Shown here: piece after piece, positions 1-64,000 of the stretch | Layout of the letters: every line of letters starts with the position of its first letter | Position numbering within the stretch: the stretch's first letter is position 1 | Program-made: the position numbers and the translations under genes | The notes under the pieces: generated by a model | Databases searched by the model: none | What the model was told of the DNA's origin: nothing | Seen by the model: only the letters and a program-made list of their open reading frames with translations | DNA from: an uncultured Flavobacteriaceae bacterium | GTDB taxonomy: Bacteria; Bacteroidota; Bacteroidia; Flavobacteriales; Flavobacteriaceae | DNA: 64,000 bases | Assembly (NCBI GenBank): GCA_947503005.1 | Contig: CANNCA010000005.1 | Span: 248,001 to 312,000 of the forward strand | Direction of reading: 5' to 3'

Positions 1-1313
1 CTGTTGTTCTTCGCTCTTCGTAACTGCCTCTGTATTTTTTTTATAGCAGATTCAATTGATTTTTCAGGTTCGATGATGTTATATTCTCCCCAAAAATCAG
101 GATCGGCGAACCCAAGAGCCTCATCATTTAGAATTATGGATGATTTCATGCGATCTCTCGCCTTTGGAAAAGTACTTTCTAAATTCTTCTCCCAATCCGT
201 AATGGCCATTTCACATGACATGCTATAAACGGAATTGAATAGTTTTTTATCCCAATTGATTTTGAATTCCAACAGCACATTACTGTAGCCATAATACCAT
301 CTACCATTTTTCTCACGATAATCCACACGATAGGCAACTTCTGTGGGCCAGACCCTTGCATTTTTAGGTTTTCGACGAACGAACAATTTAGAGGCCTCCT
401 CTTTGTCCGTAATATTCAATGAAAAGATGGCACTGGTCAATATCTTATTTTCTGCGTCAATGTATAACTTGCCCTGATAGAGCTGTTCTGCAACTCCCGG
501 TCTTTGTTTAAAATCAATGATATAAATGAGTTGATCATTGACCCGTGTAGAACGGTCAAAGGAAAAAGAATAGTTCTGCATACTCTCATCTGTGAAAATG
601 TATTCCGGATACTTCATGATATCAACGAAGAGTGCGTTGAATGGTCCTCCTTGAAGTTTCAATGCAACCGTATCCAGTTTACTGTAGTCAGTGCTCTTTC
701 GAGCTTTGTATAACTTCACCGCGTCTTTTCTTTCCGAAGTATACGGGGTCTTGTAAATGTTGACTACGGCTTCTGAAAGCGATACATTTTTTCTTCTTTT
801 TTTTATGGTCTCCCTATAAAATGCGGTCATTAGTGTAGGGTCATCAAAATAGTTCTGCCCTTTTCTTTTAAGGGTTTCACGAACCAAGGCCGCCGCGTTC
901 TTTGGAATACTCAAATTCACTTCCGCTAATTCAGTTATGCTAACCTTGAGTTTGATTTCATTGTTCCCGTCTGAAAACTGACTTAATGGGATGATCCTGC
1001 TTTTATAGCCTAAAAAAGAGACCAATACATTCCCTTCTGACATTGCATCGGGCACTTTCAAGGCAAATTGACCCTCAGTATTAGTTATGGTACTGATGTT
1101 GGAGCCCTCTATAGTAAGTGTTGCGAAAACTAAGGGTTTTTGCGTATCATCGTCCAAAACTTCACCCTTGTATTGTTTGAATGACGATATTTCTTGTTCC
1201 TCATCTTGAAAAAATGCAGATGCGTTATGAATTCCGCCAATACCAAATAGTAAGATCACCATCACTGATAAGGATATGGACTTCTTTAGATAATATATAT
1301 TGTAGTGTATCAT
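1..1313 (-). CDS. carboxypeptidase-like regulatory domain protein (3' end outside window)
   Basis: Reading on the minus strand from ATG at 1313, the frame stays open for 437 codons to the window edge, so the C-terminus is missing. Residues about 9-33 form a hydrophobic signal or membrane segment. Residues about 46-130 look like the beta-sandwich CarboxypepD_reg-like domain common in Bacteroidota outer-membrane and envelope proteins (pattern KGEVLDDDTQKPLVFATLTI, then TNTEGQFALKVP). The rest is a charged and aromatic-rich region of the type found in DUF5686-like envelope proteins, but I cannot name a function. The basic tail close to the edge suggests that little of the protein is missing. It is probably a cell-envelope protein; the domain call is moderately firm and the role unknown. 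Confidence 0.7.
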   Translation of the reverse strand, partial: MIHYNIYYLKKSISLSVMVILLFGIGGIHNASAFFQDEEQEISSFKQYKGEVLDDDTQKPLVFATLTIEGSNISTITNTEGQFALKVPDAMSEGNVLVSFLGYKSRIIPLSQFSDGNNEIKLKVSITELAEVNLSIPKNAAALVRETLKRKGQNYFDDPTLMTAFYRETIKKRRKNVSLSEAVVNIYKTPYTSERKDAVKLYKARKSTDYSKLDTVALKLQGGPFNALFVDIMKYPEYIFTDESMQNYSFSFDRSTRVNDQLIYIIDFKQRPGVAEQLYQGKLYIDAENKILTSAIFSLNITDKEEASKLFVRRKPKNARVWPTEVAYRVDYREKNGRWYYGYSNVLLEFKINWDKKLFNSVYSMSCEMAITDWEKNLESTFPKARDRMKSSIILNDEALGFADPDFWGEYNIIEPEKSIESAIKKIQRQLRRAKNN

Positions 1314-1408
1314 AGCTTGAAAATTATTTTTTGTACTGAATTCTTATTACTGATTTAAGTTACTCATTTTTAGGATGCTATATTGTTAAAATTTGAGTTA
1401 AAATCTTC

Positions 1409-2047
1409 TTAATACTGTTTGGCTTTGTAGGTCTTTCCTCCCTCCAAACTCCTTGGGTTGGCAGTTGTATTGCTAAAAGTTGTGGGAAATGATTGGTATG
1501 GATATTCCCATGTGCCTGATTTAGTCGCTACAAAATGAAGGTGTGGAAAACCGGCGAGACCTGTGTTTCCGCTAAAACCGATGACCTCACCTTGCTGAAC
1601 ATTTTGACCTACTTCAACCCGGGCGCCATTTTGAGTGAGATGCATATACTGGGCATAGGTACCATCTGAGTGCTGAATAACCACTAGATTGTTAGGAAAA
1701 CTACCGTCGAATCCCGATTCCTCAACATGAACTACTTTGCCTGATCTTGAGGCGGAAATAACAGTTCCTATATTCATTACAAAATCGACGGCGAACTGGT
1801 CAGGCTGTCCAAAACTATGGTACGAACCCCCGCAATGCGATAGACTCACCGTATAACTTTCGCCCACCGGGTAGGGTAAAACGTATGGCGATGTTTCCCA
1901 TTCTTCATAAGTTGTTTCACTGCAGTCATTTAGGTTTGCTCTAACTTGTTCATCAACCTCCGTTGGAGATCTCGGTGGCACATCCTTCAAACATCCTGAG
2001 AGCCCAAAAAGAATTAACAAAAGTAAAACCATATTTTTCTTTCTCAT
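1409..2047 (-). CDS. M23 family metallopeptidase lipoprotein
   Basis: Probable peptidoglycan-directed zinc endopeptidase of the LytM/M23 family, anchored as a lipoprotein. The ATG at 2047 is preferred over the upstream one at 2104 because it gives a clean lipoprotein signal (basic MRKKN, hydrophobic stretch, lipobox LSGC with Cys19). Zinc ligands visible are an Asp in FAVDF (about residue 88) and HLHF (about residues 169-171), with a further His in YMHL at about 136. The glycine-rich stretch around GEVIGFSGNTG is typical of the fold. The protein is 212 residues, consistent with one small M23 domain. The neighbours show no functional link. Upstream lie three short palindromes. The family is fairly sure; the substrate is inferred from the family only. 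Confidence 0.82.
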   Translation of the reverse strand: MRKKNMVLLLLILFGLSGCLKDVPPRSPTEVDEQVRANLNDCSETTYEEWETSPYVLPYPVGESYTVSLSHCGGSYHSFGQPDQFAVDFVMNIGTVISASRSGKVVHVEESGFDGSFPNNLVVIQHSDGTYAQYMHLTQNGARVEVGQNVQQGEVIGFSGNTGLAGFPHLHFVATKSGTWEYPYQSFPTTFSNTTANPRSLEGGKTYKAKQY

Positions 2048-2057
2048 AGCAATTTTA

Positions 2058-2145
2058 CTCGATAATCGAGATTTAAAATGCTCCGACGCTTGCGTCGAAA
2101 TCAATGTTAATTTTCCTTCTAATGCCTCGCGGGCTTGCCCCGAGG
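2058..2145. repeat. three short palindromes, one REP-like
   Basis: Just upstream of the M23 gene are three perfect or near-perfect inverted repeats: CTCGATAATCGAG at 2058-2070, CGACGCTTGCGTCG at 2084-2097, and a G+C-rich element at 2125-2145 with arms CCTCG/CGAGG around GGGC/GCCC. The third resembles the short palindromes scattered between genes in many Bacteroidota genomes. If the promoter of the M23 gene lies here, the first two could be operators or leader hairpins; this is inference. Confidence 0.5.
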
Positions 2146-2219
2146 TTGTTTACTAGCACTTTCAAGTTAATTAAATTCGCTTTATATACTGTCTCTCCTT
2201 GAAAACATTGACAATTTGA

Positions 2220-3326
2220 CTATGAAGCGGCAATATGCTTAATGTAATCAGAAGGGTTGAAGTCGGTAAACTTCTTAAAGGCTTTGTAAAAAGATGCCCG
2301 ATTATTAAAGCCTACATCATAGGCAATTTGGGTCATGGTCAGTTTATTATCCGCATTTTTCATCAAAAGATTTTTCGCCTCCTTAATGCGATAGCGGTTC
2401 ACAAAATCAAAAAAAGACAGGTTAAAATGCTCGTTGATGATTTGTGAGGTATGGTTTCTTGATAGGTTCATCAAACGCGAAATATCGTCAAGGCGTAGTT
2501 CATTGTTCAAGTGGGGTTTTTCTCGCTGCATGATATCTAAAAGTTTCTGTTTCATTTCCAAGGAAAGCGCAGGGGAGAGCCCTGTTTTCTTGTATTTGAT
2601 GAAAGGAATGACTTCTTTTATTGTTTTTCCTTCGAAGATTTCGGGTTGTACAAATCCGAAGAAGGCCAACATTCCGATGAAGAAAACAATACCCAAGTCG
2701 ATGAGGTAATCGTAGGAAGGTTCCATTATCCCAAAACGAACTAGAAAAATATATAGGGCAAATACAAACGCGAATCCGAAATAAGAACCGACAAACCAGT
2801 TCAACCATTTGTTCTGACGAAAACCAATGCGTTTTTGATGCGCGAAATTGAAATAGGTCAAAAAGGCATAGAAGAACATGAAAGCAATAACAATCCAAAT
2901 CGCATAGTTAGGAAACGTTGCATATGCCCATGTTTGGCCTTCCGTAACTACCTGAAGTTTCTTTTCTGCTCCCAAAACATAAAATGGACTCAAAAGCGCA
3001 ATTATTACAAGTGGTGGAACAAGAAATAACAAATCGGTTTTTTGGAACCCCGAACCTTTTAGAACCCTCCGTGCGTAGACATACACCAATGGCCCATAAA
3101 CGACCCAAAGTGGAAAATGGGTCAGGTCAATATGAATAAATCCCTCCGTATACAGCTTGCCGGACCATCGCAAGCAATTGTTCAAAAGCTCGAAGGAGAA
3201 CAAAAACGTATAAACGCTTAGTAGGATATTTGCCATGCGGTCTCCCTTCTTTTTAAAAAGGAAGAGAATAGAAAGCAAAATCCCCAAGAAGGCAAAGAAG
3301 AGAAATAAAAGTACAACTGCATTCAT
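2220..3326 (-). CDS. membrane-anchored AraC family transcriptional regulator
   Basis: The N-terminal two thirds (about residues 1-235) holds about seven hydrophobic segments separated by short charged loops, and the last 100 residues form an AraC/XylS DNA-binding domain with two helix-turn-helix units (LRLDDISRLMNLSRNHTSQI and MTQIAYDVGFNNRASFYKAF). This layout, a multi-pass membrane sensor fused directly to an AraC domain, is common in Flavobacteriia. The ATG at 3326 is chosen because it starts directly with a hydrophobic segment and has an AAAGG-like stretch upstream; an ATG at 3359 is also possible. No neighbouring gene points to the signal. The AraC domain is certain; the signal is unknown. 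Confidence 0.85.
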   Translation of the reverse strand: MNAVVLLFLFFAFLGILLSILFLFKKKGDRMANILLSVYTFLFSFELLNNCLRWSGKLYTEGFIHIDLTHFPLWVVYGPLVYVYARRVLKGSGFQKTDLLFLVPPLVIIALLSPFYVLGAEKKLQVVTEGQTWAYATFPNYAIWIVIAFMFFYAFLTYFNFAHQKRIGFRQNKWLNWFVGSYFGFAFVFALYIFLVRFGIMEPSYDYLIDLGIVFFIGMLAFFGFVQPEIFEGKTIKEVIPFIKYKKTGLSPALSLEMKQKLLDIMQREKPHLNNELRLDDISRLMNLSRNHTSQIINEHFNLSFFDFVNRYRIKEAKNLLMKNADNKLTMTQIAYDVGFNNRASFYKAFKKFTDFNPSDYIKHIAAS

Positions 3327-3423
3327 AAGAACACCTTTACTGTTAAAGATAATAATCACTGTCTTTTATCCTGTCTCTTTGTATAAGGAGAAGTTAAAAA
3401 GAGTCGTAGAAATGAGTGGTAAA

Positions 3424-4155
3424 CTAATTGGGAGTTTTTGACGAAGTTGAAACCAAGCGATTGATTTCCTTTAATTCTTCAGGTGTTAAATCACGCCATT
3501 TGCCAACGGGCATATCCAAATTGACGTTCATGATGCGAATGCGTTTCAATTTTTTGACATTGTACCCAAGGTGTTCGCACATGCGGCGAATTTGTCGGTT
3601 CAAACCTTGTGTCAGAATAATTTTAAACTGGTATTTGCCAATTTCCTCTACCTCACACTTACGGGTGACAGTATCTAAAATAGGCACACCATCCCTCATT
3701 TTTTCAAGGAAGCTTTGGGTAATGGGTCTATCGACCGTCACGAGATATTCTTTTTCGTGGTGATTTCTGGCGCGTAGAATCTTATTTACGATATCCCCAT
3801 CATTAGTCAAGAATATGAGTCCCTCACTAGGTTTATCCAATCTTCCGATGGGGAAAATACGTTTGGGGTAGTTGATGAAATCGATGATGTTATCCTTCTC
3901 GACCCGAGTATCGGTAGTGCAAACAATGCCAATAGGTTTGTTGAAAGCAAGGTAAACAGGTTTTTCTTTGGGTTCTGAAATAGGTTCACCGTCAACTCGC
4001 ACCTCGTCGCCTTCAATTATTTTCGTTCCCATTTCAGGCACTATGCCGTTGATTGTTACCCGACCCTGTTCAATTAATTTGTCCGCCGCTCGACGTGAGC
4101 AATAGCCAACTTCACTGAGGTATTTATTGATTCGGGTTTGCTTAGGTTCTTGCAC
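3424..4155 (-). CDS. rluF: 23S rRNA pseudouridine synthase, RluF type
   Basis: Isomerises a uridine in 23S rRNA to pseudouridine (U2604 by analogy with E. coli RluF). Residues 7-40 are an S4 RNA-binding domain ([20 protein letters not shown]). The catalytic Asp is D107 in [10 protein letters not shown], and the preceding [11 protein letters not shown] segment with the RIFPIGRLD block is typical of the RluB/E/F group. The C-terminal [16 protein letters not shown] is the usual RNA-contact motif. At 243 residues it matches RluF-like proteins without long extensions. It stands alone between an AraC regulator and a membrane protein. RluF is favoured over RluB or RluE from the S4 domain and the LNRQIRRM region; the exact target base is inferred. 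Confidence 0.85.
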
Positions 4156-4279
4156 TTTGCTTGTTTGAGATACAAATTTAGGGGATTCTTCATTGGAATG
4201 CTATCTTGATTTGTGAGTATCGGTTTAGCTATTTACTGTAGGGGGATCAAATAGGTAAATACCTTCCGCCATGCAGGTA

Positions 4280-4726
4280 TCAAAATCCAAATAATATCTT
4301 AAGCCTTTTAAAAAATATGTAGACTCTGCTAAAAAGCCGCAAGCCCGCATTATACATTTTCTTCGTGAAGTACAATAAGCTCAATCTTTCTTGAACATAT
4401 TTTTTCGGTCCACGAATTTCGTAGAAAATAGTTGGCCAAGCAGATATCGACATTAGGCTGAAAATAACTTTTTTTCTAATTGGTTGATGCGCTTGCAGTA
4501 AGAATTCTATGCACATAAAAGTAGTCAATAGTCCAAATAAGACAATTAATATGAGTGGAAGAAATTTATAATAAAACGGTTTTTTCTTGGTCGCTAGAAT
4601 CAAAATTACAACTCCTACAATTGCAGGTATCCAAGGTGTTACCCTAAATATTCCAAATTGGATATAATGGCCAACAAATCCAAAAGTACTGCAAGCCATT
4701 AAAATGATGGAATGAATTTTAATCAT
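4280..4726 (-). CDS. small integral membrane protein, function unknown
   Basis: A 148-residue protein with about four hydrophobic segments (near residues 4-24, 32-46, 53-76 and 88-104) and a basic, aromatic C-terminal tail rich in Lys, Arg and Phe. I recognise no family. The reading frame is intact and separated from the next gene on the same strand by a strong hairpin, so it is probably transcribed on its own. The predicted location is the inner membrane. Confidence 0.5.
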   Translation of the reverse strand: MIKIHSIILMACSTFGFVGHYIQFGIFRVTPWIPAIVGVVILILATKKKPFYYKFLPLILIVLFGLLTTFMCIEFLLQAHQPIRKKVIFSLMSISAWPTIFYEIRGPKKYVQERLSLLYFTKKMYNAGLRLFSRVYIFFKRLKILFGF

Positions 4727-4732
4727 AATATT

Positions 4733-4764
4733 AAAAAAGAGGGATTTTAAATCCCTTTTTTTTT
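4733..4764 (-). terminator. rho-independent terminator after the alpha/beta-barrel gene
   Basis: The self-complementary stem GGGATTTTAAATCCC at 4741-4755 has a T run on its minus-strand 3' side (A-rich 4733-4740 on the plus strand). It lies 3-35 nt beyond the stop at 4768 of the minus-strand gene and ahead of the next minus-strand start at 4726. Confidence 0.7.
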
Positions 4765-4767
4765 GGT

Positions 4768-5055
4768 TTATGCAACGGAATATACTCGTACATCGGGAGT
4801 AGCCTTAAGATAAGGTTTTAAGCCCTCTACAACATCTTTAATAAACAAGTCGCTCGAAAGGTAGGCATTGGCATTTTCCGTATTGTCAAATCCGTGGATG
4901 ACTTGCACGTCTTCGACTCTAACAAGAAGTTGTTTTGATTTTGCACCTTTAATTTTGTTCAGAAAAGGTTGTTTGTACTTTGAATAAACTCCAGAGGCGG
5001 ACGCTCTGTCCACATTTTCCACTTTTAGAGTAATTTCTAAATATGCATTTGGCAT
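4768..5055 (-). CDS. small conserved protein, possible dimeric alpha/beta-barrel fold
   Basis: A 95-residue protein beginning MPNAYLEITLKV. The start at 5055 is preferred over 5106 because the longer form would overlap the upstream DinB gene by 35 nt and adds residues unlike the rest. Its pattern (strand, helix, strand with VRVEDVQVIHGFDNTENANA, helix, strand) resembles ferredoxin-like alpha/beta-barrel proteins such as the antibiotic biosynthesis monooxygenase or DUF1330 groups, but no diagnostic residue is visible. It follows the DinB gene by 16 nt, so the two are probably co-transcribed. The function is unknown. Confidence 0.6.
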   Translation of the reverse strand: MPNAYLEITLKVENVDRASASGVYSKYKQPFLNKIKGAKSKQLLVRVEDVQVIHGFDNTENANAYLSSDLFIKDVVEGLKPYLKATPDVRVYSVA

Positions 5056-5071
5056 AATTTCTAATTTAAGG

Positions 5072-5569
5072 TTAGACAAAAGGATTCTCATCTGCCGATG
5101 GCCCATATATAGATGGAATGGCTACATTGAGCATTTTTAGGTAGGTGCTCAATTGTCCTCGATGATGGCACCAATGATTGAGCATTAAAAATCGTAACAA
5201 GGTCGGTCTTGGCCAGTTAATAATTTCTTGCCCATCAAGTGTACAAGTCCAATTATTAGAATCCCAGTCTGAATCGGAAGCATTCAGTATTCTGATAGCA
5301 GTCTTTATGCTTTCGCCAAAACCGTTTAGAATTTCCTGCTTGTTTTCTGACAAAGGGTGTGCCACGAGTATTTCTGCCGTGGTTTTGCCGTCGTTTGCAA
5401 ATGTTGCGATTCTTCCCGGAATGGTGGCTACGTGGATGGCTAGCTGACCTAAAGTCATTGCCTTAGGATGTGGTCGCCAACCGAGCTTATTTTCTGGAAG
5501 GCGTTCCAAAAGTTTTTGGGTCGCTATTTTTTCAAACTCTATCTCCGTAATTAGATTTTTTGAACTCAT
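5072..5569 (-). CDS. DinB family protein (putative metal-dependent hydrolase)
   Basis: A 165-residue four-helix-bundle protein of the DinB/YfiT superfamily. The three histidines that bind metal in this family are visible: H46 in LAIHVA, and H132 and H136 in the NHWCHHRGQL block. The start MSSKNLITEIEFEK gives the normal family length. Members include thiol-dependent transferases and damage-inducible proteins; the substrate cannot be read from the sequence. It lies upstream of, and likely in an operon with, the small alpha/beta protein at 4768-5055. Confidence 0.82.
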   Translation of the reverse strand: MSSKNLITEIEFEKIATQKLLERLPENKLGWRPHPKAMTLGQLAIHVATIPGRIATFANDGKTTAEILVAHPLSENKQEILNGFGESIKTAIRILNASDSDWDSNNWTCTLDGQEIINWPRPTLLRFLMLNHWCHHRGQLSTYLKMLNVAIPSIYGPSADENPFV

Positions 5570-5652
5570 TTTGTATATATTTTAAATTACGGTACAAAGT
5601 AAGTTCGAGCGGTTTGCTCAGAACGGTATCAAAAGATACACAGGAAGAACTT

Positions 5653-6282
5653 TTACAGAAATTCTATTAGGCCACGATAAAGGTGGACTTTTTTATCGAG
5701 TTCAAATTGTTTGAGGATTCTTGAAATGACCACTCTTGTCGTTCCCAATTCGTTGGCCAATTCTTGATGTGATATTTTGACTTTGTTATCATTTTGTCTT
5801 GAAACCCTAGATTCAAGATATTCCAAAACCCTTTTGTCGATATGGTCGAATGCGACACTTTCAAAAGTGTTCAATAGTTCGTCATACCGATTTCTGAATG
5901 TTCGAATTACAAATTGATTCCAAGATGAATATTCCTTTTGCCATTGGGTTATCAACCTTGTCGGTACAATTAAAACTTCAGTTTTTTCAACTGCAACTGC
6001 CTGCGAAGGGCTTTCATTATTGAAAAAGCAGGCTGATAAGGACATCATACAAGTCTGTTTGGGTTCGACATAGTACAAAAGTATTTCTCTATCCTCCTTT
6101 GTTTGGAATACTCGAATTACTCCTGAAATTACGATTGGTACAACTTTGACAAATTGTCCTTCCCGAACGATTACGTCTCCTTTAATAAAAGTTTGCAGCT
6201 GACAATGTTCCAGAATTTCTTCCCGAAGTTTCGGTTCTGTGAAAAGGTCAATTCTATTTAATATGTCGTTGGTTAATGTCAT
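5653..6282 (-). CDS. Crp/Fnr family transcriptional regulator
   Basis: A 209-residue cytoplasmic regulator. Residues about 12-125 form a cyclic-nucleotide-binding-like beta barrel (FIKGDVIVREGQ, VVPIVISGVIRVFQ, EILLYYVEPKQTCMMSLSAC), and residues about 150-200 form a winged helix with the recognition segment ISHQELANELGTTRVVISRI. No cysteine cluster for an Fe-S centre is visible in the Fnr position, so oxygen sensing of the Fnr type is unlikely. It is transcribed alone. The regulon is unknown. Confidence 0.85.
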   Translation of the reverse strand: MTLTNDILNRIDLFTEPKLREEILEHCQLQTFIKGDVIVREGQFVKVVPIVISGVIRVFQTKEDREILLYYVEPKQTCMMSLSACFFNNESPSQAVAVEKTEVLIVPTRLITQWQKEYSSWNQFVIRTFRNRYDELLNTFESVAFDHIDKRVLEYLESRVSRQNDNKVKISHQELANELGTTRVVISRILKQFELDKKVHLYRGLIEFL

Positions 6283-6382
6283 TTTTCAATTTGGGCTAAG
6301 CGTATTATAGGGTTACTATTGGTGGTGCTTAACGAACTTTAAGATACGTTAAAGCAACTTTTAGGTGCTTTTTTAGAAGATC

Positions 6383-6895
6383 CTACATATTCACAAAAAC
6401 ATGCCCCGCCTGTGGAATTTCCGTCAAATCAAATTCTTTTTCATTAAGCAGAATACCATGTTCAAGGAAAGCCTTAAGGTTGGCCAACCAGAAGGTCCAA
6501 CCGCAACTACAGCCGTTATAGACTTGCATTTTGGTTTTTTCATCGGTAGGAATTTCGTACTGTTTTAAGGTAACGAGTACTGCATTTCCCTTATCTTCTA
6601 AAGAGACCGAGACCTTGCAGACCTCGGCAAAGGAGAATTCCAATAAATCTTTGCCATTTGCCTTAAGAATGCTTCCTTTTTCTTGTCCGTTCCAATTGTG
6701 CCATTCCCATGTATAAATATCACCTACCTGAATGAGTTCATCATTCCGAAGGCTTCCGTCAGGTGTTACATATTCGGCTTTCCGCAAGAACCAAGATTCA
6801 ATGCCTTCTTTTGTGGCCCAGCACCAATATAATTTTTCGATGGGTGCTTTGATGTATATTTTTTTGGTAAACGAATCGAAAGTCAATGCGGCCAT
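6383..6895 (-). CDS. SRPBCC/AHSA1-like domain protein
   Basis: A 170-residue START-like (SRPBCC) protein. It begins FTKKIYIKAPIEKLYWCWAT and contains GIESWFLRKAEY, the pattern of the activator-of-Hsp90-ATPase-like group in Flavobacteriia, which binds hydrophobic ligands in a helix-grip fold. It starts 4 nt after the stop of the beta-lactamase-fold lipoprotein gene, so the two form an operon. The ligand and role are unknown. Confidence 0.78.
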   Translation of the reverse strand: MAALTFDSFTKKIYIKAPIEKLYWCWATKEGIESWFLRKAEYVTPDGSLRNDELIQVGDIYTWEWHNWNGQEKGSILKANGKDLLEFSFAEVCKVSVSLEDKGNAVLVTLKQYEIPTDEKTKMQVYNGCSCGWTFWLANLKAFLEHGILLNEKEFDLTEIPQAGHVFVNM

Positions 6896-6899
6896 TTTA

Positions 6900-8036
6900 T
6901 TACTTTTTTCGGTTCAATTCATATTGGTAAAGTTCCCGTCCTAATTCCGCCAAAAAAGGAATTCCAACGTTGTCGTATTCATAGTTGTCATCATTAAAGA
7001 TGCCATCTTTGTTGACCAGAATAGTCGCGGTCAACAAAAACTCCAGGTCGTTTTTCGTATCGGTAATATAGGCGCAATCGGTAAGGGTGCCGTAGGCAAA
7101 GCCTACTTTGTTATAGATTTTGATGTTCGCGGGAATGTTGGCCTTGGTATCACCATACATAAAGAATTTACAATAGCCATCGTAAAATTCCACAGGGTCA
7201 TAACCAACTGCTTTCGGAACCGTGTGCATCGTCTCAAGCAAATAGTTCCGTTGCGCTTCACTAAGATTAAATCGCTGTGATTCGTCAAATTTTTGCGGAA
7301 ACAGTACCCGTTTTAAAACCCCATGCTGGGCAGCAATGGGGTAATAGTTTTTTAGGCTAAAATCAAAAGGTTCCTCAATCAATTCCCCATCCTCGTAAAA
7401 CCCGTTACCTTTAAGAACTCGATTTAATTCAAGGGGTTTGGCAGAGGTGTTTACAGTACCCTCATAGGTAGCAGTGGTACTGTCGTTCAAATAGATAATC
7501 AGCGGTTTGGTGGCCAGGTCATCACTGTGGTAGCCTAACCGGTGGGCAATACGTACGGGATTAATGCCCTTTGAACGTAACCCTTCGTTGATGGCATCTT
7601 GCCCGAGCAGCTCGACCAATCGATTATTGGCCTGGTTGTCACTGACCGAAAATATTTCCGAAATAGCTTTGGCAAAAGTCGTTTCTACGGAATCTCCCTC
7701 TACATAAAATCGGGTCTGCATATTCAAAGTGTCCACTGAATTCAGTTTTTCCAATGCTAAAACGGCAATAGGAAATTTAACCGTGCTGGCCGGATAGAAA
7801 TAATTATTTTCATCTACTTGAAAATCATAATCCGTGAAATTTACACTGTCACCTTTTCGGTCAATCTGCGTATAGCGAATTTGAACCTCGTATTGATCCA
7901 CACTATCCATTACACGTTTGATATTTGGATTCTTAGAAGCAAGCACGCTTTCTAACGGATTTTTCGCCGGGGCCGTTTCTTTGCATCCGACTAGCAAAAC
8001 CAAGGTGAGTAGAATTAAGTTTAGTTTTCTGAACAT
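6900..8036 (-). CDS. serine hydrolase lipoprotein, class A beta-lactamase fold
   Basis: A 378-residue lipoprotein. The ATG at 8036 gives a signal ending in the lipobox LVGC (Cys18); the ATG at 8081 would overlap the upstream gene. The active-site S-x-x-K is YPASTVKFP (S84, K87), the second motif is SDN in SVSDNQANN (about 132-134), and a degenerate third motif appears as KVGFAYG, where true beta-lactamases have K-T/S-G. This suggests a beta-lactamase2-type serine hydrolase, possibly acting on peptidoglycan, rather than a resistance enzyme. Its neighbours, an upstream 79-residue protein and the downstream SRPBCC gene, form a compact operon. Confidence 0.78.
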   Translation of the reverse strand: MFRKLNLILLTLVLLVGCKETAPAKNPLESVLASKNPNIKRVMDSVDQYEVQIRYTQIDRKGDSVNFTDYDFQVDENNYFYPASTVKFPIAVLALEKLNSVDTLNMQTRFYVEGDSVETTFAKAISEIFSVSDNQANNRLVELLGQDAINEGLRSKGINPVRIAHRLGYHSDDLATKPLIIYLNDSTTATYEGTVNTSAKPLELNRVLKGNGFYEDGELIEEPFDFSLKNYYPIAAQHGVLKRVLFPQKFDESQRFNLSEAQRNYLLETMHTVPKAVGYDPVEFYDGYCKFFMYGDTKANIPANIKIYNKVGFAYGTLTDCAYITDTKNDLEFLLTATILVNKDGIFNDDNYEYDNVGIPFLAELGRELYQYELNRKK

Positions 8037-8058
8037 AGTGTTTGATTTCCGGCAACTA

Positions 8059-8298
8059 TTATTTGTCATATACTTCGGCACGGTGTGGTTTTAAGGCATC
8101 ACGAAATTTAAGCATCTGTTCTTCCTCGACCACCATAAAGGCCAGGCTATGCATGTCGTTGATATCTTGATGTCCAGTGATGTTCAATTCGATTTCCTCC
8201 AGTGTAATATACTCCTTCAAATGCTTCTCATGGTGGCTTGCAGTTTTCTGAGCCGCTGGACCTCTAAAATCCCAAATGAGTTTGATACGTCTTTTCAT
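8059..8298 (-). CDS. conserved small protein, function unknown
   Basis: A 79-residue soluble, charged protein starting MKRRIKLIWDFRGPAAQKTA and rich in His and Glu in the middle. It is the first gene of the minus-strand cluster that continues with the serine hydrolase (22 nt gap). No signal peptide or membrane segment is present. I recognise it only as the kind of short ORF kept in Flavobacteriia; I assign no function. Confidence 0.6.
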   Translation of the reverse strand: MKRRIKLIWDFRGPAAQKTASHHEKHLKEYITLEEIELNITGHQDINDMHSLAFMVVEEEQMLKFRDALKPHRAEVYDK

Positions 8299-8433
8299 TT
8301 CGATACGATATAGTGTTGTGGTTTTTGATAAGCAAGCACATACTAATGTAGCAAATAATACACGGTCGCCAAAAAACTGTTAATGATTCCATGCTTAATT
8401 TGTGCAGCCTACGATATTTGTTATTTTTGCCGG

Positions 8434-9321
8434 ATGTTTCCATTGACTAAAAAGTTGAACTCCCGCTACATACTCTTTTTCCTTTTGATGCTTTCGGTCG
8501 TTTCCTGTGATTCGATTTGGAAGGATACTGTGGAAGAAGAACCACTTGCCCGCGTTGGGGAGAATTACCTATTCAAAAAAGACATTGCCCCTTTATTGGG
8601 CAACGGTATCTCGAAAGAGGACAGTATTTCTTTTGTGACCACCTATATCAACAATTGGGCATCAAAGCAGCTTTTACTCTCCAAAGCCAAGATTAATCTA
8701 CCCGAGGAAAAACTTACGGAGTTTGACGCATTGGTAAATGATTACCGCAATGATTTATATACCAGGGCCTATAAAGAGGCTTTGGTGCAGCAGATCAACG
8801 ACACTATCGTTACCAAAGACCAAATGCGCTCCTTTTATGAAAAGGAAAAGAACAATTTTAGACTTAAAGAACCTCTGGTAAAAATTCGTTTTATTCAGCT
8901 TCCAAAGCAGTTTTTGAACAAGGAGACGGTAATTCAAAAGTTACAGCGGTTTAGAAATGAAGATGTGGCCTATTTGGATTCCATTGGGGTACAATTCAAG
9001 AAGTTGAACTTCAATGATTCAATTTGGGTTCCGGTCTCCCGTGTGATCGACGAAATACCTCCTGTGACTTTTGAAAACCAGGATAAGTACTTAAAAAATT
9101 CACAATTTTTTGAATTGGAGGATGCATTAGGGGTATATTTGGCCAAGGTTACAGGAGTTTTGCGTGTAAATGACGTGGCACCCCTGTCTTACATAGAGCC
9201 AACCATAAAACAAGTACTTCTGAACCGACGCAAGTTGGATTACATTCGAAAACTTGAAACAGAAGTTATCGATGAGGCAATTAAAGACAAAGAATTTGAG
9301 GTTTATGTACAAGATGAATAA
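8434..9321 (+). CDS. PpiC-like lipoprotein, putative periplasmic chaperone
   Basis: A 295-residue lipoprotein. The ATG at 8434 is chosen over 8383 because it places the lipobox VVSC after a good hydrophobic stretch (ILFFLLMLSVVSC). The body resembles the helical N-terminal region of SurA/PpiC proteins (LARVGENYLFKKDIAPLL, then TKDQMRSFYEKEKNNFRL), but a clear parvulin catalytic domain is not visible. It overlaps the downstream SurA-like gene by 17 nt, and this pair followed by MoxR is a usual gene order in Flavobacteriia. It probably helps outer-membrane protein folding; isomerase activity is doubtful. Confidence 0.72.
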   Translation: MFPLTKKLNSRYILFFLLMLSVVSCDSIWKDTVEEEPLARVGENYLFKKDIAPLLGNGISKEDSISFVTTYINNWASKQLLLSKAKINLPEEKLTEFDALVNDYRNDLYTRAYKEALVQQINDTIVTKDQMRSFYEKEKNNFRLKEPLVKIRFIQLPKQFLNKETVIQKLQRFRNEDVAYLDSIGVQFKKLNFNDSIWVPVSRVIDEIPPVTFENQDKYLKNSQFFELEDALGVYLAKVTGVLRVNDVAPLSYIEPTIKQVLLNRRKLDYIRKLETEVIDEAIKDKEFEVYVQDE

Positions 9322-10756
9322 AGTAATGCTCGTGGCATCCTTTGTGGGATGTGTATCAATTGTTTCTGCACAGGTAACCGATTCCATTCCAGATACCCAA
9401 ACAGAACCTGTAGAATTGTTATCGGAAGCGGAAGTCGGTGCTAAAAAAGATTCCACAATCAGTTTTAAGCGAATAAAACTTGATGGCATTTCGGCCGTTA
9501 TTGGTGATTATGTTATCCTTGAATCCGACATTGAAAAAACATTGATCGATTTGAAGAATCAAGGTGCTTCAACGGAGGATATTACCCGATGCGGACTATT
9601 AGGAAAATTAATGGAAGACCGTTTGTATGCGCATCAAGCCGTACAAGATAGTATTTTGGTCTCTGATGACGAGGTGAATGCTACTGGAGATAGACAATTG
9701 CAATCGTTGGTTCAACAGATTGGCTCTATGGAAAAGGTACTTGCCTATTATAAAAAAGAGAACGAGGCCGATTTTAGAGAGGAACTTTATAAAATCAACA
9801 AACTGCGAATGCTTTCTGAGCGGATGCAACAAAAAATCGTTTCTGAAATCGAAATTACACCAGAAGAAGTAAGACAGTTTTTCAGTAAGATTCCAGAGGA
9901 TGAAAGACCCGTGTTCGGGTCGGAAATGGAGATTGCCCAAATTGTCAAGGAACCAAAACCAACGGATGTTGAAAAGCAAAAGGTAATCGACCAGTTAAAT
10001 GCAATAAAAGAAGATGTAGAGGACAATGACGCTAGTTTTAATGTGAAAGCGATATTATATTCCGAAGACCCAGGTTCCAAGTCCAAGGGAGGGTTTTATA
10101 GCATTACCAAAGACACAGGCTTCGACAAAACTTTTAAAGATGTGGCGTTCAGCTTAAAGGAAGGTGAAATATCCGAACCTTTCGAAACCCCATTCGGTTT
10201 TCATATCATCTACATCGAGAAAATTAGAGGTCAGGAATTAGATTTACGCCACATTTTGATTCAACCCAAAATTTCGCAGGAGGCTTTGGATAATGCAAAA
10301 TCAGAATTGGATAGCATTAGAAAAAAGGTAATGGAAGGTAAATTTACTTTTGCCGAGGCCGCCCAAAATTTTTCTGACGAAAAAGAGACCAAGTTCGATG
10401 GCGGTTTACTTAGAAATCCGGTTACTTTAGACTCTCGCTTTGAACTGACACGAATGGATCCACAGTTGTACAATCAAGTACGAAATCTGAAGGACGATGA
10501 AATATCAAATCCGCTTTTAGAGGAAGATCCCAGGGGAGGCGGACCAAAATATAAAATCTACAAGATTACGAATCGGTATGACGAGCATACCGCTGATTTC
10601 TCCAAAGATTATATAAAAATTCAAGAATTGGCAAAGACCGAAAAACAATACAAGGCTATCAAAAAGTGGATGGATGAACATATCGAGAATACCTACATTA
10701 CCATTAATGAGGAGAACAGAGATTGTGAGTTCGCTAATAATTGGGTAAAGGAATAA
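9305..10756 (+). CDS. SurA-like peptidylprolyl isomerase
   Basis: A 483-residue periplasmic chaperone and prolyl isomerase. The start at 9305 (MYKMNKVMLV) has GAGG just upstream and gives a signal peptide ending near VSAQ; 9314 is an alternative. A SurA N-terminal helical domain (GDYVILESDIEKTLID) is followed by two parvulin domains: the first around GGFYSITKDTGFDKTFKDVA and FGFHIIYIEKIRG, the second from LRHILIQPKIS to FDGGLLRNPVTLD. Family members escort outer-membrane proteins through the periplasm. It is translated in an operon with the upstream PpiC-like lipoprotein (overlap) and the downstream MoxR gene (4 nt gap). Confidence 0.88.
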   Translation: MYKMNKVMLVASFVGCVSIVSAQVTDSIPDTQTEPVELLSEAEVGAKKDSTISFKRIKLDGISAVIGDYVILESDIEKTLIDLKNQGASTEDITRCGLLGKLMEDRLYAHQAVQDSILVSDDEVNATGDRQLQSLVQQIGSMEKVLAYYKKENEADFREELYKINKLRMLSERMQQKIVSEIEITPEEVRQFFSKIPEDERPVFGSEMEIAQIVKEPKPTDVEKQKVIDQLNAIKEDVEDNDASFNVKAILYSEDPGSKSKGGFYSITKDTGFDKTFKDVAFSLKEGEISEPFETPFGFHIIYIEKIRGQELDLRHILIQPKISQEALDNAKSELDSIRKKVMEGKFTFAEAAQNFSDEKETKFDGGLLRNPVTLDSRFELTRMDPQLYNQVRNLKDDEISNPLLEEDPRGGGPKYKIYKITNRYDEHTADFSKDYIKIQELAKTEKQYKAIKKWMDEHIENTYITINEENRDCEFANNWVKE

Positions 10757-10760
10757 ATGC

Positions 10761-11714
10761 ATGTCAGACGTTACCGCGGTTCAAAACCTAGTTGCCAAAC
10801 ACCAAGACCTTAAGCGAGAAATAGCCAAAATCATAGTTGGGCAAGACGATGTAATCGAGCAAATCTTGTTATCTATTTATACAGGGGGGCATTCCTTACT
10901 TATTGGTGTGCCAGGCTTGGCAAAAACTTTAATGGTGAATACCATTGCGCAGACGCTAGGGCTTGCTTTTAAAAGAATTCAATTTACCCCTGATTTGATG
11001 CCTAGTGACATCTTAGGTAGCGAAATATTAGACCAAAACCGCAATTTCAAGTTCATCAAAGGCCCTATTTTCTCGAATATCATCTTGGCCGATGAAATCA
11101 ATCGTACGCCACCAAAGACACAGGCTGCACTTTTAGAGGCCATGCAAGAGCGGGCGGTCACCATTGCTGGACAACAACATAAGTTAGAAGCGCCTTATTA
11201 CGTATTGGCCACACAAAATCCGATTGAACAAGAAGGAACTTATCCTTTACCTGAGGCGCAACTGGATCGCTTTATGTTCGCTATTGAACTGAAATACCCC
11301 TCAATTACAGAAGAAATTCAAGTTGTGAAGGCTACCACAGATGACAGTACACCTATGGTTAATGCTATTTTAAGTGCTGAGGAGATTTTAGCGGTTCAGC
11401 ATTTAGTTAGAAGAATTCCCGTGCCGGATAATGTAGTGGATTACGCTGTAAAACTTGTCAACAGTACCAGACCGAATCTAGACTCCGCATCGGATTTTGT
11501 AAAACAGTATATTGATTGGGGTGCTGGGCCTCGAGCATCACAAAATCTGGTTTTGGGTGCAAAAGCACATGCTGCTATAAATGGTAAGTTTTCACCGGAC
11601 ATTGAAGACGTTAAGGCCATCGCCATGGGCATACTTCGGCATCGAATCATCAAGAACTACAAAGCTGAAGCGGAGGGAATTTCTGAGGAAGATATAATTG
11701 ATAAGCTATTATAG
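10761..11714 (+). CDS. MoxR family AAA+ ATPase
   Basis: A 317-residue cytoplasmic AAA+ ATPase. Walker A is GVPGLAKT (residues 49-56), Walker B is IILADEIN (107-114), and the sensor-1 region is YVLATQNPIEQEGTYPLPEAQLD. The C-terminal lid (RASQNLVLGAKAHA) is typical of MoxR. Members of this group help insert metals or fold partner proteins, often with VWA-domain proteins, none of which is adjacent here. The gene ends the ppi-surA-moxR operon. Confidence 0.92.
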   Translation: MSDVTAVQNLVAKHQDLKREIAKIIVGQDDVIEQILLSIYTGGHSLLIGVPGLAKTLMVNTIAQTLGLAFKRIQFTPDLMPSDILGSEILDQNRNFKFIKGPIFSNIILADEINRTPPKTQAALLEAMQERAVTIAGQQHKLEAPYYVLATQNPIEQEGTYPLPEAQLDRFMFAIELKYPSITEEIQVVKATTDDSTPMVNAILSAEEILAVQHLVRRIPVPDNVVDYAVKLVNSTRPNLDSASDFVKQYIDWGAGPRASQNLVLGAKAHAAINGKFSPDIEDVKAIAMGILRHRIIKNYKAEAEGISEEDIIDKLL

Positions 11715-11880
11715 CCATATTATTTTGATGAATTTTCTCCCAAAAAATTACCAATCCATTTAATTAATTATACTCTAATTAGGGTTTCGGCAACGAAGCT
11801 GTAATCATCGACTAAAAATTTTATTTGCCCCTTCTATTTTAGTAATTTCGTAAAATTACGTTAATCCAAAAAAACAAGAA

Positions 11881-14154
11881 ATGGCATTCGATATCGACAT
11901 GATAAAAAGTGTTTACGCCAATATGGCCGAACGCGTTAACAAGGCTAGAGAGATAGTTGGTAAACCACTTACTCTTTCTGAAAAAATATTATACTCCCAC
12001 TTGTGGGATGGTACTCCTAACAAAGCCTTTGTACGAGGAAAAGATTATGTCGATTTTGCTCCTGATCGTATTGCTTGTCAAGATGCGACAGCCCAAATGG
12101 CCTTATTACAGTTCATGCAGGCAGGCAAGAAAAAAGTCGCAGTACCCACGACCGTTCATTGCGATCACTTGATTCAGGCAAAAAGTGGTGCAGCTGCCGA
12201 TTTAAAAATGGCGAACAGTACTAGTGCTGAGGTTTTCGATTTCTTGGAATCGGTTTCCAATAAGTATGGCATCGGTTTTTGGAAGCCTGGAGCAGGAATT
12301 ATTCACCAAGTGGTATTAGAGAATTATGCTTTTCCAGGAGGAATGATGATTGGAACGGATTCTCATACCGTAAATGCCGGTGGCCTTGGAATGGTAGCGA
12401 TTGGTGTTGGTGGAGCGGATGCCGTCGATGTTATGGCCGGAATGGCTTGGGAGTTGAAATTTCCCAAATTGATTGGTGTCCGATTGACCGGTAAAATTTC
12501 TGGTTGGACCGCACCTAAAGATGTCATCTTGAAAGTTGCCGAAATACTTACGGTAAAAGGGGGTACAGGTGCAATTGTGGAATATTTTGGTCCAGGAGCC
12601 ATATCACTTTCCTGTACAGGTAAAGGTACCATTTGTAATATGGGTGCCGAGATTGGAGCTACCACTTCGACTTTCGGTTATGATGAATCCATGGAACGGT
12701 ATCTGCGAGCTACGGATAGAGCTGATGTTGCCGAAGCTGCCAATGCGGTAAAAGAACATTTGACTGCTGATGCCGAAGTCTATGCCAATCCTGAAAAATA
12801 CTTTGATCAAGTAATAGATATCGATTTATCAAAGTTAGGACCCTTATTGAATGGACCTTTTACACCGGATTTATCTACCAGTGTTGGTGCAGAAATGACC
12901 GAAAAAGCAAAGAAAAATGATTGGCCTATACAAGTTGAGTGGAGTCTTATAGGTTCTTGCACCAACTCTTCATATGAAGATCTGTCAAGGGCTGCCTCTA
13001 TTGCAGAACAGGGATTGGAAAAAGGTTTGAAAATGAAGGCGGAATTGGGAATCAATCCTGGTTCTGAGCAGGTGCGTTATACAGCAGAACGTGATGGAAT
13101 CTTAGATACTTTCGAAAAATTAGGTGCTAAAATATTTACCAATGCTTGCGGACCTTGTATTGGTCAATGGGCTAGATACAGTGATCCCAAGAATGCACCA
13201 AAAAATAGTATTGTGCATTCTTTCAACAGAAATTTTGCGAAGCGTGCCGACGGTAACCCGAACACACATGCCTTTGTGGCCTCTCCCGAATTAACGGCTG
13301 CAATCGCCTTCTCAGGTCGATTGGATTTTAATCCGATTACTGATAAGCTAATCAACGAAAGCGGAGAAGAAGTGAAATTCGAAGAACCAACAGGATGGGA
13401 ATTACCGCCAAAAGGTTTTGAAGTGGAAGATGCAGGTTATCTAGAACCGGATGCGGATGGTTCAGGAGTTGAGGTGAAAGTGAGTACTACTTCAGAGCGT
13501 TTGCAATTGTTGGAGCCGTTCTTACCTATGACCAATGAGCAATTACAAGGGATGAAATTATTAATTAAAGCTTTTGGCAAATGTACTACCGATCACATCT
13601 CTATGGCCGGCCCATGGTTGCGCTATAGAGGGCATTTGGATAACATTGCCAATAATACACTAATTGGCGCCGTAAATGCTTTTAACAAGAAAACTAATTT
13701 TGTCAAAAATCAATTGACCGGTGAGTACGGTGGGGTACCTGATACGCAACGTGCTTACAAAGCCAAAGAAATTAAATCTGTGGTAGTGGGCGATCACAAT
13801 TACGGTGAGGGATCTTCAAGAGAACATGCGGCCATGCAACCAAGACATTTGGGTGTTGCCGTTGTTCTTGTGAAATCATTTGCGAGAATTCATGAGACCA
13901 ACCTTAAAAAACAAGGCATGCTTGGTTTGACTTTTGCTAATGAAAATGATTATGATTTGATACAGGAAGATGACACCTTCAACATGGTTGATATTGCAGA
14001 GTTCGCCCCAGACAAACCTTTGATAATAGAGGTGGTTCATGCCGATGGAAGTAAAGACACTATCAAAGCGAACCATACCTACAATGAAGCCCAAATAGGT
14101 TGGTTTAGAGAAGGTTCCGCCCTTAATGTTATCAAAAGGGAGAACGCGGCCTAG
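11881..14154 (+). CDS. acn: aconitate hydratase (mitochondrial-type)
   Basis: Interconverts citrate and isocitrate in the TCA cycle. At 757 residues it has the length of the mitochondrial-type aconitases found in Bacteroidota. The three [4Fe-4S] ligands are C360 in [11 protein letters not shown] and C423/C426 in ACGPCIGQW. Active-site blocks visible include [31 protein letters not shown] and [14 protein letters not shown] in the swivelling fourth domain. It is transcribed alone: a 166-nt gap precedes it and a strong terminator follows. The upstream A+T-rich gap holds a weak promoter-like stretch, not assigned here. Confidence 0.96.
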
Positions 14155-14200
14155 GTTTTAGTGGTTACATTTAACGAAATGTTTATTTTTAGATACTGAA

Positions 14201-14228
14201 AACTCCTAATGTTTATTAGGAGTTTTTT
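14201..14228 (+). terminator. rho-independent terminator after aconitase
   Basis: Perfect 10-bp stem AACTCCTAAT / ATTAGGAGTT with a four-base loop (14201-14224) followed directly by a T run to 14228. It starts 47 nt beyond the aconitase stop, on the same strand. Confidence 0.8.
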
Positions 14229-14256
14229 AGCTTTGAAAAGAACCATAAAGTTCCCT

Positions 14257-14811
14257 ATGAAAAAGAGTACGGTATATACCCTAACAATCATAATTCTCGT
14301 ATTATCTTTTTTTGTCACTCCTCTCGGAGATTTTAGTAAAGAACTGTTGAACAAATTGTTCGCCACGACGCCAACCGTGATTAGTAAGGAAAATCAAGGT
14401 AGGGTATTGACCTACGATTGGAAGTTAAAACGTGCGGATTGGAGTTTTTTTAATTTTAACGAAGCAAAGGAAAAGGTAGTATTCATTAATTTTTGGGCTA
14501 CATGGGATCTTCCTTCGAGAGCACAATTGGATGACATACAACTACTTTACGACAGGTACGGTGAAAGGATGAAATTCTACATTATAACCAATGAGGAACG
14601 TGAGAATCCTGAAGAAATGATGGGGAGAAAAGGTTATAGCTTTCCAATTACTTATCAGATTATTGGTGAACCGAGTCCAATAAAAATTTTAAAGGAAGGA
14701 GGTTCCTACATCCTCGATAAGAAAGGAAATATTGTCGTTCACCAGACAGCTATTGCCGACTGGGACAATGAGACCATATACAACTTGCTGGATAGTCTAA
14801 TTGCAGAATGA
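14257..14811 (+). CDS. thioredoxin-fold (TlpA-like) membrane-anchored protein lacking the CxxC
   Basis: A 184-residue protein with one N-terminal membrane segment (about residues 6-22) and a TlpA/redoxin-like domain. The ATG at 14257 is used because 14209 lies inside the terminator hairpin. The strand and active-site region reads VVFINFWATWDLPSRAQLDDI: the position where TlpA proteins have WCxPCR carries W-D-L-P-S-R, so both catalytic cysteines are replaced. The downstream cis-Pro region is degenerate too. It cannot act as a normal thiol oxidoreductase; a binding or chaperone role is a guess. It converges with crtZ, with adjacent stop codons. Confidence 0.8.
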   Translation: MKKSTVYTLTIIILVLSFFVTPLGDFSKELLNKLFATTPTVISKENQGRVLTYDWKLKRADWSFFNFNEAKEKVVFINFWATWDLPSRAQLDDIQLLYDRYGERMKFYIITNEERENPEEMMGRKGYSFPITYQIIGEPSPIKILKEGGSYILDKKGNIVVHQTAIADWDNETIYNLLDSLIAE

Positions 14812-15261
14812 CTATGATTTTTTGAAGTATTTAAAGGGAACAAAGAGCATTCCAAAACACTCGCCATCTTTTTTCCCTAAATGCTTATGATGAATCTTAT
14901 GTGCTCTACGCACTCCCTTGGCATACCAATTATTCGCCTTCCTGAACATTTTAAAACGCTGGTGGATAAAAATATCATGAACTAGAAAATAGGCAATGCC
15001 ATAAGCTAAGATTCCGAACCCTAGGGCCCAACCATACCACCATCCAGTTGAACCAGCATAAAATAGCGACATACTGACAACGGCATAAAAAATAAAAAAT
15101 GCGTCATTGCGTTCAAACCAAGAATCATGATCTTTATGATGATGGTCTTTGTGTAGACTCCACAAGAATCCGTGCATGACATATTTATGGGTAAACCAAG
15201 CCATAAATTCCATCACGGAGAAAGTTGCTAAAAAAATAACGATCCAAAGAAAAATTTGCAT
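14812..15261 (-). CDS. crtZ: beta-carotene hydroxylase CrtZ
   Basis: Adds 3-hydroxyl groups to beta-carotene to give zeaxanthin, the usual yellow pigment of marine flavobacteria. The 149-residue membrane protein carries the di-iron histidine clusters of the family: HKYVMH, HKDHHHKDH, HDIFIHQR and HKIHHKH, between about four hydrophobic segments. It begins 1 nt after the crtB stop and is the last gene of the operon. No lycopene cyclase gene (crtY) is in the window, so that step must be encoded elsewhere. Confidence 0.93.
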   Translation of the reverse strand: MQIFLWIVIFLATFSVMEFMAWFTHKYVMHGFLWSLHKDHHHKDHDSWFERNDAFFIFYAVVSMSLFYAGSTGWWYGWALGFGILAYGIAYFLVHDIFIHQRFKMFRKANNWYAKGVRRAHKIHHKHLGKKDGECFGMLFVPFKYFKKS

Positions 15262-15262
15262 A

Positions 15263-16102
15263 CTATACTAAGTGTAATTTGTAGTTAACGTATGATTTCG
15301 CCAAAAGTCCGAATTTTTGATAATTAGGCACTCTAATTCGGGCATTTTTGATTTCAAGTGAAGGGGTATTCTGCAATTTATTCAACAACTTATAGTAATA
15401 TTTATACGCCGTGTATACCCCAAATTTGGCTTCCGTCGGCAAATTTAATATACCGCCATAACCTTTTGCAAAGTCAGCTTTGATTTCTTGAATAATTTTT
15501 TCTTTTGAAGTTTCATCGAGTTCTTTCAAATTGGCATGCGGAAAGTAGGCCCGATTCAATTCTTCGAAATCAGCTTTTAAATCCCTTAAAAAATTCACCT
15601 TTTGAAATGCGGATCCAAGAGACATTGCCGATTCTTTTAAGGCTTCATATTGGGGGTCATTTCCCTTTACGAAAACTTTTAAGCACATAAGGCCAACAAC
15701 ATCTGCAGAACCATAAATATAAGCCCTATATTCTTCTTCGGTTCTATATTCATTTTTCGTGAGGTCCATTCGCATACTTTTCATAAAGGAATCCACTAGG
15801 TGATAGGGTATTTTGTATGTATGATAGGTATGCTGAAAGGAGTTCAAAATAGGATTTAAACTAATTTTACTTTCCAAAGCTGACTTTAATTGCAGTTCGA
15901 AATCATCAAATAACTCTTTTTTGTCGTAGTCATGAAATGTGTCTACAATTTCATCAGCAAAACGAACAAAGCCATAAATATTATAGATATGTGAGCGAAT
16001 TGAGGGGGCTAGCATTTTAGTGGCAAGCGAAAATGAAGTGCTGTAAGACTCTGTTACGATTTTACTGCAATCATATGAAACTTTATCAAATATACTTTTC
16101 AT
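15263..16102 (-). CDS. crtB: phytoene synthase CrtB
   Basis: Condenses two geranylgeranyl diphosphates to phytoene. The 279-residue protein contains the two Asp-rich substrate-Mg motifs of the squalene/phytoene synthase family: FADEIVDTFHD near residue 50 and NFLRDLKADFEEL in the C-terminal half. The ATG at 16102 is preferred over 16120 because it lies 1 nt beyond the crtI stop and starts with MKSIFDKVSYDCSK, the usual family N-terminus. Second enzyme gene of the crtI-crtB-crtZ operon. Confidence 0.92.
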   Translation of the reverse strand: MKSIFDKVSYDCSKIVTESYSTSFSLATKMLAPSIRSHIYNIYGFVRFADEIVDTFHDYDKKELFDDFELQLKSALESKISLNPILNSFQHTYHTYKIPYHLVDSFMKSMRMDLTKNEYRTEEEYRAYIYGSADVVGLMCLKVFVKGNDPQYEALKESAMSLGSAFQKVNFLRDLKADFEELNRAYFPHANLKELDETSKEKIIQEIKADFAKGYGGILNLPTEAKFGVYTAYKYYYKLLNKLQNTPSLEIKNARIRVPNYQKFGLLAKSYVNYKLHLV

Positions 16103-16103
16103 A

Positions 16104-17561
16104 TCAGTTGGCTTTAGCAATTAATTCAGAAACCAATTTTCCAGAGATTAGCGCTGGTGGAACTCCTGGCCCCGGTACAGTTAGCTGTCCTGTAAAAAAT
16201 AGATTTTTGACCTTCTTACTTTGCAATTTGGGCCGTAGGAACGCTGTTTGTAATAGCGTGTTAGCCATACCATACGCATTTCCTTTGTATGAGTTGTATT
16301 CTTCAACAAAATCGTTCACACAAAAGGACTCCTTAAATATAATATTATTTTCTACCTCTTGACCGGTTCTTTCTTGAAACCTTGCTAATAAGAGGTCAAA
16401 ATATTGTTTCCTAAGTTCAGGAGTATCCTCCAACCCAGGGGCAATCGGAATAAGAAAAAATCCGGTTTCACAGCCATCCGGTGCCATGGTAGCATCTGTT
16501 ATGGAGGGAAAATTGACATAAAACAGTGGGTCAGAGGGCCATTGCGGCTTATCGTATATCTCTTCGGCATGTAGTTCAAAGTCGGTGTCGAAAAACAAAT
16601 TATGATGCTCTACATTTTCTAATTTTTTATCAAACCCCACGTAAAAAAGTAGCGAAGATGGTGCGAAGGTCTTTTTAGACCAAAAGGCCTCACTATATTG
16701 ACGGTACTGCTTATCCAACAGGGTTTCAGAATGATGGTAATCCGCGCCGGTTAGAACGAAATCACTATCGATACTTTTTCCATCAACGATAATTCCAATG
16801 GCTTTACCTTTCGTCACCCTAATTTTTTCTACTGCACTATCTGTATGAAAAATAACACCCAATTCCAGTGCAAGCGAATGCATCGCTTTAATCACTTCGT
16901 ACATACCACCTCTTGGATGCCATGTTCCCAAGCCGAAATCTGCGAAATTCATGAAGCTGTAAAAAGAAGGGGTTTTACTTGGTTTTGCCCCTAGAAACAA
17001 AACAGGAAATTCAAGGGTTGAAATGAGCTTGGGGTTTTTAAACTTTTTGCGTACTTGTCCGCTAATTGATTTAAAGAATTGATCTACCTTCAGAACAGTT
17101 TCTTTCGTAACCAATTCAAAAGGTGAAAGCCCAGGTCTTAATACTACCTTATTTATTGCAATGTCATAGTTCTCCTGAGCATCGGCAATGAATTTTCGCA
17201 GGTGTTTAGAGCTTCCTTCTTCAATGCGTTCGAACTCAGTACATATCTTGTCCATGGAGTCACCAATCGTTATGATGTCATCCGAGAAGAAAATTCGGTA
17301 GGCAGGGCTCAATTTGTCAAGCGCGTAGTAATCACTGGTTTTCTTGCCGAAGTCAGCGAAAAACTTGTCGAAAATATCCGGCATCCAGTACCAACTTGGC
17401 CCTATGTCAAAGGTAAATCCTTCTTTCATCAGTTGTCTTGCCCTTCCACCAACCGTATGATTTTTTTCATACACTGAAACCTCAAACCCCATTTTTGCTA
17501 AATAGCAAGAAGCAGAAAGTGATGAAAATCCGGAACCAATAACAGAAACCTTTTTATCCAT
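16104..17561 (-). CDS. crtI: phytoene desaturase CrtI
   Basis: FAD-dependent desaturase converting phytoene to lycopene. The 485-residue protein starts with the dinucleotide-binding motif VSVIGSGFSSLSASCYLAK followed by VYEKNHTVGGRARQ. The C-terminal FTGQLTVPGPGVPPALISGK is the CrtI signature that holds the FAD. Length and layout match bacterial CrtI. It starts 21 nt after the stop of the MerR-type regulator gene and is followed by crtB with a 1-nt gap, so all four genes are probably one transcript. Confidence 0.94.
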   Translation of the reverse strand: MDKKVSVIGSGFSSLSASCYLAKMGFEVSVYEKNHTVGGRARQLMKEGFTFDIGPSWYWMPDIFDKFFADFGKKTSDYYALDKLSPAYRIFFSDDIITIGDSMDKICTEFERIEEGSSKHLRKFIADAQENYDIAINKVVLRPGLSPFELVTKETVLKVDQFFKSISGQVRKKFKNPKLISTLEFPVLFLGAKPSKTPSFYSFMNFADFGLGTWHPRGGMYEVIKAMHSLALELGVIFHTDSAVEKIRVTKGKAIGIIVDGKSIDSDFVLTGADYHHSETLLDKQYRQYSEAFWSKKTFAPSSLLFYVGFDKKLENVEHHNLFFDTDFELHAEEIYDKPQWPSDPLFYVNFPSITDATMAPDGCETGFFLIPIAPGLEDTPELRKQYFDLLLARFQERTGQEVENNIIFKESFCVNDFVEEYNSYKGNAYGMANTLLQTAFLRPKLQSKKVKNLFFTGQLTVPGPGVPPALISGKLVSELIAKAN

Positions 17562-17582
17562 AAAGAGTACAAATAAAATTTG

Positions 17583-18482
17583 TTATAATTCGGCTATAAC
17601 CTGCTCGATAGAGTTGAAAGTTTTTATATAGGGAGGAAGATTTTCTTTGTCCAAATGCTGGGTCTGATGGCCAAGAACCCAAAATTTTGAATCTTTATAA
17701 TCCTGAACCATTTTGGAAAAATCTTGAATATAGTTCGCAATTTTATCCTTGGAGGGTACCACCGTAAAGTAAGACAGGAAATAAAGATTGTCAAAATAAT
17801 TCATTACATCTTTTAGTGTATCCAAGGGAACGGTCTGCCCTAGATAGATTGATTTATAACCTCTAAGCGTAATTTCGTAATTGATATATAAAAGTCCAAT
17901 TTCGTGAATCTCGTTTTCGGGTAAGAACGGAACAAAAATCTTGTCTTTTTTAGTAGGCTGACGATCTTGAAGTTTTTCGGTATTGATGAGTATTTTCTGC
18001 TTAATCAATGCTGTAATAAAATGCTCGTGCGCAGGACTGATTGTATCGGTCTGCCATAACAAACCTAATTCGTTAAGTAGGGGTATAAAAACATCCTTAA
18101 AAATTTCACGGAACGATTTGTCTGCCAACAGACTGTTGTAGGTGTTTGTAAACATGGTTTGATCAAAATTCACCATAGATAGCTTGAAGGCATTGATGGC
18201 ATGATTTTCAATACTACTTTTGGCAACAATTTCACGCACCATCAAGGGGATGTTCTCCTCTGGGATTTTAGCAATTTTCGAAATTTTATACCCGGTATTA
18301 TAGAGTAATGTTACATTTAAAAGTTTTTGAAGATTTTTGAGATTATAGGTTCTAATATTGGTAGTGGTTCTTTCAGGCGATAAAAGTCCGTAACGCTTTT
18401 CCCAAATACGTATAGTATGTGCTTTGATACCAGAAAGATTTTCTAAATCTCGAATGCTAAAAAACTTTTTTACATTGTTCAT
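17583..18482 (-). CDS. MerR family regulator with cobalamin-binding-like domain (CarH/LitR-like)
   Basis: Probable regulator of the carotenoid operon. Residues 1-70 are a MerR winged helix (FSIRDLENLSGIKAHTIRIWEKRYG). Residues about 85-165 resemble the B12-binding four-helix cap (WQTDTISPAHEHFITALIKQ) and the rest a Rossmann-like B12-binding domain. The family D-x-H-x-x-G motif appears as E-N-E-I-H-E-I-G, so the cobalt-ligand His is kept while the first Asp is Glu. CarH-type proteins use adenosylcobalamin as a light sensor for carotenoid genes. The start at 18482 is supported by a perfect -7 element (18504-18511) that would fall inside the gene if 18506 were used. It is the first gene of the crt operon. 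Confidence 0.85.
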   Translation of the reverse strand: MNNVKKFFSIRDLENLSGIKAHTIRIWEKRYGLLSPERTTTNIRTYNLKNLQKLLNVTLLYNTGYKISKIAKIPEENIPLMVREIVAKSSIENHAINAFKLSMVNFDQTMFTNTYNSLLADKSFREIFKDVFIPLLNELGLLWQTDTISPAHEHFITALIKQKILINTEKLQDRQPTKKDKIFVPFLPENEIHEIGLLYINYEITLRGYKSIYLGQTVPLDTLKDVMNYFDNLYFLSYFTVVPSKDKIANYIQDFSKMVQDYKDSKFWVLGHQTQHLDKENLPPYIKTFNSIEQVIAEL

Positions 18483-18503
18483 CTTTTCTATGTAATTATT
18501 AAA

Positions 18504-18511
18504 CAAATTTA
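18504..18511 (-). promoter_or_regulatory. -7 element of the merR-crt operon promoter
   Basis: On the minus strand the sequence TAAATTTG matches the Bacteroidota -7 consensus TAnnTTTG exactly. It lies 22 nt before the chosen merR start codon, giving a short leader of about 15 nt. No convincing -33 TTG was found at the usual distance, which would fit a promoter that needs the MerR protein. Confidence 0.5.
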
Positions 18512-18694
18512 CAATTAATTATGTTCCATTCTCAGAATTAAAGTTAAAATTTAGTCAAATAATAGATGTTCATTGGGCTATTCTGCGGATATACTGATAC
18601 TATTTTTTTATCTGAGATTTTAATTTTAAGGCACTAGAACCATGAAGCATCGCACTAACTTTTATATAAATACCTCTAAGAAGAATTTGATAAA

Positions 18695-18724
18695 CAAAAA
18701 AGCCAAGCATTTAGCTTAGCTTTT
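18695..18724 (-). terminator. terminator following tRNA-Leu
   Basis: On the minus strand, directly 3' of the tRNA, a stem AAGCTAAGC / GCTTGGCTT (one T-G wobble) with a five-base loop is followed by six Ts. Confidence 0.65.
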
Positions 18725-18726
18725 AG

Positions 18727-18810
18727 TGCGCACGAGAAGACTCGAACTTCCACGGCCTAGTGGCCACCAGCCCCTCAAGCTGGCGCGTCTACCAATTCCG
18801 CCACGTGCGC
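18727..18810 (-). tRNA. tRNA-Leu (anticodon GAG)
   Basis: Read on the minus strand, the 84-nt sequence begins GCGCACG and ends CGTGCGC plus discriminator A, giving a perfect 7-bp acceptor stem. The anticodon arm is CCAGC-TTGAGGG-GCTGG with GAG in the loop. A long variable arm (GGTGGCCACTAGGCC region) is typical of the class II tRNA-Leu, and the T arm contains GTTCGAGTC. CCA is not encoded. A terminator hairpin follows. Confidence 0.96.
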
Positions 18811-18880
18811 CTGAATTTATGGATTGCAAATATAGTGGAACTATTAAAAATACCTATCCGGCTTTTGCTTTTTGTTGCCG

Positions 18881-19756
18881 TTACTTTTGTCCTTTTTTGA
18901 AACCGTAAATATTCTGGTGTACAAAGTCTTTGGGGAATTCTTCGTCACCAGGAAAACCTAACTCAATTGTACCGCTATCTTCAGGAATATAGTTTGTTCT
19001 GAAAATATAGTCCCACAAACTGAGACTGATACCGAAGTTAACACCGTACTTGCCCTCCGGAAGTTCATGGGCATGGTGGTACAGGTGCATTACCGGATTA
19101 TTCAAAAGATATTTCAATGGTCCCCAAGTAAGCTTAATATTGGCATGGTTCAAGTGACCTATGGCGATAGCGAGAAAGTGAACAATATAGGCCTGCTCCG
19201 GTTCAAAACCACCCAAAATCATTACTCCAAATGTTTTTAGGGGCTTGTACAATACATTTTCCATCCAATGGTACCGTAGATGAGCGGCAAAGCCCATTTC
19301 TTTTACACTATGATGTACTTTGTGGAATTTCCATAGGAATGAATATCGGTGGAGAAGGGTATGGGTAAACCACTGCACAAAATCGAGCACAATAAAGAAT
19401 ACTACCAATTGCATCCACATGGGCCAAGAAGCTATGTCGATAATCGCCAAACTTTGTGCCGTTATGCCAATATCTTTGAAGGCTACACCTAAAAGTTCAT
19501 AAACCCCACTGATAACTATAGAAAAAAGGAAGAAGTTGAAGAACATATAAAACGCATCCAACCAAAAATCCTTTCTGAAAATGGATTGTTCTTTTCGCCA
19601 TGGAAATGCGATTTCAAGTAACCAGACCAAAAGAGAGATGACAATAAGCCCCCAAAAATAGTTATTGTACCATGGTACTTCAAAGACAATGGATTTCCAT
19701 GTCCAATTTAAAGTTCCAATGAACGAATTCGCAAAAGCATCTATATATTTTTCCAT
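18881..19756 (-). CDS. sterol desaturase / fatty acid hydroxylase family protein
   Basis: A 291-residue integral membrane protein with about five hydrophobic segments and the di-iron histidine clusters of the fatty acid hydroxylase superfamily: HTLLH, HKVHH and HLYHHAHE. The substrate is unknown; relatives act on sterols, fatty acids, hopanoids or carotenoids. It begins 2 nt after the rhodanese lipoprotein stop, so it is the last gene of the sulfite dehydrogenase operon, an odd partner for sulfur oxidation genes. Confidence 0.87.
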   Translation of the reverse strand: MEKYIDAFANSFIGTLNWTWKSIVFEVPWYNNYFWGLIVISLLVWLLEIAFPWRKEQSIFRKDFWLDAFYMFFNFFLFSIVISGVYELLGVAFKDIGITAQSLAIIDIASWPMWMQLVVFFIVLDFVQWFTHTLLHRYSFLWKFHKVHHSVKEMGFAAHLRYHWMENVLYKPLKTFGVMILGGFEPEQAYIVHFLAIAIGHLNHANIKLTWGPLKYLLNNPVMHLYHHAHELPEGKYGVNFGISLSLWDYIFRTNYIPEDSGTIELGFPGDEEFPKDFVHQNIYGFKKGQK

Positions 19757-19758
19757 AA

Positions 19759-20721
19759 TTATTGCAAAATTATCGTTGTACTGTCCTTTTCCGATGGTAA
19801 ATCTTTATAATAACTCCATTCTGACCATGAACCATCGTAATTTTTTACATTCGAGTATCCCAGTAATTCTGATAGTACAAAAGTAGTATGGGCCGATCGT
19901 ACGCCCGTATGGCAGTAAGTAATAATGGTGTCCTCTTTTTCTGCCCCCAAATTCCCGTATATAACTTCCAGTTCGTCATATGGAAGAAACTTGTGTGTAC
20001 CATGGTAATCTATCGCTCTGGACCAATCAATTAATTCACTTTTTGGAATCCTGCCCGCGCGTAAAGCTCCTGATTTTTGTCGCTTCCCTGAATGCTCATC
20101 CTCACTTCTTACATCCAAAATCAGTAGTTTGTTATCAGTCGACAATAGATTTTGTAACTCTTCCCTATGTACCAAATAAGACATGCTACCTTCATTAGGC
20201 AGCATAAAATTGGTCGGTTCAAGTGAAACCTGCTTACTTTCCTGAGCACCGTTTAGGGCTTTCCAGGCGCGAAATCCACCGTTTAAAAGTTTTACCTTGT
20301 TGTAGTCGTAATTTTGAAGTAACCACCATAACCTCGCGGCATCAGAACCGCCTTTGTCATCATATACAACTAGGGTATCAATTGTACTTATGCCTAATTT
20401 AGAGAACAATACCTCTATTGCTTTTTTAGAGGCCATCATTCCTTTGTACGGGTAACTGTTGTCTTCAATATCTGGGCGGTGCATTTGAAGCGCCCCTGGA
20501 ATATGACCTTTCTGATAGTCCTCTTTTTTTCTAAAATCGATTATCTTTTGATATCGTCTATCCGTTTTAGTCAACAAATCCTCCGCCTCTATAAGGTGTG
20601 CCGTACTGCTATAATTACCTAAAAGGGGAGTGGTGCTATCCGCGGTTTTTGTTTGCTGATAATCTTTACATGAGATTACCAGAGTAAAAAGAGTAAATAT
20701 CAAACTACTTTTCAAGTTCAT
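19759..20721 (-). CDS. two-domain rhodanese (sulfurtransferase) lipoprotein
   Basis: A 320-residue lipoprotein (lipobox VISC, Cys18) with two rhodanese domains. The first (about residues 42-160) has YDDKGGSDAAR where an active site would have Cys, so it is the usual inactive domain. The second (about 183-310) carries Cys270 in ITYCHTGVRSAHT, the CxxGxR loop of active thiosulfate or mercaptopyruvate sulfurtransferases. It overlaps the cytochrome gene by 17 nt and precedes the fatty acid hydroxylase by 2 nt. It probably moves sulfane sulfur in the periplasm next to the sulfite dehydrogenase. Confidence 0.88.
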   Translation of the reverse strand: MNLKSSLIFTLFTLVISCKDYQQTKTADSTTPLLGNYSSTAHLIEAEDLLTKTDRRYQKIIDFRKKEDYQKGHIPGALQMHRPDIEDNSYPYKGMMASKKAIEVLFSKLGISTIDTLVVYDDKGGSDAARLWWLLQNYDYNKVKLLNGGFRAWKALNGAQESKQVSLEPTNFMLPNEGSMSYLVHREELQNLLSTDNKLLILDVRSEDEHSGKRQKSGALRAGRIPKSELIDWSRAIDYHGTHKFLPYDELEVIYGNLGAEKEDTIITYCHTGVRSAHTTFVLSELLGYSNVKNYDGSWSEWSYYKDLPSEKDSTTIILQ

Positions 20722-21205
20722 ACCATTCTATATTGGCCAGGTTTTGACGTCTTCCTTTCTGCACAGGGGCATAATGCTCAGCCAGATAACTTACAATGGT
20801 CTCCTCATTGTTACCAAGGTCCCATAAATTTTGTGTTTCTTGCATCCAGCGAATGGTGGCCAACCAGCGTTCTTTTGACATTCTGTTCTGGGTCACCAAC
20901 TTGGCGGAATGGCAATTTGTACAATTGTTGACAACGAGCATCAAACCCTCACCTTCAACAAAACCAGTTCGTACATGTACACCATTCTCGATTTTATCAA
21001 AATCTTGATTACTTGGATCTATTTGATTTTTTTCAGGAACGGTAACGTAGCCTTCAACGGAATCATCTGATTTAAATGCAGATAGGGTAGGGTCCGCCAT
21101 CAGATAAATTAACATCGCGGCAATAATACCGAAAAGGATGAATATTGAAAGCATTAGTCTATAAAGCTTTTTGGCAATTTCTCTTACTTTTTCTGAATTG
21201 TCCAT
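20705..21205 (-). CDS. membrane-anchored cytochrome c subunit, SorB-like
   Basis: A 166-residue protein with an N-terminal membrane anchor (residues about 18-36) and one haem c site CTNCH at residues 95-99, followed by NRMSKERWLATIRWMQ. The start overlaps the last base of the sulfite dehydrogenase stop, and the end overlaps the rhodanese start, showing tight translational coupling. By position and type it is the likely electron acceptor of the molybdenum subunit, passing electrons to the respiratory chain. Confidence 0.86.
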   Translation of the reverse strand: MDNSEKVREIAKKLYRLMLSIFILFGIIAAMLIYLMADPTLSAFKSDDSVEGYVTVPEKNQIDPSNQDFDKIENGVHVRTGFVEGEGLMLVVNNCTNCHSAKLVTQNRMSKERWLATIRWMQETQNLWDLGNNEETIVSYLAEHYAPVQKGRRQNLANIEWYELEK

Positions 21206-22425
21206 TAGCTGACTTTGATTGCGATTCTATGACAGGCATTGTTCAAATACCCTTTCGGATTCCACCCGGGTAATAACATCGGTTGTGCCTTACCCTTACT
21301 ATCCGTAGCTCGTGCCCATATTTCATAATACCCTTCTTCTGGGAAATTAATGGAAGCACTAAAATGTTGCCATGCTAATCTATTGGTAGGCGATTGAAGC
21401 GTACAGTTTTGCCAGGTGCTACCAAAATCAACGGAATATTCAACTGTGGAGACTTCAAGTTCTCCTGCCCAAGCATGACCTCTAATATTCAGTGATTTTC
21501 CTTTTGTCAGTACTGCTCCTGTTTTTGGGTAGGTAATCAATGATTTTACTGGCATTGACTCTATAATGCACATATCTTCGTCTAAGACCTTTTCTCCTGG
21601 GGCAACCGGTTTACAAGGAACGCGATAAGCTGTTCCTGTCATTTTAGTGCCGTCATGTACTTTGTTTCGAACGCTGATTCCGCTTAGCCATTTTCCTGAA
21701 GCCGAGGCAGGGTAACCTCCAGCAATCAAGCGTAATGGGTAACCATGCGCTAAAGGGATGTCTTCACCGTTCATTTGAAAAGCAATCAAAGTTTCATCTT
21801 GCATTGCTTTGGCAATTGGTACTCCACGTGAGATAGGCTCCTTTGTCGGGTCTCCACTGAGGTGGGTGTCCTCTGCATGGTAACCGATGTAAACGGCATC
21901 ATCTTTTAAGCCGACATCTGCCAGTACATCCCTTAACCGCACCCCCGTCCACTTCGCACAAGATACCGCCCCGATCGTCCACTGATTACCTTTGGCCGGT
22001 GGGTCGAATTCGCTCCTTCCATTTCCACCACATTCTAGGGTAAGTTGATAAGTGTGGCGTTTAAATTTTGATTTTAGTTCGTTTAGTGAATATGTTTTTT
22101 CTTGTTTTACAGATTCTCCATCGAAAGTCAGCGACCAATTTGCTACGTCGATACCTTCTGGAATTTTACCGTTGTTACGAATGAACATGAATTTGTTGGG
22201 GGTAACATCATCGTTGAGCAAATGCGCCTGCGCCTCCATATTCCAAGGCTTATCGTTCAAAAGAACCATTTGGCTGTCTTTGTTGAACATCTTAAAAGGA
22301 TCGGGGTCTTGCAGTCCCAAAAGGCCATATCCTTCGGGCAAAAAGTTGCCAAAAACAATCTCAGCACCTAAGAGCGATGCCAATGATCCGAGGGTAGCTT
22401 TTTTGACGAATTTTCTTCTTTTCAT
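21205..22425 (-). CDS. sulfite dehydrogenase molybdopterin subunit (SorA/SoxC-like)
   Basis: A 406-residue molybdenum enzyme of the sulfite oxidase family. The N-terminus MKRRKFVKKATLGSLASLLG looks like a Tat signal. The molybdenum ligand is Cys132 in LTLECGGNGRSEF. Residues after about 300 form the immunoglobulin-like dimerisation domain (TVEYSVDFGSTWQNC, YEIWARATDSKGKAQP). The next gene is a haem c subunit, matching SorAB-type sulfite:cytochrome c oxidoreductases that oxidise sulfite to sulfate in the periplasm. First gene of a four-gene operon. Confidence 0.9.
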   Translation of the reverse strand: MKRRKFVKKATLGSLASLLGAEIVFGNFLPEGYGLLGLQDPDPFKMFNKDSQMVLLNDKPWNMEAQAHLLNDDVTPNKFMFIRNNGKIPEGIDVANWSLTFDGESVKQEKTYSLNELKSKFKRHTYQLTLECGGNGRSEFDPPAKGNQWTIGAVSCAKWTGVRLRDVLADVGLKDDAVYIGYHAEDTHLSGDPTKEPISRGVPIAKAMQDETLIAFQMNGEDIPLAHGYPLRLIAGGYPASASGKWLSGISVRNKVHDGTKMTGTAYRVPCKPVAPGEKVLDEDMCIIESMPVKSLITYPKTGAVLTKGKSLNIRGHAWAGELEVSTVEYSVDFGSTWQNCTLQSPTNRLAWQHFSASINFPEEGYYEIWARATDSKGKAQPMLLPGWNPKGYLNNACHRIAIKVS

Positions 22426-22478
22426 TTGACTTGGTGATTTTTACGGTTTAAACCTAATCTTTATATCTGTTAAATTTG

Positions 22479-22506
22479 GTAACCATTGTTACATTTAAAA
22501 TGTAAC
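22479..22506. promoter_or_regulatory. palindromic element upstream of the sulfite dehydrogenase operon
   Basis: Three GTAAC/GTTAC arms occur in 28 nt: GTAAC at 22479-22483, GTTAC at 22488-22492 and GTAAC at 22502-22506. The last two belong to a perfect 9-bp inverted repeat GTTACATTT-A-AAATGTAAC (22488-22506). It lies 54-81 nt before the sulfite dehydrogenase start on the minus strand and could be an operator. Confidence 0.4.
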
Positions 22507-22754
22507 GCTTAAAGTTACTCAGAAAATGCTTTTAATACGGTAAATCTTAAAACTGAGTTGCTAAAACTTTCCTGAAATTCGCAATGTGGGTGAACCTTTT
22601 CAGATGGTAATATGGTTACTTCATAAGGTTGATTTATGCTTATAAATACGTAGATGAATAAAAAAGGGCACCTCTTGTAATTTTTCTCCAACTGTACCCA
22701 CTAATAAGGTGTTGACACATATTTTTAGAGACAGGGGTTTTTAAAACAACAATT

Positions 22755-23756
22755 ATGGGTACAAAAGCTGCAGGACAATTTATTTTTTTCAATATACTTC
22801 TTTCAATAATCTCCTGTTCGAATAATACTAACGAAGTTGAAATAGTCCAACCAAAGAATAGTGCTTTTATCAGAACTTTGAATTTTGTCAATTCAGACAT
22901 AGATTTAAATGATCTAGACAGCACTTTTGGGGTAAATTTAGAAGTAGAAGACGGCAATGGTGGAGGCTTGCTAGAGAGTATTGAGGTTTTCGCCCAGTTT
23001 AATGACAATACCGCTGGGAGCATAAATAGCTCTAGTCAAGAAGTATTAGTTAAAACACTGGGACAAACTGAATTTTCAGCTGGACCCGATGGTTTGCCAA
23101 GAGTATTGTTAAGCCTAACCCACGCGGAATTAAATGCTGCAACAGGCATCAATAACTCCCTATGTGGGGATCAATTTTTAATTAGACTAAAACTTAATTT
23201 AACCAATGGAGAATCTTTTTCAACTGCAAGGGGTAATACTCCAGCGGTAATAGGATTTGACACTACTATCAGCTCGCCCTTTAGTTATACCTTACACATT
23301 GTAGATTCTTTACCTGACGAGCAATTTATCGGATTATATACCTATGAATCAATAGCTGATGGCCTTCTAGGACCAACATTCGGTTCCCCAAAAGTTGTTG
23401 AATTGAAAAGGGGAAATTCAGCTAATGACCGCTATTTTGAGGGAGATTATATTGCATCAAGATCTAATGAACCCTCTCGCAAGTTTAGATTTATATTCAC
23501 CTGTTGTGAGGTTGTGTTTCGCAAAAATCAAATCTCAAGCTTTTTCACATGGTGTCCTGAAGGAAATCTTGCCGGAGGAATTACTTTTGGCGGATCGCCC
23601 ATTCTTTTGGGCCCCGGAGAAGAAACGGGAATTATCTCCGAAAATGACGACAGTTTCTTTGAACTATCTATTTCAGAAGGCTATCAAGGATGGGACGGTG
23701 AATGTGGTTTAGGTACAATGAATGCGAAGGTTAGGTTTACCAAAATGGAACAATAA
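22755..23756 (+). CDS. lipoprotein of unknown function
   Basis: A 333-residue lipoprotein with lipobox IISC (Cys21) after a short hydrophobic signal. The mature part is acidic and Asn/Ser-rich, with beta-type patterning and no family motif that I recognise. Several cysteines lie in the C-terminal half (FTCCEVVF, FTWCPEGN, GECGLG) and could form disulfides in the periplasm or at the surface. It stands alone, divergent from the sulfite dehydrogenase operon and followed by non-coding DNA. Probably surface-exposed; no function is assigned. Confidence 0.7.
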   Translation: MGTKAAGQFIFFNILLSIISCSNNTNEVEIVQPKNSAFIRTLNFVNSDIDLNDLDSTFGVNLEVEDGNGGGLLESIEVFAQFNDNTAGSINSSSQEVLVKTLGQTEFSAGPDGLPRVLLSLTHAELNAATGINNSLCGDQFLIRLKLNLTNGESFSTARGNTPAVIGFDTTISSPFSYTLHIVDSLPDEQFIGLYTYESIADGLLGPTFGSPKVVELKRGNSANDRYFEGDYIASRSNEPSRKFRFIFTCCEVVFRKNQISSFFTWCPEGNLAGGITFGGSPILLGPGEETGIISENDDSFFELSISEGYQGWDGECGLGTMNAKVRFTKMEQ

Positions 23757-24210
23757 TTTTTTTCACTGGTAAATCTGGCTGAGGGGTCTCTATGACTCCA
23801 CACAAAGTAGACTTCTCGTCGTCAATTATATAAAATAACCTATTGCAAAAGGATAGTTTTAGCTTTCTTACTGCCATAGTTGAGCACAAAACTATTTGGT
23901 AACTATTTTAGCTTCAATAAGATAAAATAAATATTTTCAAAGTGCGCACCGAATAGTGCACCGGATTACACTTTTATTTTAAATGAACTTGTTTGTATTA
24001 AAATGTCGGTAAATTCAATTTGAAAGTCAAGAACTGTTACCTGCTCGCCACTATTTATTCAAAATTTTGGTTAAAAGGGTAGTAATTACATTAAAAAAAA
24101 ATCCATAACAGTGCGAGGGTATCGGTATGCGATTTAGCAATATTTTTGGAGAATATCCGAAATCGAAGGGCAGCGTTAGGCCGTATACTTATTGCCGAAT
24201 ATGGATACTC
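23757..24210. other. non-coding stretch without recognisable features
   Basis: A+T-rich DNA between the orphan lipoprotein and the ssb remnant. I see no credible reading frame, RNA gene or strong hairpin. A short imperfect direct repeat (GTGCGCACCG / GTGCACCG, around 23943-23962) is the only structure noted. Confidence 0.4.
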
Positions 24211-24341
24211 TTATTTCCTCTTTTCTTTCATTTTACAGTAAACTTTTTCAATGTTTTCAGGGGTTGCAGAGTGTTTTACAGCAAACTTTTTCCTATGGTA
24301 AGATTTAAAATCCGTAAGACAAGCCAGTAAAACCCTCATTA

Positions 24342-24596
24342 TCAGTTACATGTACAAAACATCAAAACTAGCAACATCGCTTTAGCGTGTTGTCCTTTTG
24401 CTATTCCTTTTTCCCCCGATGGAGTCAAAAAAAATACCTTTCCCTTAAAGGTAATTTGTTTGACCTTGGCGTTCTTATGGTTCTCATTGGTCGCCAATGA
24501 AAAACGGATTACTTTTTTACCGCTTTCCAAAACAATCATTATGGGATTGTTACCCACATTACCAATCAATTGGACTTTGTTTCTTAGCGTACTCAT
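24342..24596 (-). pseudogene. truncated ssb (single-stranded DNA-binding protein) remnant
   Basis: The first 43 residues match the start of Bacteroidota SSB proteins (STLRNKVQLIGNVGNNP, then LESGKKVIRFSLATNENHKNAK). After that the OB-fold sequence is lost: the expected DTQWHNVVAWGK-type segment is absent, and a Lys-rich stretch with a hydrophobic tail ends at residue 84, against about 110 or more for an intact short SSB. The second half of the domain needed for DNA binding is therefore missing. Directly downstream are a 42-codon frame (24211-24339) and non-coding DNA. Probably a decayed copy, perhaps from a mobile element; the main ssb must lie elsewhere. Confidence 0.65.
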
Positions 24597-24656
24597 AATT
24601 GAAATTTTTAAAGGATTATAATTGAACCACCTGAACCCTTCGAGTTATTTTTGAAT

Positions 24657-25089
24657 GAGTTACTTATTATATCCAGAGCGTTTTCCCTTTTTTTTGATTC
24701 CTGCCTCACCGGCAGGCAGGTTTAAATTTTGTTCCGCTCCCTTTTTGTTGATTCTGTACGATTTCATCTTTTTTGTTTTTGATGTACTTCCCATAGTGCC
24801 ATCCGCTGTTACCCTTTTTTTGATGCTGTACTTCACTACAATATCCGGGCTTGGTAAGGCGTATAAATAGCGCAGCGGTTTATGCCGCTGTCCAAGAACG
24901 GATGTTGTTATTTTGCCATCTAAAAAAAGGGAAAAGGTGTCGGTACGGGAGTATGTCCAAAACCGATCTGGAAGAGTACTAGCTCACATGGCAGCGGAAA
25001 CAATGCTGGTCAGACGGTAGTGGTAAATCTGATGGAAATGCCTTTTAACTTGTTTGTTTAATCTAATTATTACAAGAGTTCTCCTTATA
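24657..25089. other. degenerate DNA with a start-less 107-codon open frame
   Basis: On the minus strand a frame is open from just after a TGA at 24984-24986 to a TAA at 24660-24662, encoding about 107 residues (includes HKPLRYLYALPSPDIVVKYS and a Lys-rich end), but it has no ATG until about half way. It looks like the tail of a decayed gene. It contains a palindromic repeat near its 3' end. No other gene is visible up to the LacI gene end at 25090. Confidence 0.35.
24700..24720. repeat. REP-like palindrome
   Basis: G+C-rich imperfect palindrome with arms CCTGCC and GGCAGG, standing out from A+T-rich surroundings. It is of the type repeated many times between genes in Bacteroidota genomes, here inside a degenerate frame. 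Confidence 0.5.
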
Positions 25090-26112
25090 TTAAACCCTAT
25101 TCCGATTCGTTGAATTGCGAACTACCAGATAGGACTTCAAAATCTTTTTTTTATAGTCTCCTTCGTAGTTATCGATTTGTTTAAATACCAAGTTGGCGGA
25201 TTCCTCTCCCATTTTATAGGCCGGTTGGTCTATACTGGTCAGAGAGGGCTCCAAAAGTTCGTCGACAGGTTCGTTGTTAAAGCCGATAATGGCAATGTCT
25301 TCCGGTATCTTTAATCCTCGTTCCTTTGCCGCCACCATTAATCCAATTGCCATTTGATCGCTATAGGCCAAGACACCATCTGGAGTGTTGGGGGAGTACA
25401 GTAATTTTCGGGCCGCGCTCAATGTACTTTCCCTATCGAAACTAGTATAGACCATATAATCAGAGTTGGGTTTCAAATTATTTTTTTGCAAGGTAGAAAG
25501 GTATCCTGCTGCTCTCACATTATTGATTTGAAGTATTTCTGGTCCGCCTAAGTAGGCAATTTTTTTACAGCCTATGGCAATGAGATGTTCCGTCGCGTCA
25601 CAGGCAGCTTTGTAATTATCGATTACTACCTTGTCCGTTTCAACCTCGTCACATTGTCGGTTGAAAAAAACCAGTGGAATTTTTCTGCGTTTCAATGCTT
25701 CGAAATGACTAAAATCGGTGGTCTCGCTGGCTAAGGAAGCAATAACTCCCGCTACACCCAAGTCCATTAATTCATGTACAAGGCTTTGCTCCCTTTCCTG
25801 TGATTCGTTCGATTGGCTCACAATAATATGCATTCCCCTTGTTTCGGCTACTTTTTCGATACCGCTTATCGCCATTGCGTACAGGTGGTAGCTTATTTTG
25901 GGCACGATAACGCCGATAAACTTACTTTGCTTTCTTACTTCCAATTCCAACATGCTAGGGGACATGTACCCTAAATCTCTAGCCACCTCGAGCACTTTTG
26001 CCTTTGTTATCGGGCCAATTCTAGGATGCCCCTTTAGGGCTCTTGATACTGTTGAAATCGAAACATCCAAAGTATTCGCAATATCGGCTAATGTTGCTTT
26101 GTTTTTTTTCAT
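25090..26112 (-). CDS. LacI family transcriptional regulator
   Basis: A 340-residue repressor-type regulator. The ATG at 26112 is chosen because it gives MKKNKATLADIANTL with the LacI helix-turn-helix and hinge (VSISTVSRALKGHPRIG); the longer open frame upstream reads through the promoter region. Residues about 60-335 are a periplasmic-binding-protein-like sensor domain (FIGVIVPKISYHLYAMAISGIE, EDIAIIGFNNEPVDELLEPSLTSIDQ). It is divergent from the four-carbon acid cluster, and two TGCGCAA-containing palindromic elements lie in the shared 147-nt spacer. It probably represses that cluster until a pathway intermediate binds. Confidence 0.93.
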   Translation of the reverse strand: MKKNKATLADIANTLDVSISTVSRALKGHPRIGPITKAKVLEVARDLGYMSPSMLELEVRKQSKFIGVIVPKISYHLYAMAISGIEKVAETRGMHIIVSQSNESQEREQSLVHELMDLGVAGVIASLASETTDFSHFEALKRRKIPLVFFNRQCDEVETDKVVIDNYKAACDATEHLIAIGCKKIAYLGGPEILQINNVRAAGYLSTLQKNNLKPNSDYMVYTSFDRESTLSAARKLLYSPNTPDGVLAYSDQMAIGLMVAAKERGLKIPEDIAIIGFNNEPVDELLEPSLTSIDQPAYKMGEESANLVFKQIDNYEGDYKKKILKSYLVVRNSTNRNRV

Positions 26113-26128
26113 GTTACAGGAAATAAGG

Positions 26129-26149
26129 TTGTGCAAATATTTGCGCAAA
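26129..26149. promoter_or_regulatory. candidate LacI operator O1
   Basis: Near-perfect inverted repeat of TTGTGCAAAT with ATTTGCGCAA, containing the 12-bp palindrome ATTTGCGCAAAT centred on CG, as in many LacI-family operators. It starts 17 nt upstream of the LacI start codon. A related element lies on the other side of the spacer. Confidence 0.6.
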
Positions 26150-26188
26150 TTAATGCAAAAATTGCTATGCTTCGTTCTGATTAATAAA

Positions 26189-26237
26189 TATATTTGATAG
26201 AATATAAAATGGAATAATTGTGCAAAAATGCGCAAAA
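26189..26237 (+). promoter_or_regulatory. promoter and candidate operator O2 of the four-carbon acid cluster
   Basis: TATATTTG at 26189-26196 matches the -7 consensus TAnnTTTG. About 20 nt further, TTGTGCAAAAATGCGCAA (26218-26235) repeats the core of O1 and would overlap the transcript start region, a position suited to repression. The gene begins at 26260. Confidence 0.55.
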
Positions 26238-26259
26238 CTTTAAATCGATAGTTTAGGTT

Positions 26260-27339
26260 ATGGGAAAAACGTACAAAATTGCAGTTGTAAATGGAGATGG
26301 TGTCGGGGCCGAGATCGTTCCCGCGGGTGTTTCGGTACTTGATGCCGCAGCGGAGAAATTCGGATTTCAATTAGAAAAAGAGGAGTTTCCTTTCGGCGCC
26401 GGATATTACAAGGAGCATGGAAAATTCATGAACGACGATGCTTTGGAAACCTTACGGAAATTTGATGCCATCTTTTTTGGTGCCGTCGGCTTGCCTGAAA
26501 TAGATGATACCTTGCCCGCAAGGGATTATACTTTTAAGGTGCGTACCTCGTTCCAGCAATACATTAATTATCGTCCTGTGAAATTGTTCTCAGGTGTGGA
26601 TAGTCCTTTACGATACAAAACCGAAGAGGATATCGATTTTGTCGTGATTCGAGAAAACAATGAAGGTGAGTTTGTACAAAGTGGAAAAATTCTGCACGGC
26701 GATAAGCCTGCAGGCGTGGCCATTGATACCAGTATTTTTACGAGATTCGGTATTGAACGCGTTGCTCATTACTCCTTCAAACTGGCGCGCAAAAGAAACA
26801 AGAAAGTCACTAACGTGACCAAATCGAACACTTTGATAAGTAGTCTTGCCTTTTGGGATCAAGTAATTGCTGAGGTTGCTCAGGAATACCCGGATGTTGA
26901 GTATAGTAAAATGTACATCGACAATGCATCCGCCAGTTTTGTACTACGTCCGGAAATTTTTGATGTTATTTTGACCACAAATCTATTTGGCGATATACTT
27001 TCTGATTTGGGTGGTGCGATCATGGGTAGTTTGGGCCTTGGTGGAAGCGGGAATATCAATCCGGAAAAGGAGTTTCCGTCTATGTTTGAACCTATACATG
27101 GATCTGCACCTGATATTGCAGGACAAAATATTGCGAACCCTATCGGACAAATTTGGTCAGCGGCCATCATGTTGGAGCATTTGGGAGAAATAGAAGCGGC
27201 AAAAGATATCATGGCGGGCATTGAACATACAACCGCAAAAGGCAATCTGACCAAAGACCTCGGGGGCACGGCAACCACCGCCGAAGTAGCGGATAGCGTA
27301 GTCGGATTTATTCGTGCGACCAAAATGGCAACAGCATAG
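26260..27339 (+). CDS. isocitrate/isopropylmalate dehydrogenase family protein (tartrate/D-malate dehydrogenase-like)
   Basis: A 359-residue NAD(P)-dependent beta-decarboxylating dehydrogenase. Family motifs: AVVNGDGVGAEIVPAG at the N-terminus, VVIRENNEGEF for substrate binding, and YIDNASASFVLRPEIFDVILTTNLFGDILSD for Mg and cofactor binding; EPIHGSAPDIAGQNIANP closes the NAD site. The N-D-N-S-type substrate loop differs from LeuB, and the context (four-carbon acid kinase, no leu genes) favours a tartrate, D-malate or phosphorylated C4-acid substrate. First gene of a five-gene operon; the next start is 6 nt downstream. Confidence 0.85.
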   Translation: MGKTYKIAVVNGDGVGAEIVPAGVSVLDAAAEKFGFQLEKEEFPFGAGYYKEHGKFMNDDALETLRKFDAIFFGAVGLPEIDDTLPARDYTFKVRTSFQQYINYRPVKLFSGVDSPLRYKTEEDIDFVVIRENNEGEFVQSGKILHGDKPAGVAIDTSIFTRFGIERVAHYSFKLARKRNKKVTNVTKSNTLISSLAFWDQVIAEVAQEYPDVEYSKMYIDNASASFVLRPEIFDVILTTNLFGDILSDLGGAIMGSLGLGGSGNINPEKEFPSMFEPIHGSAPDIAGQNIANPIGQIWSAAIMLEHLGEIEAAKDIMAGIEHTTAKGNLTKDLGGTATTAEVADSVVGFIRATKMATA

Positions 27340-27345
27340 TTCATT

Positions 27346-27981
27346 ATGACCGATAAGAAAGTAATTGATCTTACCCTACCGATTAATGAAAATGTGGCAG
27401 GCGTATCAATTGAGCAGGCCAAAACTTTGGACCGGGACGGTTGGAACGCCACGACCTTACATTTGTATTCGCATAGCGGAACCCATATGGACGCCCCAAT
27501 GCATTTTGAGGTCAATGACCAAACGATGGATACGATTCCGGTGAATCGACTTATTTCGCAAGCTTGGGTTGTCGATTTGAAACATATTCAACCTAGTGAG
27601 TCGATTACGATTGCCCACTTAAAAGCCATTGAAAACAAAATTCAAAAAGGACAAAGCATTCTCTTGCATACAGGATGGAGCAAGAGATTGGGAACCAAAG
27701 TATACCGAGACGAACTTCCCCGAATCAGTCCTGAATTGGCCCATTGGTTGGGCGAAAAAGGAGTAAATATGTTGGGGGTGGAACCGCCATCCGTTGCCGA
27801 TGTCAATAATCTAAAAGAGGTTACGGAAGTTCACACCATTTTGATGCAAAACGATATTGTTATCATTGAAGGGCTAACCAACTTGGAAGAAATATCGAAG
27901 GAAAAGATAACCTTGATAGCCTTGCCATTAAAGGTAGAAAAAGGCGATGGTGCCCCAGCAAGGGTCATAGTGTTAGAATAG
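27346..27981 (+). CDS. cyclase family protein (kynurenine formamidase-like hydrolase)
   Basis: A 211-residue metal-dependent hydrolase. The family motif HxGTHxDAPxHF appears as SHSGTHMDAPMHFE near residue 48. Relatives open amides or lactones, for example kynurenine formamidase. No tryptophan-catabolism genes are adjacent, so a lactonase-type step on a sugar acid is more plausible in this cluster; that is inference. Gaps of 6 nt on both sides place it in the operon. Confidence 0.85.
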   Translation: MTDKKVIDLTLPINENVAGVSIEQAKTLDRDGWNATTLHLYSHSGTHMDAPMHFEVNDQTMDTIPVNRLISQAWVVDLKHIQPSESITIAHLKAIENKIQKGQSILLHTGWSKRLGTKVYRDELPRISPELAHWLGEKGVNMLGVEPPSVADVNNLKEVTEVHTILMQNDIVIIEGLTNLEEISKEKITLIALPLKVEKGDGAPARVIVLE

Positions 27982-27987
27982 AATCGA

Positions 27988-29370
27988 ATGACCGACGAAG
28001 CAATTATAAAATCAATACGGGAAGGGGAACACGGTGCAGACTATCGAGATGAAATCCGTAAAGAACTTCTTAAAAATCCGAGGACAATCGTCATTCTGGA
28101 CGATGATCCCACCGGGACACAGACCGTTCACAATGTTCCTGTAATTACCCAATGGTCGGAGGAAGTGATCAAAAGGGAAATCTTGACCAGTCCGGTATTT
28201 TTTATTTTGACAAATTCCAGAAGTCTCCAAGCCGAAGATGCAGATGAATTAGGTGCATTGATAGGGCGAAGACTTAAAAAAGCCGCGGCCAAGCACAACA
28301 AAAAATTAATGGTAATCAGTCGCAGCGATTCTACCCTACGAGGCCACTATCCTAATGAGGTAAATGCGCTAGCGGAAGGATTGGGTTGGGAGCATGTGAA
28401 AGAATTATTGATTCCCGCTTTTTTTGAAGGCGGAAGATATACCTTCAATGATATCCATTACGTAAAAGAAGGCGAGGAATTTATTCCTGCGGCCGAAACC
28501 CCTTTTGCCAAGGATAATACTTTTGGCTATGATTCCTCTGATTTAAAAGAATGGATAGCCGAAAAAACCGAGGGTAGAATAAATGCAACAGCCGTAAAAA
28601 GTTTGGGCCTTGACCTTATTCGAAATCATCACGTAGAAGAAGTGAGCGATATCTTGAACGGAAACCAGCGTCATTTTATAGTAAACGCCACTACTTACAA
28701 TGACCTCGGGGCAATTGCCCTGGCAAGCTTACAAGCTAAAGGCCCTTTTATCTTTAGAACAGCGGCATCATTTATCAATGCCATAGCGAACATCGAATTA
28801 AGAACGCTTCTTCAAAAAGAAGAACTTTTGACGGGGAACGAATCCAAAGGCGGCTTGGTCATAGTTGGTTCCTATGTTCCAAAAACAACAGCGCAATTAG
28901 CCCATTTGAGAAAGCATTCAGATGCGGTTTTTATGGAATTTGATGTTGCAAAAATGATAAAAAGCACATCGGTTGAAAAAGAATTAGGGCAGATTACAGA
29001 TCAAATAGATGATGAAATCGGTCAACAAAAGACTGTAGTATTATATACGGCTAGGGAAGTCATAAAAGGCGACACCAAGGAAGAAAGCCTGAAAATCGTA
29101 AATCAAGTATCCCAAAACCTGATTGCAATTGTCAAAAAAATCAAGAATAGGCCTAAGTATATTTTGGCCAAGGGGGGTATTACTTCGAGTGATATTGCCG
29201 TAAAAGGGTTGAAGGTTACCCGGGCCGATATTATGGGACAGGTTATTAACGGTGTTCCTGTTTGGCGCTTGGGTCAAGATGCGAAATTTCCCGAATTACC
29301 TTATATTGTTTTTCCAGGCAATGTAGGTGAGAACGATGCCCTTTTTAACGTAATCCGAAAACTATCATGA
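27988..29370 (+). CDS. four-carbon acid sugar kinase family protein (DUF1537)
   Basis: A 460-residue kinase of the OtnK/DtnK family. The N-terminal domain has ILDDDPTGTQTVHNVPVITQW, the acid-sugar-binding DD-x-TG motif, and SRSDSTLRGHYPNEV. The C-terminal nucleotide-binding domain has ILAKGGITSSDIAVKGL and PGNVGENDALFNVIRKL. Characterised members phosphorylate D-threonate, L-threonate or D-erythronate at C4. The usual partner PdxA2-type dehydrogenase and an OtnC-type aldolase are absent; the isopropylmalate-type dehydrogenase at 26260 may take that role. It overlaps the transporter start by 4 nt (ATGA). Confidence 0.88.
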   Translation: MTDEAIIKSIREGEHGADYRDEIRKELLKNPRTIVILDDDPTGTQTVHNVPVITQWSEEVIKREILTSPVFFILTNSRSLQAEDADELGALIGRRLKKAAAKHNKKLMVISRSDSTLRGHYPNEVNALAEGLGWEHVKELLIPAFFEGGRYTFNDIHYVKEGEEFIPAAETPFAKDNTFGYDSSDLKEWIAEKTEGRINATAVKSLGLDLIRNHHVEEVSDILNGNQRHFIVNATTYNDLGAIALASLQAKGPFIFRTAASFINAIANIELRTLLQKEELLTGNESKGGLVIVGSYVPKTTAQLAHLRKHSDAVFMEFDVAKMIKSTSVEKELGQITDQIDDEIGQQKTVVLYTAREVIKGDTKEESLKIVNQVSQNLIAIVKKIKNRPKYILAKGGITSSDIAVKGLKVTRADIMGQVINGVPVWRLGQDAKFPELPYIVFPGNVGENDALFNVIRKLS

Positions 29371-30635
29371 GCGAAAAAAAGTATTTTCCCAGAAGGTATT
29401 TCATGGTTTTAGGTACTTTTTTGTTGGCTCTCTTGCTATACATTGATCGTGTCTGTATCTCGGTTGCCAAGGAACCTATTTCCGGTGCGCTCGACTTAAA
29501 CGATAAACAAATGGGTTGGGTATTGGCCGCCTTTTCTTTGGGCTATGCACTATTTCAAACTCCCGCCGGTATGTTGTCCGATAGGTTTGGGCCGCGCAAG
29601 GTACTTTCCGTCATTGTAACCATCTGGTCTGCATTTACTGCCTTGACGGGAGTAGCATGGAATTTTATTTCACTTTTAGTCGTTCGGTTTTTATTCGGTG
29701 CGGGCGAGGCTGGCGCCTTTCCCGGGATGTCAAGGGCCATTTACAGTTGGATTCCCCTTCAAGAAAGAGGCCTAGTTACCGGAATTAATTTCTCAGGTTC
29801 TCGTCTAGGGGCCGCATTTGCCTTGCCGTTGGTCGCTTGGATGATCGAAGAATTCGGATGGCGTACTTCCTTTATTGTTTTAGGTTGTATCGGTGTACTT
29901 TGGGCAGGGGTTTGGTATCTTCTATTTAGGGACAATCCTGAAGAACATAGTGGTATCCCAACAAAGGAGAAAGAGTTTATCTTGGCAACAAGACAACAAA
30001 AGGATGCTGAAAAAACATCCGAAAAGATCAGTATAGCCACTTTGCTCCGATCGAAGAATATGTGGCTGGCCATGGGGCAATACTTCTGTAGCAATTTCAC
30101 TTTCTTCTTTGCCTTGACTTGGCTTTTTCCACATGTAAAAAGTGAATATAATTTAGATACGATCGAAGCAGGTTTCTACACTTCGATACCGCTAATTTTT
30201 GGTGCATTCGGCAATTGGTTCGCTGGCGGATTGAGTGACCGTATTTTTAAGAACGGAAATTGGGATCGATCGCGTATTTTTCCGGCATCCCTTGGATTTC
30301 TTTTGGCTGCTATTGGATTGGTCGGAAGTATTTATATGGATAATGTTGTTGGTGCCATAGTTTTCTTGAGTCTTGCCATTTTTGGGGCTGACATGACCTT
30401 GCCGCCTTCATGGTCTTTCTGCGTGGATATCGGTAAAGAAAATTCCGGTGCGGTTTCAGGAACCATGAACATGGCCGGAAATATCGGTGCATTTTTAACC
30501 GCGTTGGCATTTCCTTATCTGCAAGCTTGGACGGAATCGACCACACCATTTTTTGTAGTCGGCGCAATATTGAATATCATTGCCATAGTGCTATGGTACA
30601 ACATGAAGCCACAACGACATTTTTCAACATATTAA
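29367..30635 (+). CDS. MFS transporter, anion:cation symporter type
   Basis: A 422-residue inner-membrane transporter with about 12 hydrophobic segments. Motif A-type loop: GMLSDRFGPRKVLS; a second loop, AGGLSDRIFKNGNW, lies in the C-terminal half. The start YFPRRYFMVLGTFLLALLLYIDRVCISVA is close to the ACS family (hexuronate, glucarate and similar organic anions). Its start overlaps the kinase stop by 4 nt, so it probably imports the acid that this operon degrades. Confidence 0.88.
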   Translation: MSEKKYFPRRYFMVLGTFLLALLLYIDRVCISVAKEPISGALDLNDKQMGWVLAAFSLGYALFQTPAGMLSDRFGPRKVLSVIVTIWSAFTALTGVAWNFISLLVVRFLFGAGEAGAFPGMSRAIYSWIPLQERGLVTGINFSGSRLGAAFALPLVAWMIEEFGWRTSFIVLGCIGVLWAGVWYLLFRDNPEEHSGIPTKEKEFILATRQQKDAEKTSEKISIATLLRSKNMWLAMGQYFCSNFTFFFALTWLFPHVKSEYNLDTIEAGFYTSIPLIFGAFGNWFAGGLSDRIFKNGNWDRSRIFPASLGFLLAAIGLVGSIYMDNVVGAIVFLSLAIFGADMTLPPSWSFCVDIGKENSGAVSGTMNMAGNIGAFLTALAFPYLQAWTESTTPFFVVGAILNIIAIVLWYNMKPQRHFSTY

Positions 30636-30636
30636 A

Positions 30637-31662
30637 ATGGGAAAATTAAAAGGAGTTTGCATTGGAACGGGATATTTCAGCCATTTTCAGTTTGAGGCCT
30701 GGAAACGAATTGACGAAGTAGAAATTCTGGCGGTTTGCGGTACTTCAGTGGAAAAGGCACAAAAGATATGCGATCAGTACGGATTTAAAAACGCCTATGC
30801 CGATTTAAACGAAATGTTGCTTGCCGAGGAACCGGATTTTATTGATATTATTACGCCTCCGAATACCCATTTGCAAATGTGTGAAATGGCCGCTGACCAA
30901 GGTATACATATCATCTGCCAAAAACCTTTGGCACCCACCTTGAGAGAAGCCGAGCAAATTGCTGACTTGATCGAGAAATCGAATGTACGGATGATGGTGC
31001 ACGAAAATTTCAGGTTCATGCCCTGGTACAGGGAAATCAAAAAGCTTCTGGAAAAAAATGCTATTGGTAATCTGATGCATTCCCTAAACCTAAGAATGCG
31101 TATGGGAGATGGTTGGCAAGAGGACGCCTATATGAACCGTCAGCCTTATTTCAGGGAAATGAAACAGTTGCTGATGTACGAGACCGGAGTTCATTTCATT
31201 GATGTATTCCGTTACCTGGGTGGAGATATTTCTAAGGTGTACGCCCGATTAAAACGATTGAATACCAATATTAAAGGAGAAGATTTTGGTTGGGTACAGG
31301 TAGACTTTGCCAATGGCGGACTAGGCTTTATCGATGCCAACCGCTACAATGAAAGTACGGCTGAAGATGCCCGATTGACTTTTGGTTCGACGGTATTGGA
31401 AGGAAACAAAGGCACTATTCGACTGTATGAGGATGGAAAAATTACCCTCCAGCCATTAGGAGAAAAGGAGCGGACCCATGAGTATACTTTCAAAAAAATT
31501 AATTTCGCTGGAGATTGCGTATTTAATACCCAGCAACATTTTGTGGAATGTATGCTGTCAGGAAGCCCTTTTGAAACGGATGTTACCACTTATCTGAGAA
31601 ACATTGAAGTATTGGAAAAAGTATACGAGTCCGATGAGATTGGGTTGCCGATAAATCTATAA
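30637..31662 (+). CDS. Gfo/Idh/MocA family oxidoreductase
   Basis: A 341-residue NAD(P)-dependent sugar oxidoreductase. The Rossmann domain begins GVCIGTGYFSHFQFEAW, and the family EKP motif appears as QKPLAPTLREAEQIADL near residue 90. The C-terminal alpha/beta domain carries DRPYF-like and YETGVHFIDVFRYLGG segments. It may oxidise a sugar or sugar lactone to the acid used by the operon. It is the last gene of the cluster and converges with the sulfatase at 31671, leaving an 8-nt gap. Confidence 0.86.
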   Translation: MGKLKGVCIGTGYFSHFQFEAWKRIDEVEILAVCGTSVEKAQKICDQYGFKNAYADLNEMLLAEEPDFIDIITPPNTHLQMCEMAADQGIHIICQKPLAPTLREAEQIADLIEKSNVRMMVHENFRFMPWYREIKKLLEKNAIGNLMHSLNLRMRMGDGWQEDAYMNRQPYFREMKQLLMYETGVHFIDVFRYLGGDISKVYARLKRLNTNIKGEDFGWVQVDFANGGLGFIDANRYNESTAEDARLTFGSTVLEGNKGTIRLYEDGKITLQPLGEKERTHEYTFKKINFAGDCVFNTQQHFVECMLSGSPFETDVTTYLRNIEVLEKVYESDEIGLPINL

Positions 31663-31670
31663 GAGGGGTA

Positions 31671-33086
31671 CTATTCTGGAAACCATTCATTTTCATAAAT
31701 CGTGCGCAATTTTTCTAGAGACTCGTTATAATTTGAATCATTGGTAAAGTGGGTGGTTTCAAATGGGTCTCCTTTTAAGTCTAATAACTGTTCTTCAAAT
31801 CCGGCAAAATCATACCGAAGGTATTTTAAACCATTTTTATCTACGACCATTTTGCCAATTTCACTTTCTACCCCAAGTGTTTCCCGCCAATTTACTGCAG
31901 TACCTTCAAAAAGAGGTCGCAGACTTTTACCCCGTGGGTCGGACGCACCTTTAATTCCAGCATAATCGCAGACTGTCGGAAGCAGATCCAAACCATTCGA
32001 AACTAAATTTACGGTATCTACTTTACCAGCTGGTATATGCCCTTTCCACATGGCCATAAATGGAATATTCGCGGACTCTTCATACAGGGTCGATTTATGC
32101 TCCATACGATGGCTTGCACTCATATCCCCATGGTCACTTGAGAAAAGAATGAGTGTGTTTTCTTCTTGTCCACTTTCTTTAACGGCATCCAGAATGGTTT
32201 GAATTTTTTCATCAACAACTTCTGTCAATCGATGATACGCATAGCGGTGGTGGCGCCATTGGTCATCAGTGAAATTCTCTCTCGCATTTTGTCGAAAAGG
32301 TCTAAGATTGATGAGTTTTTTTAACGCCTTCGGTTCATCGATTTGCGGTTCATAGTTCGGTGGAAGAGGTGGGCAGTATGAATTAAAAAATTCATCGGAG
32401 CTTACACCTTCGGGTATTTTCATAGCACTATCGAGAGTGGTCAACTCTACAGAGGCCCTTTTGAGGATAACAGCATCTTGTTCGCTAGTGGCCTTTTCTC
32501 GAAGTGCCATATAACAAATATCATGAGGGTTGATTAGCGAGACCATCATAAAATAAGGGTTGTCATGATCGGCTCTAATAATTTTGGCCGCCTCTGCCGC
32601 TAGTTCTTGCCTTTCATCGTCGCTGAAGTATGTAAAACCCAATGTTGACGGCGATAAGGATGCAGGAAGGTGCTCTTTCCCTCCATAATACAAACCGTAA
32701 TTCGCCTTTTTAAGATAGGACGGAAGTGTAGTATTCAGAACCTCTTGAGATACTTGAGGTATTTTTATGGAACCCCTGTTCTCGCGAACCTCTTTTCCTT
32801 GGTCATCCTTAAAATAACCTGGAAAGCGCCCGGTCATTAAACTAACCCGTGCAGGAGAACAAACAGGATTGGTCGTATAGGCGCGAGTTAATCGTATGCC
32901 ATTATTGGCGATATAATCCATGGCAGGGGTTTTTAGCCATTGATTACCAGCGCAACTCATCATATTGGCACTGAGTTGATCGACATAAATATAAATGATG
33001 TTCGGTGTTGTGATTATATTCTTCTGTTTTTCAGAACAACTGAAGAATAGAAGTATTCCTATGAAACAAAAAAGTCTCGGATTCAT
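31671..33086 (-). CDS. family S1 sulfatase lipoprotein
   Basis: A 471-residue type I sulfatase, exported as a lipoprotein (lipobox FFSC, Cys17). The Cys converted to formylglycine is Cys76 in CSPARVSLMTGRFPG. The N-terminal metal site IIYIYVDQLS has Asp followed by Gln where many sulfatases have DD, and the second metal region FSSDHGDMSASH is intact. It is the last gene of the rhamnose operon, 39 nt after the permease, so it probably releases sulfate from a rhamnose-containing product, perhaps at the cell surface or in the periplasm. The exact S1 subfamily is not determined. Confidence 0.9.
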   Translation of the reverse strand: MNPRLFCFIGILLFFSCSEKQKNIITTPNIIYIYVDQLSANMMSCAGNQWLKTPAMDYIANNGIRLTRAYTTNPVCSPARVSLMTGRFPGYFKDDQGKEVRENRGSIKIPQVSQEVLNTTLPSYLKKANYGLYYGGKEHLPASLSPSTLGFTYFSDDERQELAAEAAKIIRADHDNPYFMMVSLINPHDICYMALREKATSEQDAVILKRASVELTTLDSAMKIPEGVSSDEFFNSYCPPLPPNYEPQIDEPKALKKLINLRPFRQNARENFTDDQWRHHRYAYHRLTEVVDEKIQTILDAVKESGQEENTLILFSSDHGDMSASHRMEHKSTLYEESANIPFMAMWKGHIPAGKVDTVNLVSNGLDLLPTVCDYAGIKGASDPRGKSLRPLFEGTAVNWRETLGVESEIGKMVVDKNGLKYLRYDFAGFEEQLLDLKGDPFETTHFTNDSNYNESLEKLRTIYENEWFPE

Positions 33087-33125
33087 TTATATGATTTAAA
33101 TCGACTCGATTAAGCCTCAAGCTTT

Positions 33126-34538
33126 CTAAATGGTTTTCTTCTGGAATGATTTACTAAAGACTAAAAATAGAGCACCACAAAGCAACCAGGCGGGTAAAGT
33201 CACAAACGAAAGAAAAACATCGAATTGTAACGAAATAAAATAGAACAGCCCAAAACTGATGGCCCAAGCCAAAAATACCGACTTGTTGAATTTAAGGTTG
33301 GCCACTTCAGCATAGTTCTTTACGATTCCTGCTTGTTTATGGAAGAAGTGTTCGAAAACGATAATTGCCCCAAAAGGAGCCAAAATGAATCCGTATAAGG
33401 CCACGAATCCTAAAAGCTTCATCGCGAATGCTGGAAATAATCCGGCAATCGTCGCGACCGTACCGGCTATAATGGTCACCCAAAAAGTAGATACTTTGGG
33501 CATGATGGCCTGAAAGGCCAATCCTGCTCTATAAATGGTTGGGTTGGCTGTGGTCCATCCTGCCAAAACCACGGCGATGATCCCAAAAATACCTATTGCA
33601 TTGTTGGCCAAGGGACCTGGTGCTACAGGTGGCGCCTCCCCACTTGATAAAAATGCCTGTGCCTCCGGAGATTTAAGGTATACCGCGTAGAGTAGGGCAG
33701 CGGCTATCCAAGCCATATAATGCCCTACGTACATTCCAGCAGCTGTCGTCCAACCCGCACTTTCCTTTTTTGCAAAACGGAAAACAGATAAATCGGACAT
33801 GCCCACATGCATTGCTGCATTGGCGAACCATGACCAGATGACTACATGCCAAAATGTATACTTCAGTTGTCCGGGAAAGGGCTCGGAGCCTTCCCCCCAA
33901 ATATTCCAGAAATCGTTAAAACTTTTAACACCCAATTGGTTAAGCGCCACGATCCCACAGGCAATAAATGCGAGAACAATGACCGGAGACATCCAATTGG
34001 CAGCTTTGGAAACGGTGTCATACCCTTTTGAAGCAATCAAGGAAATTACAGCTCCAATAAGAATAACGATGATGACCCATGTGGCACCGTTCGGTGTAGT
34101 ATCGGTCAGTTTTGGCATTTCCATATCAAATGGAATCCCAACCGCGGTGGCTGAAACGGTAATCATTGCACCGGCAAGGAAACAGAACAAAATTCCATTG
34201 GCAAGATTATAGCCGATCACTAATTTTTTTCCGCAGATTTTCTCAAGCTGATAATACAGCGTCAATCTATTCTCTACCGCAATTTTAGCAGTTAGAAAGC
34301 GCCAACTCAATACTGCCAAAAGATTTCCCAATAAGAGTCCGACAATCAAATCGAAAGTGCTAACACCCGCTGTTAAAAATAAGGGGCCAATCATAAATTC
34401 CGTCCCGGCGGCATGCTCTCCTGCATACATGCCTAAAAAACTTTTCCAACTTTTTAATTTCGATTGTGGAACAGGTTCCCTTTCGAATTCACCACCAGCG
34501 ATTTCTTCAATTTCTTCCTCAATGTTGTATTGACTCAT
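33126..34538 (-). CDS. NCS1-type (purine-cytosine permease-like) transporter in the rhamnose operon
   Basis: A 470-residue inner-membrane protein with about 12 hydrophobic segments. The pattern of the first helices (FLGMYAGEHAAGTEFMIGPLF) and the GLLLGNLLAVLSWRFLTAKIAVENR block resembles the nucleobase:cation symporter-1 / purine-cytosine permease family. No nucleobase genes are nearby; it lies between the lactate-oxidase-type gene (12 nt) and the sulfatase gene (39 nt) of the L-rhamnose operon, and no RhaT or other rhamnose transporter is visible. It is the best candidate for the operon's sugar permease, which would be unusual for this family. Confidence 0.8.
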   Translation of the reverse strand: MSQYNIEEEIEEIAGGEFEREPVPQSKLKSWKSFLGMYAGEHAAGTEFMIGPLFLTAGVSTFDLIVGLLLGNLLAVLSWRFLTAKIAVENRLTLYYQLEKICGKKLVIGYNLANGILFCFLAGAMITVSATAVGIPFDMEMPKLTDTTPNGATWVIIVILIGAVISLIASKGYDTVSKAANWMSPVIVLAFIACGIVALNQLGVKSFNDFWNIWGEGSEPFPGQLKYTFWHVVIWSWFANAAMHVGMSDLSVFRFAKKESAGWTTAAGMYVGHYMAWIAAALLYAVYLKSPEAQAFLSSGEAPPVAPGPLANNAIGIFGIIAVVLAGWTTANPTIYRAGLAFQAIMPKVSTFWVTIIAGTVATIAGLFPAFAMKLLGFVALYGFILAPFGAIIVFEHFFHKQAGIVKNYAEVANLKFNKSVFLAWAISFGLFYFISLQFDVFLSFVTLPAWLLCGALFLVFSKSFQKKTI

Positions 34539-34550
34539 TTTCGTTTGGGT

Positions 34551-35702
34551 TTAGTTGGTTATGAGATGTTTTGGCAAATCTTCCACACGTTCGCAGCAGA
34601 GTTGGTCCATTACCTGTTTAAACTGTGTTTTCAGCATAGATATGGTATGGTCTCCACCTTTATTGCCCAAAGCTCCACATCCATAGAGAAAAGACCTACC
34701 CATAAATGTGAACTTCGCACCACTAGCCAGAGTTCTGGCAATATCAGGTCCTGATCGAAGTCCGCTATCCATCATAATTTCTACCTGGTCGCGATATTTA
34801 GTAGCGATTTCTGAAAGTGAGTTGATCGTTGATTGGGCAGCATCAAGCTGTCTGCCCCCATGGTTGGAAACGATGATGCCGTCAAACCCCATACGTATTG
34901 CATCTTGGGTATCTTGTTCCGATGCCACACCTTTGAGCACCAATTTTCCTTTCCATTTATCACGTATGGGTTTTATGCGCTCTTCGTTCAAACGACCTGA
35001 AAATGTCTTATCCATAAACTGACCCAACTGTTTTAAATTAAGTCCCTCTGGCGTATAAGGCCTTAAGGTTTCGAAAGTAGGTTGACCATGTTTCAGCGTA
35101 TTCATGGCCCAAGTAGGTTTTCCTAAAATTTGAATAATATTAGTCAATGACATTTTTGGGGGCAGGGCCAAACCATTGCGTATGTCTCTCGGGCGATATC
35201 CGAAGGTGGGTACATCGCATAGTAATACTAGAACAGGGCAACCAGCTGCCTCGGCACGATTGATTATATCGTCCCGTAATTCATCTTCTGCGGGGTTGTA
35301 TAGTTGAAACCATGCCTTGCCCTCAGTCAGTTCACTTGCCCTCTCAATGTTCATCGTAGTGACCGTACTGAGAATAAACGGGATGTTGTGCTTAAATGCA
35401 GCCTTCGCTAAAATCTCTGGAGAATTCGGCCACATAAGACCTTGAAGGCCAACAGGGGCGATGCCGAATGGTGCGTCGAATTCCATGCCCAACACTTTGG
35501 TTTTCGTAGAACTGATACCGTTGTTCCGAAGGTATCTTGGCTGTAGCTGTACTTCTCGTATCTCAGCGGTGTTGCGAGAAATACTGACATCTTCATTGCA
35601 ACCCCCATCTAAATATTCAAAGGCAAATTTGGGAATGCGTTGCATGGCCTTGTTTCTCAAATCGTCCATTGAAGGGTAGGCGGGATTGAATTCCTTAGCC
35701 AT
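34551..35702 (-). CDS. FMN-dependent alpha-hydroxy acid dehydrogenase (L-lactate oxidase-type)
   Basis: A 383-residue FMN enzyme of the LldD/glycolate oxidase family. Motifs: PKFAFEYLDGGCNEDVS at the N-terminus, FDAPFGIAPVGLQGLMWP, the catalytic His in VSNHGGRQLDAAQ, and the phosphate-binding MMDSGLRSGPDIARTLASGA. In this operon the natural substrate is L-lactate, formed by oxidation of L-lactaldehyde from rhamnulose-1-phosphate, giving pyruvate. It lies 9 nt after the kinase gene. The gene could be named lldD, but substrate identity is inferred from context. Confidence 0.87.
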   Translation of the reverse strand: MAKEFNPAYPSMDDLRNKAMQRIPKFAFEYLDGGCNEDVSISRNTAEIREVQLQPRYLRNNGISSTKTKVLGMEFDAPFGIAPVGLQGLMWPNSPEILAKAAFKHNIPFILSTVTTMNIERASELTEGKAWFQLYNPAEDELRDDIINRAEAAGCPVLVLLCDVPTFGYRPRDIRNGLALPPKMSLTNIIQILGKPTWAMNTLKHGQPTFETLRPYTPEGLNLKQLGQFMDKTFSGRLNEERIKPIRDKWKGKLVLKGVASEQDTQDAIRMGFDGIIVSNHGGRQLDAAQSTINSLSEIATKYRDQVEIMMDSGLRSGPDIARTLASGAKFTFMGRSFLYGCGALGNKGGDHTISMLKTQFKQVMDQLCCERVEDLPKHLITN

Positions 35703-35711
35703 TTGAATAGT

Positions 35712-37085
35712 TTATTTCAAAATTAATGACTTCTGTTTTTTTACGGCATAGTTCTTTTTCAAGAATTTGGGTTCCAAAGTTACATCTGAAATAACAATGG
35801 CCGCACCCAAGGCTGAACCTAAGGACGAATCCGTGGTTCTTAGTTTCATATTTCTTAAGTATTGTGAAAGTAGTTGAATGTAGACTTCATTGTCGGTAAA
35901 ACCACCATCTACATAAAGTCTTTCTATTTTTTGGTTGCCAATAGCGGCTCTAATACTTTTCTCTTGCAATAATACGAGTTCCAACATTAGTTGGTGATAG
36001 GCATGTTCGAATTTATCATACGGAATTCTGGTCTCTTGCGGCATATCCTCTGAAGAAATACTCGACCATTTGAACATATGAACGAAGTCCTTATTGATTT
36101 CAAAAAAAGTATCCTTATCAAATTTCACAGTTTTGTGATAATCCCCCGGAACATTGAAGTGTTCAGACAGCGCCTTGACCTGAAGCTTGTATTCATTGCC
36201 AAGAAACAATCTGGAAACTTTGACGGGGTTACCATCGATTCGCATATTGAAAAGAGAGTCGTTCTCAATATCGTTCAACGTGAGCATCCCTTTGTTGAAG
36301 GGGTTAATGGAGATGCTCCAAGTACCGGTAGAAACCAATATAAAGGACTTGGTAATGCTTCTGACATAAGGTAATAGAGCTGAAGAGCTATCGTGAATAC
36401 CGGCCCCCATGTGAATCGTTTTACCCTTATATTTTACAGGAATTGTTTCTCTGGACGAAGCGATAGGCGGCAATTTTTCCTGTACTCCTTCCTCAAATAC
36501 CCATGAATGATAATCTTTCTTCTCAAAATCCCAAAGTAACGTATGGCAACCTATACTTGTGTATTCACTTACGGGAATGCCGGTAAATAGATAACTGAGG
36601 TATTGCGGAAGATGTAATGAATATTTTATTTTTTTAAAAACCTCGGGTTTGTCATATTTGAGCCAATACAAATGCATACCCGTATTCAACATTCCCAATT
36701 TCGGAGAGCCGGTAACTCTTGAAATTTCATTTTCCCGGCCATATTTGGTATAGAATGAATCATAAATCTCATTCGTTAAAGGCTTCATATAATTATAGAG
36801 CGGAGTGAGTGGTTTACCGTTTTGGTCAATGTGTACAAGACTGGCCCCATAACAAGAGAAATTAAGGGCCTCAATATCATACTCTTCAGCATCCAACATT
36901 CTATTGAATACTTCTTTTGCCCAGTTTTCCAGAGCTTCAAGATTTTCGGTCGGATACCCATCTTCATCTTCTATTTCATCAAAACGGATATATTCACGAT
37001 AGACTTCTTGGAAATCCCTATCAAACAGAAAGAACTTTTTGTTGGTCCTGCCAATATCGAAAACAGCTGTTACTTTGGTTTTCAT
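35712..37085 (-). CDS. rhaB: L-rhamnulokinase (FGGY family)
   Basis: ATP-dependent kinase making L-rhamnulose-1-phosphate. The 457-residue protein has the FGGY/ASKHA fold: VTAVFDIGRTNKKFFLFD for the phosphate-1 loop, GAGIHDSSSALLPYVRS and VSTGTWSISIN in the middle, and VDGGFTDNEVYIQLLSQ in the ATP-binding C-terminal domain. Genes on both sides (isomerase 10 nt upstream, lactate oxidase-type gene 9 nt downstream) fix the substrate as rhamnulose rather than xylulose or fuculose. The assignment is by family and context. Confidence 0.86.
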   Translation of the reverse strand: MKTKVTAVFDIGRTNKKFFLFDRDFQEVYREYIRFDEIEDEDGYPTENLEALENWAKEVFNRMLDAEEYDIEALNFSCYGASLVHIDQNGKPLTPLYNYMKPLTNEIYDSFYTKYGRENEISRVTGSPKLGMLNTGMHLYWLKYDKPEVFKKIKYSLHLPQYLSYLFTGIPVSEYTSIGCHTLLWDFEKKDYHSWVFEEGVQEKLPPIASSRETIPVKYKGKTIHMGAGIHDSSSALLPYVRSITKSFILVSTGTWSISINPFNKGMLTLNDIENDSLFNMRIDGNPVKVSRLFLGNEYKLQVKALSEHFNVPGDYHKTVKFDKDTFFEINKDFVHMFKWSSISSEDMPQETRIPYDKFEHAYHQLMLELVLLQEKSIRAAIGNQKIERLYVDGGFTDNEVYIQLLSQYLRNMKLRTTDSSLGSALGAAIVISDVTLEPKFLKKNYAVKKQKSLILK

Positions 37086-37095
37086 AATGGTTTTT

Positions 37096-38376
37096 TTATA
37101 GGCCTGTAGCTACCGAATCGGCTCCTCTTTCATCGATTAGATGTTTCCTGACCTTTAAAGAACGATAGGCATTGATAGGGCTAATTGCACCGCCCCTGTT
37201 TAGCCTTGCTTTTTCTAGCAACGGCCTAACATCGGTTCGATAGGCATCTTGAAGAATTTCTTGACATTTGACCACATCATGATTCTGCTGTGCTTCAGTC
37301 AGTAATTTTTGGTCAACAAGCAAGGCTTTTGCATAAGCTTCTTGAATGGATTCCAAAGATTGAATCAGATCTTCCAAGGGATCCTTGATATTGTGACTGG
37401 CATCGATCATCCAAGCCGGGTAGGGGTTCTGCTGATTGTTTTCCATGCCATATATCAAGGCATTGAAAATCAAGAAAAGCGCATAAGGTTTTACACTCCC
37501 TACAGTCAAATCATCATCGCCATACTTGCTGTCATTGAAATGGAAACCGCCCAATTTTCCTTTTAGCATCAAAGTGGAAACAATCTGTTCGATATTAGTG
37601 TTGGGCAAGTGGTGTCCCAAATCGACCAGCGTATATGCTTTGTCGCCACAGGCATTGGCCAACATAAAAGATGTGCCCCAATCTTGAATTACGGTGCTAT
37701 AGAAATTAGGCTCATAGGGTTTGTACTCGATCAAAAGTTTCCAATCATTGGGTAGTGCTTTGTAGATATCCTTTAAACTATCTTCCGTATGTTGTAGTGC
37801 GGCTTGAAAGTTACTCTGCCCAGGGAAATTAGAGCCATCGGCCAACCAGACAGTCAGACTTTTTGAACCTAGTTTGTCACCTATTTTTATAACATCAATG
37901 TTGTGCTCAATGGCTTGTTCGCGAACTGCCTTTTTGATATTGCTCAACGATCCAAACTTGTAACTTTCCTTCGCATTTTTTTGGTCTTGAAAAGTATTGG
38001 AGTTAACCGCATCGAAAATGACGTCATGAGAATTTGCCAACTCCTTGATGGCATTATAATCATTTGGAACATCCCAAGGAATATGTAATGAGATTGCCCC
38101 TGCTGTCTGGGTTAGTGCATGTAAGACACCTACATCATCTATTTTCTGTTCTAGATTTGAGGGCTCACCCTGAAATCCGAAGCGCCCAAATCGTGTTCCT
38201 CCGGCACCCAACGCCCAACTTGGTATAGCCACCTGAAAATCGGATAGTTTTTTCAGAGTACCTTCAACATCATTTCCATTTTTGGCCAAACGGTCAGCCA
38301 AAAATTCGAAGTGTTCGCGGTGATTCACTTCACTTTTTTTATTGATATCGTCAAGTTGACTTTTATCTATTCTCAT
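37096..38376 (-). CDS. rhaI: L-rhamnose isomerase, RhaI type
   Basis: Converts L-rhamnose to L-rhamnulose. The 426-residue TIM-barrel sugar isomerase resembles the Pseudomonas stutzeri-type RhaI rather than the E. coli RhaA. Metal and substrate residues are visible in LLIEYKPYEPNFYS, LVDLGHHLPNTN and GGFHFNDSKYGDDDL. The N-terminal IPSWALGAGGTRFGRF segment is also typical. It starts 84 nt after the aldolase fusion stop and is followed by rhaB with a 10-nt gap. Confidence 0.9.
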   Translation of the reverse strand: MRIDKSQLDDINKKSEVNHREHFEFLADRLAKNGNDVEGTLKKLSDFQVAIPSWALGAGGTRFGRFGFQGEPSNLEQKIDDVGVLHALTQTAGAISLHIPWDVPNDYNAIKELANSHDVIFDAVNSNTFQDQKNAKESYKFGSLSNIKKAVREQAIEHNIDVIKIGDKLGSKSLTVWLADGSNFPGQSNFQAALQHTEDSLKDIYKALPNDWKLLIEYKPYEPNFYSTVIQDWGTSFMLANACGDKAYTLVDLGHHLPNTNIEQIVSTLMLKGKLGGFHFNDSKYGDDDLTVGSVKPYALFLIFNALIYGMENNQQNPYPAWMIDASHNIKDPLEDLIQSLESIQEAYAKALLVDQKLLTEAQQNHDVVKCQEILQDAYRTDVRPLLEKARLNRGGAISPINAYRSLKVRKHLIDERGADSVATGL

Positions 38377-38460
38377 GTGGTTTTATGAAATTAAAGTTGA
38401 AAATAAACTTCCATGGGTATAGTAGGACCCATGGAAGCTTTAAAAAACTAACTTAACAAT

Positions 38461-40566
38461 CTATCGTACAAATGCATTGGCCATTCCGCCATCAACATTG
38501 ATTATATTTCCTGTAGTTTTATCCAAAATACCGACGCAGGCAAAAACTCCGTTGGCAATATCTTCGGGATAAATTATTTCGTTTAGCAAATTGCGTTTTG
38601 CATAATGGGCGGGAAGTTCCTCGACTGTTATTCCATAGGCTTTGGCACGGCCCTCGGCCCAATCGCCTTCCCATATTTTACTACCGACGATAACCCCATC
38701 AGGGTTGACCGTGTTCACTCGTATTTTATCACCGCCCAACTCCGCGGCCAATAGACGCGCCATATGCTGTTGGGCTGCTTTTGAAGTTCCGTAGCCTACA
38801 TTATTTGGACCAGAAACAAGACCGTTTTTACTCGCAATACTGATAAAGTCACCTCCTAGGCCTTGTTTGCGCATAATGGCAACTACTTGTTTCGCAAGTT
38901 CAAATTGCCCTTTTACGAGCACATTTTGAAGAATGTCCCAATCTTTTTCCGTGGTCTCTTCCAACGGTTTTGAAATCGCTAATCCAGCACTGTGGACCAC
39001 AATATCAACCCCGCCAAATTCCAAACACGCTTTTTTGTAAGCGTCTGCAATTGAATCACTTTTTGTAACATCGCAAACCGCATAACTGGCTGTATCTCTT
39101 GGGTATGTTTCCAGGCCCTCCTTGAGTCTTTCTTCGGCAATATCCGTCAATATTACGTTGGCCCCTTCTTCGGCCAATTTATCTGCGATAGCTTTGCCAA
39201 TACCACCTCCTGCACCTGTGACCAAAGCCACTTTTCTAGATAATGGTTTTTCTTTGGGCATGCGCTGTAATTTGGCTTCCTCCAATAACCAATATTCGAT
39301 ATCGAAAGCTTCTTGCCTCGGCAACGAAGTGTATTCCGAAATGGCCTCCGCCCCGCGCATCACATTGATTGCGTTGACGTAAAATTCATTTGCAACTCGA
39401 GTGGTCTGCTTATTTTTTGCGAAGCTGAACATTCCCACTCCTGGATAAATAATTATTACAGGACTGGCATCTCGAACTGCGGGACTATTATCTCTTTTAT
39501 GCTTATCATAATATTGTTGATATTCCTTTTTGTACTGTTCAAATGCCGGCTTTAACTTGTCGATAACATTTTGGGTGGCCGAAAGGTCTTCCTTAGCATC
39601 AAGGTTCAACACCAGCGGTTGTATCTTTGTTCTTAAAAAGTGGTCTGGGCATGACGTACCCATCGGGGCTAATCGCTCTAAGTCGTGACTGTTGATATAT
39701 TCCAGTACTACTTCACTATCATTGAAATGACCTATCATTCGATTTTCTGAAGAACAAAGGCCCCTTAACAGTGGCATCAACTGAGCTGCTTTTTCGCGTC
39801 GATCTTCAGCGGGAAGGCTCTCTACTTTTTGCCCACCAAATACACTACCATTTTCTTTGATTTTATTTTCGATGTAGTCTGAAGCCATTTCAATAACTTC
39901 GAGACTGTTCATATAACATTCGTATGAAGTATCGCCCCAAGTGAAAAGGCCATGACTGCCCAAAACGATTCCCCGTATTCCGGGATTATCGTTAAGGCAT
40001 TTTTCTAATTGAAGTCCCAAGTCGAAACCTGGTCGTTGCCAAGGAACCCATCCCATGGTATCACCCCAGATTTCTTTAGTAACTTTTTCACTATCCTTTG
40101 CAGCAGCTACTGCGATAAGAGCATCTGGATGCAAATGATCGATATGTTTAAACGGAAGTAACCCGTGCAAGGGGGTATCTATTGAAGGCGCCTTACTATC
40201 CAAATCATAAATACAATGGTTGAAGAGGCCTACCATACGGTCTTCATCTTCTAAACCACCATAAACATTTTTAAGATTTCTCAGTCTATCGGTGTAAAGA
40301 CCTGCAATTCCTGCCTTTGTCAAAGTGCCAATATCACCACCGGAGCCTTTGATCCACATTACCTCTACCTCCTCATTGGTCAATGGGTCTTTTTCAATGG
40401 TTTTACAACTCGTATTGCCACCACCGTAGTTGGTTATTCTAAGATCGGCGCCAAGTATATTTGACCGGTATAAAAATAGTTTCACTTGATTATTACCAAG
40501 CGCAGTAGCTTTCTTTTCGTCCCAAAGGTAGTCGACATGTTTAAATTGCTGTATAGTATTTTTCAT
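38461..40566 (-). CDS. rhaE: bifunctional rhamnulose-1-phosphate aldolase / lactaldehyde dehydrogenase (RhaD/RhaEW type)
   Basis: A 701-residue fusion. Residues about 1-420 are a class II aldolase (HIDHLHPDALIAVAA and GSHGLFTWGD hold zinc-binding histidines) that splits rhamnulose-1-phosphate into dihydroxyacetone phosphate and L-lactaldehyde. Residues about 445-701 are a short-chain dehydrogenase (ALVTGAGGGIGKAIADKL; catalytic ISIASKNG and YGTSKAA) that oxidises L-lactaldehyde to L-lactate. Such fusions are characterised as RhaEW in other bacteria. First gene of the rhamnose operon. Its promoter carries the shared repeat motif (site A) and it is divergent from the GntR regulator. Confidence 0.92.
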   Translation of the reverse strand: MKNTIQQFKHVDYLWDEKKATALGNNQVKLFLYRSNILGADLRITNYGGGNTSCKTIEKDPLTNEEVEVMWIKGSGGDIGTLTKAGIAGLYTDRLRNLKNVYGGLEDEDRMVGLFNHCIYDLDSKAPSIDTPLHGLLPFKHIDHLHPDALIAVAAAKDSEKVTKEIWGDTMGWVPWQRPGFDLGLQLEKCLNDNPGIRGIVLGSHGLFTWGDTSYECYMNSLEVIEMASDYIENKIKENGSVFGGQKVESLPAEDRREKAAQLMPLLRGLCSSENRMIGHFNDSEVVLEYINSHDLERLAPMGTSCPDHFLRTKIQPLVLNLDAKEDLSATQNVIDKLKPAFEQYKKEYQQYYDKHKRDNSPAVRDASPVIIIYPGVGMFSFAKNKQTTRVANEFYVNAINVMRGAEAISEYTSLPRQEAFDIEYWLLEEAKLQRMPKEKPLSRKVALVTGAGGGIGKAIADKLAEEGANVILTDIAEERLKEGLETYPRDTASYAVCDVTKSDSIADAYKKACLEFGGVDIVVHSAGLAISKPLEETTEKDWDILQNVLVKGQFELAKQVVAIMRKQGLGGDFISIASKNGLVSGPNNVGYGTSKAAQQHMARLLAAELGGDKIRVNTVNPDGVIVGSKIWEGDWAEGRAKAYGITVEELPAHYAKRNLLNEIIYPEDIANGVFACVGILDKTTGNIINVDGGMANAFVR

Positions 40567-40590
40567 TGATAAGGTTATTGCATTTGCTAG

Positions 40591-40637
40591 CGAAAATAAA
40601 AGATGTCAGAAATCTTTGTATCCTGTACTGTACCGTA
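40591..40637 (-). promoter_or_regulatory. site A: shared repeat motif and -7 element, rhamnose operon
   Basis: On the minus strand TACGGTACAGTACAGGAT (40637 to 40620) is followed, 22 nt after its last T, by TATTTTCG (40598-40591), one mismatch from TAnnTTTG. This leaves a leader of about 20 nt before the rhaE start at 40566. The site also lies 113 nt upstream of the divergent GntR gene. Confidence 0.75.
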
Positions 40638-40749
40638 CACAGGTTTTCAAGATAGAAAAATATTTTTACCAGCTTTGCACTAATGTTCGCTTAAATCCTT
40701 TTTATTTGTTGCTAGCGGAGAGAATACCAAGAACCTAAAATATCTTATA

Positions 40750-41796
40750 ATGGAAATGTTTCGATACATCAAAATTGAAGAGAATTCAAGGATACCGAAG
40801 TACAAGCAGATTGTTGATGCCATTATTTATAATATTTCGGCCGGAAATCTAAAGATGGACGAGAAGATTCCGTCAATAAACATGTTCAGCGAGGAATATC
40901 TACTTTCAAGGGATACCGTTGAAAAAGCATATAACATATTGAAAGAACGTAAGGTAATCATATCTATAAGGGGAAAAGGATATTACATAGCCAGAACAAA
41001 ATTGATTTCCAAGGTCAATATTCTTTTCCTTATAAATAAGTTGAGTTCGTACAAGATGCGGATTTATAATTCTTTCGTCAACAGTATTGGCAGCACATCA
41101 CATACGGATCTTCATATATACCATTGTGAGGAAGATCTCTTTCTGAACCTTCTGGAAAAGAACAAAAATGCTTATGACTATTATGTCATTATGCCTCATT
41201 TTAAAACGGAGAAATTAAAACATGCCAGTTTTACCCCCGAAGTGGTCAAAGCAATAAATGAGATACCGAAGAACAAACTGGTTATAATGGATAACCCCAT
41301 TGCCGAAATAAAAGGGGCGTTTATTGAAATCTACCAGGATTTTGAGAACGACATATATAATTCACTTCAAGAAGGATTGGCCAAGATTTCAAAATACGAA
41401 AAGTTATTTATGGCTTATCCCGCAAATTCCGTGTATCCTTATCCCAAGAGAATTTTACATGGGTTCCGAAAATTTTGTGTTGAGCACAACATTGATTTTG
41501 AAGTGCTCGATGAAATTTATGATGATATGATTCTGAAAAAGGGAGATTTATTCATTATTATCACTGAATCGGATCTGGTCAACCTGGTCAATCAGATACG
41601 TATTCAAGAATTTGAATTGGGCAGTGATATAGGGGTAATATCATACAATGACACTCCTTTAAAGCAGCTATTGGGTATCACCTGTATTTCTACCGACTTT
41701 AAAACTATGGGCGAAACTGCAGCACGCATGATTATGGAGAAAGAGGATGGGAAAGTCAAAAACCCTTTTAATTTTATAGATAGAAATTCGATCTAA
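40750..41796 (+). CDS. GntR family regulator with sugar-binding-like effector domain
   Basis: A 348-residue regulator. Residues 1-75 are a GntR winged helix (YKQIVDAIIYNISAGNLKMDEKIPSINMFSEEYLLSRDTVEKA). The remaining 270 residues look like a LacI/periplasmic-binding-protein sensor (DIGVISYNDTPLKQLLGITCISTDFKTMGETAA), a combination seen in Bacteroidota regulators of sugar genes. It is divergent from the rhamnose operon with site A in the 183-nt spacer. It is the only regulator gene inside the polysaccharide region and hence the first candidate to bind the shared repeat motif, although direct-repeat sites are not typical for GntR proteins. An internal ATG at 40756 is an alternative start. Confidence 0.88.
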   Translation: MEMFRYIKIEENSRIPKYKQIVDAIIYNISAGNLKMDEKIPSINMFSEEYLLSRDTVEKAYNILKERKVIISIRGKGYYIARTKLISKVNILFLINKLSSYKMRIYNSFVNSIGSTSHTDLHIYHCEEDLFLNLLEKNKNAYDYYVIMPHFKTEKLKHASFTPEVVKAINEIPKNKLVIMDNPIAEIKGAFIEIYQDFENDIYNSLQEGLAKISKYEKLFMAYPANSVYPYPKRILHGFRKFCVEHNIDFEVLDEIYDDMILKKGDLFIIITESDLVNLVNQIRIQEFELGSDIGVISYNDTPLKQLLGITCISTDFKTMGETAARMIMEKEDGKVKNPFNFIDRNSI

Positions 41797-41851
41797 TAGA
41801 GACCGTTTTGAAATATTTGAGCGTTATATGTTGTTTAATTATACCAGATAT

Positions 41852-42763
41852 TTATTGGTAGCCTAGATATTCAATTCTATCTAGATTTTTACGAGTTGTC
41901 CGTTCATAAAGCTCATAGGCCAGACCATCTTTTAGCCCAACCTTGGGTACCAAGATTTGATCACTGCCCATTTCTTTAAGTACTCTTAAATATATTTCAG
42001 ATGCTGGAACAATGACATCGGCCCTATCGGGATTCATCTTTAGTATTGACATTCGCTCTTCATAGGTAAACGCTTTCACATAGGCACGTAATGCCTTTAG
42101 TTCGGCATACGATATGGCCATATTCGAAGCTTTGTTCGCCAATCCATAAAGCCGGTTAATATTCCCACCAGTACCTATTCCAACGATATTTTTTGATTTG
42201 TGAAAGGACGTGGAGTTGATCCACTTCTTCATTGAAGTAAAAACTGCACTCCGTTCTTTTGAGGTCAATTCGCGAACGGATCCGATTTTAAAGGAACGCC
42301 CCTGCACCAATTGGCCGCCTTCTATTAAATTTAGCTCGGTACTGCCACCCCCAACATCAATGTGTACATATCTTCGATTTTTTAAAGTAGGTATTATTGC
42401 CTTGTTCAATATGCTGGCTTCCTTCTTGCCGGTTATGATATTGATCTTCAAACCTACTTCTTCCAGAATTTGACGGCTTATCTCTTTTCCATTAACTGCC
42501 TCCCGCATCGCCGATGTGGCGACCGCAAAATAATCTTCTACTTCATAAAGGTCGATCAGATGTTTAAAGGTGCGCATCAGTTTTATGAATTTCTCCTTGG
42601 TCAAGGGGGAGATTTCCCCACGAGAAAACACATCATGCCCCAATCGCAACGGAAATCGCAATAATTGTAGATTCTTAAAACTGACCAGGTCCTCATCTTC
42701 ATAAACCTTTACGACCTGAAGCCTGATGGCATTCGATCCAATATCTATAGCGGCAAGTTTCAT
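41852..42763 (-). CDS. Ppx/GppA phosphatase family protein
   Basis: A 303-residue exopolyphosphatase or guanosine pentaphosphatase-type enzyme (ASKHA fold). The start at 42763 gives MKLAAIDIGSNAIRLQVVKV, the usual family N-terminus; the frame from 42823 adds 20 atypical residues. Other motifs: AVATSAMREAVNGKE, HIDVGGGSTELNLIEGG and VGIGTGGNINRLYG. At about 300 residues it lacks the C-terminal HD-like domain of long Ppx. It is a housekeeping gene lying between the rhamnose operon and kduI, with no clear link to either. Confidence 0.9.
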   Translation of the reverse strand: MKLAAIDIGSNAIRLQVVKVYEDEDLVSFKNLQLLRFPLRLGHDVFSRGEISPLTKEKFIKLMRTFKHLIDLYEVEDYFAVATSAMREAVNGKEISRQILEEVGLKINIITGKKEASILNKAIIPTLKNRRYVHIDVGGGSTELNLIEGGQLVQGRSFKIGSVRELTSKERSAVFTSMKKWINSTSFHKSKNIVGIGTGGNINRLYGLANKASNMAISYAELKALRAYVKAFTYEERMSILKMNPDRADVIVPASEIYLRVLKEMGSDQILVPKVGLKDGLAYELYERTTRKNLDRIEYLGYQ

Positions 42764-42858
42764 ATTGATTAAAGTTATTTGACTAGTTATTTTCAAGGGT
42801 TTAAATGTATCCGAAACTTTCAATTAAATTGTCATGCACTATCCTGTCAAAGAAGCAA

Positions 42859-42905
42859 TACAAGATAGCACAGGATGGACATTCTACTGGGGCCAATTAC
42901 TTTTA
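42859..42905 (+). promoter_or_regulatory. site B: shared repeat motif and -7 element, kduI operon
   Basis: TACAAGATAGCACAGGAT (42859-42876) is followed, 22 nt from its last T, by TACTTTTA (42898-42905), one mismatch from TAnnTTTG. The kduI start lies 91 nt further on. A half-site ATCCTGT in the opposite direction lies at 42841-42847. Confidence 0.7.
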
Positions 42906-42995
42906 GAGATCAACGATATATGATTATCTAAATGAGAATTCAACCTGTTAAGGAAACAGTCCAAAACATATAAATACTAAATACAAAAAAACGAC

Positions 42996-43835
42996 ATGGC
43001 AACTTCATATGAGACAAGATATGCCTCAAGTCCAGAGGCGGTAAAAAAATATGACACCACCCAACTACGAAATGAGTTCCTCATTGACAATCTCATGCAA
43101 AAAGGAAAAATCAATCTGACTTACACGCACTATGACCGTTATATTGCCGGATCAGTGGTTCCGGAAAGCCCGTTGAAATTGGAAACCATTGATCCGTTAA
43201 AGGCCGAGTTCTTTTTAGAAAGACGAGAATTGGGTATTATCAATGTTGGCGATGACGGTTCCGTTGAGGTAGATGGAACAACTTATGACCTCGGACATAA
43301 GGATGCCTTGTATATCGGTAGCGGCGCCAAAGAAGTAATTTTCAAAAGTGACAATGCCAGTAAACCTGCAAAATTCTATTTGAATTCCGCACCGGCACAT
43401 ACTTCGTATCCCACTAAAAAAGTTAGTCTTGAACAAGCAAATAAAATAGCGTTGGGTTCTTTAGAAACAGCCAACCACCGTACGGTCAGTCAAATGATTA
43501 TTGGAGGCGTTGTAACCACCTGCCAACTGCAGATGGGAATGACCGAGCTCAAGACCGGAAGCGTTTGGAACACCATGCCCGCCCATGTCCATGACCGCAG
43601 AATGGAGGTTTATTTTTATTTGGATGTACCTGAGGGACAGGCCGTCTGCCATTTTATGGGGCAGCCCCAAGAAACACGACATATCTGGATGCAAAATCAT
43701 CAAGCGGTAATTTCACCACCTTGGTCCATACACTGTGGTTCGGGTACATCAAACTACACTTTTATTTGGGGTATGGCCGGTGAAAATTTGGACTACAGCG
43801 ATATGGATGTCGCTAAAATTACCGACTTAAGATAA
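42996..43835 (+). CDS. kduI: 5-dehydro-4-deoxy-D-glucuronate isomerase KduI
   Basis: Isomerises 5-keto-4-deoxyuronate, formed from unsaturated uronic acids after lyase and GH105-type action, to the 2,5-diketo form on the way to KDG. The 279-residue cupin protein has the zinc-binding block MPAHVHDRRMEVYFYLD and the C-terminal PPWSIHCGSGTSNYTFIWGMAGEN, diagnostic for KduI. In this setting it deals with the uronate half of ulvan. It is followed by a DUF4861 lipoprotein after 4 nt. No kduD is visible in the window. Confidence 0.96.
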   Translation: MATSYETRYASSPEAVKKYDTTQLRNEFLIDNLMQKGKINLTYTHYDRYIAGSVVPESPLKLETIDPLKAEFFLERRELGIINVGDDGSVEVDGTTYDLGHKDALYIGSGAKEVIFKSDNASKPAKFYLNSAPAHTSYPTKKVSLEQANKIALGSLETANHRTVSQMIIGGVVTTCQLQMGMTELKTGSVWNTMPAHVHDRRMEVYFYLDVPEGQAVCHFMGQPQETRHIWMQNHQAVISPPWSIHCGSGTSNYTFIWGMAGENLDYSDMDVAKITDLR

Positions 43836-43839
43836 AGTC

Positions 43840-45018
43840 ATGAGAATATTCGTATTTATTTTGGCTATTTCCGTATCGGTGATGGTTTTATCCTGTACGG
43901 AAAAAACGGCATCTAATACACAAATCGTTGTCAAGAATACAATGGATTCCCATCGTTCATTAGAAACAGTTTCAGTAAATCTGGCTTCTCTTAAACTTTT
44001 GGAAAACGAAGGTCATATTGTATTAATAGATACAGAAACCCAAACCGAGGTTCTTTCACAACAAATAGATTCGGATGGTGATGGGCAACTAGATGCACTT
44101 CTCTTTCAGCCTGAAATTCCTGCAAATGGTGAAAAGATTTTTGAAGTGACCTTTTCCCAAGAACCGGCTAAAATTGATAGTATCCCGCCTTGCTATTCAC
44201 GATTTGTACCTGAACGAACAGATGATTATGCCTGGGAAAACAATCGTGTAGCTTTTAGAACCTATGGCCCTACCGCCCAAAAAATGAAAGAAGATGGTGT
44301 AAAGGGAGGTACACTTTCAAGTGGTATCGATGCTTGGTTGAAACGCGTGGATTATCCCATTATCAATAAATGGTACAAAAAAGAATTGGAGACCGATGGC
44401 AGCTATCATAAGGATGATGGTGAAGGACTTGACAATTTTCATGTGGGCATCAGCCGAGGGGTAGGAGGTATTGCCAAGAAAGTAGATACAACCTATCACA
44501 TATCCAAGAATTTCACCTCTTGGAAAACTTTGGCTACGGGCCCGATTAGAACAAGTTTTATCTTAACCTACGGAGACTGGGATGCGGCAGGCAATACAAT
44601 ATCCGAGGAGAAAACCATTTCATTGGATTATGGAAGTAACCTATCCAAATTTGAGATTACCTTAACGGGAACGGATACCATTTCTGCGGGACTTACCCTT
44701 CATGAAAAAGATGGTGAAATAGCAGTTAATCAAGAAAACGGTTGGATACGTTATTGGGAGCCTCACGGTGATTCGGAATTGGGGACGGGAATAGTTGTAC
44801 CGGAAAATGGGATGACAGGTCATGAACATTTTGTAGCTGATAGAAAAGATGAAAGTAATCTGTTCGCCCACATCAAATCCAAAAGTGATAAAGTTATCTA
44901 TTATGCAGGTTTTGGATGGAAGAAAAGCGGGCAGTTTTCTAACAAAGCGCAATGGGATGATTACTTGAATCAATTTGCTGAATGCCTAAAAAACCCATTG
45001 ATTGTTCAAGTAAAATGA
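43840..45018 (+). CDS. DUF4861 family lipoprotein
   Basis: A 392-residue lipoprotein (lipobox VLSC, Cys19). The body resembles DUF4861 proteins found in Bacteroidota polysaccharide loci: VNLASLKLLENEGHIVLID, then YSRFVPERTDDYAWENNRVAFRTYGP and GEGLDNFHVGISRGVGGIA. The fold is probably a beta sandwich; the activity is not known to me with certainty. It is co-transcribed with kduI (4-nt gap) and thus likely acts on a uronate-containing oligosaccharide or its product. Confidence 0.82.
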   Translation: MRIFVFILAISVSVMVLSCTEKTASNTQIVVKNTMDSHRSLETVSVNLASLKLLENEGHIVLIDTETQTEVLSQQIDSDGDGQLDALLFQPEIPANGEKIFEVTFSQEPAKIDSIPPCYSRFVPERTDDYAWENNRVAFRTYGPTAQKMKEDGVKGGTLSSGIDAWLKRVDYPIINKWYKKELETDGSYHKDDGEGLDNFHVGISRGVGGIAKKVDTTYHISKNFTSWKTLATGPIRTSFILTYGDWDAAGNTISEEKTISLDYGSNLSKFEITLTGTDTISAGLTLHEKDGEIAVNQENGWIRYWEPHGDSELGTGIVVPENGMTGHEHFVADRKDESNLFAHIKSKSDKVIYYAGFGWKKSGQFSNKAQWDDYLNQFAECLKNPLIVQVK

Positions 45019-45060
45019 AGGAAGAATGGGTCAAAATAGTTGGAAGCCGCTTATATTATT

Positions 45061-45107
45061 TTCAGGACAGCACAGGATGGCTTACTTCACTGTAAAATTT
45101 AAGTTTG
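45061..45107 (+). promoter_or_regulatory. site C: shared repeat motif and -7 element, sulfatase-GH78 operon
   Basis: TTCAGGACAGCACAGGAT (45061-45078) is followed, 22 nt from its last T, by TAAGTTTG (45100-45107), a perfect TAnnTTTG. The leader to the start codon at 45194 is about 80 nt, similar to that of kduI. Confidence 0.8.
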
Positions 45108-45193
45108 ATTAGTATGTTTCAATCTGTAACACTCAGATTTTTTAGATTGGAAGACTAATTTGAACTAACTTATCAAATAACATATTTATCAGA

Positions 45194-48100
45194 ATGAGAA
45201 TTATATTTATAATACTATTTTGTGTTTGCACAATTTCGCTAAAAGCTCAAAAAGGAGCCCAGCAGCAAAGCCAAAAACCCAACATCATCTTCATTCTTAC
45301 CGATGATCAGCGCTACAGCGCCTTGGGTTATGCAGGTAATGAACTTATTTCCACTCCGGAAATGGATAAACTGGCCAAAGAAGGGACCTATTTTGAAAAT
45401 GCGATGGTCACTACACCAATATGCGCAGCAAGTAGGGCCAGTATATTAACAGGGCTATATGAACGGACGCATAACTTTAATTTCCAGACAGGAAATATTC
45501 GTGAGGAATATATGACCAACTCTTATCCGAGAATCCTAAAGGAGAATGGTTATAAGACTGCATTCTACGGTAAGTACGGTGTACGATATAATGATCTGGA
45601 GAAACAATTTGACGAATACGAATCGTATGATCGCAACAATGCCTATCCTGATCGAAGAGGGTATTATTACAAGACATTGGGCAAAGACTCTGTTCACCTG
45701 ACACGGTACACAGGTCAAAAGGCGCTTGATTATATTTCAAAGGCCGATGCGAATAAGCCCTTTTGTCTCTCATTGAGTTTTAGTGCGCCCCACGCCCACG
45801 ACCCCGCTGAGGACCAATATTTTTGGCAAGAAGAATCCGATGCATTATTACAGAACATGAATATGCCAGGCCCGGAGCTAGGTGAAGACAAGTACTTTGA
45901 GGCGCAACCCAAAATTGTACGCGATGGTTTTAATCGTTTACGTTGGACATGGCGTTATGACACCCCCGAAAAATATCAGCATAGTGTAAAAGGGTATTAC
46001 CGAATGATTTCCGGAATTGATCGTGAAATCGCAAAAATTAGAGCAGAACTCAAAAAAAAGGGGATAGATAAAAACACGGTCATCATCCTAATGGGTGATA
46101 ACGGTTACTTTTTGGGAGAACGACAATTTGCGGGTAAATGGTTGATGTACGACAACTCTGTTCGGGTGCCCCTTATCGTTTTTGACCCAAGACAAAAGAA
46201 ACAGAAAGATAGCGACGCCCTAGCCCTGAACATTGATGTGCCCTCAACCATTTTAGATTTGGCAGGTATTGAACAACCGAATACTTGGCAAGGGAAAAGT
46301 TTAATGCCAATTGCTAGTAATAAGACAAAAGACTTTAAGCGTGACACCGTATTGATTGAACATATTTGGGATTTTGAAAATATTCCACCCAGCGAAGGGG
46401 TTCGAACAAAAGACTGGAAATATTTCCGCTACGTAAACGATAAAACCATTGAAGAACTGTACGATTTAAAGAAAGATCCGCAAGAAATCAATAACCTCGC
46501 AAAAGATCCGGCTTTTGCACAAAAACTCAATGCCTTCAGAAAGTCTACGGATGCTTTGATAGAAAAAAACAGCGATGCCTATCGAGCGGCTCCAACAGAT
46601 TTGACCGTAGAGCTAATTCGTTCTCCGGAATCCGAAGTTAAAATATTCGACTTGCAGCCCGAGTTTGGATGGACGGTACCCTTAGGTTCAAAATTCCAAT
46701 CGGCCTATCAAATTTTGGTAGCGTCAAGTCAATCGATTATCGACAGTAACAATGGCGACATTTGGGACAGCAAGCGCGTGGCCTCAAGTGCATCCACAGA
46801 TGTGGAATACGCTGGCGAATCCCTTGAAGTTGGAAAGACCTATTACTGGAAGGTGAGAATTTGGGATGAAGAAAATCGTCTGGTCGACTATTCCGAAGCA
46901 CAAACCTTTACTACAGGAAAAAGTGATAGCTACATTGTATCCACCGAAAACAAGTTTGTAACTACGAAGGTAAAGCCGGTATTGTTCGAAAAAAGAGGCG
47001 ATTTTTATTTTATCGATTTTGGGAAGGCCGCCTTTGCCACAATGAATTTTATATACGAGGCAAAAACACGGCATATATTGACAATAAGGGTTGGTGAAAT
47101 GGTAAACGAGGATGGAAATGTAAACAGAACCTCACCGGCAAAAAGTAATATCCGGTATCAAGAATTAAAAGTCGATGTAAAACCTGGTCAAACGAAATAC
47201 CAAATAGAAGTACAAAAGAATGAGCGAAATACCAGGGCCAATCAAGCCATTCCCCTTCCAGATGGTTTTCCACCATTGGTACCCTTTCGATATGCGGAGA
47301 TTGAAGGCGCACAGGAAACTTTGACTGCCGAAAGTGTTGAACAATTGGCTTTCCATACCTATTGGGATGAAAGTGCTAGTAGTTTTGAAAGTGATAATGA
47401 CATTTTAAATCAGGTATGGGACTTATGTAAATATTCCATAAAAGCGACCACATTTAATGGCTTGTATGTTGACGGGGATAGAGAGCGTATACCCTATGAA
47501 GCCGATGCGTATTTAAATCAATTGAGCCACTACACCACCGATCGAGAATTTGCCATAGGAAGACGTACGATAGAGTATTTTATGAAGAATCCGACATGGC
47601 CTACCGAATGGCAGCAACACGTGCCTTTGTTGATCCATGCGGATTACATGTATACGGGTAATACTGAATTGATTGAACGCTACTATGAAGCCTTAAAACA
47701 TAAATCACTTTACGAATTGTCCAATGAAGATGGTTTGATTACTTCGACAAAAGTGGATCGGGATTTTATGCGCAAACTTGGTTTTCCCGATGGATACAAA
47801 AAACCATTGACCGACATTGTTGATTGGCCTCCTGCAAATTTTAACGGCAGTACGACACCCGGAGAACGTGATGGATTTGTTTTCCAACCGTACAGTACGG
47901 TAATCAACGCTTTCTTTTATGAGAATATGAAAATCATGGCCGAGTTTGCCCGCATACTTGGTAAAACACAAGAAGTTTTGGACTTTGAGCTACGAGCTGC
48001 AAAAGCTAAGAAAGCGGTCAATGAACAAATGTTCGATAAAGAACGGGGCGTTTATGTCGATGGCATAGGAACGGACCATGCATCGTTGCACGCCAATATG

Positions 48101-48712
48101 ATGCCCCTGGCTTTTGGCTTAGTTCCTGAAGAACATTTTGAATCTGTAGTTGACTTCGTGAAATCCAGGGGCATGGCTTGTAGTGTTTACGGATCCCAGT
48201 TTTTAATGGATGGACTGTACAATGCCGGTGAAGCTGATTATGCGCTAGATTTATTGATCGATACCAGTGATCGAAGCTGGTACAATATGATTCGTATCGG
48301 TTCTACCATTACCTTGGAAGCATGGGATAATAAATACAAAAACAACCTCGATTGGAACCATGCATGGGGCGCCGTACCTGCAAATGTAATTCCGAGAGGT
48401 TTATGGGGAATAAAACCAAAAACTCCCGGATTCGGAATAGCTTCGATTAAGCCACAGATGAGCAAACTGAAATCGAGCACAATTGAGGTACCTACAGTTA
48501 GGGGAAAGATTAAAGGAAAATATACCCATAACGGTCCTAGGCTTCAGACTTATGAAATTGAGATACCGGGTAACATGGTGGCGGAATTTTCCTTAAACAA
48601 TCTTGAAGGAAAAGATTTCATCCACAATGGAGAAAAAGTGCCGCCTGCTTTTGAGTCCATCAGACTCTCACCGGGGAAGCATACCATACAGTTAAAAATC
48701 AATTCGTTTTAG
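45194..48712 (+). CDS. bimodular sulfatase / alpha-L-rhamnosidase (GH78) fusion
   Basis: A 1172-residue secreted enzyme (signal peptide ending LKAQ). Residues about 28-475 are a type I sulfatase: DD metal ligands in [13 protein letters not shown], formylglycine Cys77 in [11 protein letters not shown], and [17 protein letters not shown]. Residues about 478-575 form a fibronectin-like linker domain ([20 protein letters not shown]). The rest is a GH78 rhamnosidase with [20 protein letters not shown] and the (alpha/alpha)6 barrel. I recall the same architecture from the Formosa ulvan locus, where one protein both removes sulfate and cleaves rhamnose. First gene of a five-gene operon. Confidence 0.92.
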
Positions 48713-48725
48713 AAGATGACTAGAT

Positions 48726-50144
48726 ATGAGATGTGCAACCCTTATCGTTCTGGCAAGTATCTTTCTTCTGGCTTGTAAAGCCGAACCGAAGAAGCAAAAG
48801 GAAGAAAAAGTTCAACAAAAGCCCAACATTCTGTTTATTGCAGTAGACGATTTACGACCAGAACTCAACTTTTATGGTGCGACTCATATACATTCCCCCA
48901 ACCTAGATAAACTTGCCTCCCAAAGCTTGGTTTTTGATAGGGCCTATTGCAGCGTCCCCACTTGTGGCGCATCTAGGGCTAGTATCTTAACAGGTAAAAG
49001 ACCTACGAGAAATCGATTTTTGACTTTCGATACTCGGATAGATGAACAGGTTCCTGAGGCCATCACATTGCCTAAACTTTTCAAGGCCAACGGCTATACA
49101 ACAATTTCCAATGGGAAGGTCTTGCATGTCGCCGATGACAGCGCCAGCGACTGGGATGAGGTTTGGAGACCTAGTGAAGAAACCTTGAATTATTTCAACA
49201 AGGATAATAAAGAACTGATTTCCCGGAAACAGCGTGGCAATCCTTTTGAAGCGGCTCGTATCGATGATAGCGAGTATATGGATGGTAAAATTGCTGCTAA
49301 AGGCATTGCGGACCTCAAGAAACTGAAGGAAGCCGGCAAGCCCTTTTTTATGGCCGTGGGTTTTATGAAGCCACACTTGCCTTTTAATGCACCGCAAAAG
49401 TATTGGGATATGTATCCCATAGAAAATGTAAGCCTTCCAGAAAGCTATCAACAACCCAAGACAACACCATTAGAAGCGTTTCATAATTTTGGCGAACTTA
49501 GAACCTATTCCAACGTTCCCGAAAAAGGGGAATTGCCTACTGAGATGGCCAAAGAATTGATACAAGGATATTACGCCTGTGTAAGCTTCGTTGATGTGCA
49601 AATCGGTAAACTGTTAGATGAACTTGAAAACGAGGGATTGGCCGAGAATACCATCGTGGTACTTTGGGGAGATCACGGTTGGAATTTAGGAGAGCACCAA
49701 TTATGGTGTAAACATTGCACATTTGAATCTTCGCTACGTAGCCCTTTACTAATCAAAGTTCCGGGAAAAACGAATGGACGGCATGTACCCAATATCACAG
49801 AGTTTGTTGATATATACCCCAGTCTTGTTGAATTAGCAGGATTAAAAATGCCTGAGAACCAACTTGAGGGTGAGAGTTTTGTGCCACTTCTAAATGGAAA
49901 GGAGCGAACAAAAAACTATGCGATATCCAAATTTAAGGATGCTGTAACCTTGATAAAAGGAGATTACTTCTACACGGAATGGACCAATGACGAAGGCATT
50001 GGCTATGAGCGGATGTTGTTTGACCATAAAACGGATCCGTTGGAGTTGGACAACTTGGCTGAAAAAAAAGAATACGAAGAACTCGTCTCTCAATTAGCCA
50101 GTGAACTACGAGAAAAATGGGGCAAAGATTTCCTGAATCAATAA
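48726..50144 (+). CDS. family S1 sulfatase lipoprotein, iduronate-2-sulfatase-like
   Basis: A 472-residue type I sulfatase, lipoprotein by lipobox LLAC (Cys17). The metal pair is in [15 protein letters not shown], formylglycine Cys80 in [11 protein letters not shown], and the second metal site [17 protein letters not shown]. The [13 protein letters not shown] start and the [10 protein letters not shown] block are typical of the iduronate-2-sulfatase-like group (S1_7-type). It lies 13 nt after the sulfatase-GH78 gene. Its likely target is a sulfated sugar of the algal polysaccharide; the position is not deducible. Confidence 0.92.
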
Positions 50145-50180
50145 TAAACCTGTGATGGCAAAAACTATCCTTAGTATAAA

Positions 50181-51656
50181 ATGAAAAAGGTTATCGGAAT
50201 ACTATTGTTGCTTCTTATTGGCACCTCCGTTTTGGTAGGTTGCAAAGAGAATACCAACAAAGATGTAGTGGCCAAGCAATCTAGTACGACTGGTCAAGTT
50301 AAACGCCCGAACATCATTTTCTATTTAGCCGATGACCAAGATAAATACGATTACGGATGCTATGGGAATGAGAAAGTTCATACTCCGGCAGTAGACCGGC
50401 TTGCCAAAGAAGGTATGCTATTCGAAAACGCCTTTACGGCACAAGCAATATGTGCCCCTAGCAGGGCACAACTTTTCACCGGTAAATACCCGCTCAAAAA
50501 TGGCTGTTTTGCCAATCATACCAAAACAAAGCCTGATATAACAAGTGTCACATCGCACATGCAAAAATTAGGTTACGAAGTAATACTTGCCGGAAAAAGC
50601 CATGTCAAACCTTCAAGTGTTTACGATTGGAATAGGGAATGGGAGCCTGTTCCAAAAGAAGGAGTTCCAAGAGACTATATTCCCGTAGACAGCATTGCCC
50701 ATTATTTTAAACATGCGAAAAAGCCCTTTTGTATGTTCATTACGTCAAAATATCCCCACGGAAAGTATTTTGATGTCCCTGACGCAAAAGCTGAAAATAT
50801 CAAGTTCTATCCCTTTAATGAACATAAAAAAAATGATGAGTCCTTCGTTAAAATGAAAGCAGGGTATTATCGAAGTATTGAGGAAGATAATCGACAGCTC
50901 GAATTGGTTCTAGATTTAGTAGATAATCATCTGGATAGAAATACACTATTTATTTATAGTGCAGATCATGGGGTATCCGGAAAGTTCACGGTAAAAGACA
51001 TTGGTTTAAAAGTTCCATTGGTAGTCCGATGGCCAGATGTAATAAAACCGGGATCAATGTCGAATCAATTGATTCACTACACAGATGTCCTTCCCACTTT
51101 TATTGAAATGGCTGGAGGAAACCCCCCATCTAACCTAGATGGCAAAAGCTTTTTACCACTGCTAAAAGGGCAGGATGTTGAAATTCATCAATATGTGTAT
51201 GGGGTCAGAACAAATCAGAACATCCTGAATGCAGAAGTTTTTCCTTCAAGAATGATTCGCGATAAACGCTACAAATACATCAGAAATTTTAATTCAATTG
51301 AAATCCTGGATAAAAATTTAGGAGATAAGGAAAACGTAAATGTTTTTATTCGAAGGGGTGCGGAAAAATTTAAAGATGAACCTTTTGAGGAATTATTTGA
51401 CGTGCAAAACGATCCCTTTGAGCAAAAGAATCTAATCGAGGATTCGGAGTTTCAGGAAATAAAAAATAGGCTGCGAAAGGAAATGTTCCGTTGGATGGAG
51501 GAACAAGGTGATTTCTTGAACGATGAATTGGGGAACATGCCAATACTAACTGCCACAGGGTTTAAGCTAGACCAAAACAAAACTGTTAGAACTATTCCTG
51601 ATTCTTTGCTTAATACATTAAAGGAAGAAGATTATTTTGTGATTGGGCATTGGTAA
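50181..51656 (+). CDS. family S1 sulfatase lipoprotein
   Basis: A 491-residue type I sulfatase with lipobox LVGC (Cys21). Metal ligands: FYLADDQDKYDYGCYG. The formylglycine site is Cys91 in CAPSRAQLFTGKYP, and the second metal motif is reduced to IYSADHGVSGKF. The C-terminal subdomain (FDVQNDPFEQKNLIE) is typical. It starts 36 nt after the preceding sulfatase and 52 nt before the next gene, so it belongs to the same transcript. The subfamily is not assigned. Confidence 0.9.
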   Translation: MKKVIGILLLLLIGTSVLVGCKENTNKDVVAKQSSTTGQVKRPNIIFYLADDQDKYDYGCYGNEKVHTPAVDRLAKEGMLFENAFTAQAICAPSRAQLFTGKYPLKNGCFANHTKTKPDITSVTSHMQKLGYEVILAGKSHVKPSSVYDWNREWEPVPKEGVPRDYIPVDSIAHYFKHAKKPFCMFITSKYPHGKYFDVPDAKAENIKFYPFNEHKKNDESFVKMKAGYYRSIEEDNRQLELVLDLVDNHLDRNTLFIYSADHGVSGKFTVKDIGLKVPLVVRWPDVIKPGSMSNQLIHYTDVLPTFIEMAGGNPPSNLDGKSFLPLLKGQDVEIHQYVYGVRTNQNILNAEVFPSRMIRDKRYKYIRNFNSIEILDKNLGDKENVNVFIRRGAEKFKDEPFEELFDVQNDPFEQKNLIEDSEFQEIKNRLRKEMFRWMEEQGDFLNDELGNMPILTATGFKLDQNKTVRTIPDSLLNTLKEEDYFVIGHW

Positions 51657-51708
51657 TATAAAATTGCTATACGCTAAGAACTGTATAGAAAGACGGAATT
51701 AAAACGAA

Positions 51709-53727
51709 ATGAAAATGAACACTAAGCTACTAGTCTTTGTAACGATTGCCTTGACCTTATTTGGTTTGAAGTCCTATTCCCAGGAATCAAAATTCACAGC
51801 TCCGATAATTGACAAAAACAATGTCTTTGAAGAAAAGAATGGCCAAGTTGCGATAGAGGCAGAATACTTCTACAAACAAAGTAAATCTGAAATACGCCAA
51901 TGGTATCGGACTACTAGGCATGAAACACCTGAAGTTGGTCGTGATGAAGACGAAAATCATGGGAGTAGTGCAAGTAATTATACGTATTTGGAAATTTTGC
52001 CAGATACCCGGGTCACGCATGCCGATTCTTTGATTCGAGGTGAGAATTTTTCCAATGAACCGGGCAAAATGGCCTTTCTCCATTACAGGGTAAAAATCAA
52101 TGATCCAGGTCGTTATTATGTTTGGGTACGGGCATTCAGCACTGGCGGTGAAGATAACGGTATTCATGTGGGATTGAACGGTAAATGGCCGGAAAATGGC
52201 CAGCGCATGCAATGGTGCGATGGAAAAAACGAATGGACATGGGCAAGCAAACAAAGAACAAAAGAAGTGCATTGTGGTGTACCTCACGAAATCTTTTTGA
52301 ATATCGCAGAAAGCGGTATTCATGACATTCAATTCAGCATGCGTGAAGATGGATTTGAATTTGACAAATTCGTTTTGACAAAGGACAAGAATTATGTTCC
52401 CAAGGATAATGGGCCGAGGGTGGTAATCAATTGGCCAGAACCTTCGTACTTTCAGCGAATAGGCACTTCTGTAGTTGAAAACAAAACCTTACCAGTAGAT
52501 GATTTTCCTGTAGCGGGAACGGGATTTTATAGAGATGCCGGAAGAAGATGGCTTGCCATTAATCCAAATAAACATAAGGAGGCCAAGACCGCGACAAGCT
52601 TCAATTTTAAAAGCGGTGCGTATGATGTGGTGTTCGTAGGTGTCGGTGAAAACGATGGGCAATCCAAATTTACCGTTGCCATTAACGATACGGAATTGGG
52701 TTCTTTTTCCCCTACGACAACTCTTAAAATGTTTGATGAAGGAAGTAATTTCAATGCCTTTTGGAAGAACGTCCAACTGAATAAGGGCGATACTATTAAA
52801 GTAACCGCTGAAATCGGAAGTGCCGATGGGAAAGAGTGGGCGAGGGCGCGTTGGGCCGGACTCATCTTTACTCCGGTGGGTAAAGGTGAAGCAGTTAAAA
52901 ATGCCGTTTTAGATGATTCTTCCACGTCTGATACCACAGGAATGCCCTCGATAAATCCACCTGCAGGGCGTATTGCGATTGTTGCCGATGGGAATTCCCC
53001 AGACCCTGATGACCTTGGTGGCACGGCAGTTTCTATTTCCTTACTTCGAGCTACAGGACTTGAAGATCGTTTGGTGCACTACTCCCATAGCTGTGACCTA
53101 GAAAGGGTCGAACGGATTTCTGAAAGGGCAGAGAAAGAAAGGCACGCTTTAATGCAGACGGCATGTGATGTGACCGCCAGGCGGTGGGGTGGGTTTGACG
53201 CCTTGACTTTTTTTGATGCCAAATGGCAACAAGATGAAACCGTCAAAGATTTGGCCGCAGCAATAAATGCCTCAACGGTAGAAGACCCCTTATGGATTGT
53301 CGAAGCAGGTGAACCGGATATCATAGGTTTCGCCTTGGATGCTTCTAAAAAAGCAAAACATAAATATGTCAAAGTAGTCACACATCATCCGGCCAATGAT
53401 GATGCTGGTGATTTTTATACCTGGCAGCAGATATTGGATTTTGGGGTGGAGGAAATCCGTATTCCAGATCAAAACGTCAACCTAAAAGTGTCCCTTGAAA
53501 AATGGGATTGGGCCAAAAATCATTCAGACCCAAGAATACAATGGGTATGGTTGCTAGGAAAAATCGCAGAGGTCGATGACGTGGTCACTTTTCAAAAAGG
53601 AAAGTGGGACTGCTCCGATGCCGGTATGGTATTGTATTGGATTACGGGCGCCGCTAACGGTGGGCTTATGCAAGGAACGATTGATGATGTCAAACATTTA
53701 CTTTTAAATTATGTAGAGGGTAATTAG
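51709..53727 (+). CDS. secreted three-domain protein with nucleoside-hydrolase-like C-terminus
   Basis: A 672-residue secreted protein (signal peptide ending near KSYSQ). Residues about 38-225 resemble the carbohydrate-binding-like C-terminal domain of GH115 enzymes (GQVAIEAEYFYKQS, YYVWVRAFSTGGEDNGIHVG). Residues about 268-395 form a second beta-sandwich module (SGAYDVVFVGVGENDGQSKF). Residues about 420-670 look like a nucleoside-hydrolase-like / DUF1593-like alpha/beta domain starting RIAIVADGNSPDPDDLGG, whose Asp cluster could bind calcium. It sits between sulfatase genes of the operon. A glycoside-bond-cleaving role on the polysaccharide is possible but not shown. Confidence 0.72.
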   Translation: MKMNTKLLVFVTIALTLFGLKSYSQESKFTAPIIDKNNVFEEKNGQVAIEAEYFYKQSKSEIRQWYRTTRHETPEVGRDEDENHGSSASNYTYLEILPDTRVTHADSLIRGENFSNEPGKMAFLHYRVKINDPGRYYVWVRAFSTGGEDNGIHVGLNGKWPENGQRMQWCDGKNEWTWASKQRTKEVHCGVPHEIFLNIAESGIHDIQFSMREDGFEFDKFVLTKDKNYVPKDNGPRVVINWPEPSYFQRIGTSVVENKTLPVDDFPVAGTGFYRDAGRRWLAINPNKHKEAKTATSFNFKSGAYDVVFVGVGENDGQSKFTVAINDTELGSFSPTTTLKMFDEGSNFNAFWKNVQLNKGDTIKVTAEIGSADGKEWARARWAGLIFTPVGKGEAVKNAVLDDSSTSDTTGMPSINPPAGRIAIVADGNSPDPDDLGGTAVSISLLRATGLEDRLVHYSHSCDLERVERISERAEKERHALMQTACDVTARRWGGFDALTFFDAKWQQDETVKDLAAAINASTVEDPLWIVEAGEPDIIGFALDASKKAKHKYVKVVTHHPANDDAGDFYTWQQILDFGVEEIRIPDQNVNLKVSLEKWDWAKNHSDPRIQWVWLLGKIAEVDDVVTFQKGKWDCSDAGMVLYWITGAANGGLMQGTIDDVKHLLLNYVEGN

Positions 53728-53794
53728 AATTTAAAACCTTGCGAACCAGAATCTAAATTGTGCTATTTCAAAATCGAAAATTAATTGTATTCAT

Positions 53795-55570
53795 ATGAAA
53801 TTGGTGAAGAAAATTTTTGAGCCTCTGACGGGCGTACTCTTTTTAATGGCTTTTGTGCTGGTAAGCTGTCAAACAAAGAACCAAGATGTCAAGCCCGATG
53901 CAACAACCGTTGTGAAGGCAGAATTGCCGAAACACCCCAATATTTTATGGCTGGTTACCGAAGACATGGGACCTTACATTCCCCCTTTTGGTGATTCTAC
54001 CATCGTAACGCCCAACTTGAGTCGTTTGGCTAAGGAGGGCGTGGTGTATCCTAATTTATTTTCGACCTCAGGAGTATGCGCACCCAGTAGAGCTGCCATT
54101 ACCACAGGAATGTATCCTTCCTGCATCGGTGCGAATCACATGCGTACCACTTCAAATACCGAGGAGACCGGCCTACCTAAATATGAAGCGATTCCGCCCC
54201 TGCAAGCCCGCATGCTTAGTGAAATTCTTCGTATGAAGGGTTATTATTGTTCTAATAACTACAAAGAAGATTACCAATTCAAGGCACCTGTAACGGCTTG
54301 GGATGAAAGTAGCCCCTATGCACATTGGAGAAATCGCGCTAAGGATCAGCCCTTCTTTTCGGTTATGAACTTTACAGAGACGCACGAATCGGGATTGTTC
54401 GAACCCTATGGCTTTCGGGAAATTGAAACAAGGCATTACCAATCGGGCGATCCCAAGTATAAATGGAAGAATTATGGAGCCTCGCACGCTCAAAACAGAA
54501 TGGCCGAAGAAGACACACCGATTCATCTTTCTAAAGACACCGAGTTTAACATTCCGCCGTATTTGCCTGACACCGAAGTCGTTCGCCGTGATATGTGGAA
54601 GTTGTACAACAATATCGCTGAAATGGATAGGCAAGTCGGGGCCGTTTTAAAGCAGTTGAAAGACGACGGACTCTTAGAAAACACCATTATCTTTTTTTAT
54701 GGAGATCACGGGGGACCTTTACCTAGGGAAAAACGTTTGATTTATGATTCAGGCCTAAACACGCCAATGATTGTTCGTTTTCCGAATCAATTACATGCCG
54801 GTACGCGAGATGAACAATTGGTCAGCTTTGTTGATTTTGTACCCACCTTACTTTCTCTTATTGGAATAACCCCTCCAGAGTATATGCAGGGACAGGCTTT
54901 TTTAGGAGATTATAAAGCGCAGAAAGGGAGAAAGTACATCCACGCGGCGGCGGACCGCTTTGATGGTTTTACGGATGTTATTCGAGCGGTACGGGATAAA
55001 CATTATAAATACATTCGCAATTATAGACCTGAACAAGGCTACTATTTGCCAGTTGAATATCGGGAACGCATACCTGCTATGCAAGAATTATTGCGCTTGC
55101 GTAAAGAAGGAAAACTGGATAGCATCCAGGCGCAATGGTTTAGAAGCAGTAAAGACGCTGAGGAATTATTTGATTGTGAGGCCGACCCCTTTGAACTTCA
55201 CAATTTGGCCAAGGATCCCAAACATTCAGAAAAATTAAATGAATTGCGAACGGAGATGGACCGATGGCTTTTAGACATCGGCGACGAACCCAACCTCCCG
55301 GAAAAAGAACTCATTGCAAAATTATGGAACGGTAAAAAAACCAAGCCCTTAACCTTAAAACCCACAATCTCTTCTTCCGAAGGAAAAATTTCGATTCGTT
55401 CAAAAACTGCAGGGGCTTCTTTGGGGTATAAAATCCTTCCAAAAAATGGAACTCCTCCAAAAGCCTGGTCCGTTTACCAAGAACCCTTTGAGCTTCCCGA
55501 GGGATACATCGTATTGGCACAAGCACATCGAATAGGATTTGAACCTAGTGCAATCGTTGAAGGAAATTAA
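53795..55570 (+). CDS. family S1 sulfatase lipoprotein, heparan N-sulfatase-like
   Basis: A 591-residue type I sulfatase with lipobox LVSC (Cys25). The metal region NILWLVTEDMGPYIPPFGD has Glu-Asp where others have Asp-Asp, the formylglycine site is Cys95 in CAPSRAAITTGMYPS, and the second metal motif is FFYGDHGGPLPREKR. The following IGANHMRTT block is typical of the N-sulfoglucosamine sulfohydrolase-like group, though an O-sulfatase activity is equally likely here. The last 90 residues add a small beta domain (KPTISSSEGKISIRSKTAG). Last gene of the operon; it converges with the GH78 gene 7 nt away. Confidence 0.9.
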   Translation: MKLVKKIFEPLTGVLFLMAFVLVSCQTKNQDVKPDATTVVKAELPKHPNILWLVTEDMGPYIPPFGDSTIVTPNLSRLAKEGVVYPNLFSTSGVCAPSRAAITTGMYPSCIGANHMRTTSNTEETGLPKYEAIPPLQARMLSEILRMKGYYCSNNYKEDYQFKAPVTAWDESSPYAHWRNRAKDQPFFSVMNFTETHESGLFEPYGFREIETRHYQSGDPKYKWKNYGASHAQNRMAEEDTPIHLSKDTEFNIPPYLPDTEVVRRDMWKLYNNIAEMDRQVGAVLKQLKDDGLLENTIIFFYGDHGGPLPREKRLIYDSGLNTPMIVRFPNQLHAGTRDEQLVSFVDFVPTLLSLIGITPPEYMQGQAFLGDYKAQKGRKYIHAAADRFDGFTDVIRAVRDKHYKYIRNYRPEQGYYLPVEYRERIPAMQELLRLRKEGKLDSIQAQWFRSSKDAEELFDCEADPFELHNLAKDPKHSEKLNELRTEMDRWLLDIGDEPNLPEKELIAKLWNGKKTKPLTLKPTISSSEGKISIRSKTAGASLGYKILPKNGTPPKAWSVYQEPFELPEGYIVLAQAHRIGFEPSAIVEGN

Positions 55571-55577
55571 ATTATTT

Positions 55578-58328
55578 TTATGACTTTAAATTGCCTGCAG
55601 GATAGCTAAATTTATAGGTGCCCGACCCCAATTCCAATTGTACTCCGTCAGCGGTTTGTTGCATCTCAGATTTTGGCTTTCTACCGTTTAACATAACATT
55701 TTCCAGCTTAGTTTCAGGTAACGTAACCGTGCCCGTCGTATTAGCAGGAATAACAACTTCGTAGTGAAACATATCGTCCTTGATTTCCCAGCTGGATTTT
55801 ATTTTCCCGTAACCGGATAAAAATTCCGCTTTGGCAGAAGTTAATCCCCCTCCAGGATGTGGGTCAAAAATAATATGCTTGTAACCTGGGTTTTCAGGAT
55901 CAATGTTCAATCCTCCGATATAATTATACATCCATTCACCAACGGCACCGTACGAATAGTGGTTGAAACTGTTCATACCTTCAATGATGGTACCGTCTGG
56001 TTTTTGAGTATCCCAGCGCTCCCAAATGGTGGTAGCGCCCATAGTAATCGGATAGAGCCATGAGGGAAATTCCTTTCGGTTTAGCAACATAAAGGCCAAA
56101 TCATCACGACCTATTTTGGATAAGGTGGTACAGAGTAGGGGAGTACCCAAGAAACCTGTGGTCAGATGTCCGAATTTCTCCACATCTTGTGCAAAATATG
56201 AGCCTGTTTTTTCGATGAGGTTTTCAGGAATTAAATCAAATGAAAGTGCCAAGGCATAGGCCGTTTGGGTGTGTGATACCAACCTTCCGTTTGGCGTAAT
56301 ATATTCCTTTATAAAGGCTTCCTTGATATTTTTGGCTAAGGCTTTATATTTTTCAACATCTTCTGCCTTCCCTAGAATACCTGCTATTTTCCCCAACAGT
56401 GTTGTAGAATAGTAGGCGTAAGCCGTAGCAATGAGGTCTTTTTCGGTAACAGAACCATTGTACGCAGGATTGTTGGCATCAAAGGCGAGCCAGTCGCCCC
56501 AATGCCAATGCTTGTTATTGTTCCATAAATAATCATTGCCCGACTCTTTGGCCATATAGTCGACCCAGCCCTTCATGCTGCTATATTGTTCTTCTAAAAT
56601 TCGCTTGTCTCCATAAGACTGGTATACCGTCCAAGGTATGATTACCGCTGCATCGGCCCAACCTGTGGCACCTCCCTTGGCCGCAACCCCTTGCGCTCCC
56701 GTTAGAATATCTGGAATCACATTAGGGACCAACCCATTCTCATGCTGGTCTGCCGCCAAATCTTTTAACCATTTGGTATAGAAGGCAGCGACGTCGAAAT
56801 TATAGGCCGCTGTCATGCTAAACACTTGGGCATCACCTGTCCATCCGGCGCGTTCGTCACGTTGCGGACAATCGGTAGGAATATCCAAAAAATTATCCTT
56901 TTGTCCCCATTGAATATTGCTTTGCAATTGATTTATCATAGGGTCTGATGTGGTAAAATTTCCAGTAGGTTTTATATCGGAATGGATGACGATTCCAGTA
57001 ATGTCATCAAGACTCAACTCGCCCGGATAATCGATAACCTGAATGTACCGAAAGCCATGATTAGTGAAATGGGGCTCAAAGATTTCTTCGCCTCCACCTT
57101 TTAAGATGTAGGTGTCCGTAGCTTTTGCCGCGCGAAGATTGGTAGTATAAAAGTTACCCTCTTTATCCAAAACTTCAGCAAATTTTAAAGTGACTTTATC
57201 TCCGGCTTTTCCATTTATTCTCATACGTGCCAAGCCTACGATATTCTGACCTAGATCCAAAACGATCTCCCCTTTTGGTGTCGTAATCAATTCCTTAGGC
57301 TTGATTTCTTCAATGGCTTTAACGGGTGGCCCTTGTGGAGCTACAAGAATTTCTTTCGAATGTTCTAAGATTTCGACCTTTGTCCATTGGTCGTCCAGAA
57401 ATCCGCTTTCGGCCCAGCCGTCCATCTCCAAACGGGCATCATATATTTCGCCATTGTACATGTCGGATTCCAAAATAGGTCCATAAGAAGCTTTCCAATC
57501 TCCATTGCTTACAATAGTTTCGCTTGTGCCATCGGCATAGTTGATTTTCAATTGTACCAAAAGCGCCAATTGCTTCCCGTAAAAGGCATAGTCTCCCTTC
57601 CAACCGATATTGCCGCGGTACCAACCATCGCCAACGATAGCCCCGATGGCATTGTTCGTTTGAAGCATATTCGTTACATCGTAGGTCTGATATTGCAGTC
57701 TTTTGTTATAGGTCGTATAGCCCGGAGTAAAAAGGTCGTTACCAACCTTTTTTCCATTCAGGTATAATTCATAGAGGCCTAATGCGGTAACCTGCACTTC
57801 AGCAGATTTTATCGATTTTTTAGTTTGGAATTCGGTTCTGAAATATTGGGCCGGGTGTGATTTCTTTTCGGTCGTAATGTCATCCATGGCAATATAAGAG
57901 GCCGTCCAAAGGGAGTTGTCCAAAATACCCATTTCCCAAAAAGCAGGAGCACTCCATGAAGAGGCTCTGTTCTTATTGTTCCAAACTCGGACTTGCCAAT
58001 ACACCCGTTGCATAGATTTGAGGGCAGGTCCACCATAAACTATATTTACAGATTCATCACTTTCTATCTTGCCTGAAGACCAGATAAGATCTTGTCCGAT
58101 CTGTAGTTTCTTCTTTGAATCGGCCACACGTATTTCATAGGCCGATTGCATCCAATTTTGGCTATCGGTTTGAATTTGCCAGCTTAATCGAGGTTTTTCG
58201 ACATCGATGCCGATGGGGTTTTCATGATATTCACAGACAAGCTTGACGACTTCATCTTTTTTCAAGGAGAAAGATGTTGTTAGTGTCAGGCCCAATAGTA
58301 GAAATCCGAATTGTATTGCTTTTTTCAT
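55578..58328 (-). CDS. alpha-L-rhamnosidase (GH78)
   Basis: A 916-residue secreted glycoside hydrolase removing alpha-L-rhamnose by inversion. The start at 58328 (MKKAIQFGFLLLGLTL) gives a normal signal peptide; an ATG at 58343 is also possible. Domains: N-terminal beta sandwich (PRLSWQIQTDSQNWMQSAYEI), rhamnosidase N domain (YFRTEFQTKKSIKSAEVQVTALGLYELYLNGKKVG), (alpha/alpha)6 barrel with the family catalytic block DIPTDCPQRDERAGWTGDAQ around residue 490, and C-terminal beta domain. The gene has its own promoter with site D and is separated from susD by a strong terminator. Confidence 0.95.
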   Translation of the reverse strand: MKKAIQFGFLLLGLTLTTSFSLKKDEVVKLVCEYHENPIGIDVEKPRLSWQIQTDSQNWMQSAYEIRVADSKKKLQIGQDLIWSSGKIESDESVNIVYGGPALKSMQRVYWQVRVWNNKNRASSWSAPAFWEMGILDNSLWTASYIAMDDITTEKKSHPAQYFRTEFQTKKSIKSAEVQVTALGLYELYLNGKKVGNDLFTPGYTTYNKRLQYQTYDVTNMLQTNNAIGAIVGDGWYRGNIGWKGDYAFYGKQLALLVQLKINYADGTSETIVSNGDWKASYGPILESDMYNGEIYDARLEMDGWAESGFLDDQWTKVEILEHSKEILVAPQGPPVKAIEEIKPKELITTPKGEIVLDLGQNIVGLARMRINGKAGDKVTLKFAEVLDKEGNFYTTNLRAAKATDTYILKGGGEEIFEPHFTNHGFRYIQVIDYPGELSLDDITGIVIHSDIKPTGNFTTSDPMINQLQSNIQWGQKDNFLDIPTDCPQRDERAGWTGDAQVFSMTAAYNFDVAAFYTKWLKDLAADQHENGLVPNVIPDILTGAQGVAAKGGATGWADAAVIIPWTVYQSYGDKRILEEQYSSMKGWVDYMAKESGNDYLWNNNKHWHWGDWLAFDANNPAYNGSVTEKDLIATAYAYYSTTLLGKIAGILGKAEDVEKYKALAKNIKEAFIKEYITPNGRLVSHTQTAYALALSFDLIPENLIEKTGSYFAQDVEKFGHLTTGFLGTPLLCTTLSKIGRDDLAFMLLNRKEFPSWLYPITMGATTIWERWDTQKPDGTIIEGMNSFNHYSYGAVGEWMYNYIGGLNIDPENPGYKHIIFDPHPGGGLTSAKAEFLSGYGKIKSSWEIKDDMFHYEVVIPANTTGTVTLPETKLENVMLNGRKPKSEMQQTADGVQLELGSGTYKFSYPAGNLKS

Positions 58329-58360
58329 GAAATATTTATTCATATGCTCATTACCTTGCC

Positions 58361-58407
58361 TAAAAATAGCCTTCGAGATTAGTTAATGTGTCCTGTACCA
58401 TACTGCT
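58361..58407 (-). promoter_or_regulatory. site D: shared repeat motif and -7 element, GH78 gene
   Basis: On the minus strand AGCAGTATGGTACAGGAC (58407 to 58390) is the weakest copy of the motif. Even so, 22 nt from its last base lies TATTTTTA (58368-58361), one mismatch from TAnnTTTG. The rhamnosidase start follows at 58343 or 58328. Confidence 0.6.
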
Positions 58408-58436
58408 TTCCAAAGATCTGGCAACATCAATAAAAT

Positions 58437-58470
58437 AAAAATGGGGTAAACATATCGTTTACCCCATTTT
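58437..58470 (-). terminator. strong hairpin terminator after susD
   Basis: A perfect 14-bp stem AAAATGGGGTAAAC / GTTTACCCCATTTT (58438-58451 and 58457-58470) with a five-base loop lies 73 nt beyond the susD stop. On the minus strand the stem ends in a T-rich tail. It separates the susCD transcript from the GH78 promoter. Confidence 0.8.
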
Positions 58471-58542
58471 CAAAACTAACTCAACAAACTCAAGAGCTTA
58501 AATTCCAAAGAGGAATATAACCTTCAAGATTTTTTTTACGCC

Positions 58543-60111
58543 TTATCTATACCCATTATTGGTTGGGTCTGACTCCAACAACGCCGGGTTTTGTTCCAAT
58601 TCTCGTAACGGAATCGGTAACAATACATGATAGGGTCTAATATTAACATTGGGTTCCCAGAAGCGATATTCTAAATTTTGAACCACGTCCAATAAAATAC
58701 CCCAACGAATCAAATCATATCGTCTATGGGCTTCCGCAGCTAATTCCCACTTTCGCTCATCGTAAATAGCTTCCCTGAACTCTTGTTGGCTTAATCCTAC
58801 AAGTTCCCATTCGGCTTGGGTTTCATAGGCGCGCTGTCGTATCGGGTGAATATACTGATAAGCGTTAGCCGGGCCGTTCAGTTCATTTTCACACTCAGCG
58901 GCCATCAAATACACATCGCCCATGCGAAAAACCAGTCGATTGTCTTCATGATTGAAGCGAGGTGAGGTATCCAAATCCAAATTCCAAAATTTCGGCATAT
59001 AGGGAAAATTCAATTCGAAACCCAAATAAGTGTCTGCAATGTTCAATGGTCTTCTTAAATCATTCAATGGGAATTTTTCGGCAAAATCTTTTGATGCTAC
59101 TTGTAAGCCAGTGCCGTTAAAAGCTTGGCCCAGTGAGCTCAATGAATCCCTAAGGGCACCCCTTTCATCGGAGTTTTTCGGCTCATCCCTTAACCGTGGG
59201 TTAAACATACTTGGTCTCCAACTGTTATTACCAGCAAAGGCCCTGCCTGGAAATGCAGGGTCAAATTGACTATTTATATCCCTTGCAAAATCTAAAGACC
59301 AAATAATTTCAGCATTATATTCATTTAACGGATCAAAAACTTCCGCATAGGTAGGCAATAAAGTATGAGGTGACTCATTCATAATTTGCAAGCATTTGCT
59401 CAAACCGGCCTGCCAATTTTGTTGCTTCATATAAATTTTCGCCTCAATTATGGCGGCTGCCCATTTGGTCGCGCGCCCTCTTTGATCGTCAGCATATGAA
59501 TCTGGCAAATTAGCTTGGGCAAATTGCAAATCAGCTATTACACCATCTAAGATTATAGCTTCATCTGTTCTTCCTAAGGCCCCAACTTCTTCAAGAGACA
59601 ATGCTTCTGTGTAGTAAGGCGCATCACTCCAAAGATTGGTAATATGCCAATAACATAAGGCACGTAAAAATGTGGCTTCTGCAATAACCTCTGTACGTAC
59701 TTCTTCAAGTATGGCTTCATTATCCGTTACTCTATCTATAATAAAATTTGAGTTAAAGACTACTCTGTACAAATCTTTCCAAGTATCAGACACACTCATT
59801 TTTTGTACGGATACATCGGCCAAGGCTTCATCCAATGTATAAGCGCCAATAGGTTGCACAAAATTTGCAGGACGGTTCGGTTCTATGATATCGGCACCAT
59901 TGTCATAAAAATGATCAAGGCCTACCTGACCATAAATAGAATTGTTCTTTAAAATGGCATACGTACCCTGTATGGCTTGTCTTGCATCATTATCCGATGC
60001 AAAAAACGTTTCAGGAGCAACAATTGCTCTTGGGTCTTCTTCTAAAAACTTTTCGCATCCAAAAAAGGAGAATACTACGAAGATGTATAAAAATATATTC
60101 TTTGTTTTCAT
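58543..60111 (-). CDS. susD: SusD/RagB family glycan-binding lipoprotein
   Basis: A 522-residue outer-membrane lipoprotein (lipobox FFGC, Cys19) that sits as a lid on the SusC pore and binds the oligosaccharide. Typical features: EKFLEEDPRAIVAPETFF after the lipid anchor, TPR-like helices (ATFLRALCYWHITNLWSDAPYY), and the C-terminal RGALRDS-type and YDERKWELAAEAHRRYDLIRWG blocks. It starts 12 nt after the susC stop. In this locus the ligand is expected to be a sulfated rhamnose-uronate oligosaccharide. Confidence 0.95.
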   Translation of the reverse strand: MKTKNIFLYIFVVFSFFGCEKFLEEDPRAIVAPETFFASDNDARQAIQGTYAILKNNSIYGQVGLDHFYDNGADIIEPNRPANFVQPIGAYTLDEALADVSVQKMSVSDTWKDLYRVVFNSNFIIDRVTDNEAILEEVRTEVIAEATFLRALCYWHITNLWSDAPYYTEALSLEEVGALGRTDEAIILDGVIADLQFAQANLPDSYADDQRGRATKWAAAIIEAKIYMKQQNWQAGLSKCLQIMNESPHTLLPTYAEVFDPLNEYNAEIIWSLDFARDINSQFDPAFPGRAFAGNNSWRPSMFNPRLRDEPKNSDERGALRDSLSSLGQAFNGTGLQVASKDFAEKFPLNDLRRPLNIADTYLGFELNFPYMPKFWNLDLDTSPRFNHEDNRLVFRMGDVYLMAAECENELNGPANAYQYIHPIRQRAYETQAEWELVGLSQQEFREAIYDERKWELAAEAHRRYDLIRWGILLDVVQNLEYRFWEPNVNIRPYHVLLPIPLRELEQNPALLESDPTNNGYR

Positions 60112-60123
60112 ATCTAATTTTTT

Positions 60124-63100
60124 TTAAAAAGTTAGGTTTAGACCAATTGTAATAATCCGAGGATTAGGATAGTTCGCATCTAAAAATCCAAGCGCTATAT
60201 TGCCAAATTGATTATTACCTTCGTTAAAGTTATTGGCCTCAGGTTCGATCAATCTTGTTTTGGAGAACAACAACAAGTTACTACCGTTTAAATATATAGT
60301 CACATTTTTGACTCCGTCCAAGCCCATTTTGTCGGTAGGAAAGTTATAAGCCAATCGTACCGCCTTAAGACGGATGTGTGAACCATCCTCTACATATTCT
60401 GAATTAATAGGTGTATTGGTTACAGAATCACTTCCTGCCCTTGGTATATTAGAGGTAGGATTATCTGGAGTCCAACGATCTCGTAAATCCCCGAATTTTA
60501 TGGTCTCGCCACGATTGAAATAGTGATTTCGCATTCTTAAGTTAAACACCTCATTGCCAGTCGTACCTTGAAAGAAAAAAGAAAAATCAAGATTCTTGTA
60601 CGAAAATGAGTTTTCGAACCCGAAAATCAAATCAGGAAAGGGACTACCTAATACAACATTGTCTTCGGTCGAGATAATACCATCGCCGTTCAAATCCTCA
60701 AATCTTGACCCACCAACGGTTTGAGATGTTAAACCAGAAGCATCGATTTCCGCTTGACTCTTCCAAGTACCTAAATAATTTACTCCCGTATAAACAGGAA
60801 CCGATTCACCGACGATCAATCGCGTATTGCCCGAACCTATAATAGGGTCTACAACAACATCTATGAATTCTTGACCACCTAGATCTAATATTTTATTCTT
60901 ATTTGCTGCCAATGTCAAGGTGGTATTCCAATTAAAGTTTTCATTGGATATGTTGGTTGAATTAACCAATAATTCCCATCCTTTGTTTTCAAGTGCGCCC
61001 ACATTTTGCAATTGGCTTGTAAAACCGGTCTGTCTGGGTATGGTTACATCTAAAAGTAAATCATTGGTCTCTTTTTGATAATAGTTAAATTCCGTGAAGA
61101 GCCTGCCACCGAACAGTGATGCTTCCAAAGCGATATCCAATGAGGTTGTGGTTTCCCATTGTAGGTTTGGATTTGAAGGTCTACCCAATGTTCTTCCAGG
61201 CACCTCGGCACCATTAAGTGTCGTGTTCGCATCCGTTAGTACCCCAAACGTTCTATAAGGCCCGATAGCCTGATTACCAGACTTACCCCAACTGGCCCTT
61301 AACTTTAGATCTGAGAATAAACTCTGATCTTGCATAAAGTTTTCTTCGCTGATTTTCCAGGCCGCTGCTACCGAAGGATAGAATTCATACTTATTTCCTG
61401 GTGCAAAGACAGAACTACCATCTGTTCGACCTACCAAGGTCAATAGATATTTGTCTTTATAGTCGTAATTAATCCTTCCAAAAAACGAAGCGATTTGAAA
61501 TCCGTTATAGTCACTACTTACGACAGATCGAATTGGATCTGAATTACCTAAACTATTAAAACCAGTGGCGTCACTAGTAATGCCAAATGCCTCTGCCTCT
61601 GTAATTTCAGTTTCTACTTTTTGAAAAGAAGCACCGCCAAGAACGGTCAAGCTATGATTTTCACCAAAATCAGTATTGTACTGAATAGTGTTTTCATTGT
61701 TCCAACCAACCCCTGCTACGGTTCTAACACTTGCGTTTCCGCCATCGGTTACTCCTATGGCAAGATTACCAGGTAACTGACTGGAATTGAATATGTTTCG
61801 TTTAACATTATTGAATTCTGGGCTGAAAGTAGAACGAATGGTCCAAGCGGGTGTTGGTTTGTATTCTAAATATATCGTACCCAATAAATTATTGGTAAAG
61901 GTCCCACCTTTATTCAGCTCGAAATTGGCAAGCGGATTACTAAATGGCGAACCAACGACATCATTAAACCCGTTGAATGTGCCATCATCATTGAATGCGG
62001 GTTGTGTGCTCAAGGTTCCAAAGGCATTGCCACCAAAAGAGGTAAGCCCACGGTTATTTTTAAGTCTCGAGTAATTGATACGAAAACCAGCTTTCAATTT
62101 ATCACTTAGATTTATATCTAAATTTGATCGAAAAATGAACTTTTCAATACCCGTACTTTTTACAATACCTTCTTGATTAAAGTAGTTTATAGAATTGTAA
62201 TAGTTCACATTTTCTGACGCTCCTGAAATAGATACATCCGCATTATAAATTGGAGCGGGCCCCGTCGTTAAGTCAACCCAATCATTATCAGGGTAGGTAG
62301 ATGGGTCATCTGGGAATGGTAACGCCACACCTCTAAATTCAGCATGTTCATTCGTAAAAGCAATTTGTTCTTCTCGAGTTAATACATCAGGCAATTCAGG
62401 CAACATTTGCATACTGGTGAATACATTGACACTCACTTCAGGTTTTCCGGTTCCCGTACCGCGACCACTTTTGGTCGTAACCAAGACCACACCGTTGGCA
62501 CCTCTAGAACCATAAATTGCAATGGAAGATGCGTCTTTTAAGATTTCAATGGATTGAATATCACTAGGGTTGATATTGTTCAAGTTGAAATTGGTTCCAA
62601 CCACAATACCATCAATTACGAACAATGGTTCATTACTACCCGTAATAGAATTACCACCCCTTACTCGAATGGCGGTTCCTGCTCCTGGCGCACCACTTGA
62701 TTGAGTCACCTGAACACCCGCGGCTCTACCTTGAAGTACCTGATCAACTCTTGAAGCGGGTACTTGAGTAATATCTTCGGAACTTACGGATGATACAGAA
62801 CCTGTAAGATCTTTTTTGGTTGTGGTACCATAGCCAATGACAACCACTTCATCAAGTGCGTTGTCTGTTTCTAAAACTACATTGATTTGGTTTTGAGTGC
62901 CTACTACTATTTCTTTAGTGGCAAAACCAATGTAAGAAAATTGTAAGGTATCGTCTGCTCCCGCTTCAATGGTATAATTTCCATCGAAGTCTGTGCTCAC
63001 ACCTTGAGTGGTACCTTTTATGACCACTGAAGCCCCAGGTAATGGCCCTTCACTATCGGATACCGTACCCGTAACGGTTTGCTGAGACCATGCAGCCATG

Positions 63101-63171
63101 CAGCTGAATGCCAGCAACAAAGTCAGGCACTGTGTCCAGAGTTTGTTTGAAGTTGATTTTGTTTTTTTCAT
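60124..63171 (-). CDS. susC: SusC/RagA family TonB-linked outer membrane transporter
   Basis: A 1015-residue TonB-dependent importer of oligosaccharides. After the signal peptide (ending near AAWSQ) comes a carboxypeptidase-like beta domain (VTGTVSDSEGPLPGASVVIK), then the plug with VVIGYGTTTKKDLTGSVSSV, PASRVDQVLQGRAAGVQV and IRVRGGNSITGSNEPLFVID, and finally the 22-strand barrel ending in NPRIITIGLNLTF with a terminal Phe. The gene is transcribed from a promoter carrying four tandem 10-bp repeats (site E) and is followed by susD. Confidence 0.97.
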   Translation of the reverse strand: MKKTKSTSNKLWTQCLTLLLAFSCMAAWSQQTVTGTVSDSEGPLPGASVVIKGTTQGVSTDFDGNYTIEAGADDTLQFSYIGFATKEIVVGTQNQINVVLETDNALDEVVVIGYGTTTKKDLTGSVSSVSSEDITQVPASRVDQVLQGRAAGVQVTQSSGAPGAGTAIRVRGGNSITGSNEPLFVIDGIVVGTNFNLNNINPSDIQSIEILKDASSIAIYGSRGANGVVLVTTKSGRGTGTGKPEVSVNVFTSMQMLPELPDVLTREEQIAFTNEHAEFRGVALPFPDDPSTYPDNDWVDLTTGPAPIYNADVSISGASENVNYYNSINYFNQEGIVKSTGIEKFIFRSNLDINLSDKLKAGFRINYSRLKNNRGLTSFGGNAFGTLSTQPAFNDDGTFNGFNDVVGSPFSNPLANFELNKGGTFTNNLLGTIYLEYKPTPAWTIRSTFSPEFNNVKRNIFNSSQLPGNLAIGVTDGGNASVRTVAGVGWNNENTIQYNTDFGENHSLTVLGGASFQKVETEITEAEAFGITSDATGFNSLGNSDPIRSVVSSDYNGFQIASFFGRINYDYKDKYLLTLVGRTDGSSVFAPGNKYEFYPSVAAAWKISEENFMQDQSLFSDLKLRASWGKSGNQAIGPYRTFGVLTDANTTLNGAEVPGRTLGRPSNPNLQWETTTSLDIALEASLFGGRLFTEFNYYQKETNDLLLDVTIPRQTGFTSQLQNVGALENKGWELLVNSTNISNENFNWNTTLTLAANKNKILDLGGQEFIDVVVDPIIGSGNTRLIVGESVPVYTGVNYLGTWKSQAEIDASGLTSQTVGGSRFEDLNGDGIISTEDNVVLGSPFPDLIFGFENSFSYKNLDFSFFFQGTTGNEVFNLRMRNHYFNRGETIKFGDLRDRWTPDNPTSNIPRAGSDSVTNTPINSEYVEDGSHIRLKAVRLAYNFPTDKMGLDGVKNVTIYLNGSNLLLFSKTRLIEPEANNFNEGNNQFGNIALGFLDANYPNPRIITIGLNLTF

Positions 63172-63212
63172 ACAGTTGTTTATTTAATGATTGAGTTATC
63201 GTTGAATATGGT

Positions 63213-63279
63213 CAAAAATATTGGAGTCCGTTTACATGTTCATCCTGCACTGTACTGTACTATCCTGTACTGTCCTGTA
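63213..63279 (-). promoter_or_regulatory. site E: tandem repeat motif and -7 element, susCD promoter
   Basis: On the minus strand two motif copies stand head to tail: TACAGGACAGTACAGGAT (63279 to 63262) and TACAGTACAGTGCAGGAT (63259 to 63242), 20 nt apart, so together they form four 10-bp repeats. The -7 element TATTTTTG (63220-63213), a perfect TAnnTTTG, begins 22 nt after the last T of the nearer copy. No -33 TTG is present between them. Confidence 0.82.
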
Positions 63280-63377
63280 CTTAATAATTTTGGTGAAATT
63301 TTTCTGATTTCTCATGATTAGTGGATGGCTTCATTTCTCATTTACCAGCATAAATAGCATCTCAAATTGAGATACCT

Positions 63378-63424
63378 AACACGACAGAGCAGGATACCTT
63401 AATTTATTCATAGTGGTATTTTAG
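63378..63424 (+). promoter_or_regulatory. site F: shared repeat motif and -7 element, GH3 gene
   Basis: AACACGACAGAGCAGGAT (63378-63395) is followed, 22 nt from its last T, by TATTTTAG (63417-63424), one mismatch from TAnnTTTG. The GH3 start codon lies 22 nt beyond. Confidence 0.68.
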
Positions 63425-63445
63425 TCCACAAATGAATTATTGAAA

Positions 63446-64000
63446 ATGAAGAACAAAATTTTAACCCTAATAGTGGCGCTAATTTCTTTAGTTGCTGGTT
63501 ATGCTCAAAAGGGAAAGATGCCCTTTCAAGATAAATTCCTTAGCATAGATAAAAGGGTAGAAGATCTGTTGCCCAGAATGTCTCTTGAAGAAAAAGTGGC
63601 ACAGATGCGTATTTTTCATGCCAATATTGGAGTAGAGGCAGACGAAAAAGGAAGACTGAAACTTTCCGATAAGGTCATAGAAAAATTAAAATTGGGTATA
63701 GCGGGTATAAAAAACCCAGGGGAACATATTTCCCCTCTAGCTGCTGCCAAGCTAAACAACGAATTACAAAAGTATATTATCAAAAGTAACCGATGGGGTA
63801 TTCCAGCTTTGTTTGTTACGGAGTCCTATAATGGTGTTGACGCTGAGGGATGTACCAAATTTGGTCGACCGATTACCTCGGCGGCGTCTTTCAATCCACA
63901 ATTGGTAAATCGAATTTGGGATGTTGTCGGTCGAGAGGCCCGTTTACGCGGTATGCATATGTGCCATTCCCCGGAAGCCGATATCGTCCGAGATCCACGT
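63446..64000 (+). CDS. glycoside hydrolase family 3 protein (3' end outside window)
   Basis: The frame from ATG 63446 is open for 185 codons to the window edge. A signal peptide ends near GYAQ. The following RVEDLLPRMSLEEKVAQMRIF, RWGIPALFVTESYNGVDAEG and CHSPEADIVRDPR blocks are typical of the GH3 N-terminal TIM barrel (beta-glucosidase/beta-xylosidase type). The catalytic Asp loop lies beyond the edge. In an ulvan setting a beta-xylosidase or beta-glucuronidase-like activity would fit; the specificity is not readable. It is divergent from susC. Confidence 0.88.
   Translation, partial: MKNKILTLIVALISLVAGYAQKGKMPFQDKFLSIDKRVEDLLPRMSLEEKVAQMRIFHANIGVEADEKGRLKLSDKVIEKLKLGIAGIKNPGEHISPLAAAKLNNELQKYIIKSNRWGIPALFVTESYNGVDAEGCTKFGRPITSAASFNPQLVNRIWDVVGREARLRGMHMCHSPEADIVRDPR

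Follow-up and report, generated by a model that had tools for sequence, protein, structure and literature searches.

A direct repeat at fixed distance from the -7 box as the predicted site of a GntR-LacI chimera in a flavobacterial rhamnose and polysaccharide locus

Analysis of a 64,000-nucleotide stretch of flavobacterial DNA (hereafter the window) and of the surrounding genome revealed a head-to-tail direct repeat, composed of the units CAGKAYAG and CAGGAYRS placed 10 bp (one helical turn) apart, in the promoters of a polysaccharide locus, where the sigma-A -7 box (TAnnTTTG) follows exactly 21 nt downstream of the repeat in 10 of 11 promoters (P about 1e-14). With moderate confidence, we consider this repeat to be the predicted site of a dedicated rhamnose regulator of the whole locus, namely a GntR-LacI chimera that probably acts as a class II activator. 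The site, its spacing, orientation and conservation, the target genes, and the linkage and co-occurrence of the regulator gene can be read directly from the DNA.

Repeat copies and promoter geometry

A sequence-only reading had proposed seven repeat copies in front of six transcription units, each in gene orientation, and all seven were recovered where it had placed them. In each of the six promoters the -7 box lies 21 nt from the operator. The operator of the rha operon, TACGGTACAGTACAGGAT (40620..40637, minus strand), which was found by pattern search and is conserved before RhaEW in relatives, is accompanied by the -7 box TATTTTCG (40591..40598, minus). The operon itself (31671..40566, minus), predicted from the shared strand and close spacing of its genes, begins with RhaEW (38461-40566, minus), followed by a RhaI-like isomerase, an FGGY kinase, an FMN L-lactate dehydrogenase-like protein, a membrane protein and a sulfatase. 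On the plus strand, the operator TACAAGATAGCACAGGAT (42859..42876), kept in the relatives L010, L011 and L040, and the -7 box TACTTTTA (42898..42905) precede kduI and a DUF4861 gene (42996..45018), while TTCAGGACAGCACAGGAT (45061..45078, from the pattern search) and the -7 box TAAGTTTG (45100..45107) precede a sulfatase-GH78 fusion gene (45194..48712) that heads a run of sulfatases reaching 55570. The susC and susD genes (60124-63171 and 58543-60111, together 58543..63171, minus) carry a proximal operator, TACAGTACAGTGCAGGAT (63242..63259, minus, from the pattern search), and a distal one, TACAGGACAGTACAGGAT (63262..63279, minus, from the same search), 20 bp upstream of the proximal copy from which the distance to the -7 box TATTTTTG (63213..63220, minus) is counted.

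The remaining two copies are weak. Counted by hand, the copy AGCAGTATGGTACAGGAC (58390..58407, minus) of the GH78 alpha-L-rhamnosidase gene (55578..58343, minus) has 6 mismatches to the 18-nt consensus of the sequence-only reading, and the copy AACACGACAGAGCAGGAT (63378..63395, plus) of the GH3 gene (63440..64000, plus, extending past the window end) has 4. Both were missed by the window search at ≤3 mismatches and would not stand alone; both have a -7 box at exactly the common distance (TATTTTTA, 58361..58368, minus, and TATTTTAG, 63417..63424, plus). That search returned six matches in the window against 0.03 expected (100 shuffles), three of them being frames of the single susC array. The CAGGAY core alone was discarded as a signal, as its 50 matches in the window correspond to chance level (46.3 expected). 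The claim that the motif is absent before the other operons of the window held generally, with the exception of a weak divergent match before a Ppx/GppA gene (42831..42848, minus), 21 nt from TACATTTA, whose membership is uncertain.

For the promoter geometry, the -7 box was taken as -12 to -5, using promoter coordinates from PMC9723704. As the repeat is located 21 nt (two helical turns) upstream of this box, the operator spans about -50 to -32. Across the own locus and its relatives, 119 of 148 non-coding instances have the box at +21, compared with an average of 2.6 per alternative offset; eight coding matches were counted separately from these spacing statistics. At the GH43 promoter a strong site is present, but no -7 box follows at 21 nt, and three loci from other families, whose GntR has diverged, do not preserve the spacing. 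The repeat also keeps one orientation relative to the gene. Overlap with the -33/-35 region, combined with a constant distance to the -7 box, matches the position of a class II activator and suggests an activator-type site; the word operator may therefore mislead, as the geometry fits an activator. A -33 TTG was found in 4 of 119 regulon promoters and in 13 of 68 controls. As these positions are taken up by the site itself, the deficit is partly forced, and the control promoters weakened the missing -33 element as an argument for activation. The 21-nt spacing was not part of the sequence-only reading.

A palindromic, AraR-box-like interpretation was first prompted by CNGTACNGTACNG in the rha copy. 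Over 119 sites, the period-10 direct repeat scores 5.31 of 8 and the best palindrome 3.76 of 7, and owing to this better fit of the direct repeat the palindromic reading was demoted. Taken alone, the rha copies look palindromic.

Regulon extent and conservation

A search of the whole genome (4.58 Mb) at ≤3 mismatches gave nine matches, seven of them inside C5:288620-317110, while the reversed-pattern control gave one match. The seven locus matches represent five promoters, the susC array supplying three. The hundreds of equally good genome hits that had been named as contrary to the proposal did not appear. A composite genome scan yielded nine matches at ≤1 mismatch, seven of them in the locus; at two mismatches it gave 78 matches versus 33 for the reversed control and hence mostly background, for which reason only matches with ≤1 mismatch were used. 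The regulon comprises 11 promoters within about 43 kb, five of which lie past the window edge, and is larger than the six promoters described before. Scans of the genome and of relatives thus support the local regulon of import, desulfation, glycoside cleavage and rhamnose/uronate catabolism that the window had suggested, with SusC, sulfatases, GH78, RhaT, KduI, GH88 and the rha operon among the genes downstream of the motif in relatives.

Site and spacing before RhaEW are shared from Maribacter and Zobellia to Lewinella. As raw genome counts that ignore kinship, the motif GTACAGTACAGGAT occurs in 18 of 149 family genomes; RhaEW is encoded in every one of these 18, and a GntR of ≥55% identity in 17. 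In a class-wide genome draw, 12 genomes had a GntR match but only 2 of these carried the strict motif, and with a looser motif 5 of the 26 genomes carrying it were without RhaEW.

Candidate regulator and alternative readings

The proposed regulator (348 aa) is encoded at 40750..41796 (plus), divergent from the adjoining rha operon, and its assignment draws on Pfam, model and fold match, linkage and co-occurrence. An N-terminal GntR winged helix-turn-helix (PF00392, E 4.9e-10) is joined to a C-terminal LacI/GalR-type effector domain (PF13377, Peripla_BP_3, E 6.5e-07). Sequence matches in the PDB, which include AraR (4egy), cover residues 5-107 only, i.e. the DNA-binding half, and the AlphaFold model (pLDDT 82.5) matches LacI-family PDB chains with TM values to about 0.55 of the query. 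The Bacillus subtilis regulator AraR (AraR subfamily of the GntR family) likewise combines a GntR winged helix with a LacI/GalR-type sugar domain and controls sugar and polysaccharide genes (PMC4218819), as the chimera is proposed to do, and GTAC-N-GTAC within the rha-type site is similar to the AraR box GTaCGTAc; however, AraR represses from palindromes, whereas the direct repeats at a single distance from the -7 box suggest activation here. As the operator is not palindromic, the chimera, despite its AraR-like architecture, was not filed as an AraR-type repressor.

According to the proposed mechanism, the LacI-type domain would sense rhamnose or an early catabolite, the chimera would bind the 10-bp direct repeats where the -33 element would be, and from this class II activator position, two helical turns from the -7 box, it would aid RNA polymerase, with extra units at several susC promoters. 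Activation rather than repression, the inducer and binding by the chimera are what we infer from sequence. A wider form of this reading has, taken jointly, about even prospects of being correct: the chimera would be a class II activator on 10-bp head-to-tail repeats and the rhamnose regulator of many Flavobacteriaceae and Lewinella-type bacteria, and its regulon would range in size from a single rha operon to 11 promoters of a polysaccharide locus.

With the same regulator and sites, the chimera might instead be a repressor that covers the -33 region and keeps RNA polymerase out, with release by rhamnose or a catabolite. Polymerase could equally be blocked by a site in this position, AraR, which has the same two domains, represses until its sugar releases it (PMC4218819), and a Chloroflexus DeoR-type rhamnose repressor binds tandem repeats (PMC3870299), from which it follows that repeats as such do not imply activation. 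A repressor needs neither an exact distance nor a single orientation, though, and as both are kept across non-homologous promoters of one genome and across many genera, we regard repression as unlikely. If the repeat served an alternative (ECF-type) sigma factor as its -35 element, the fixed spacing would be accounted for, since elements recognised by sigma factors are spaced in this way. Downstream, however, lies the primary sigma-A box TAnnTTTG, ECF-type promoters of a flavobacterium carry a CGT box (PMC9723704), and the extra upstream units present in 7 of 15 SusC promoters are unlike a sigma site, which leaves this explanation barely credible.

It is also conceivable, if rather improbable, that the sites serve another regulator encoded elsewhere, e.g. 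of AraC, DeoR or hybrid two-component type, and that GntR is a mere neighbour. The rhamnose regulators covered by one survey, whose main text does not contain the term GntR, belong to the AraC, DeoR and LacI types, the DeoR-type motifs being direct repeats of 10-11 bp (PMC3870299), and the co-occurrence data are compatible with such a regulator. A GntR match was found in 33 of 33 RhaEW genomes, and given this complete co-occurrence we examined GntR copies unlinked to rha. The site lies within 700 bp of 64 of 66 rha-linked GntR copies and of 8 of 33 unlinked ones, compared with a mean of 0.08 and a maximum of 2 for 60 permuted motifs beside the latter, and apart from the chimera no DNA-binding regulator was found among the proteins scanned in the 31-86 kb locus; these observations argue against a mere neighbour. 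Because a GntR match accompanies RhaEW throughout, co-occurrence does not distinguish GntR from a different factor linked to rha. It was rejected as proof for this reason, and 25 of the 33 unlinked GntR copies lack a site. Linkage and co-occurrence together nevertheless suggest GntR as the most likely binder.

Known systems, substrate and significance

Among GntR-type proteins, GabR activates from a site at -35. GabR, FarR, NagQ and NanR provide a precedent for GntR-type binding to direct repeats (PMC4494728), although they differ from the chimera in their C-terminal domains and repeat sequences. RhaR regulators also control rha operons and rhamnoside utilization, and those of AraC type are activators, but all belong to protein families other than that of the chimera (PMC3870299). 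Direct-repeat sites likewise precede polysaccharide utilization operons under HTCS and SusR control in Bacteroides, where the repeats are on average 21 bp (HTCS) and 67 or 77 bp (SusR) apart (PMC3878776), compared with 10 bp here. No HTCS gene was found among the scanned locus proteins.

The locus holds a SusCD pair, sulfatases, rhamnose catabolism, GH78, GH3, GH43 and GH88. Such an ulvan-locus gene set also fits other rhamnose-rich sulfated polymers, and ulvan is one candidate substrate; a lyase of known ulvan PL family was absent among the Pfam-scanned locus proteins, a set made up of longer frames and covering part of the neighbours, and a 639-aa protein of the locus gave no significant match.

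If correct, the proposed reading would extend the known types of rhamnose regulator and would provide, within the literature searched, the first AraR-type activator. For marine polysaccharide loci, most regulators have yet to be tested. Here a short motif with a spacing rule allows regulon members in different genera to be predicted from the DNA sequence alone, and it connects outer-membrane import and sulfatases with rhamnose catabolism in the cytoplasm via a likely intracellular sensor. Bacteroidota are unlike most bacteria in their sigma-A and promoters, and the motif offers a promoter grammar for them that can be tested, together with candidate rhamnose-inducible promoters for marine flavobacteria. 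A description of the motif was not found in the literature searched. The letters TACAGTACAGGA do occur there, in two papers that by title concern other subjects.

Operator copies and their distance to the -7 box

The sequence-only reading had proposed one direct-repeat operator with the core CAGGAT (CAGGAC at GH78) in six promoters, and all seven copies were confirmed in place and oriented toward their own genes: rhamnose operon (40620-40637), kduI (42859-42876), sulfatase-GH78 (45061-45078), GH78 (58390-58407), susC (63242-63279, two copies) and GH3 (63378-63395). Pattern matches with up to three mismatches numbered 6 in the window against 0.03 expected from shuffles, while the six-base core alone was at chance level there. 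The GH78 and GH3 copies are the weakest, sequence alone being unconvincing for either. The genome scan suggested in the same reading, performed with patterns allowing mismatches, bore out the local concentration, with 9 matches in the 4.58-Mb genome, 7 of them inside contig coordinates C5:288620-317110 (5 promoters), and 1 for the reversed control.

When the copies are aligned at CAGGAT, the Bacteroidota sigma-A element TAnnTTTG or a close variant begins exactly 21 nt downstream in all six window promoters. Scanning the window and the next 33 kb with CRGTACAGTACAGGAT (at least 12/16 with CAGGA, a threshold independent of the -7 box) returned 13 places, of which 11 are promoters, one is the distal susC copy and one falls within an open frame (96084, continued coordinate). 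Five new promoters lie beyond the window's edge, in coordinates continuing those of the window: GMC oxidoreductase (69174, +), GH43 (69108, -), a 639-aa protein without Pfam match (75903, -), a second GH78 (78851, -) and a PSCyt1/DUF1549/DUF1553 plus DUF1501 cluster (83528, -). TA..[TA]T stands exactly at 21 in 10 of the 11 promoters (background 0.031 per position, P ~1e-14), the sole exception being GH43, where the site is strong (15/16) but a -7 box at this distance is missing. The DUF1501 and PSCyt1/DUF1549/DUF1553 genes behind their regulon promoter (about 79000-83330 continued; L120:15001-17992 and L121:2-1330, stretches of the same contig) carry domain names derived from Planctomycetes. 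Upstream of the Ppx/GppA gene there is a weak inverted copy (42831-42848), also with a -7-like box at 21 nt.

When the GntR-LacI chimera (GntR; 40750-41796, +, divergent from the rhamnose operon) was used as the protein query against the species-genome collection, 127 relatives were confirmed. Among the best 80 of the 127 loci, a regular expression for the site matched within 350 bp upstream of GntR in 46, and across relatives the site in this region is constant and the flanks are variable. Spacing was examined in the own locus, these 80 loci and 40 stretches of family genomes (at least 13/16 with CAGGA, exact duplicates removed). In 148 non-coding instances TAnnTT occurred at +21 in 119, at +22 in 5 and at +20 in 3, with a mean of 2.6 at other offsets; coding-class instances had it at +21 in 2 of 8. 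The 29 instances lacking TAnnTT at +21 comprise 9 with TAnnAT at that position, 9 upstream copies of arrays, the 5 at +22, the 3 at +20 and 3 that fit no such class. The layout is shared by five Lewinella-type loci (L063, L076, L078, L086, L087).

Site architecture and probable mode of action

A logo of 119 of 158 sites (flank identity below 60%), selected for CAGGA and TA..[TA]T at 21 and therefore conserved in those columns by the selection itself, resolves two units at a 10-bp distance, CAGKAYAG and CAGGAYRS; the final two bases of CAGGAYRS, and the G in TAnnTTTG, lie outside the selection. Matching positions averaged 5.31/8 for period 10, 4.86 for period 5 and 3.76/7 for the best palindrome centre. 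A palindromic reading was rejected, as the period-10 repeat scores higher and the non-rha copies do not keep the palindromic look, which the rha copies owe to the palindromic GTAC. SusC promoters carry an additional upstream unit, at 10 or 20 bp, in 7/15 cases, versus 0/52 for RhaEW, the first rha gene, and 1/52 for others.

An activator that touches polymerase must keep a fixed distance and one orientation, while a repressor need not. The site keeps both, and mainly for this reason the sequence pattern favours a regulator that would act by class II activation, to which the missing -33 TTG also weakly points. Since the Flavobacterium -7 box lies at -12 to -5 (PMC9723704), the operator would span about -50 to -32. 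Binding to direct repeats is known for GntR-family proteins (PMC4494728), while AraR is itself a repressor, acting on palindromes (PMC4218819); repression by the same GntR protein is therefore the less probable reading but retains about one chance in five. In Flavobacterium (loci L068, L070-L072, L075, L077, L079, L083, L085 and L089) another word stands upstream of GntR, the palindromic GGTAATCGATTAC immediately following a TTTG, and it resembles a common type of repressor site.

Probable assignment to the GntR-LacI protein

The protein combines a GntR helix-turn-helix with a LacI-type domain, and its recognition helix SRDTVEKAY is nearly identical across 28 orthologues. A structure model built from these (mean pLDDT 82.5, pTM 0.65) resembles LacI-family regulators in the PDB, with predicted-fold TM up to ~0.55 of the query. 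No second DNA-binding regulator was found among the proteins scanned in the 31-86 kb locus, short frames aside.

RhaEW is present in 33/149 family genomes, all 33 with a GntR match (E of 1e-60 or lower) and 28 with GntR at 55% identity or more. GTACAGTACAGGAT occurs in 18 of the 149, with RhaEW in 18/18 and GntR at 55% or more in 17/18 (Fisher 4e-14, uncorrected for phylogeny); the looser GKACAGKACAGGAY occurs in 26, of which 5 are without RhaEW. Class-wide, the strict motif CNGKACAGTACAGGATR was found in 2/296 genomes, each of which has GntR at 70% or above (reversed control 1), and was absent from 10 of the 12 with a GntR match, 8 of these below 60% identity. Given the co-occurrence of GntR and RhaEW, more can be learned from GntR copies that are not linked to RhaEW. 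Leaving out copies below 50% identity or 250 aligned residues, 8/33 unlinked copies have, within 700 bp, a site whose -7 box is 21 or 22 nt away (60 permuted motifs: mean 0.08, maximum 2), one of them (L060) with RhaEW at another place in its locus; among rha-linked copies, 64/66 have a site within 700 bp. Where a diverged GntR (41-46%) adjoins RhaEW in other families (L167, L168, L169), a CAGGA site still precedes RhaEW and the 21-nt spacing is lost (22 in L169, none in L167 and L168). The four RhaEW-less loci fetched (L165, L166, L170, L171) showed no convincing site.

Regulators of AraC, DeoR and LacI types are described in the main text of a rhamnose-regulon survey, in which the term GntR was not found (PMC3870299), and a Bacteroides reconstruction lists RhaR as AraC (PMC3878776). 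An earlier in silico description may exist; the literature covered was main texts outside subscription papers, RegPrecise aside.

Target genes

Beyond the own locus, 109 sites have RhaEW downstream in 51 cases and no open frame in range in 5. Counted from the families listed (25/28 and 25/36), some downstream proteins having no match, the other 53 precede at least 14 SusC, 10 sulfatases, 5 GH78 rhamnosidase domains (some sulfatase-fused), 3 fructose-bisphosphatases and 3 GDSL lipases, with RhaT, KduI, GH88, GH28, rhamnogalacturonidase and others as single targets among the matches listed. The common theme is rhamnose, with pectin-type and sulfated polymers, and agrees with rhamnose, not one particular polysaccharide, being what is sensed.

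In some relatives (loci L131 and L153 among them) a site precedes fructose-1,6-bisphosphatase (3/53) and the RhaT symporter, as if gluconeogenesis were switched on together with rhamnose. A 470-aa membrane protein of the rhamnose operon (33126-34538, -), without Pfam or NCBIfam match, resembles at its N-terminus 468- and 467-aa proteins that have their own site in loci L132 and L134; it is a candidate for a rhamnose transporter, of a type so far undescribed. No regulon site was found at the LacI-family gene divergent from an operon (25090-31662) for a PdxA-like dehydrogenase, a cyclase, a DUF1537-type kinase, an MFS transporter and a Gfo/Idh/MocA protein. At 45194-48712, a single gene encodes a sulfatase fused to an alpha-L-rhamnosidase (GH78) domain.
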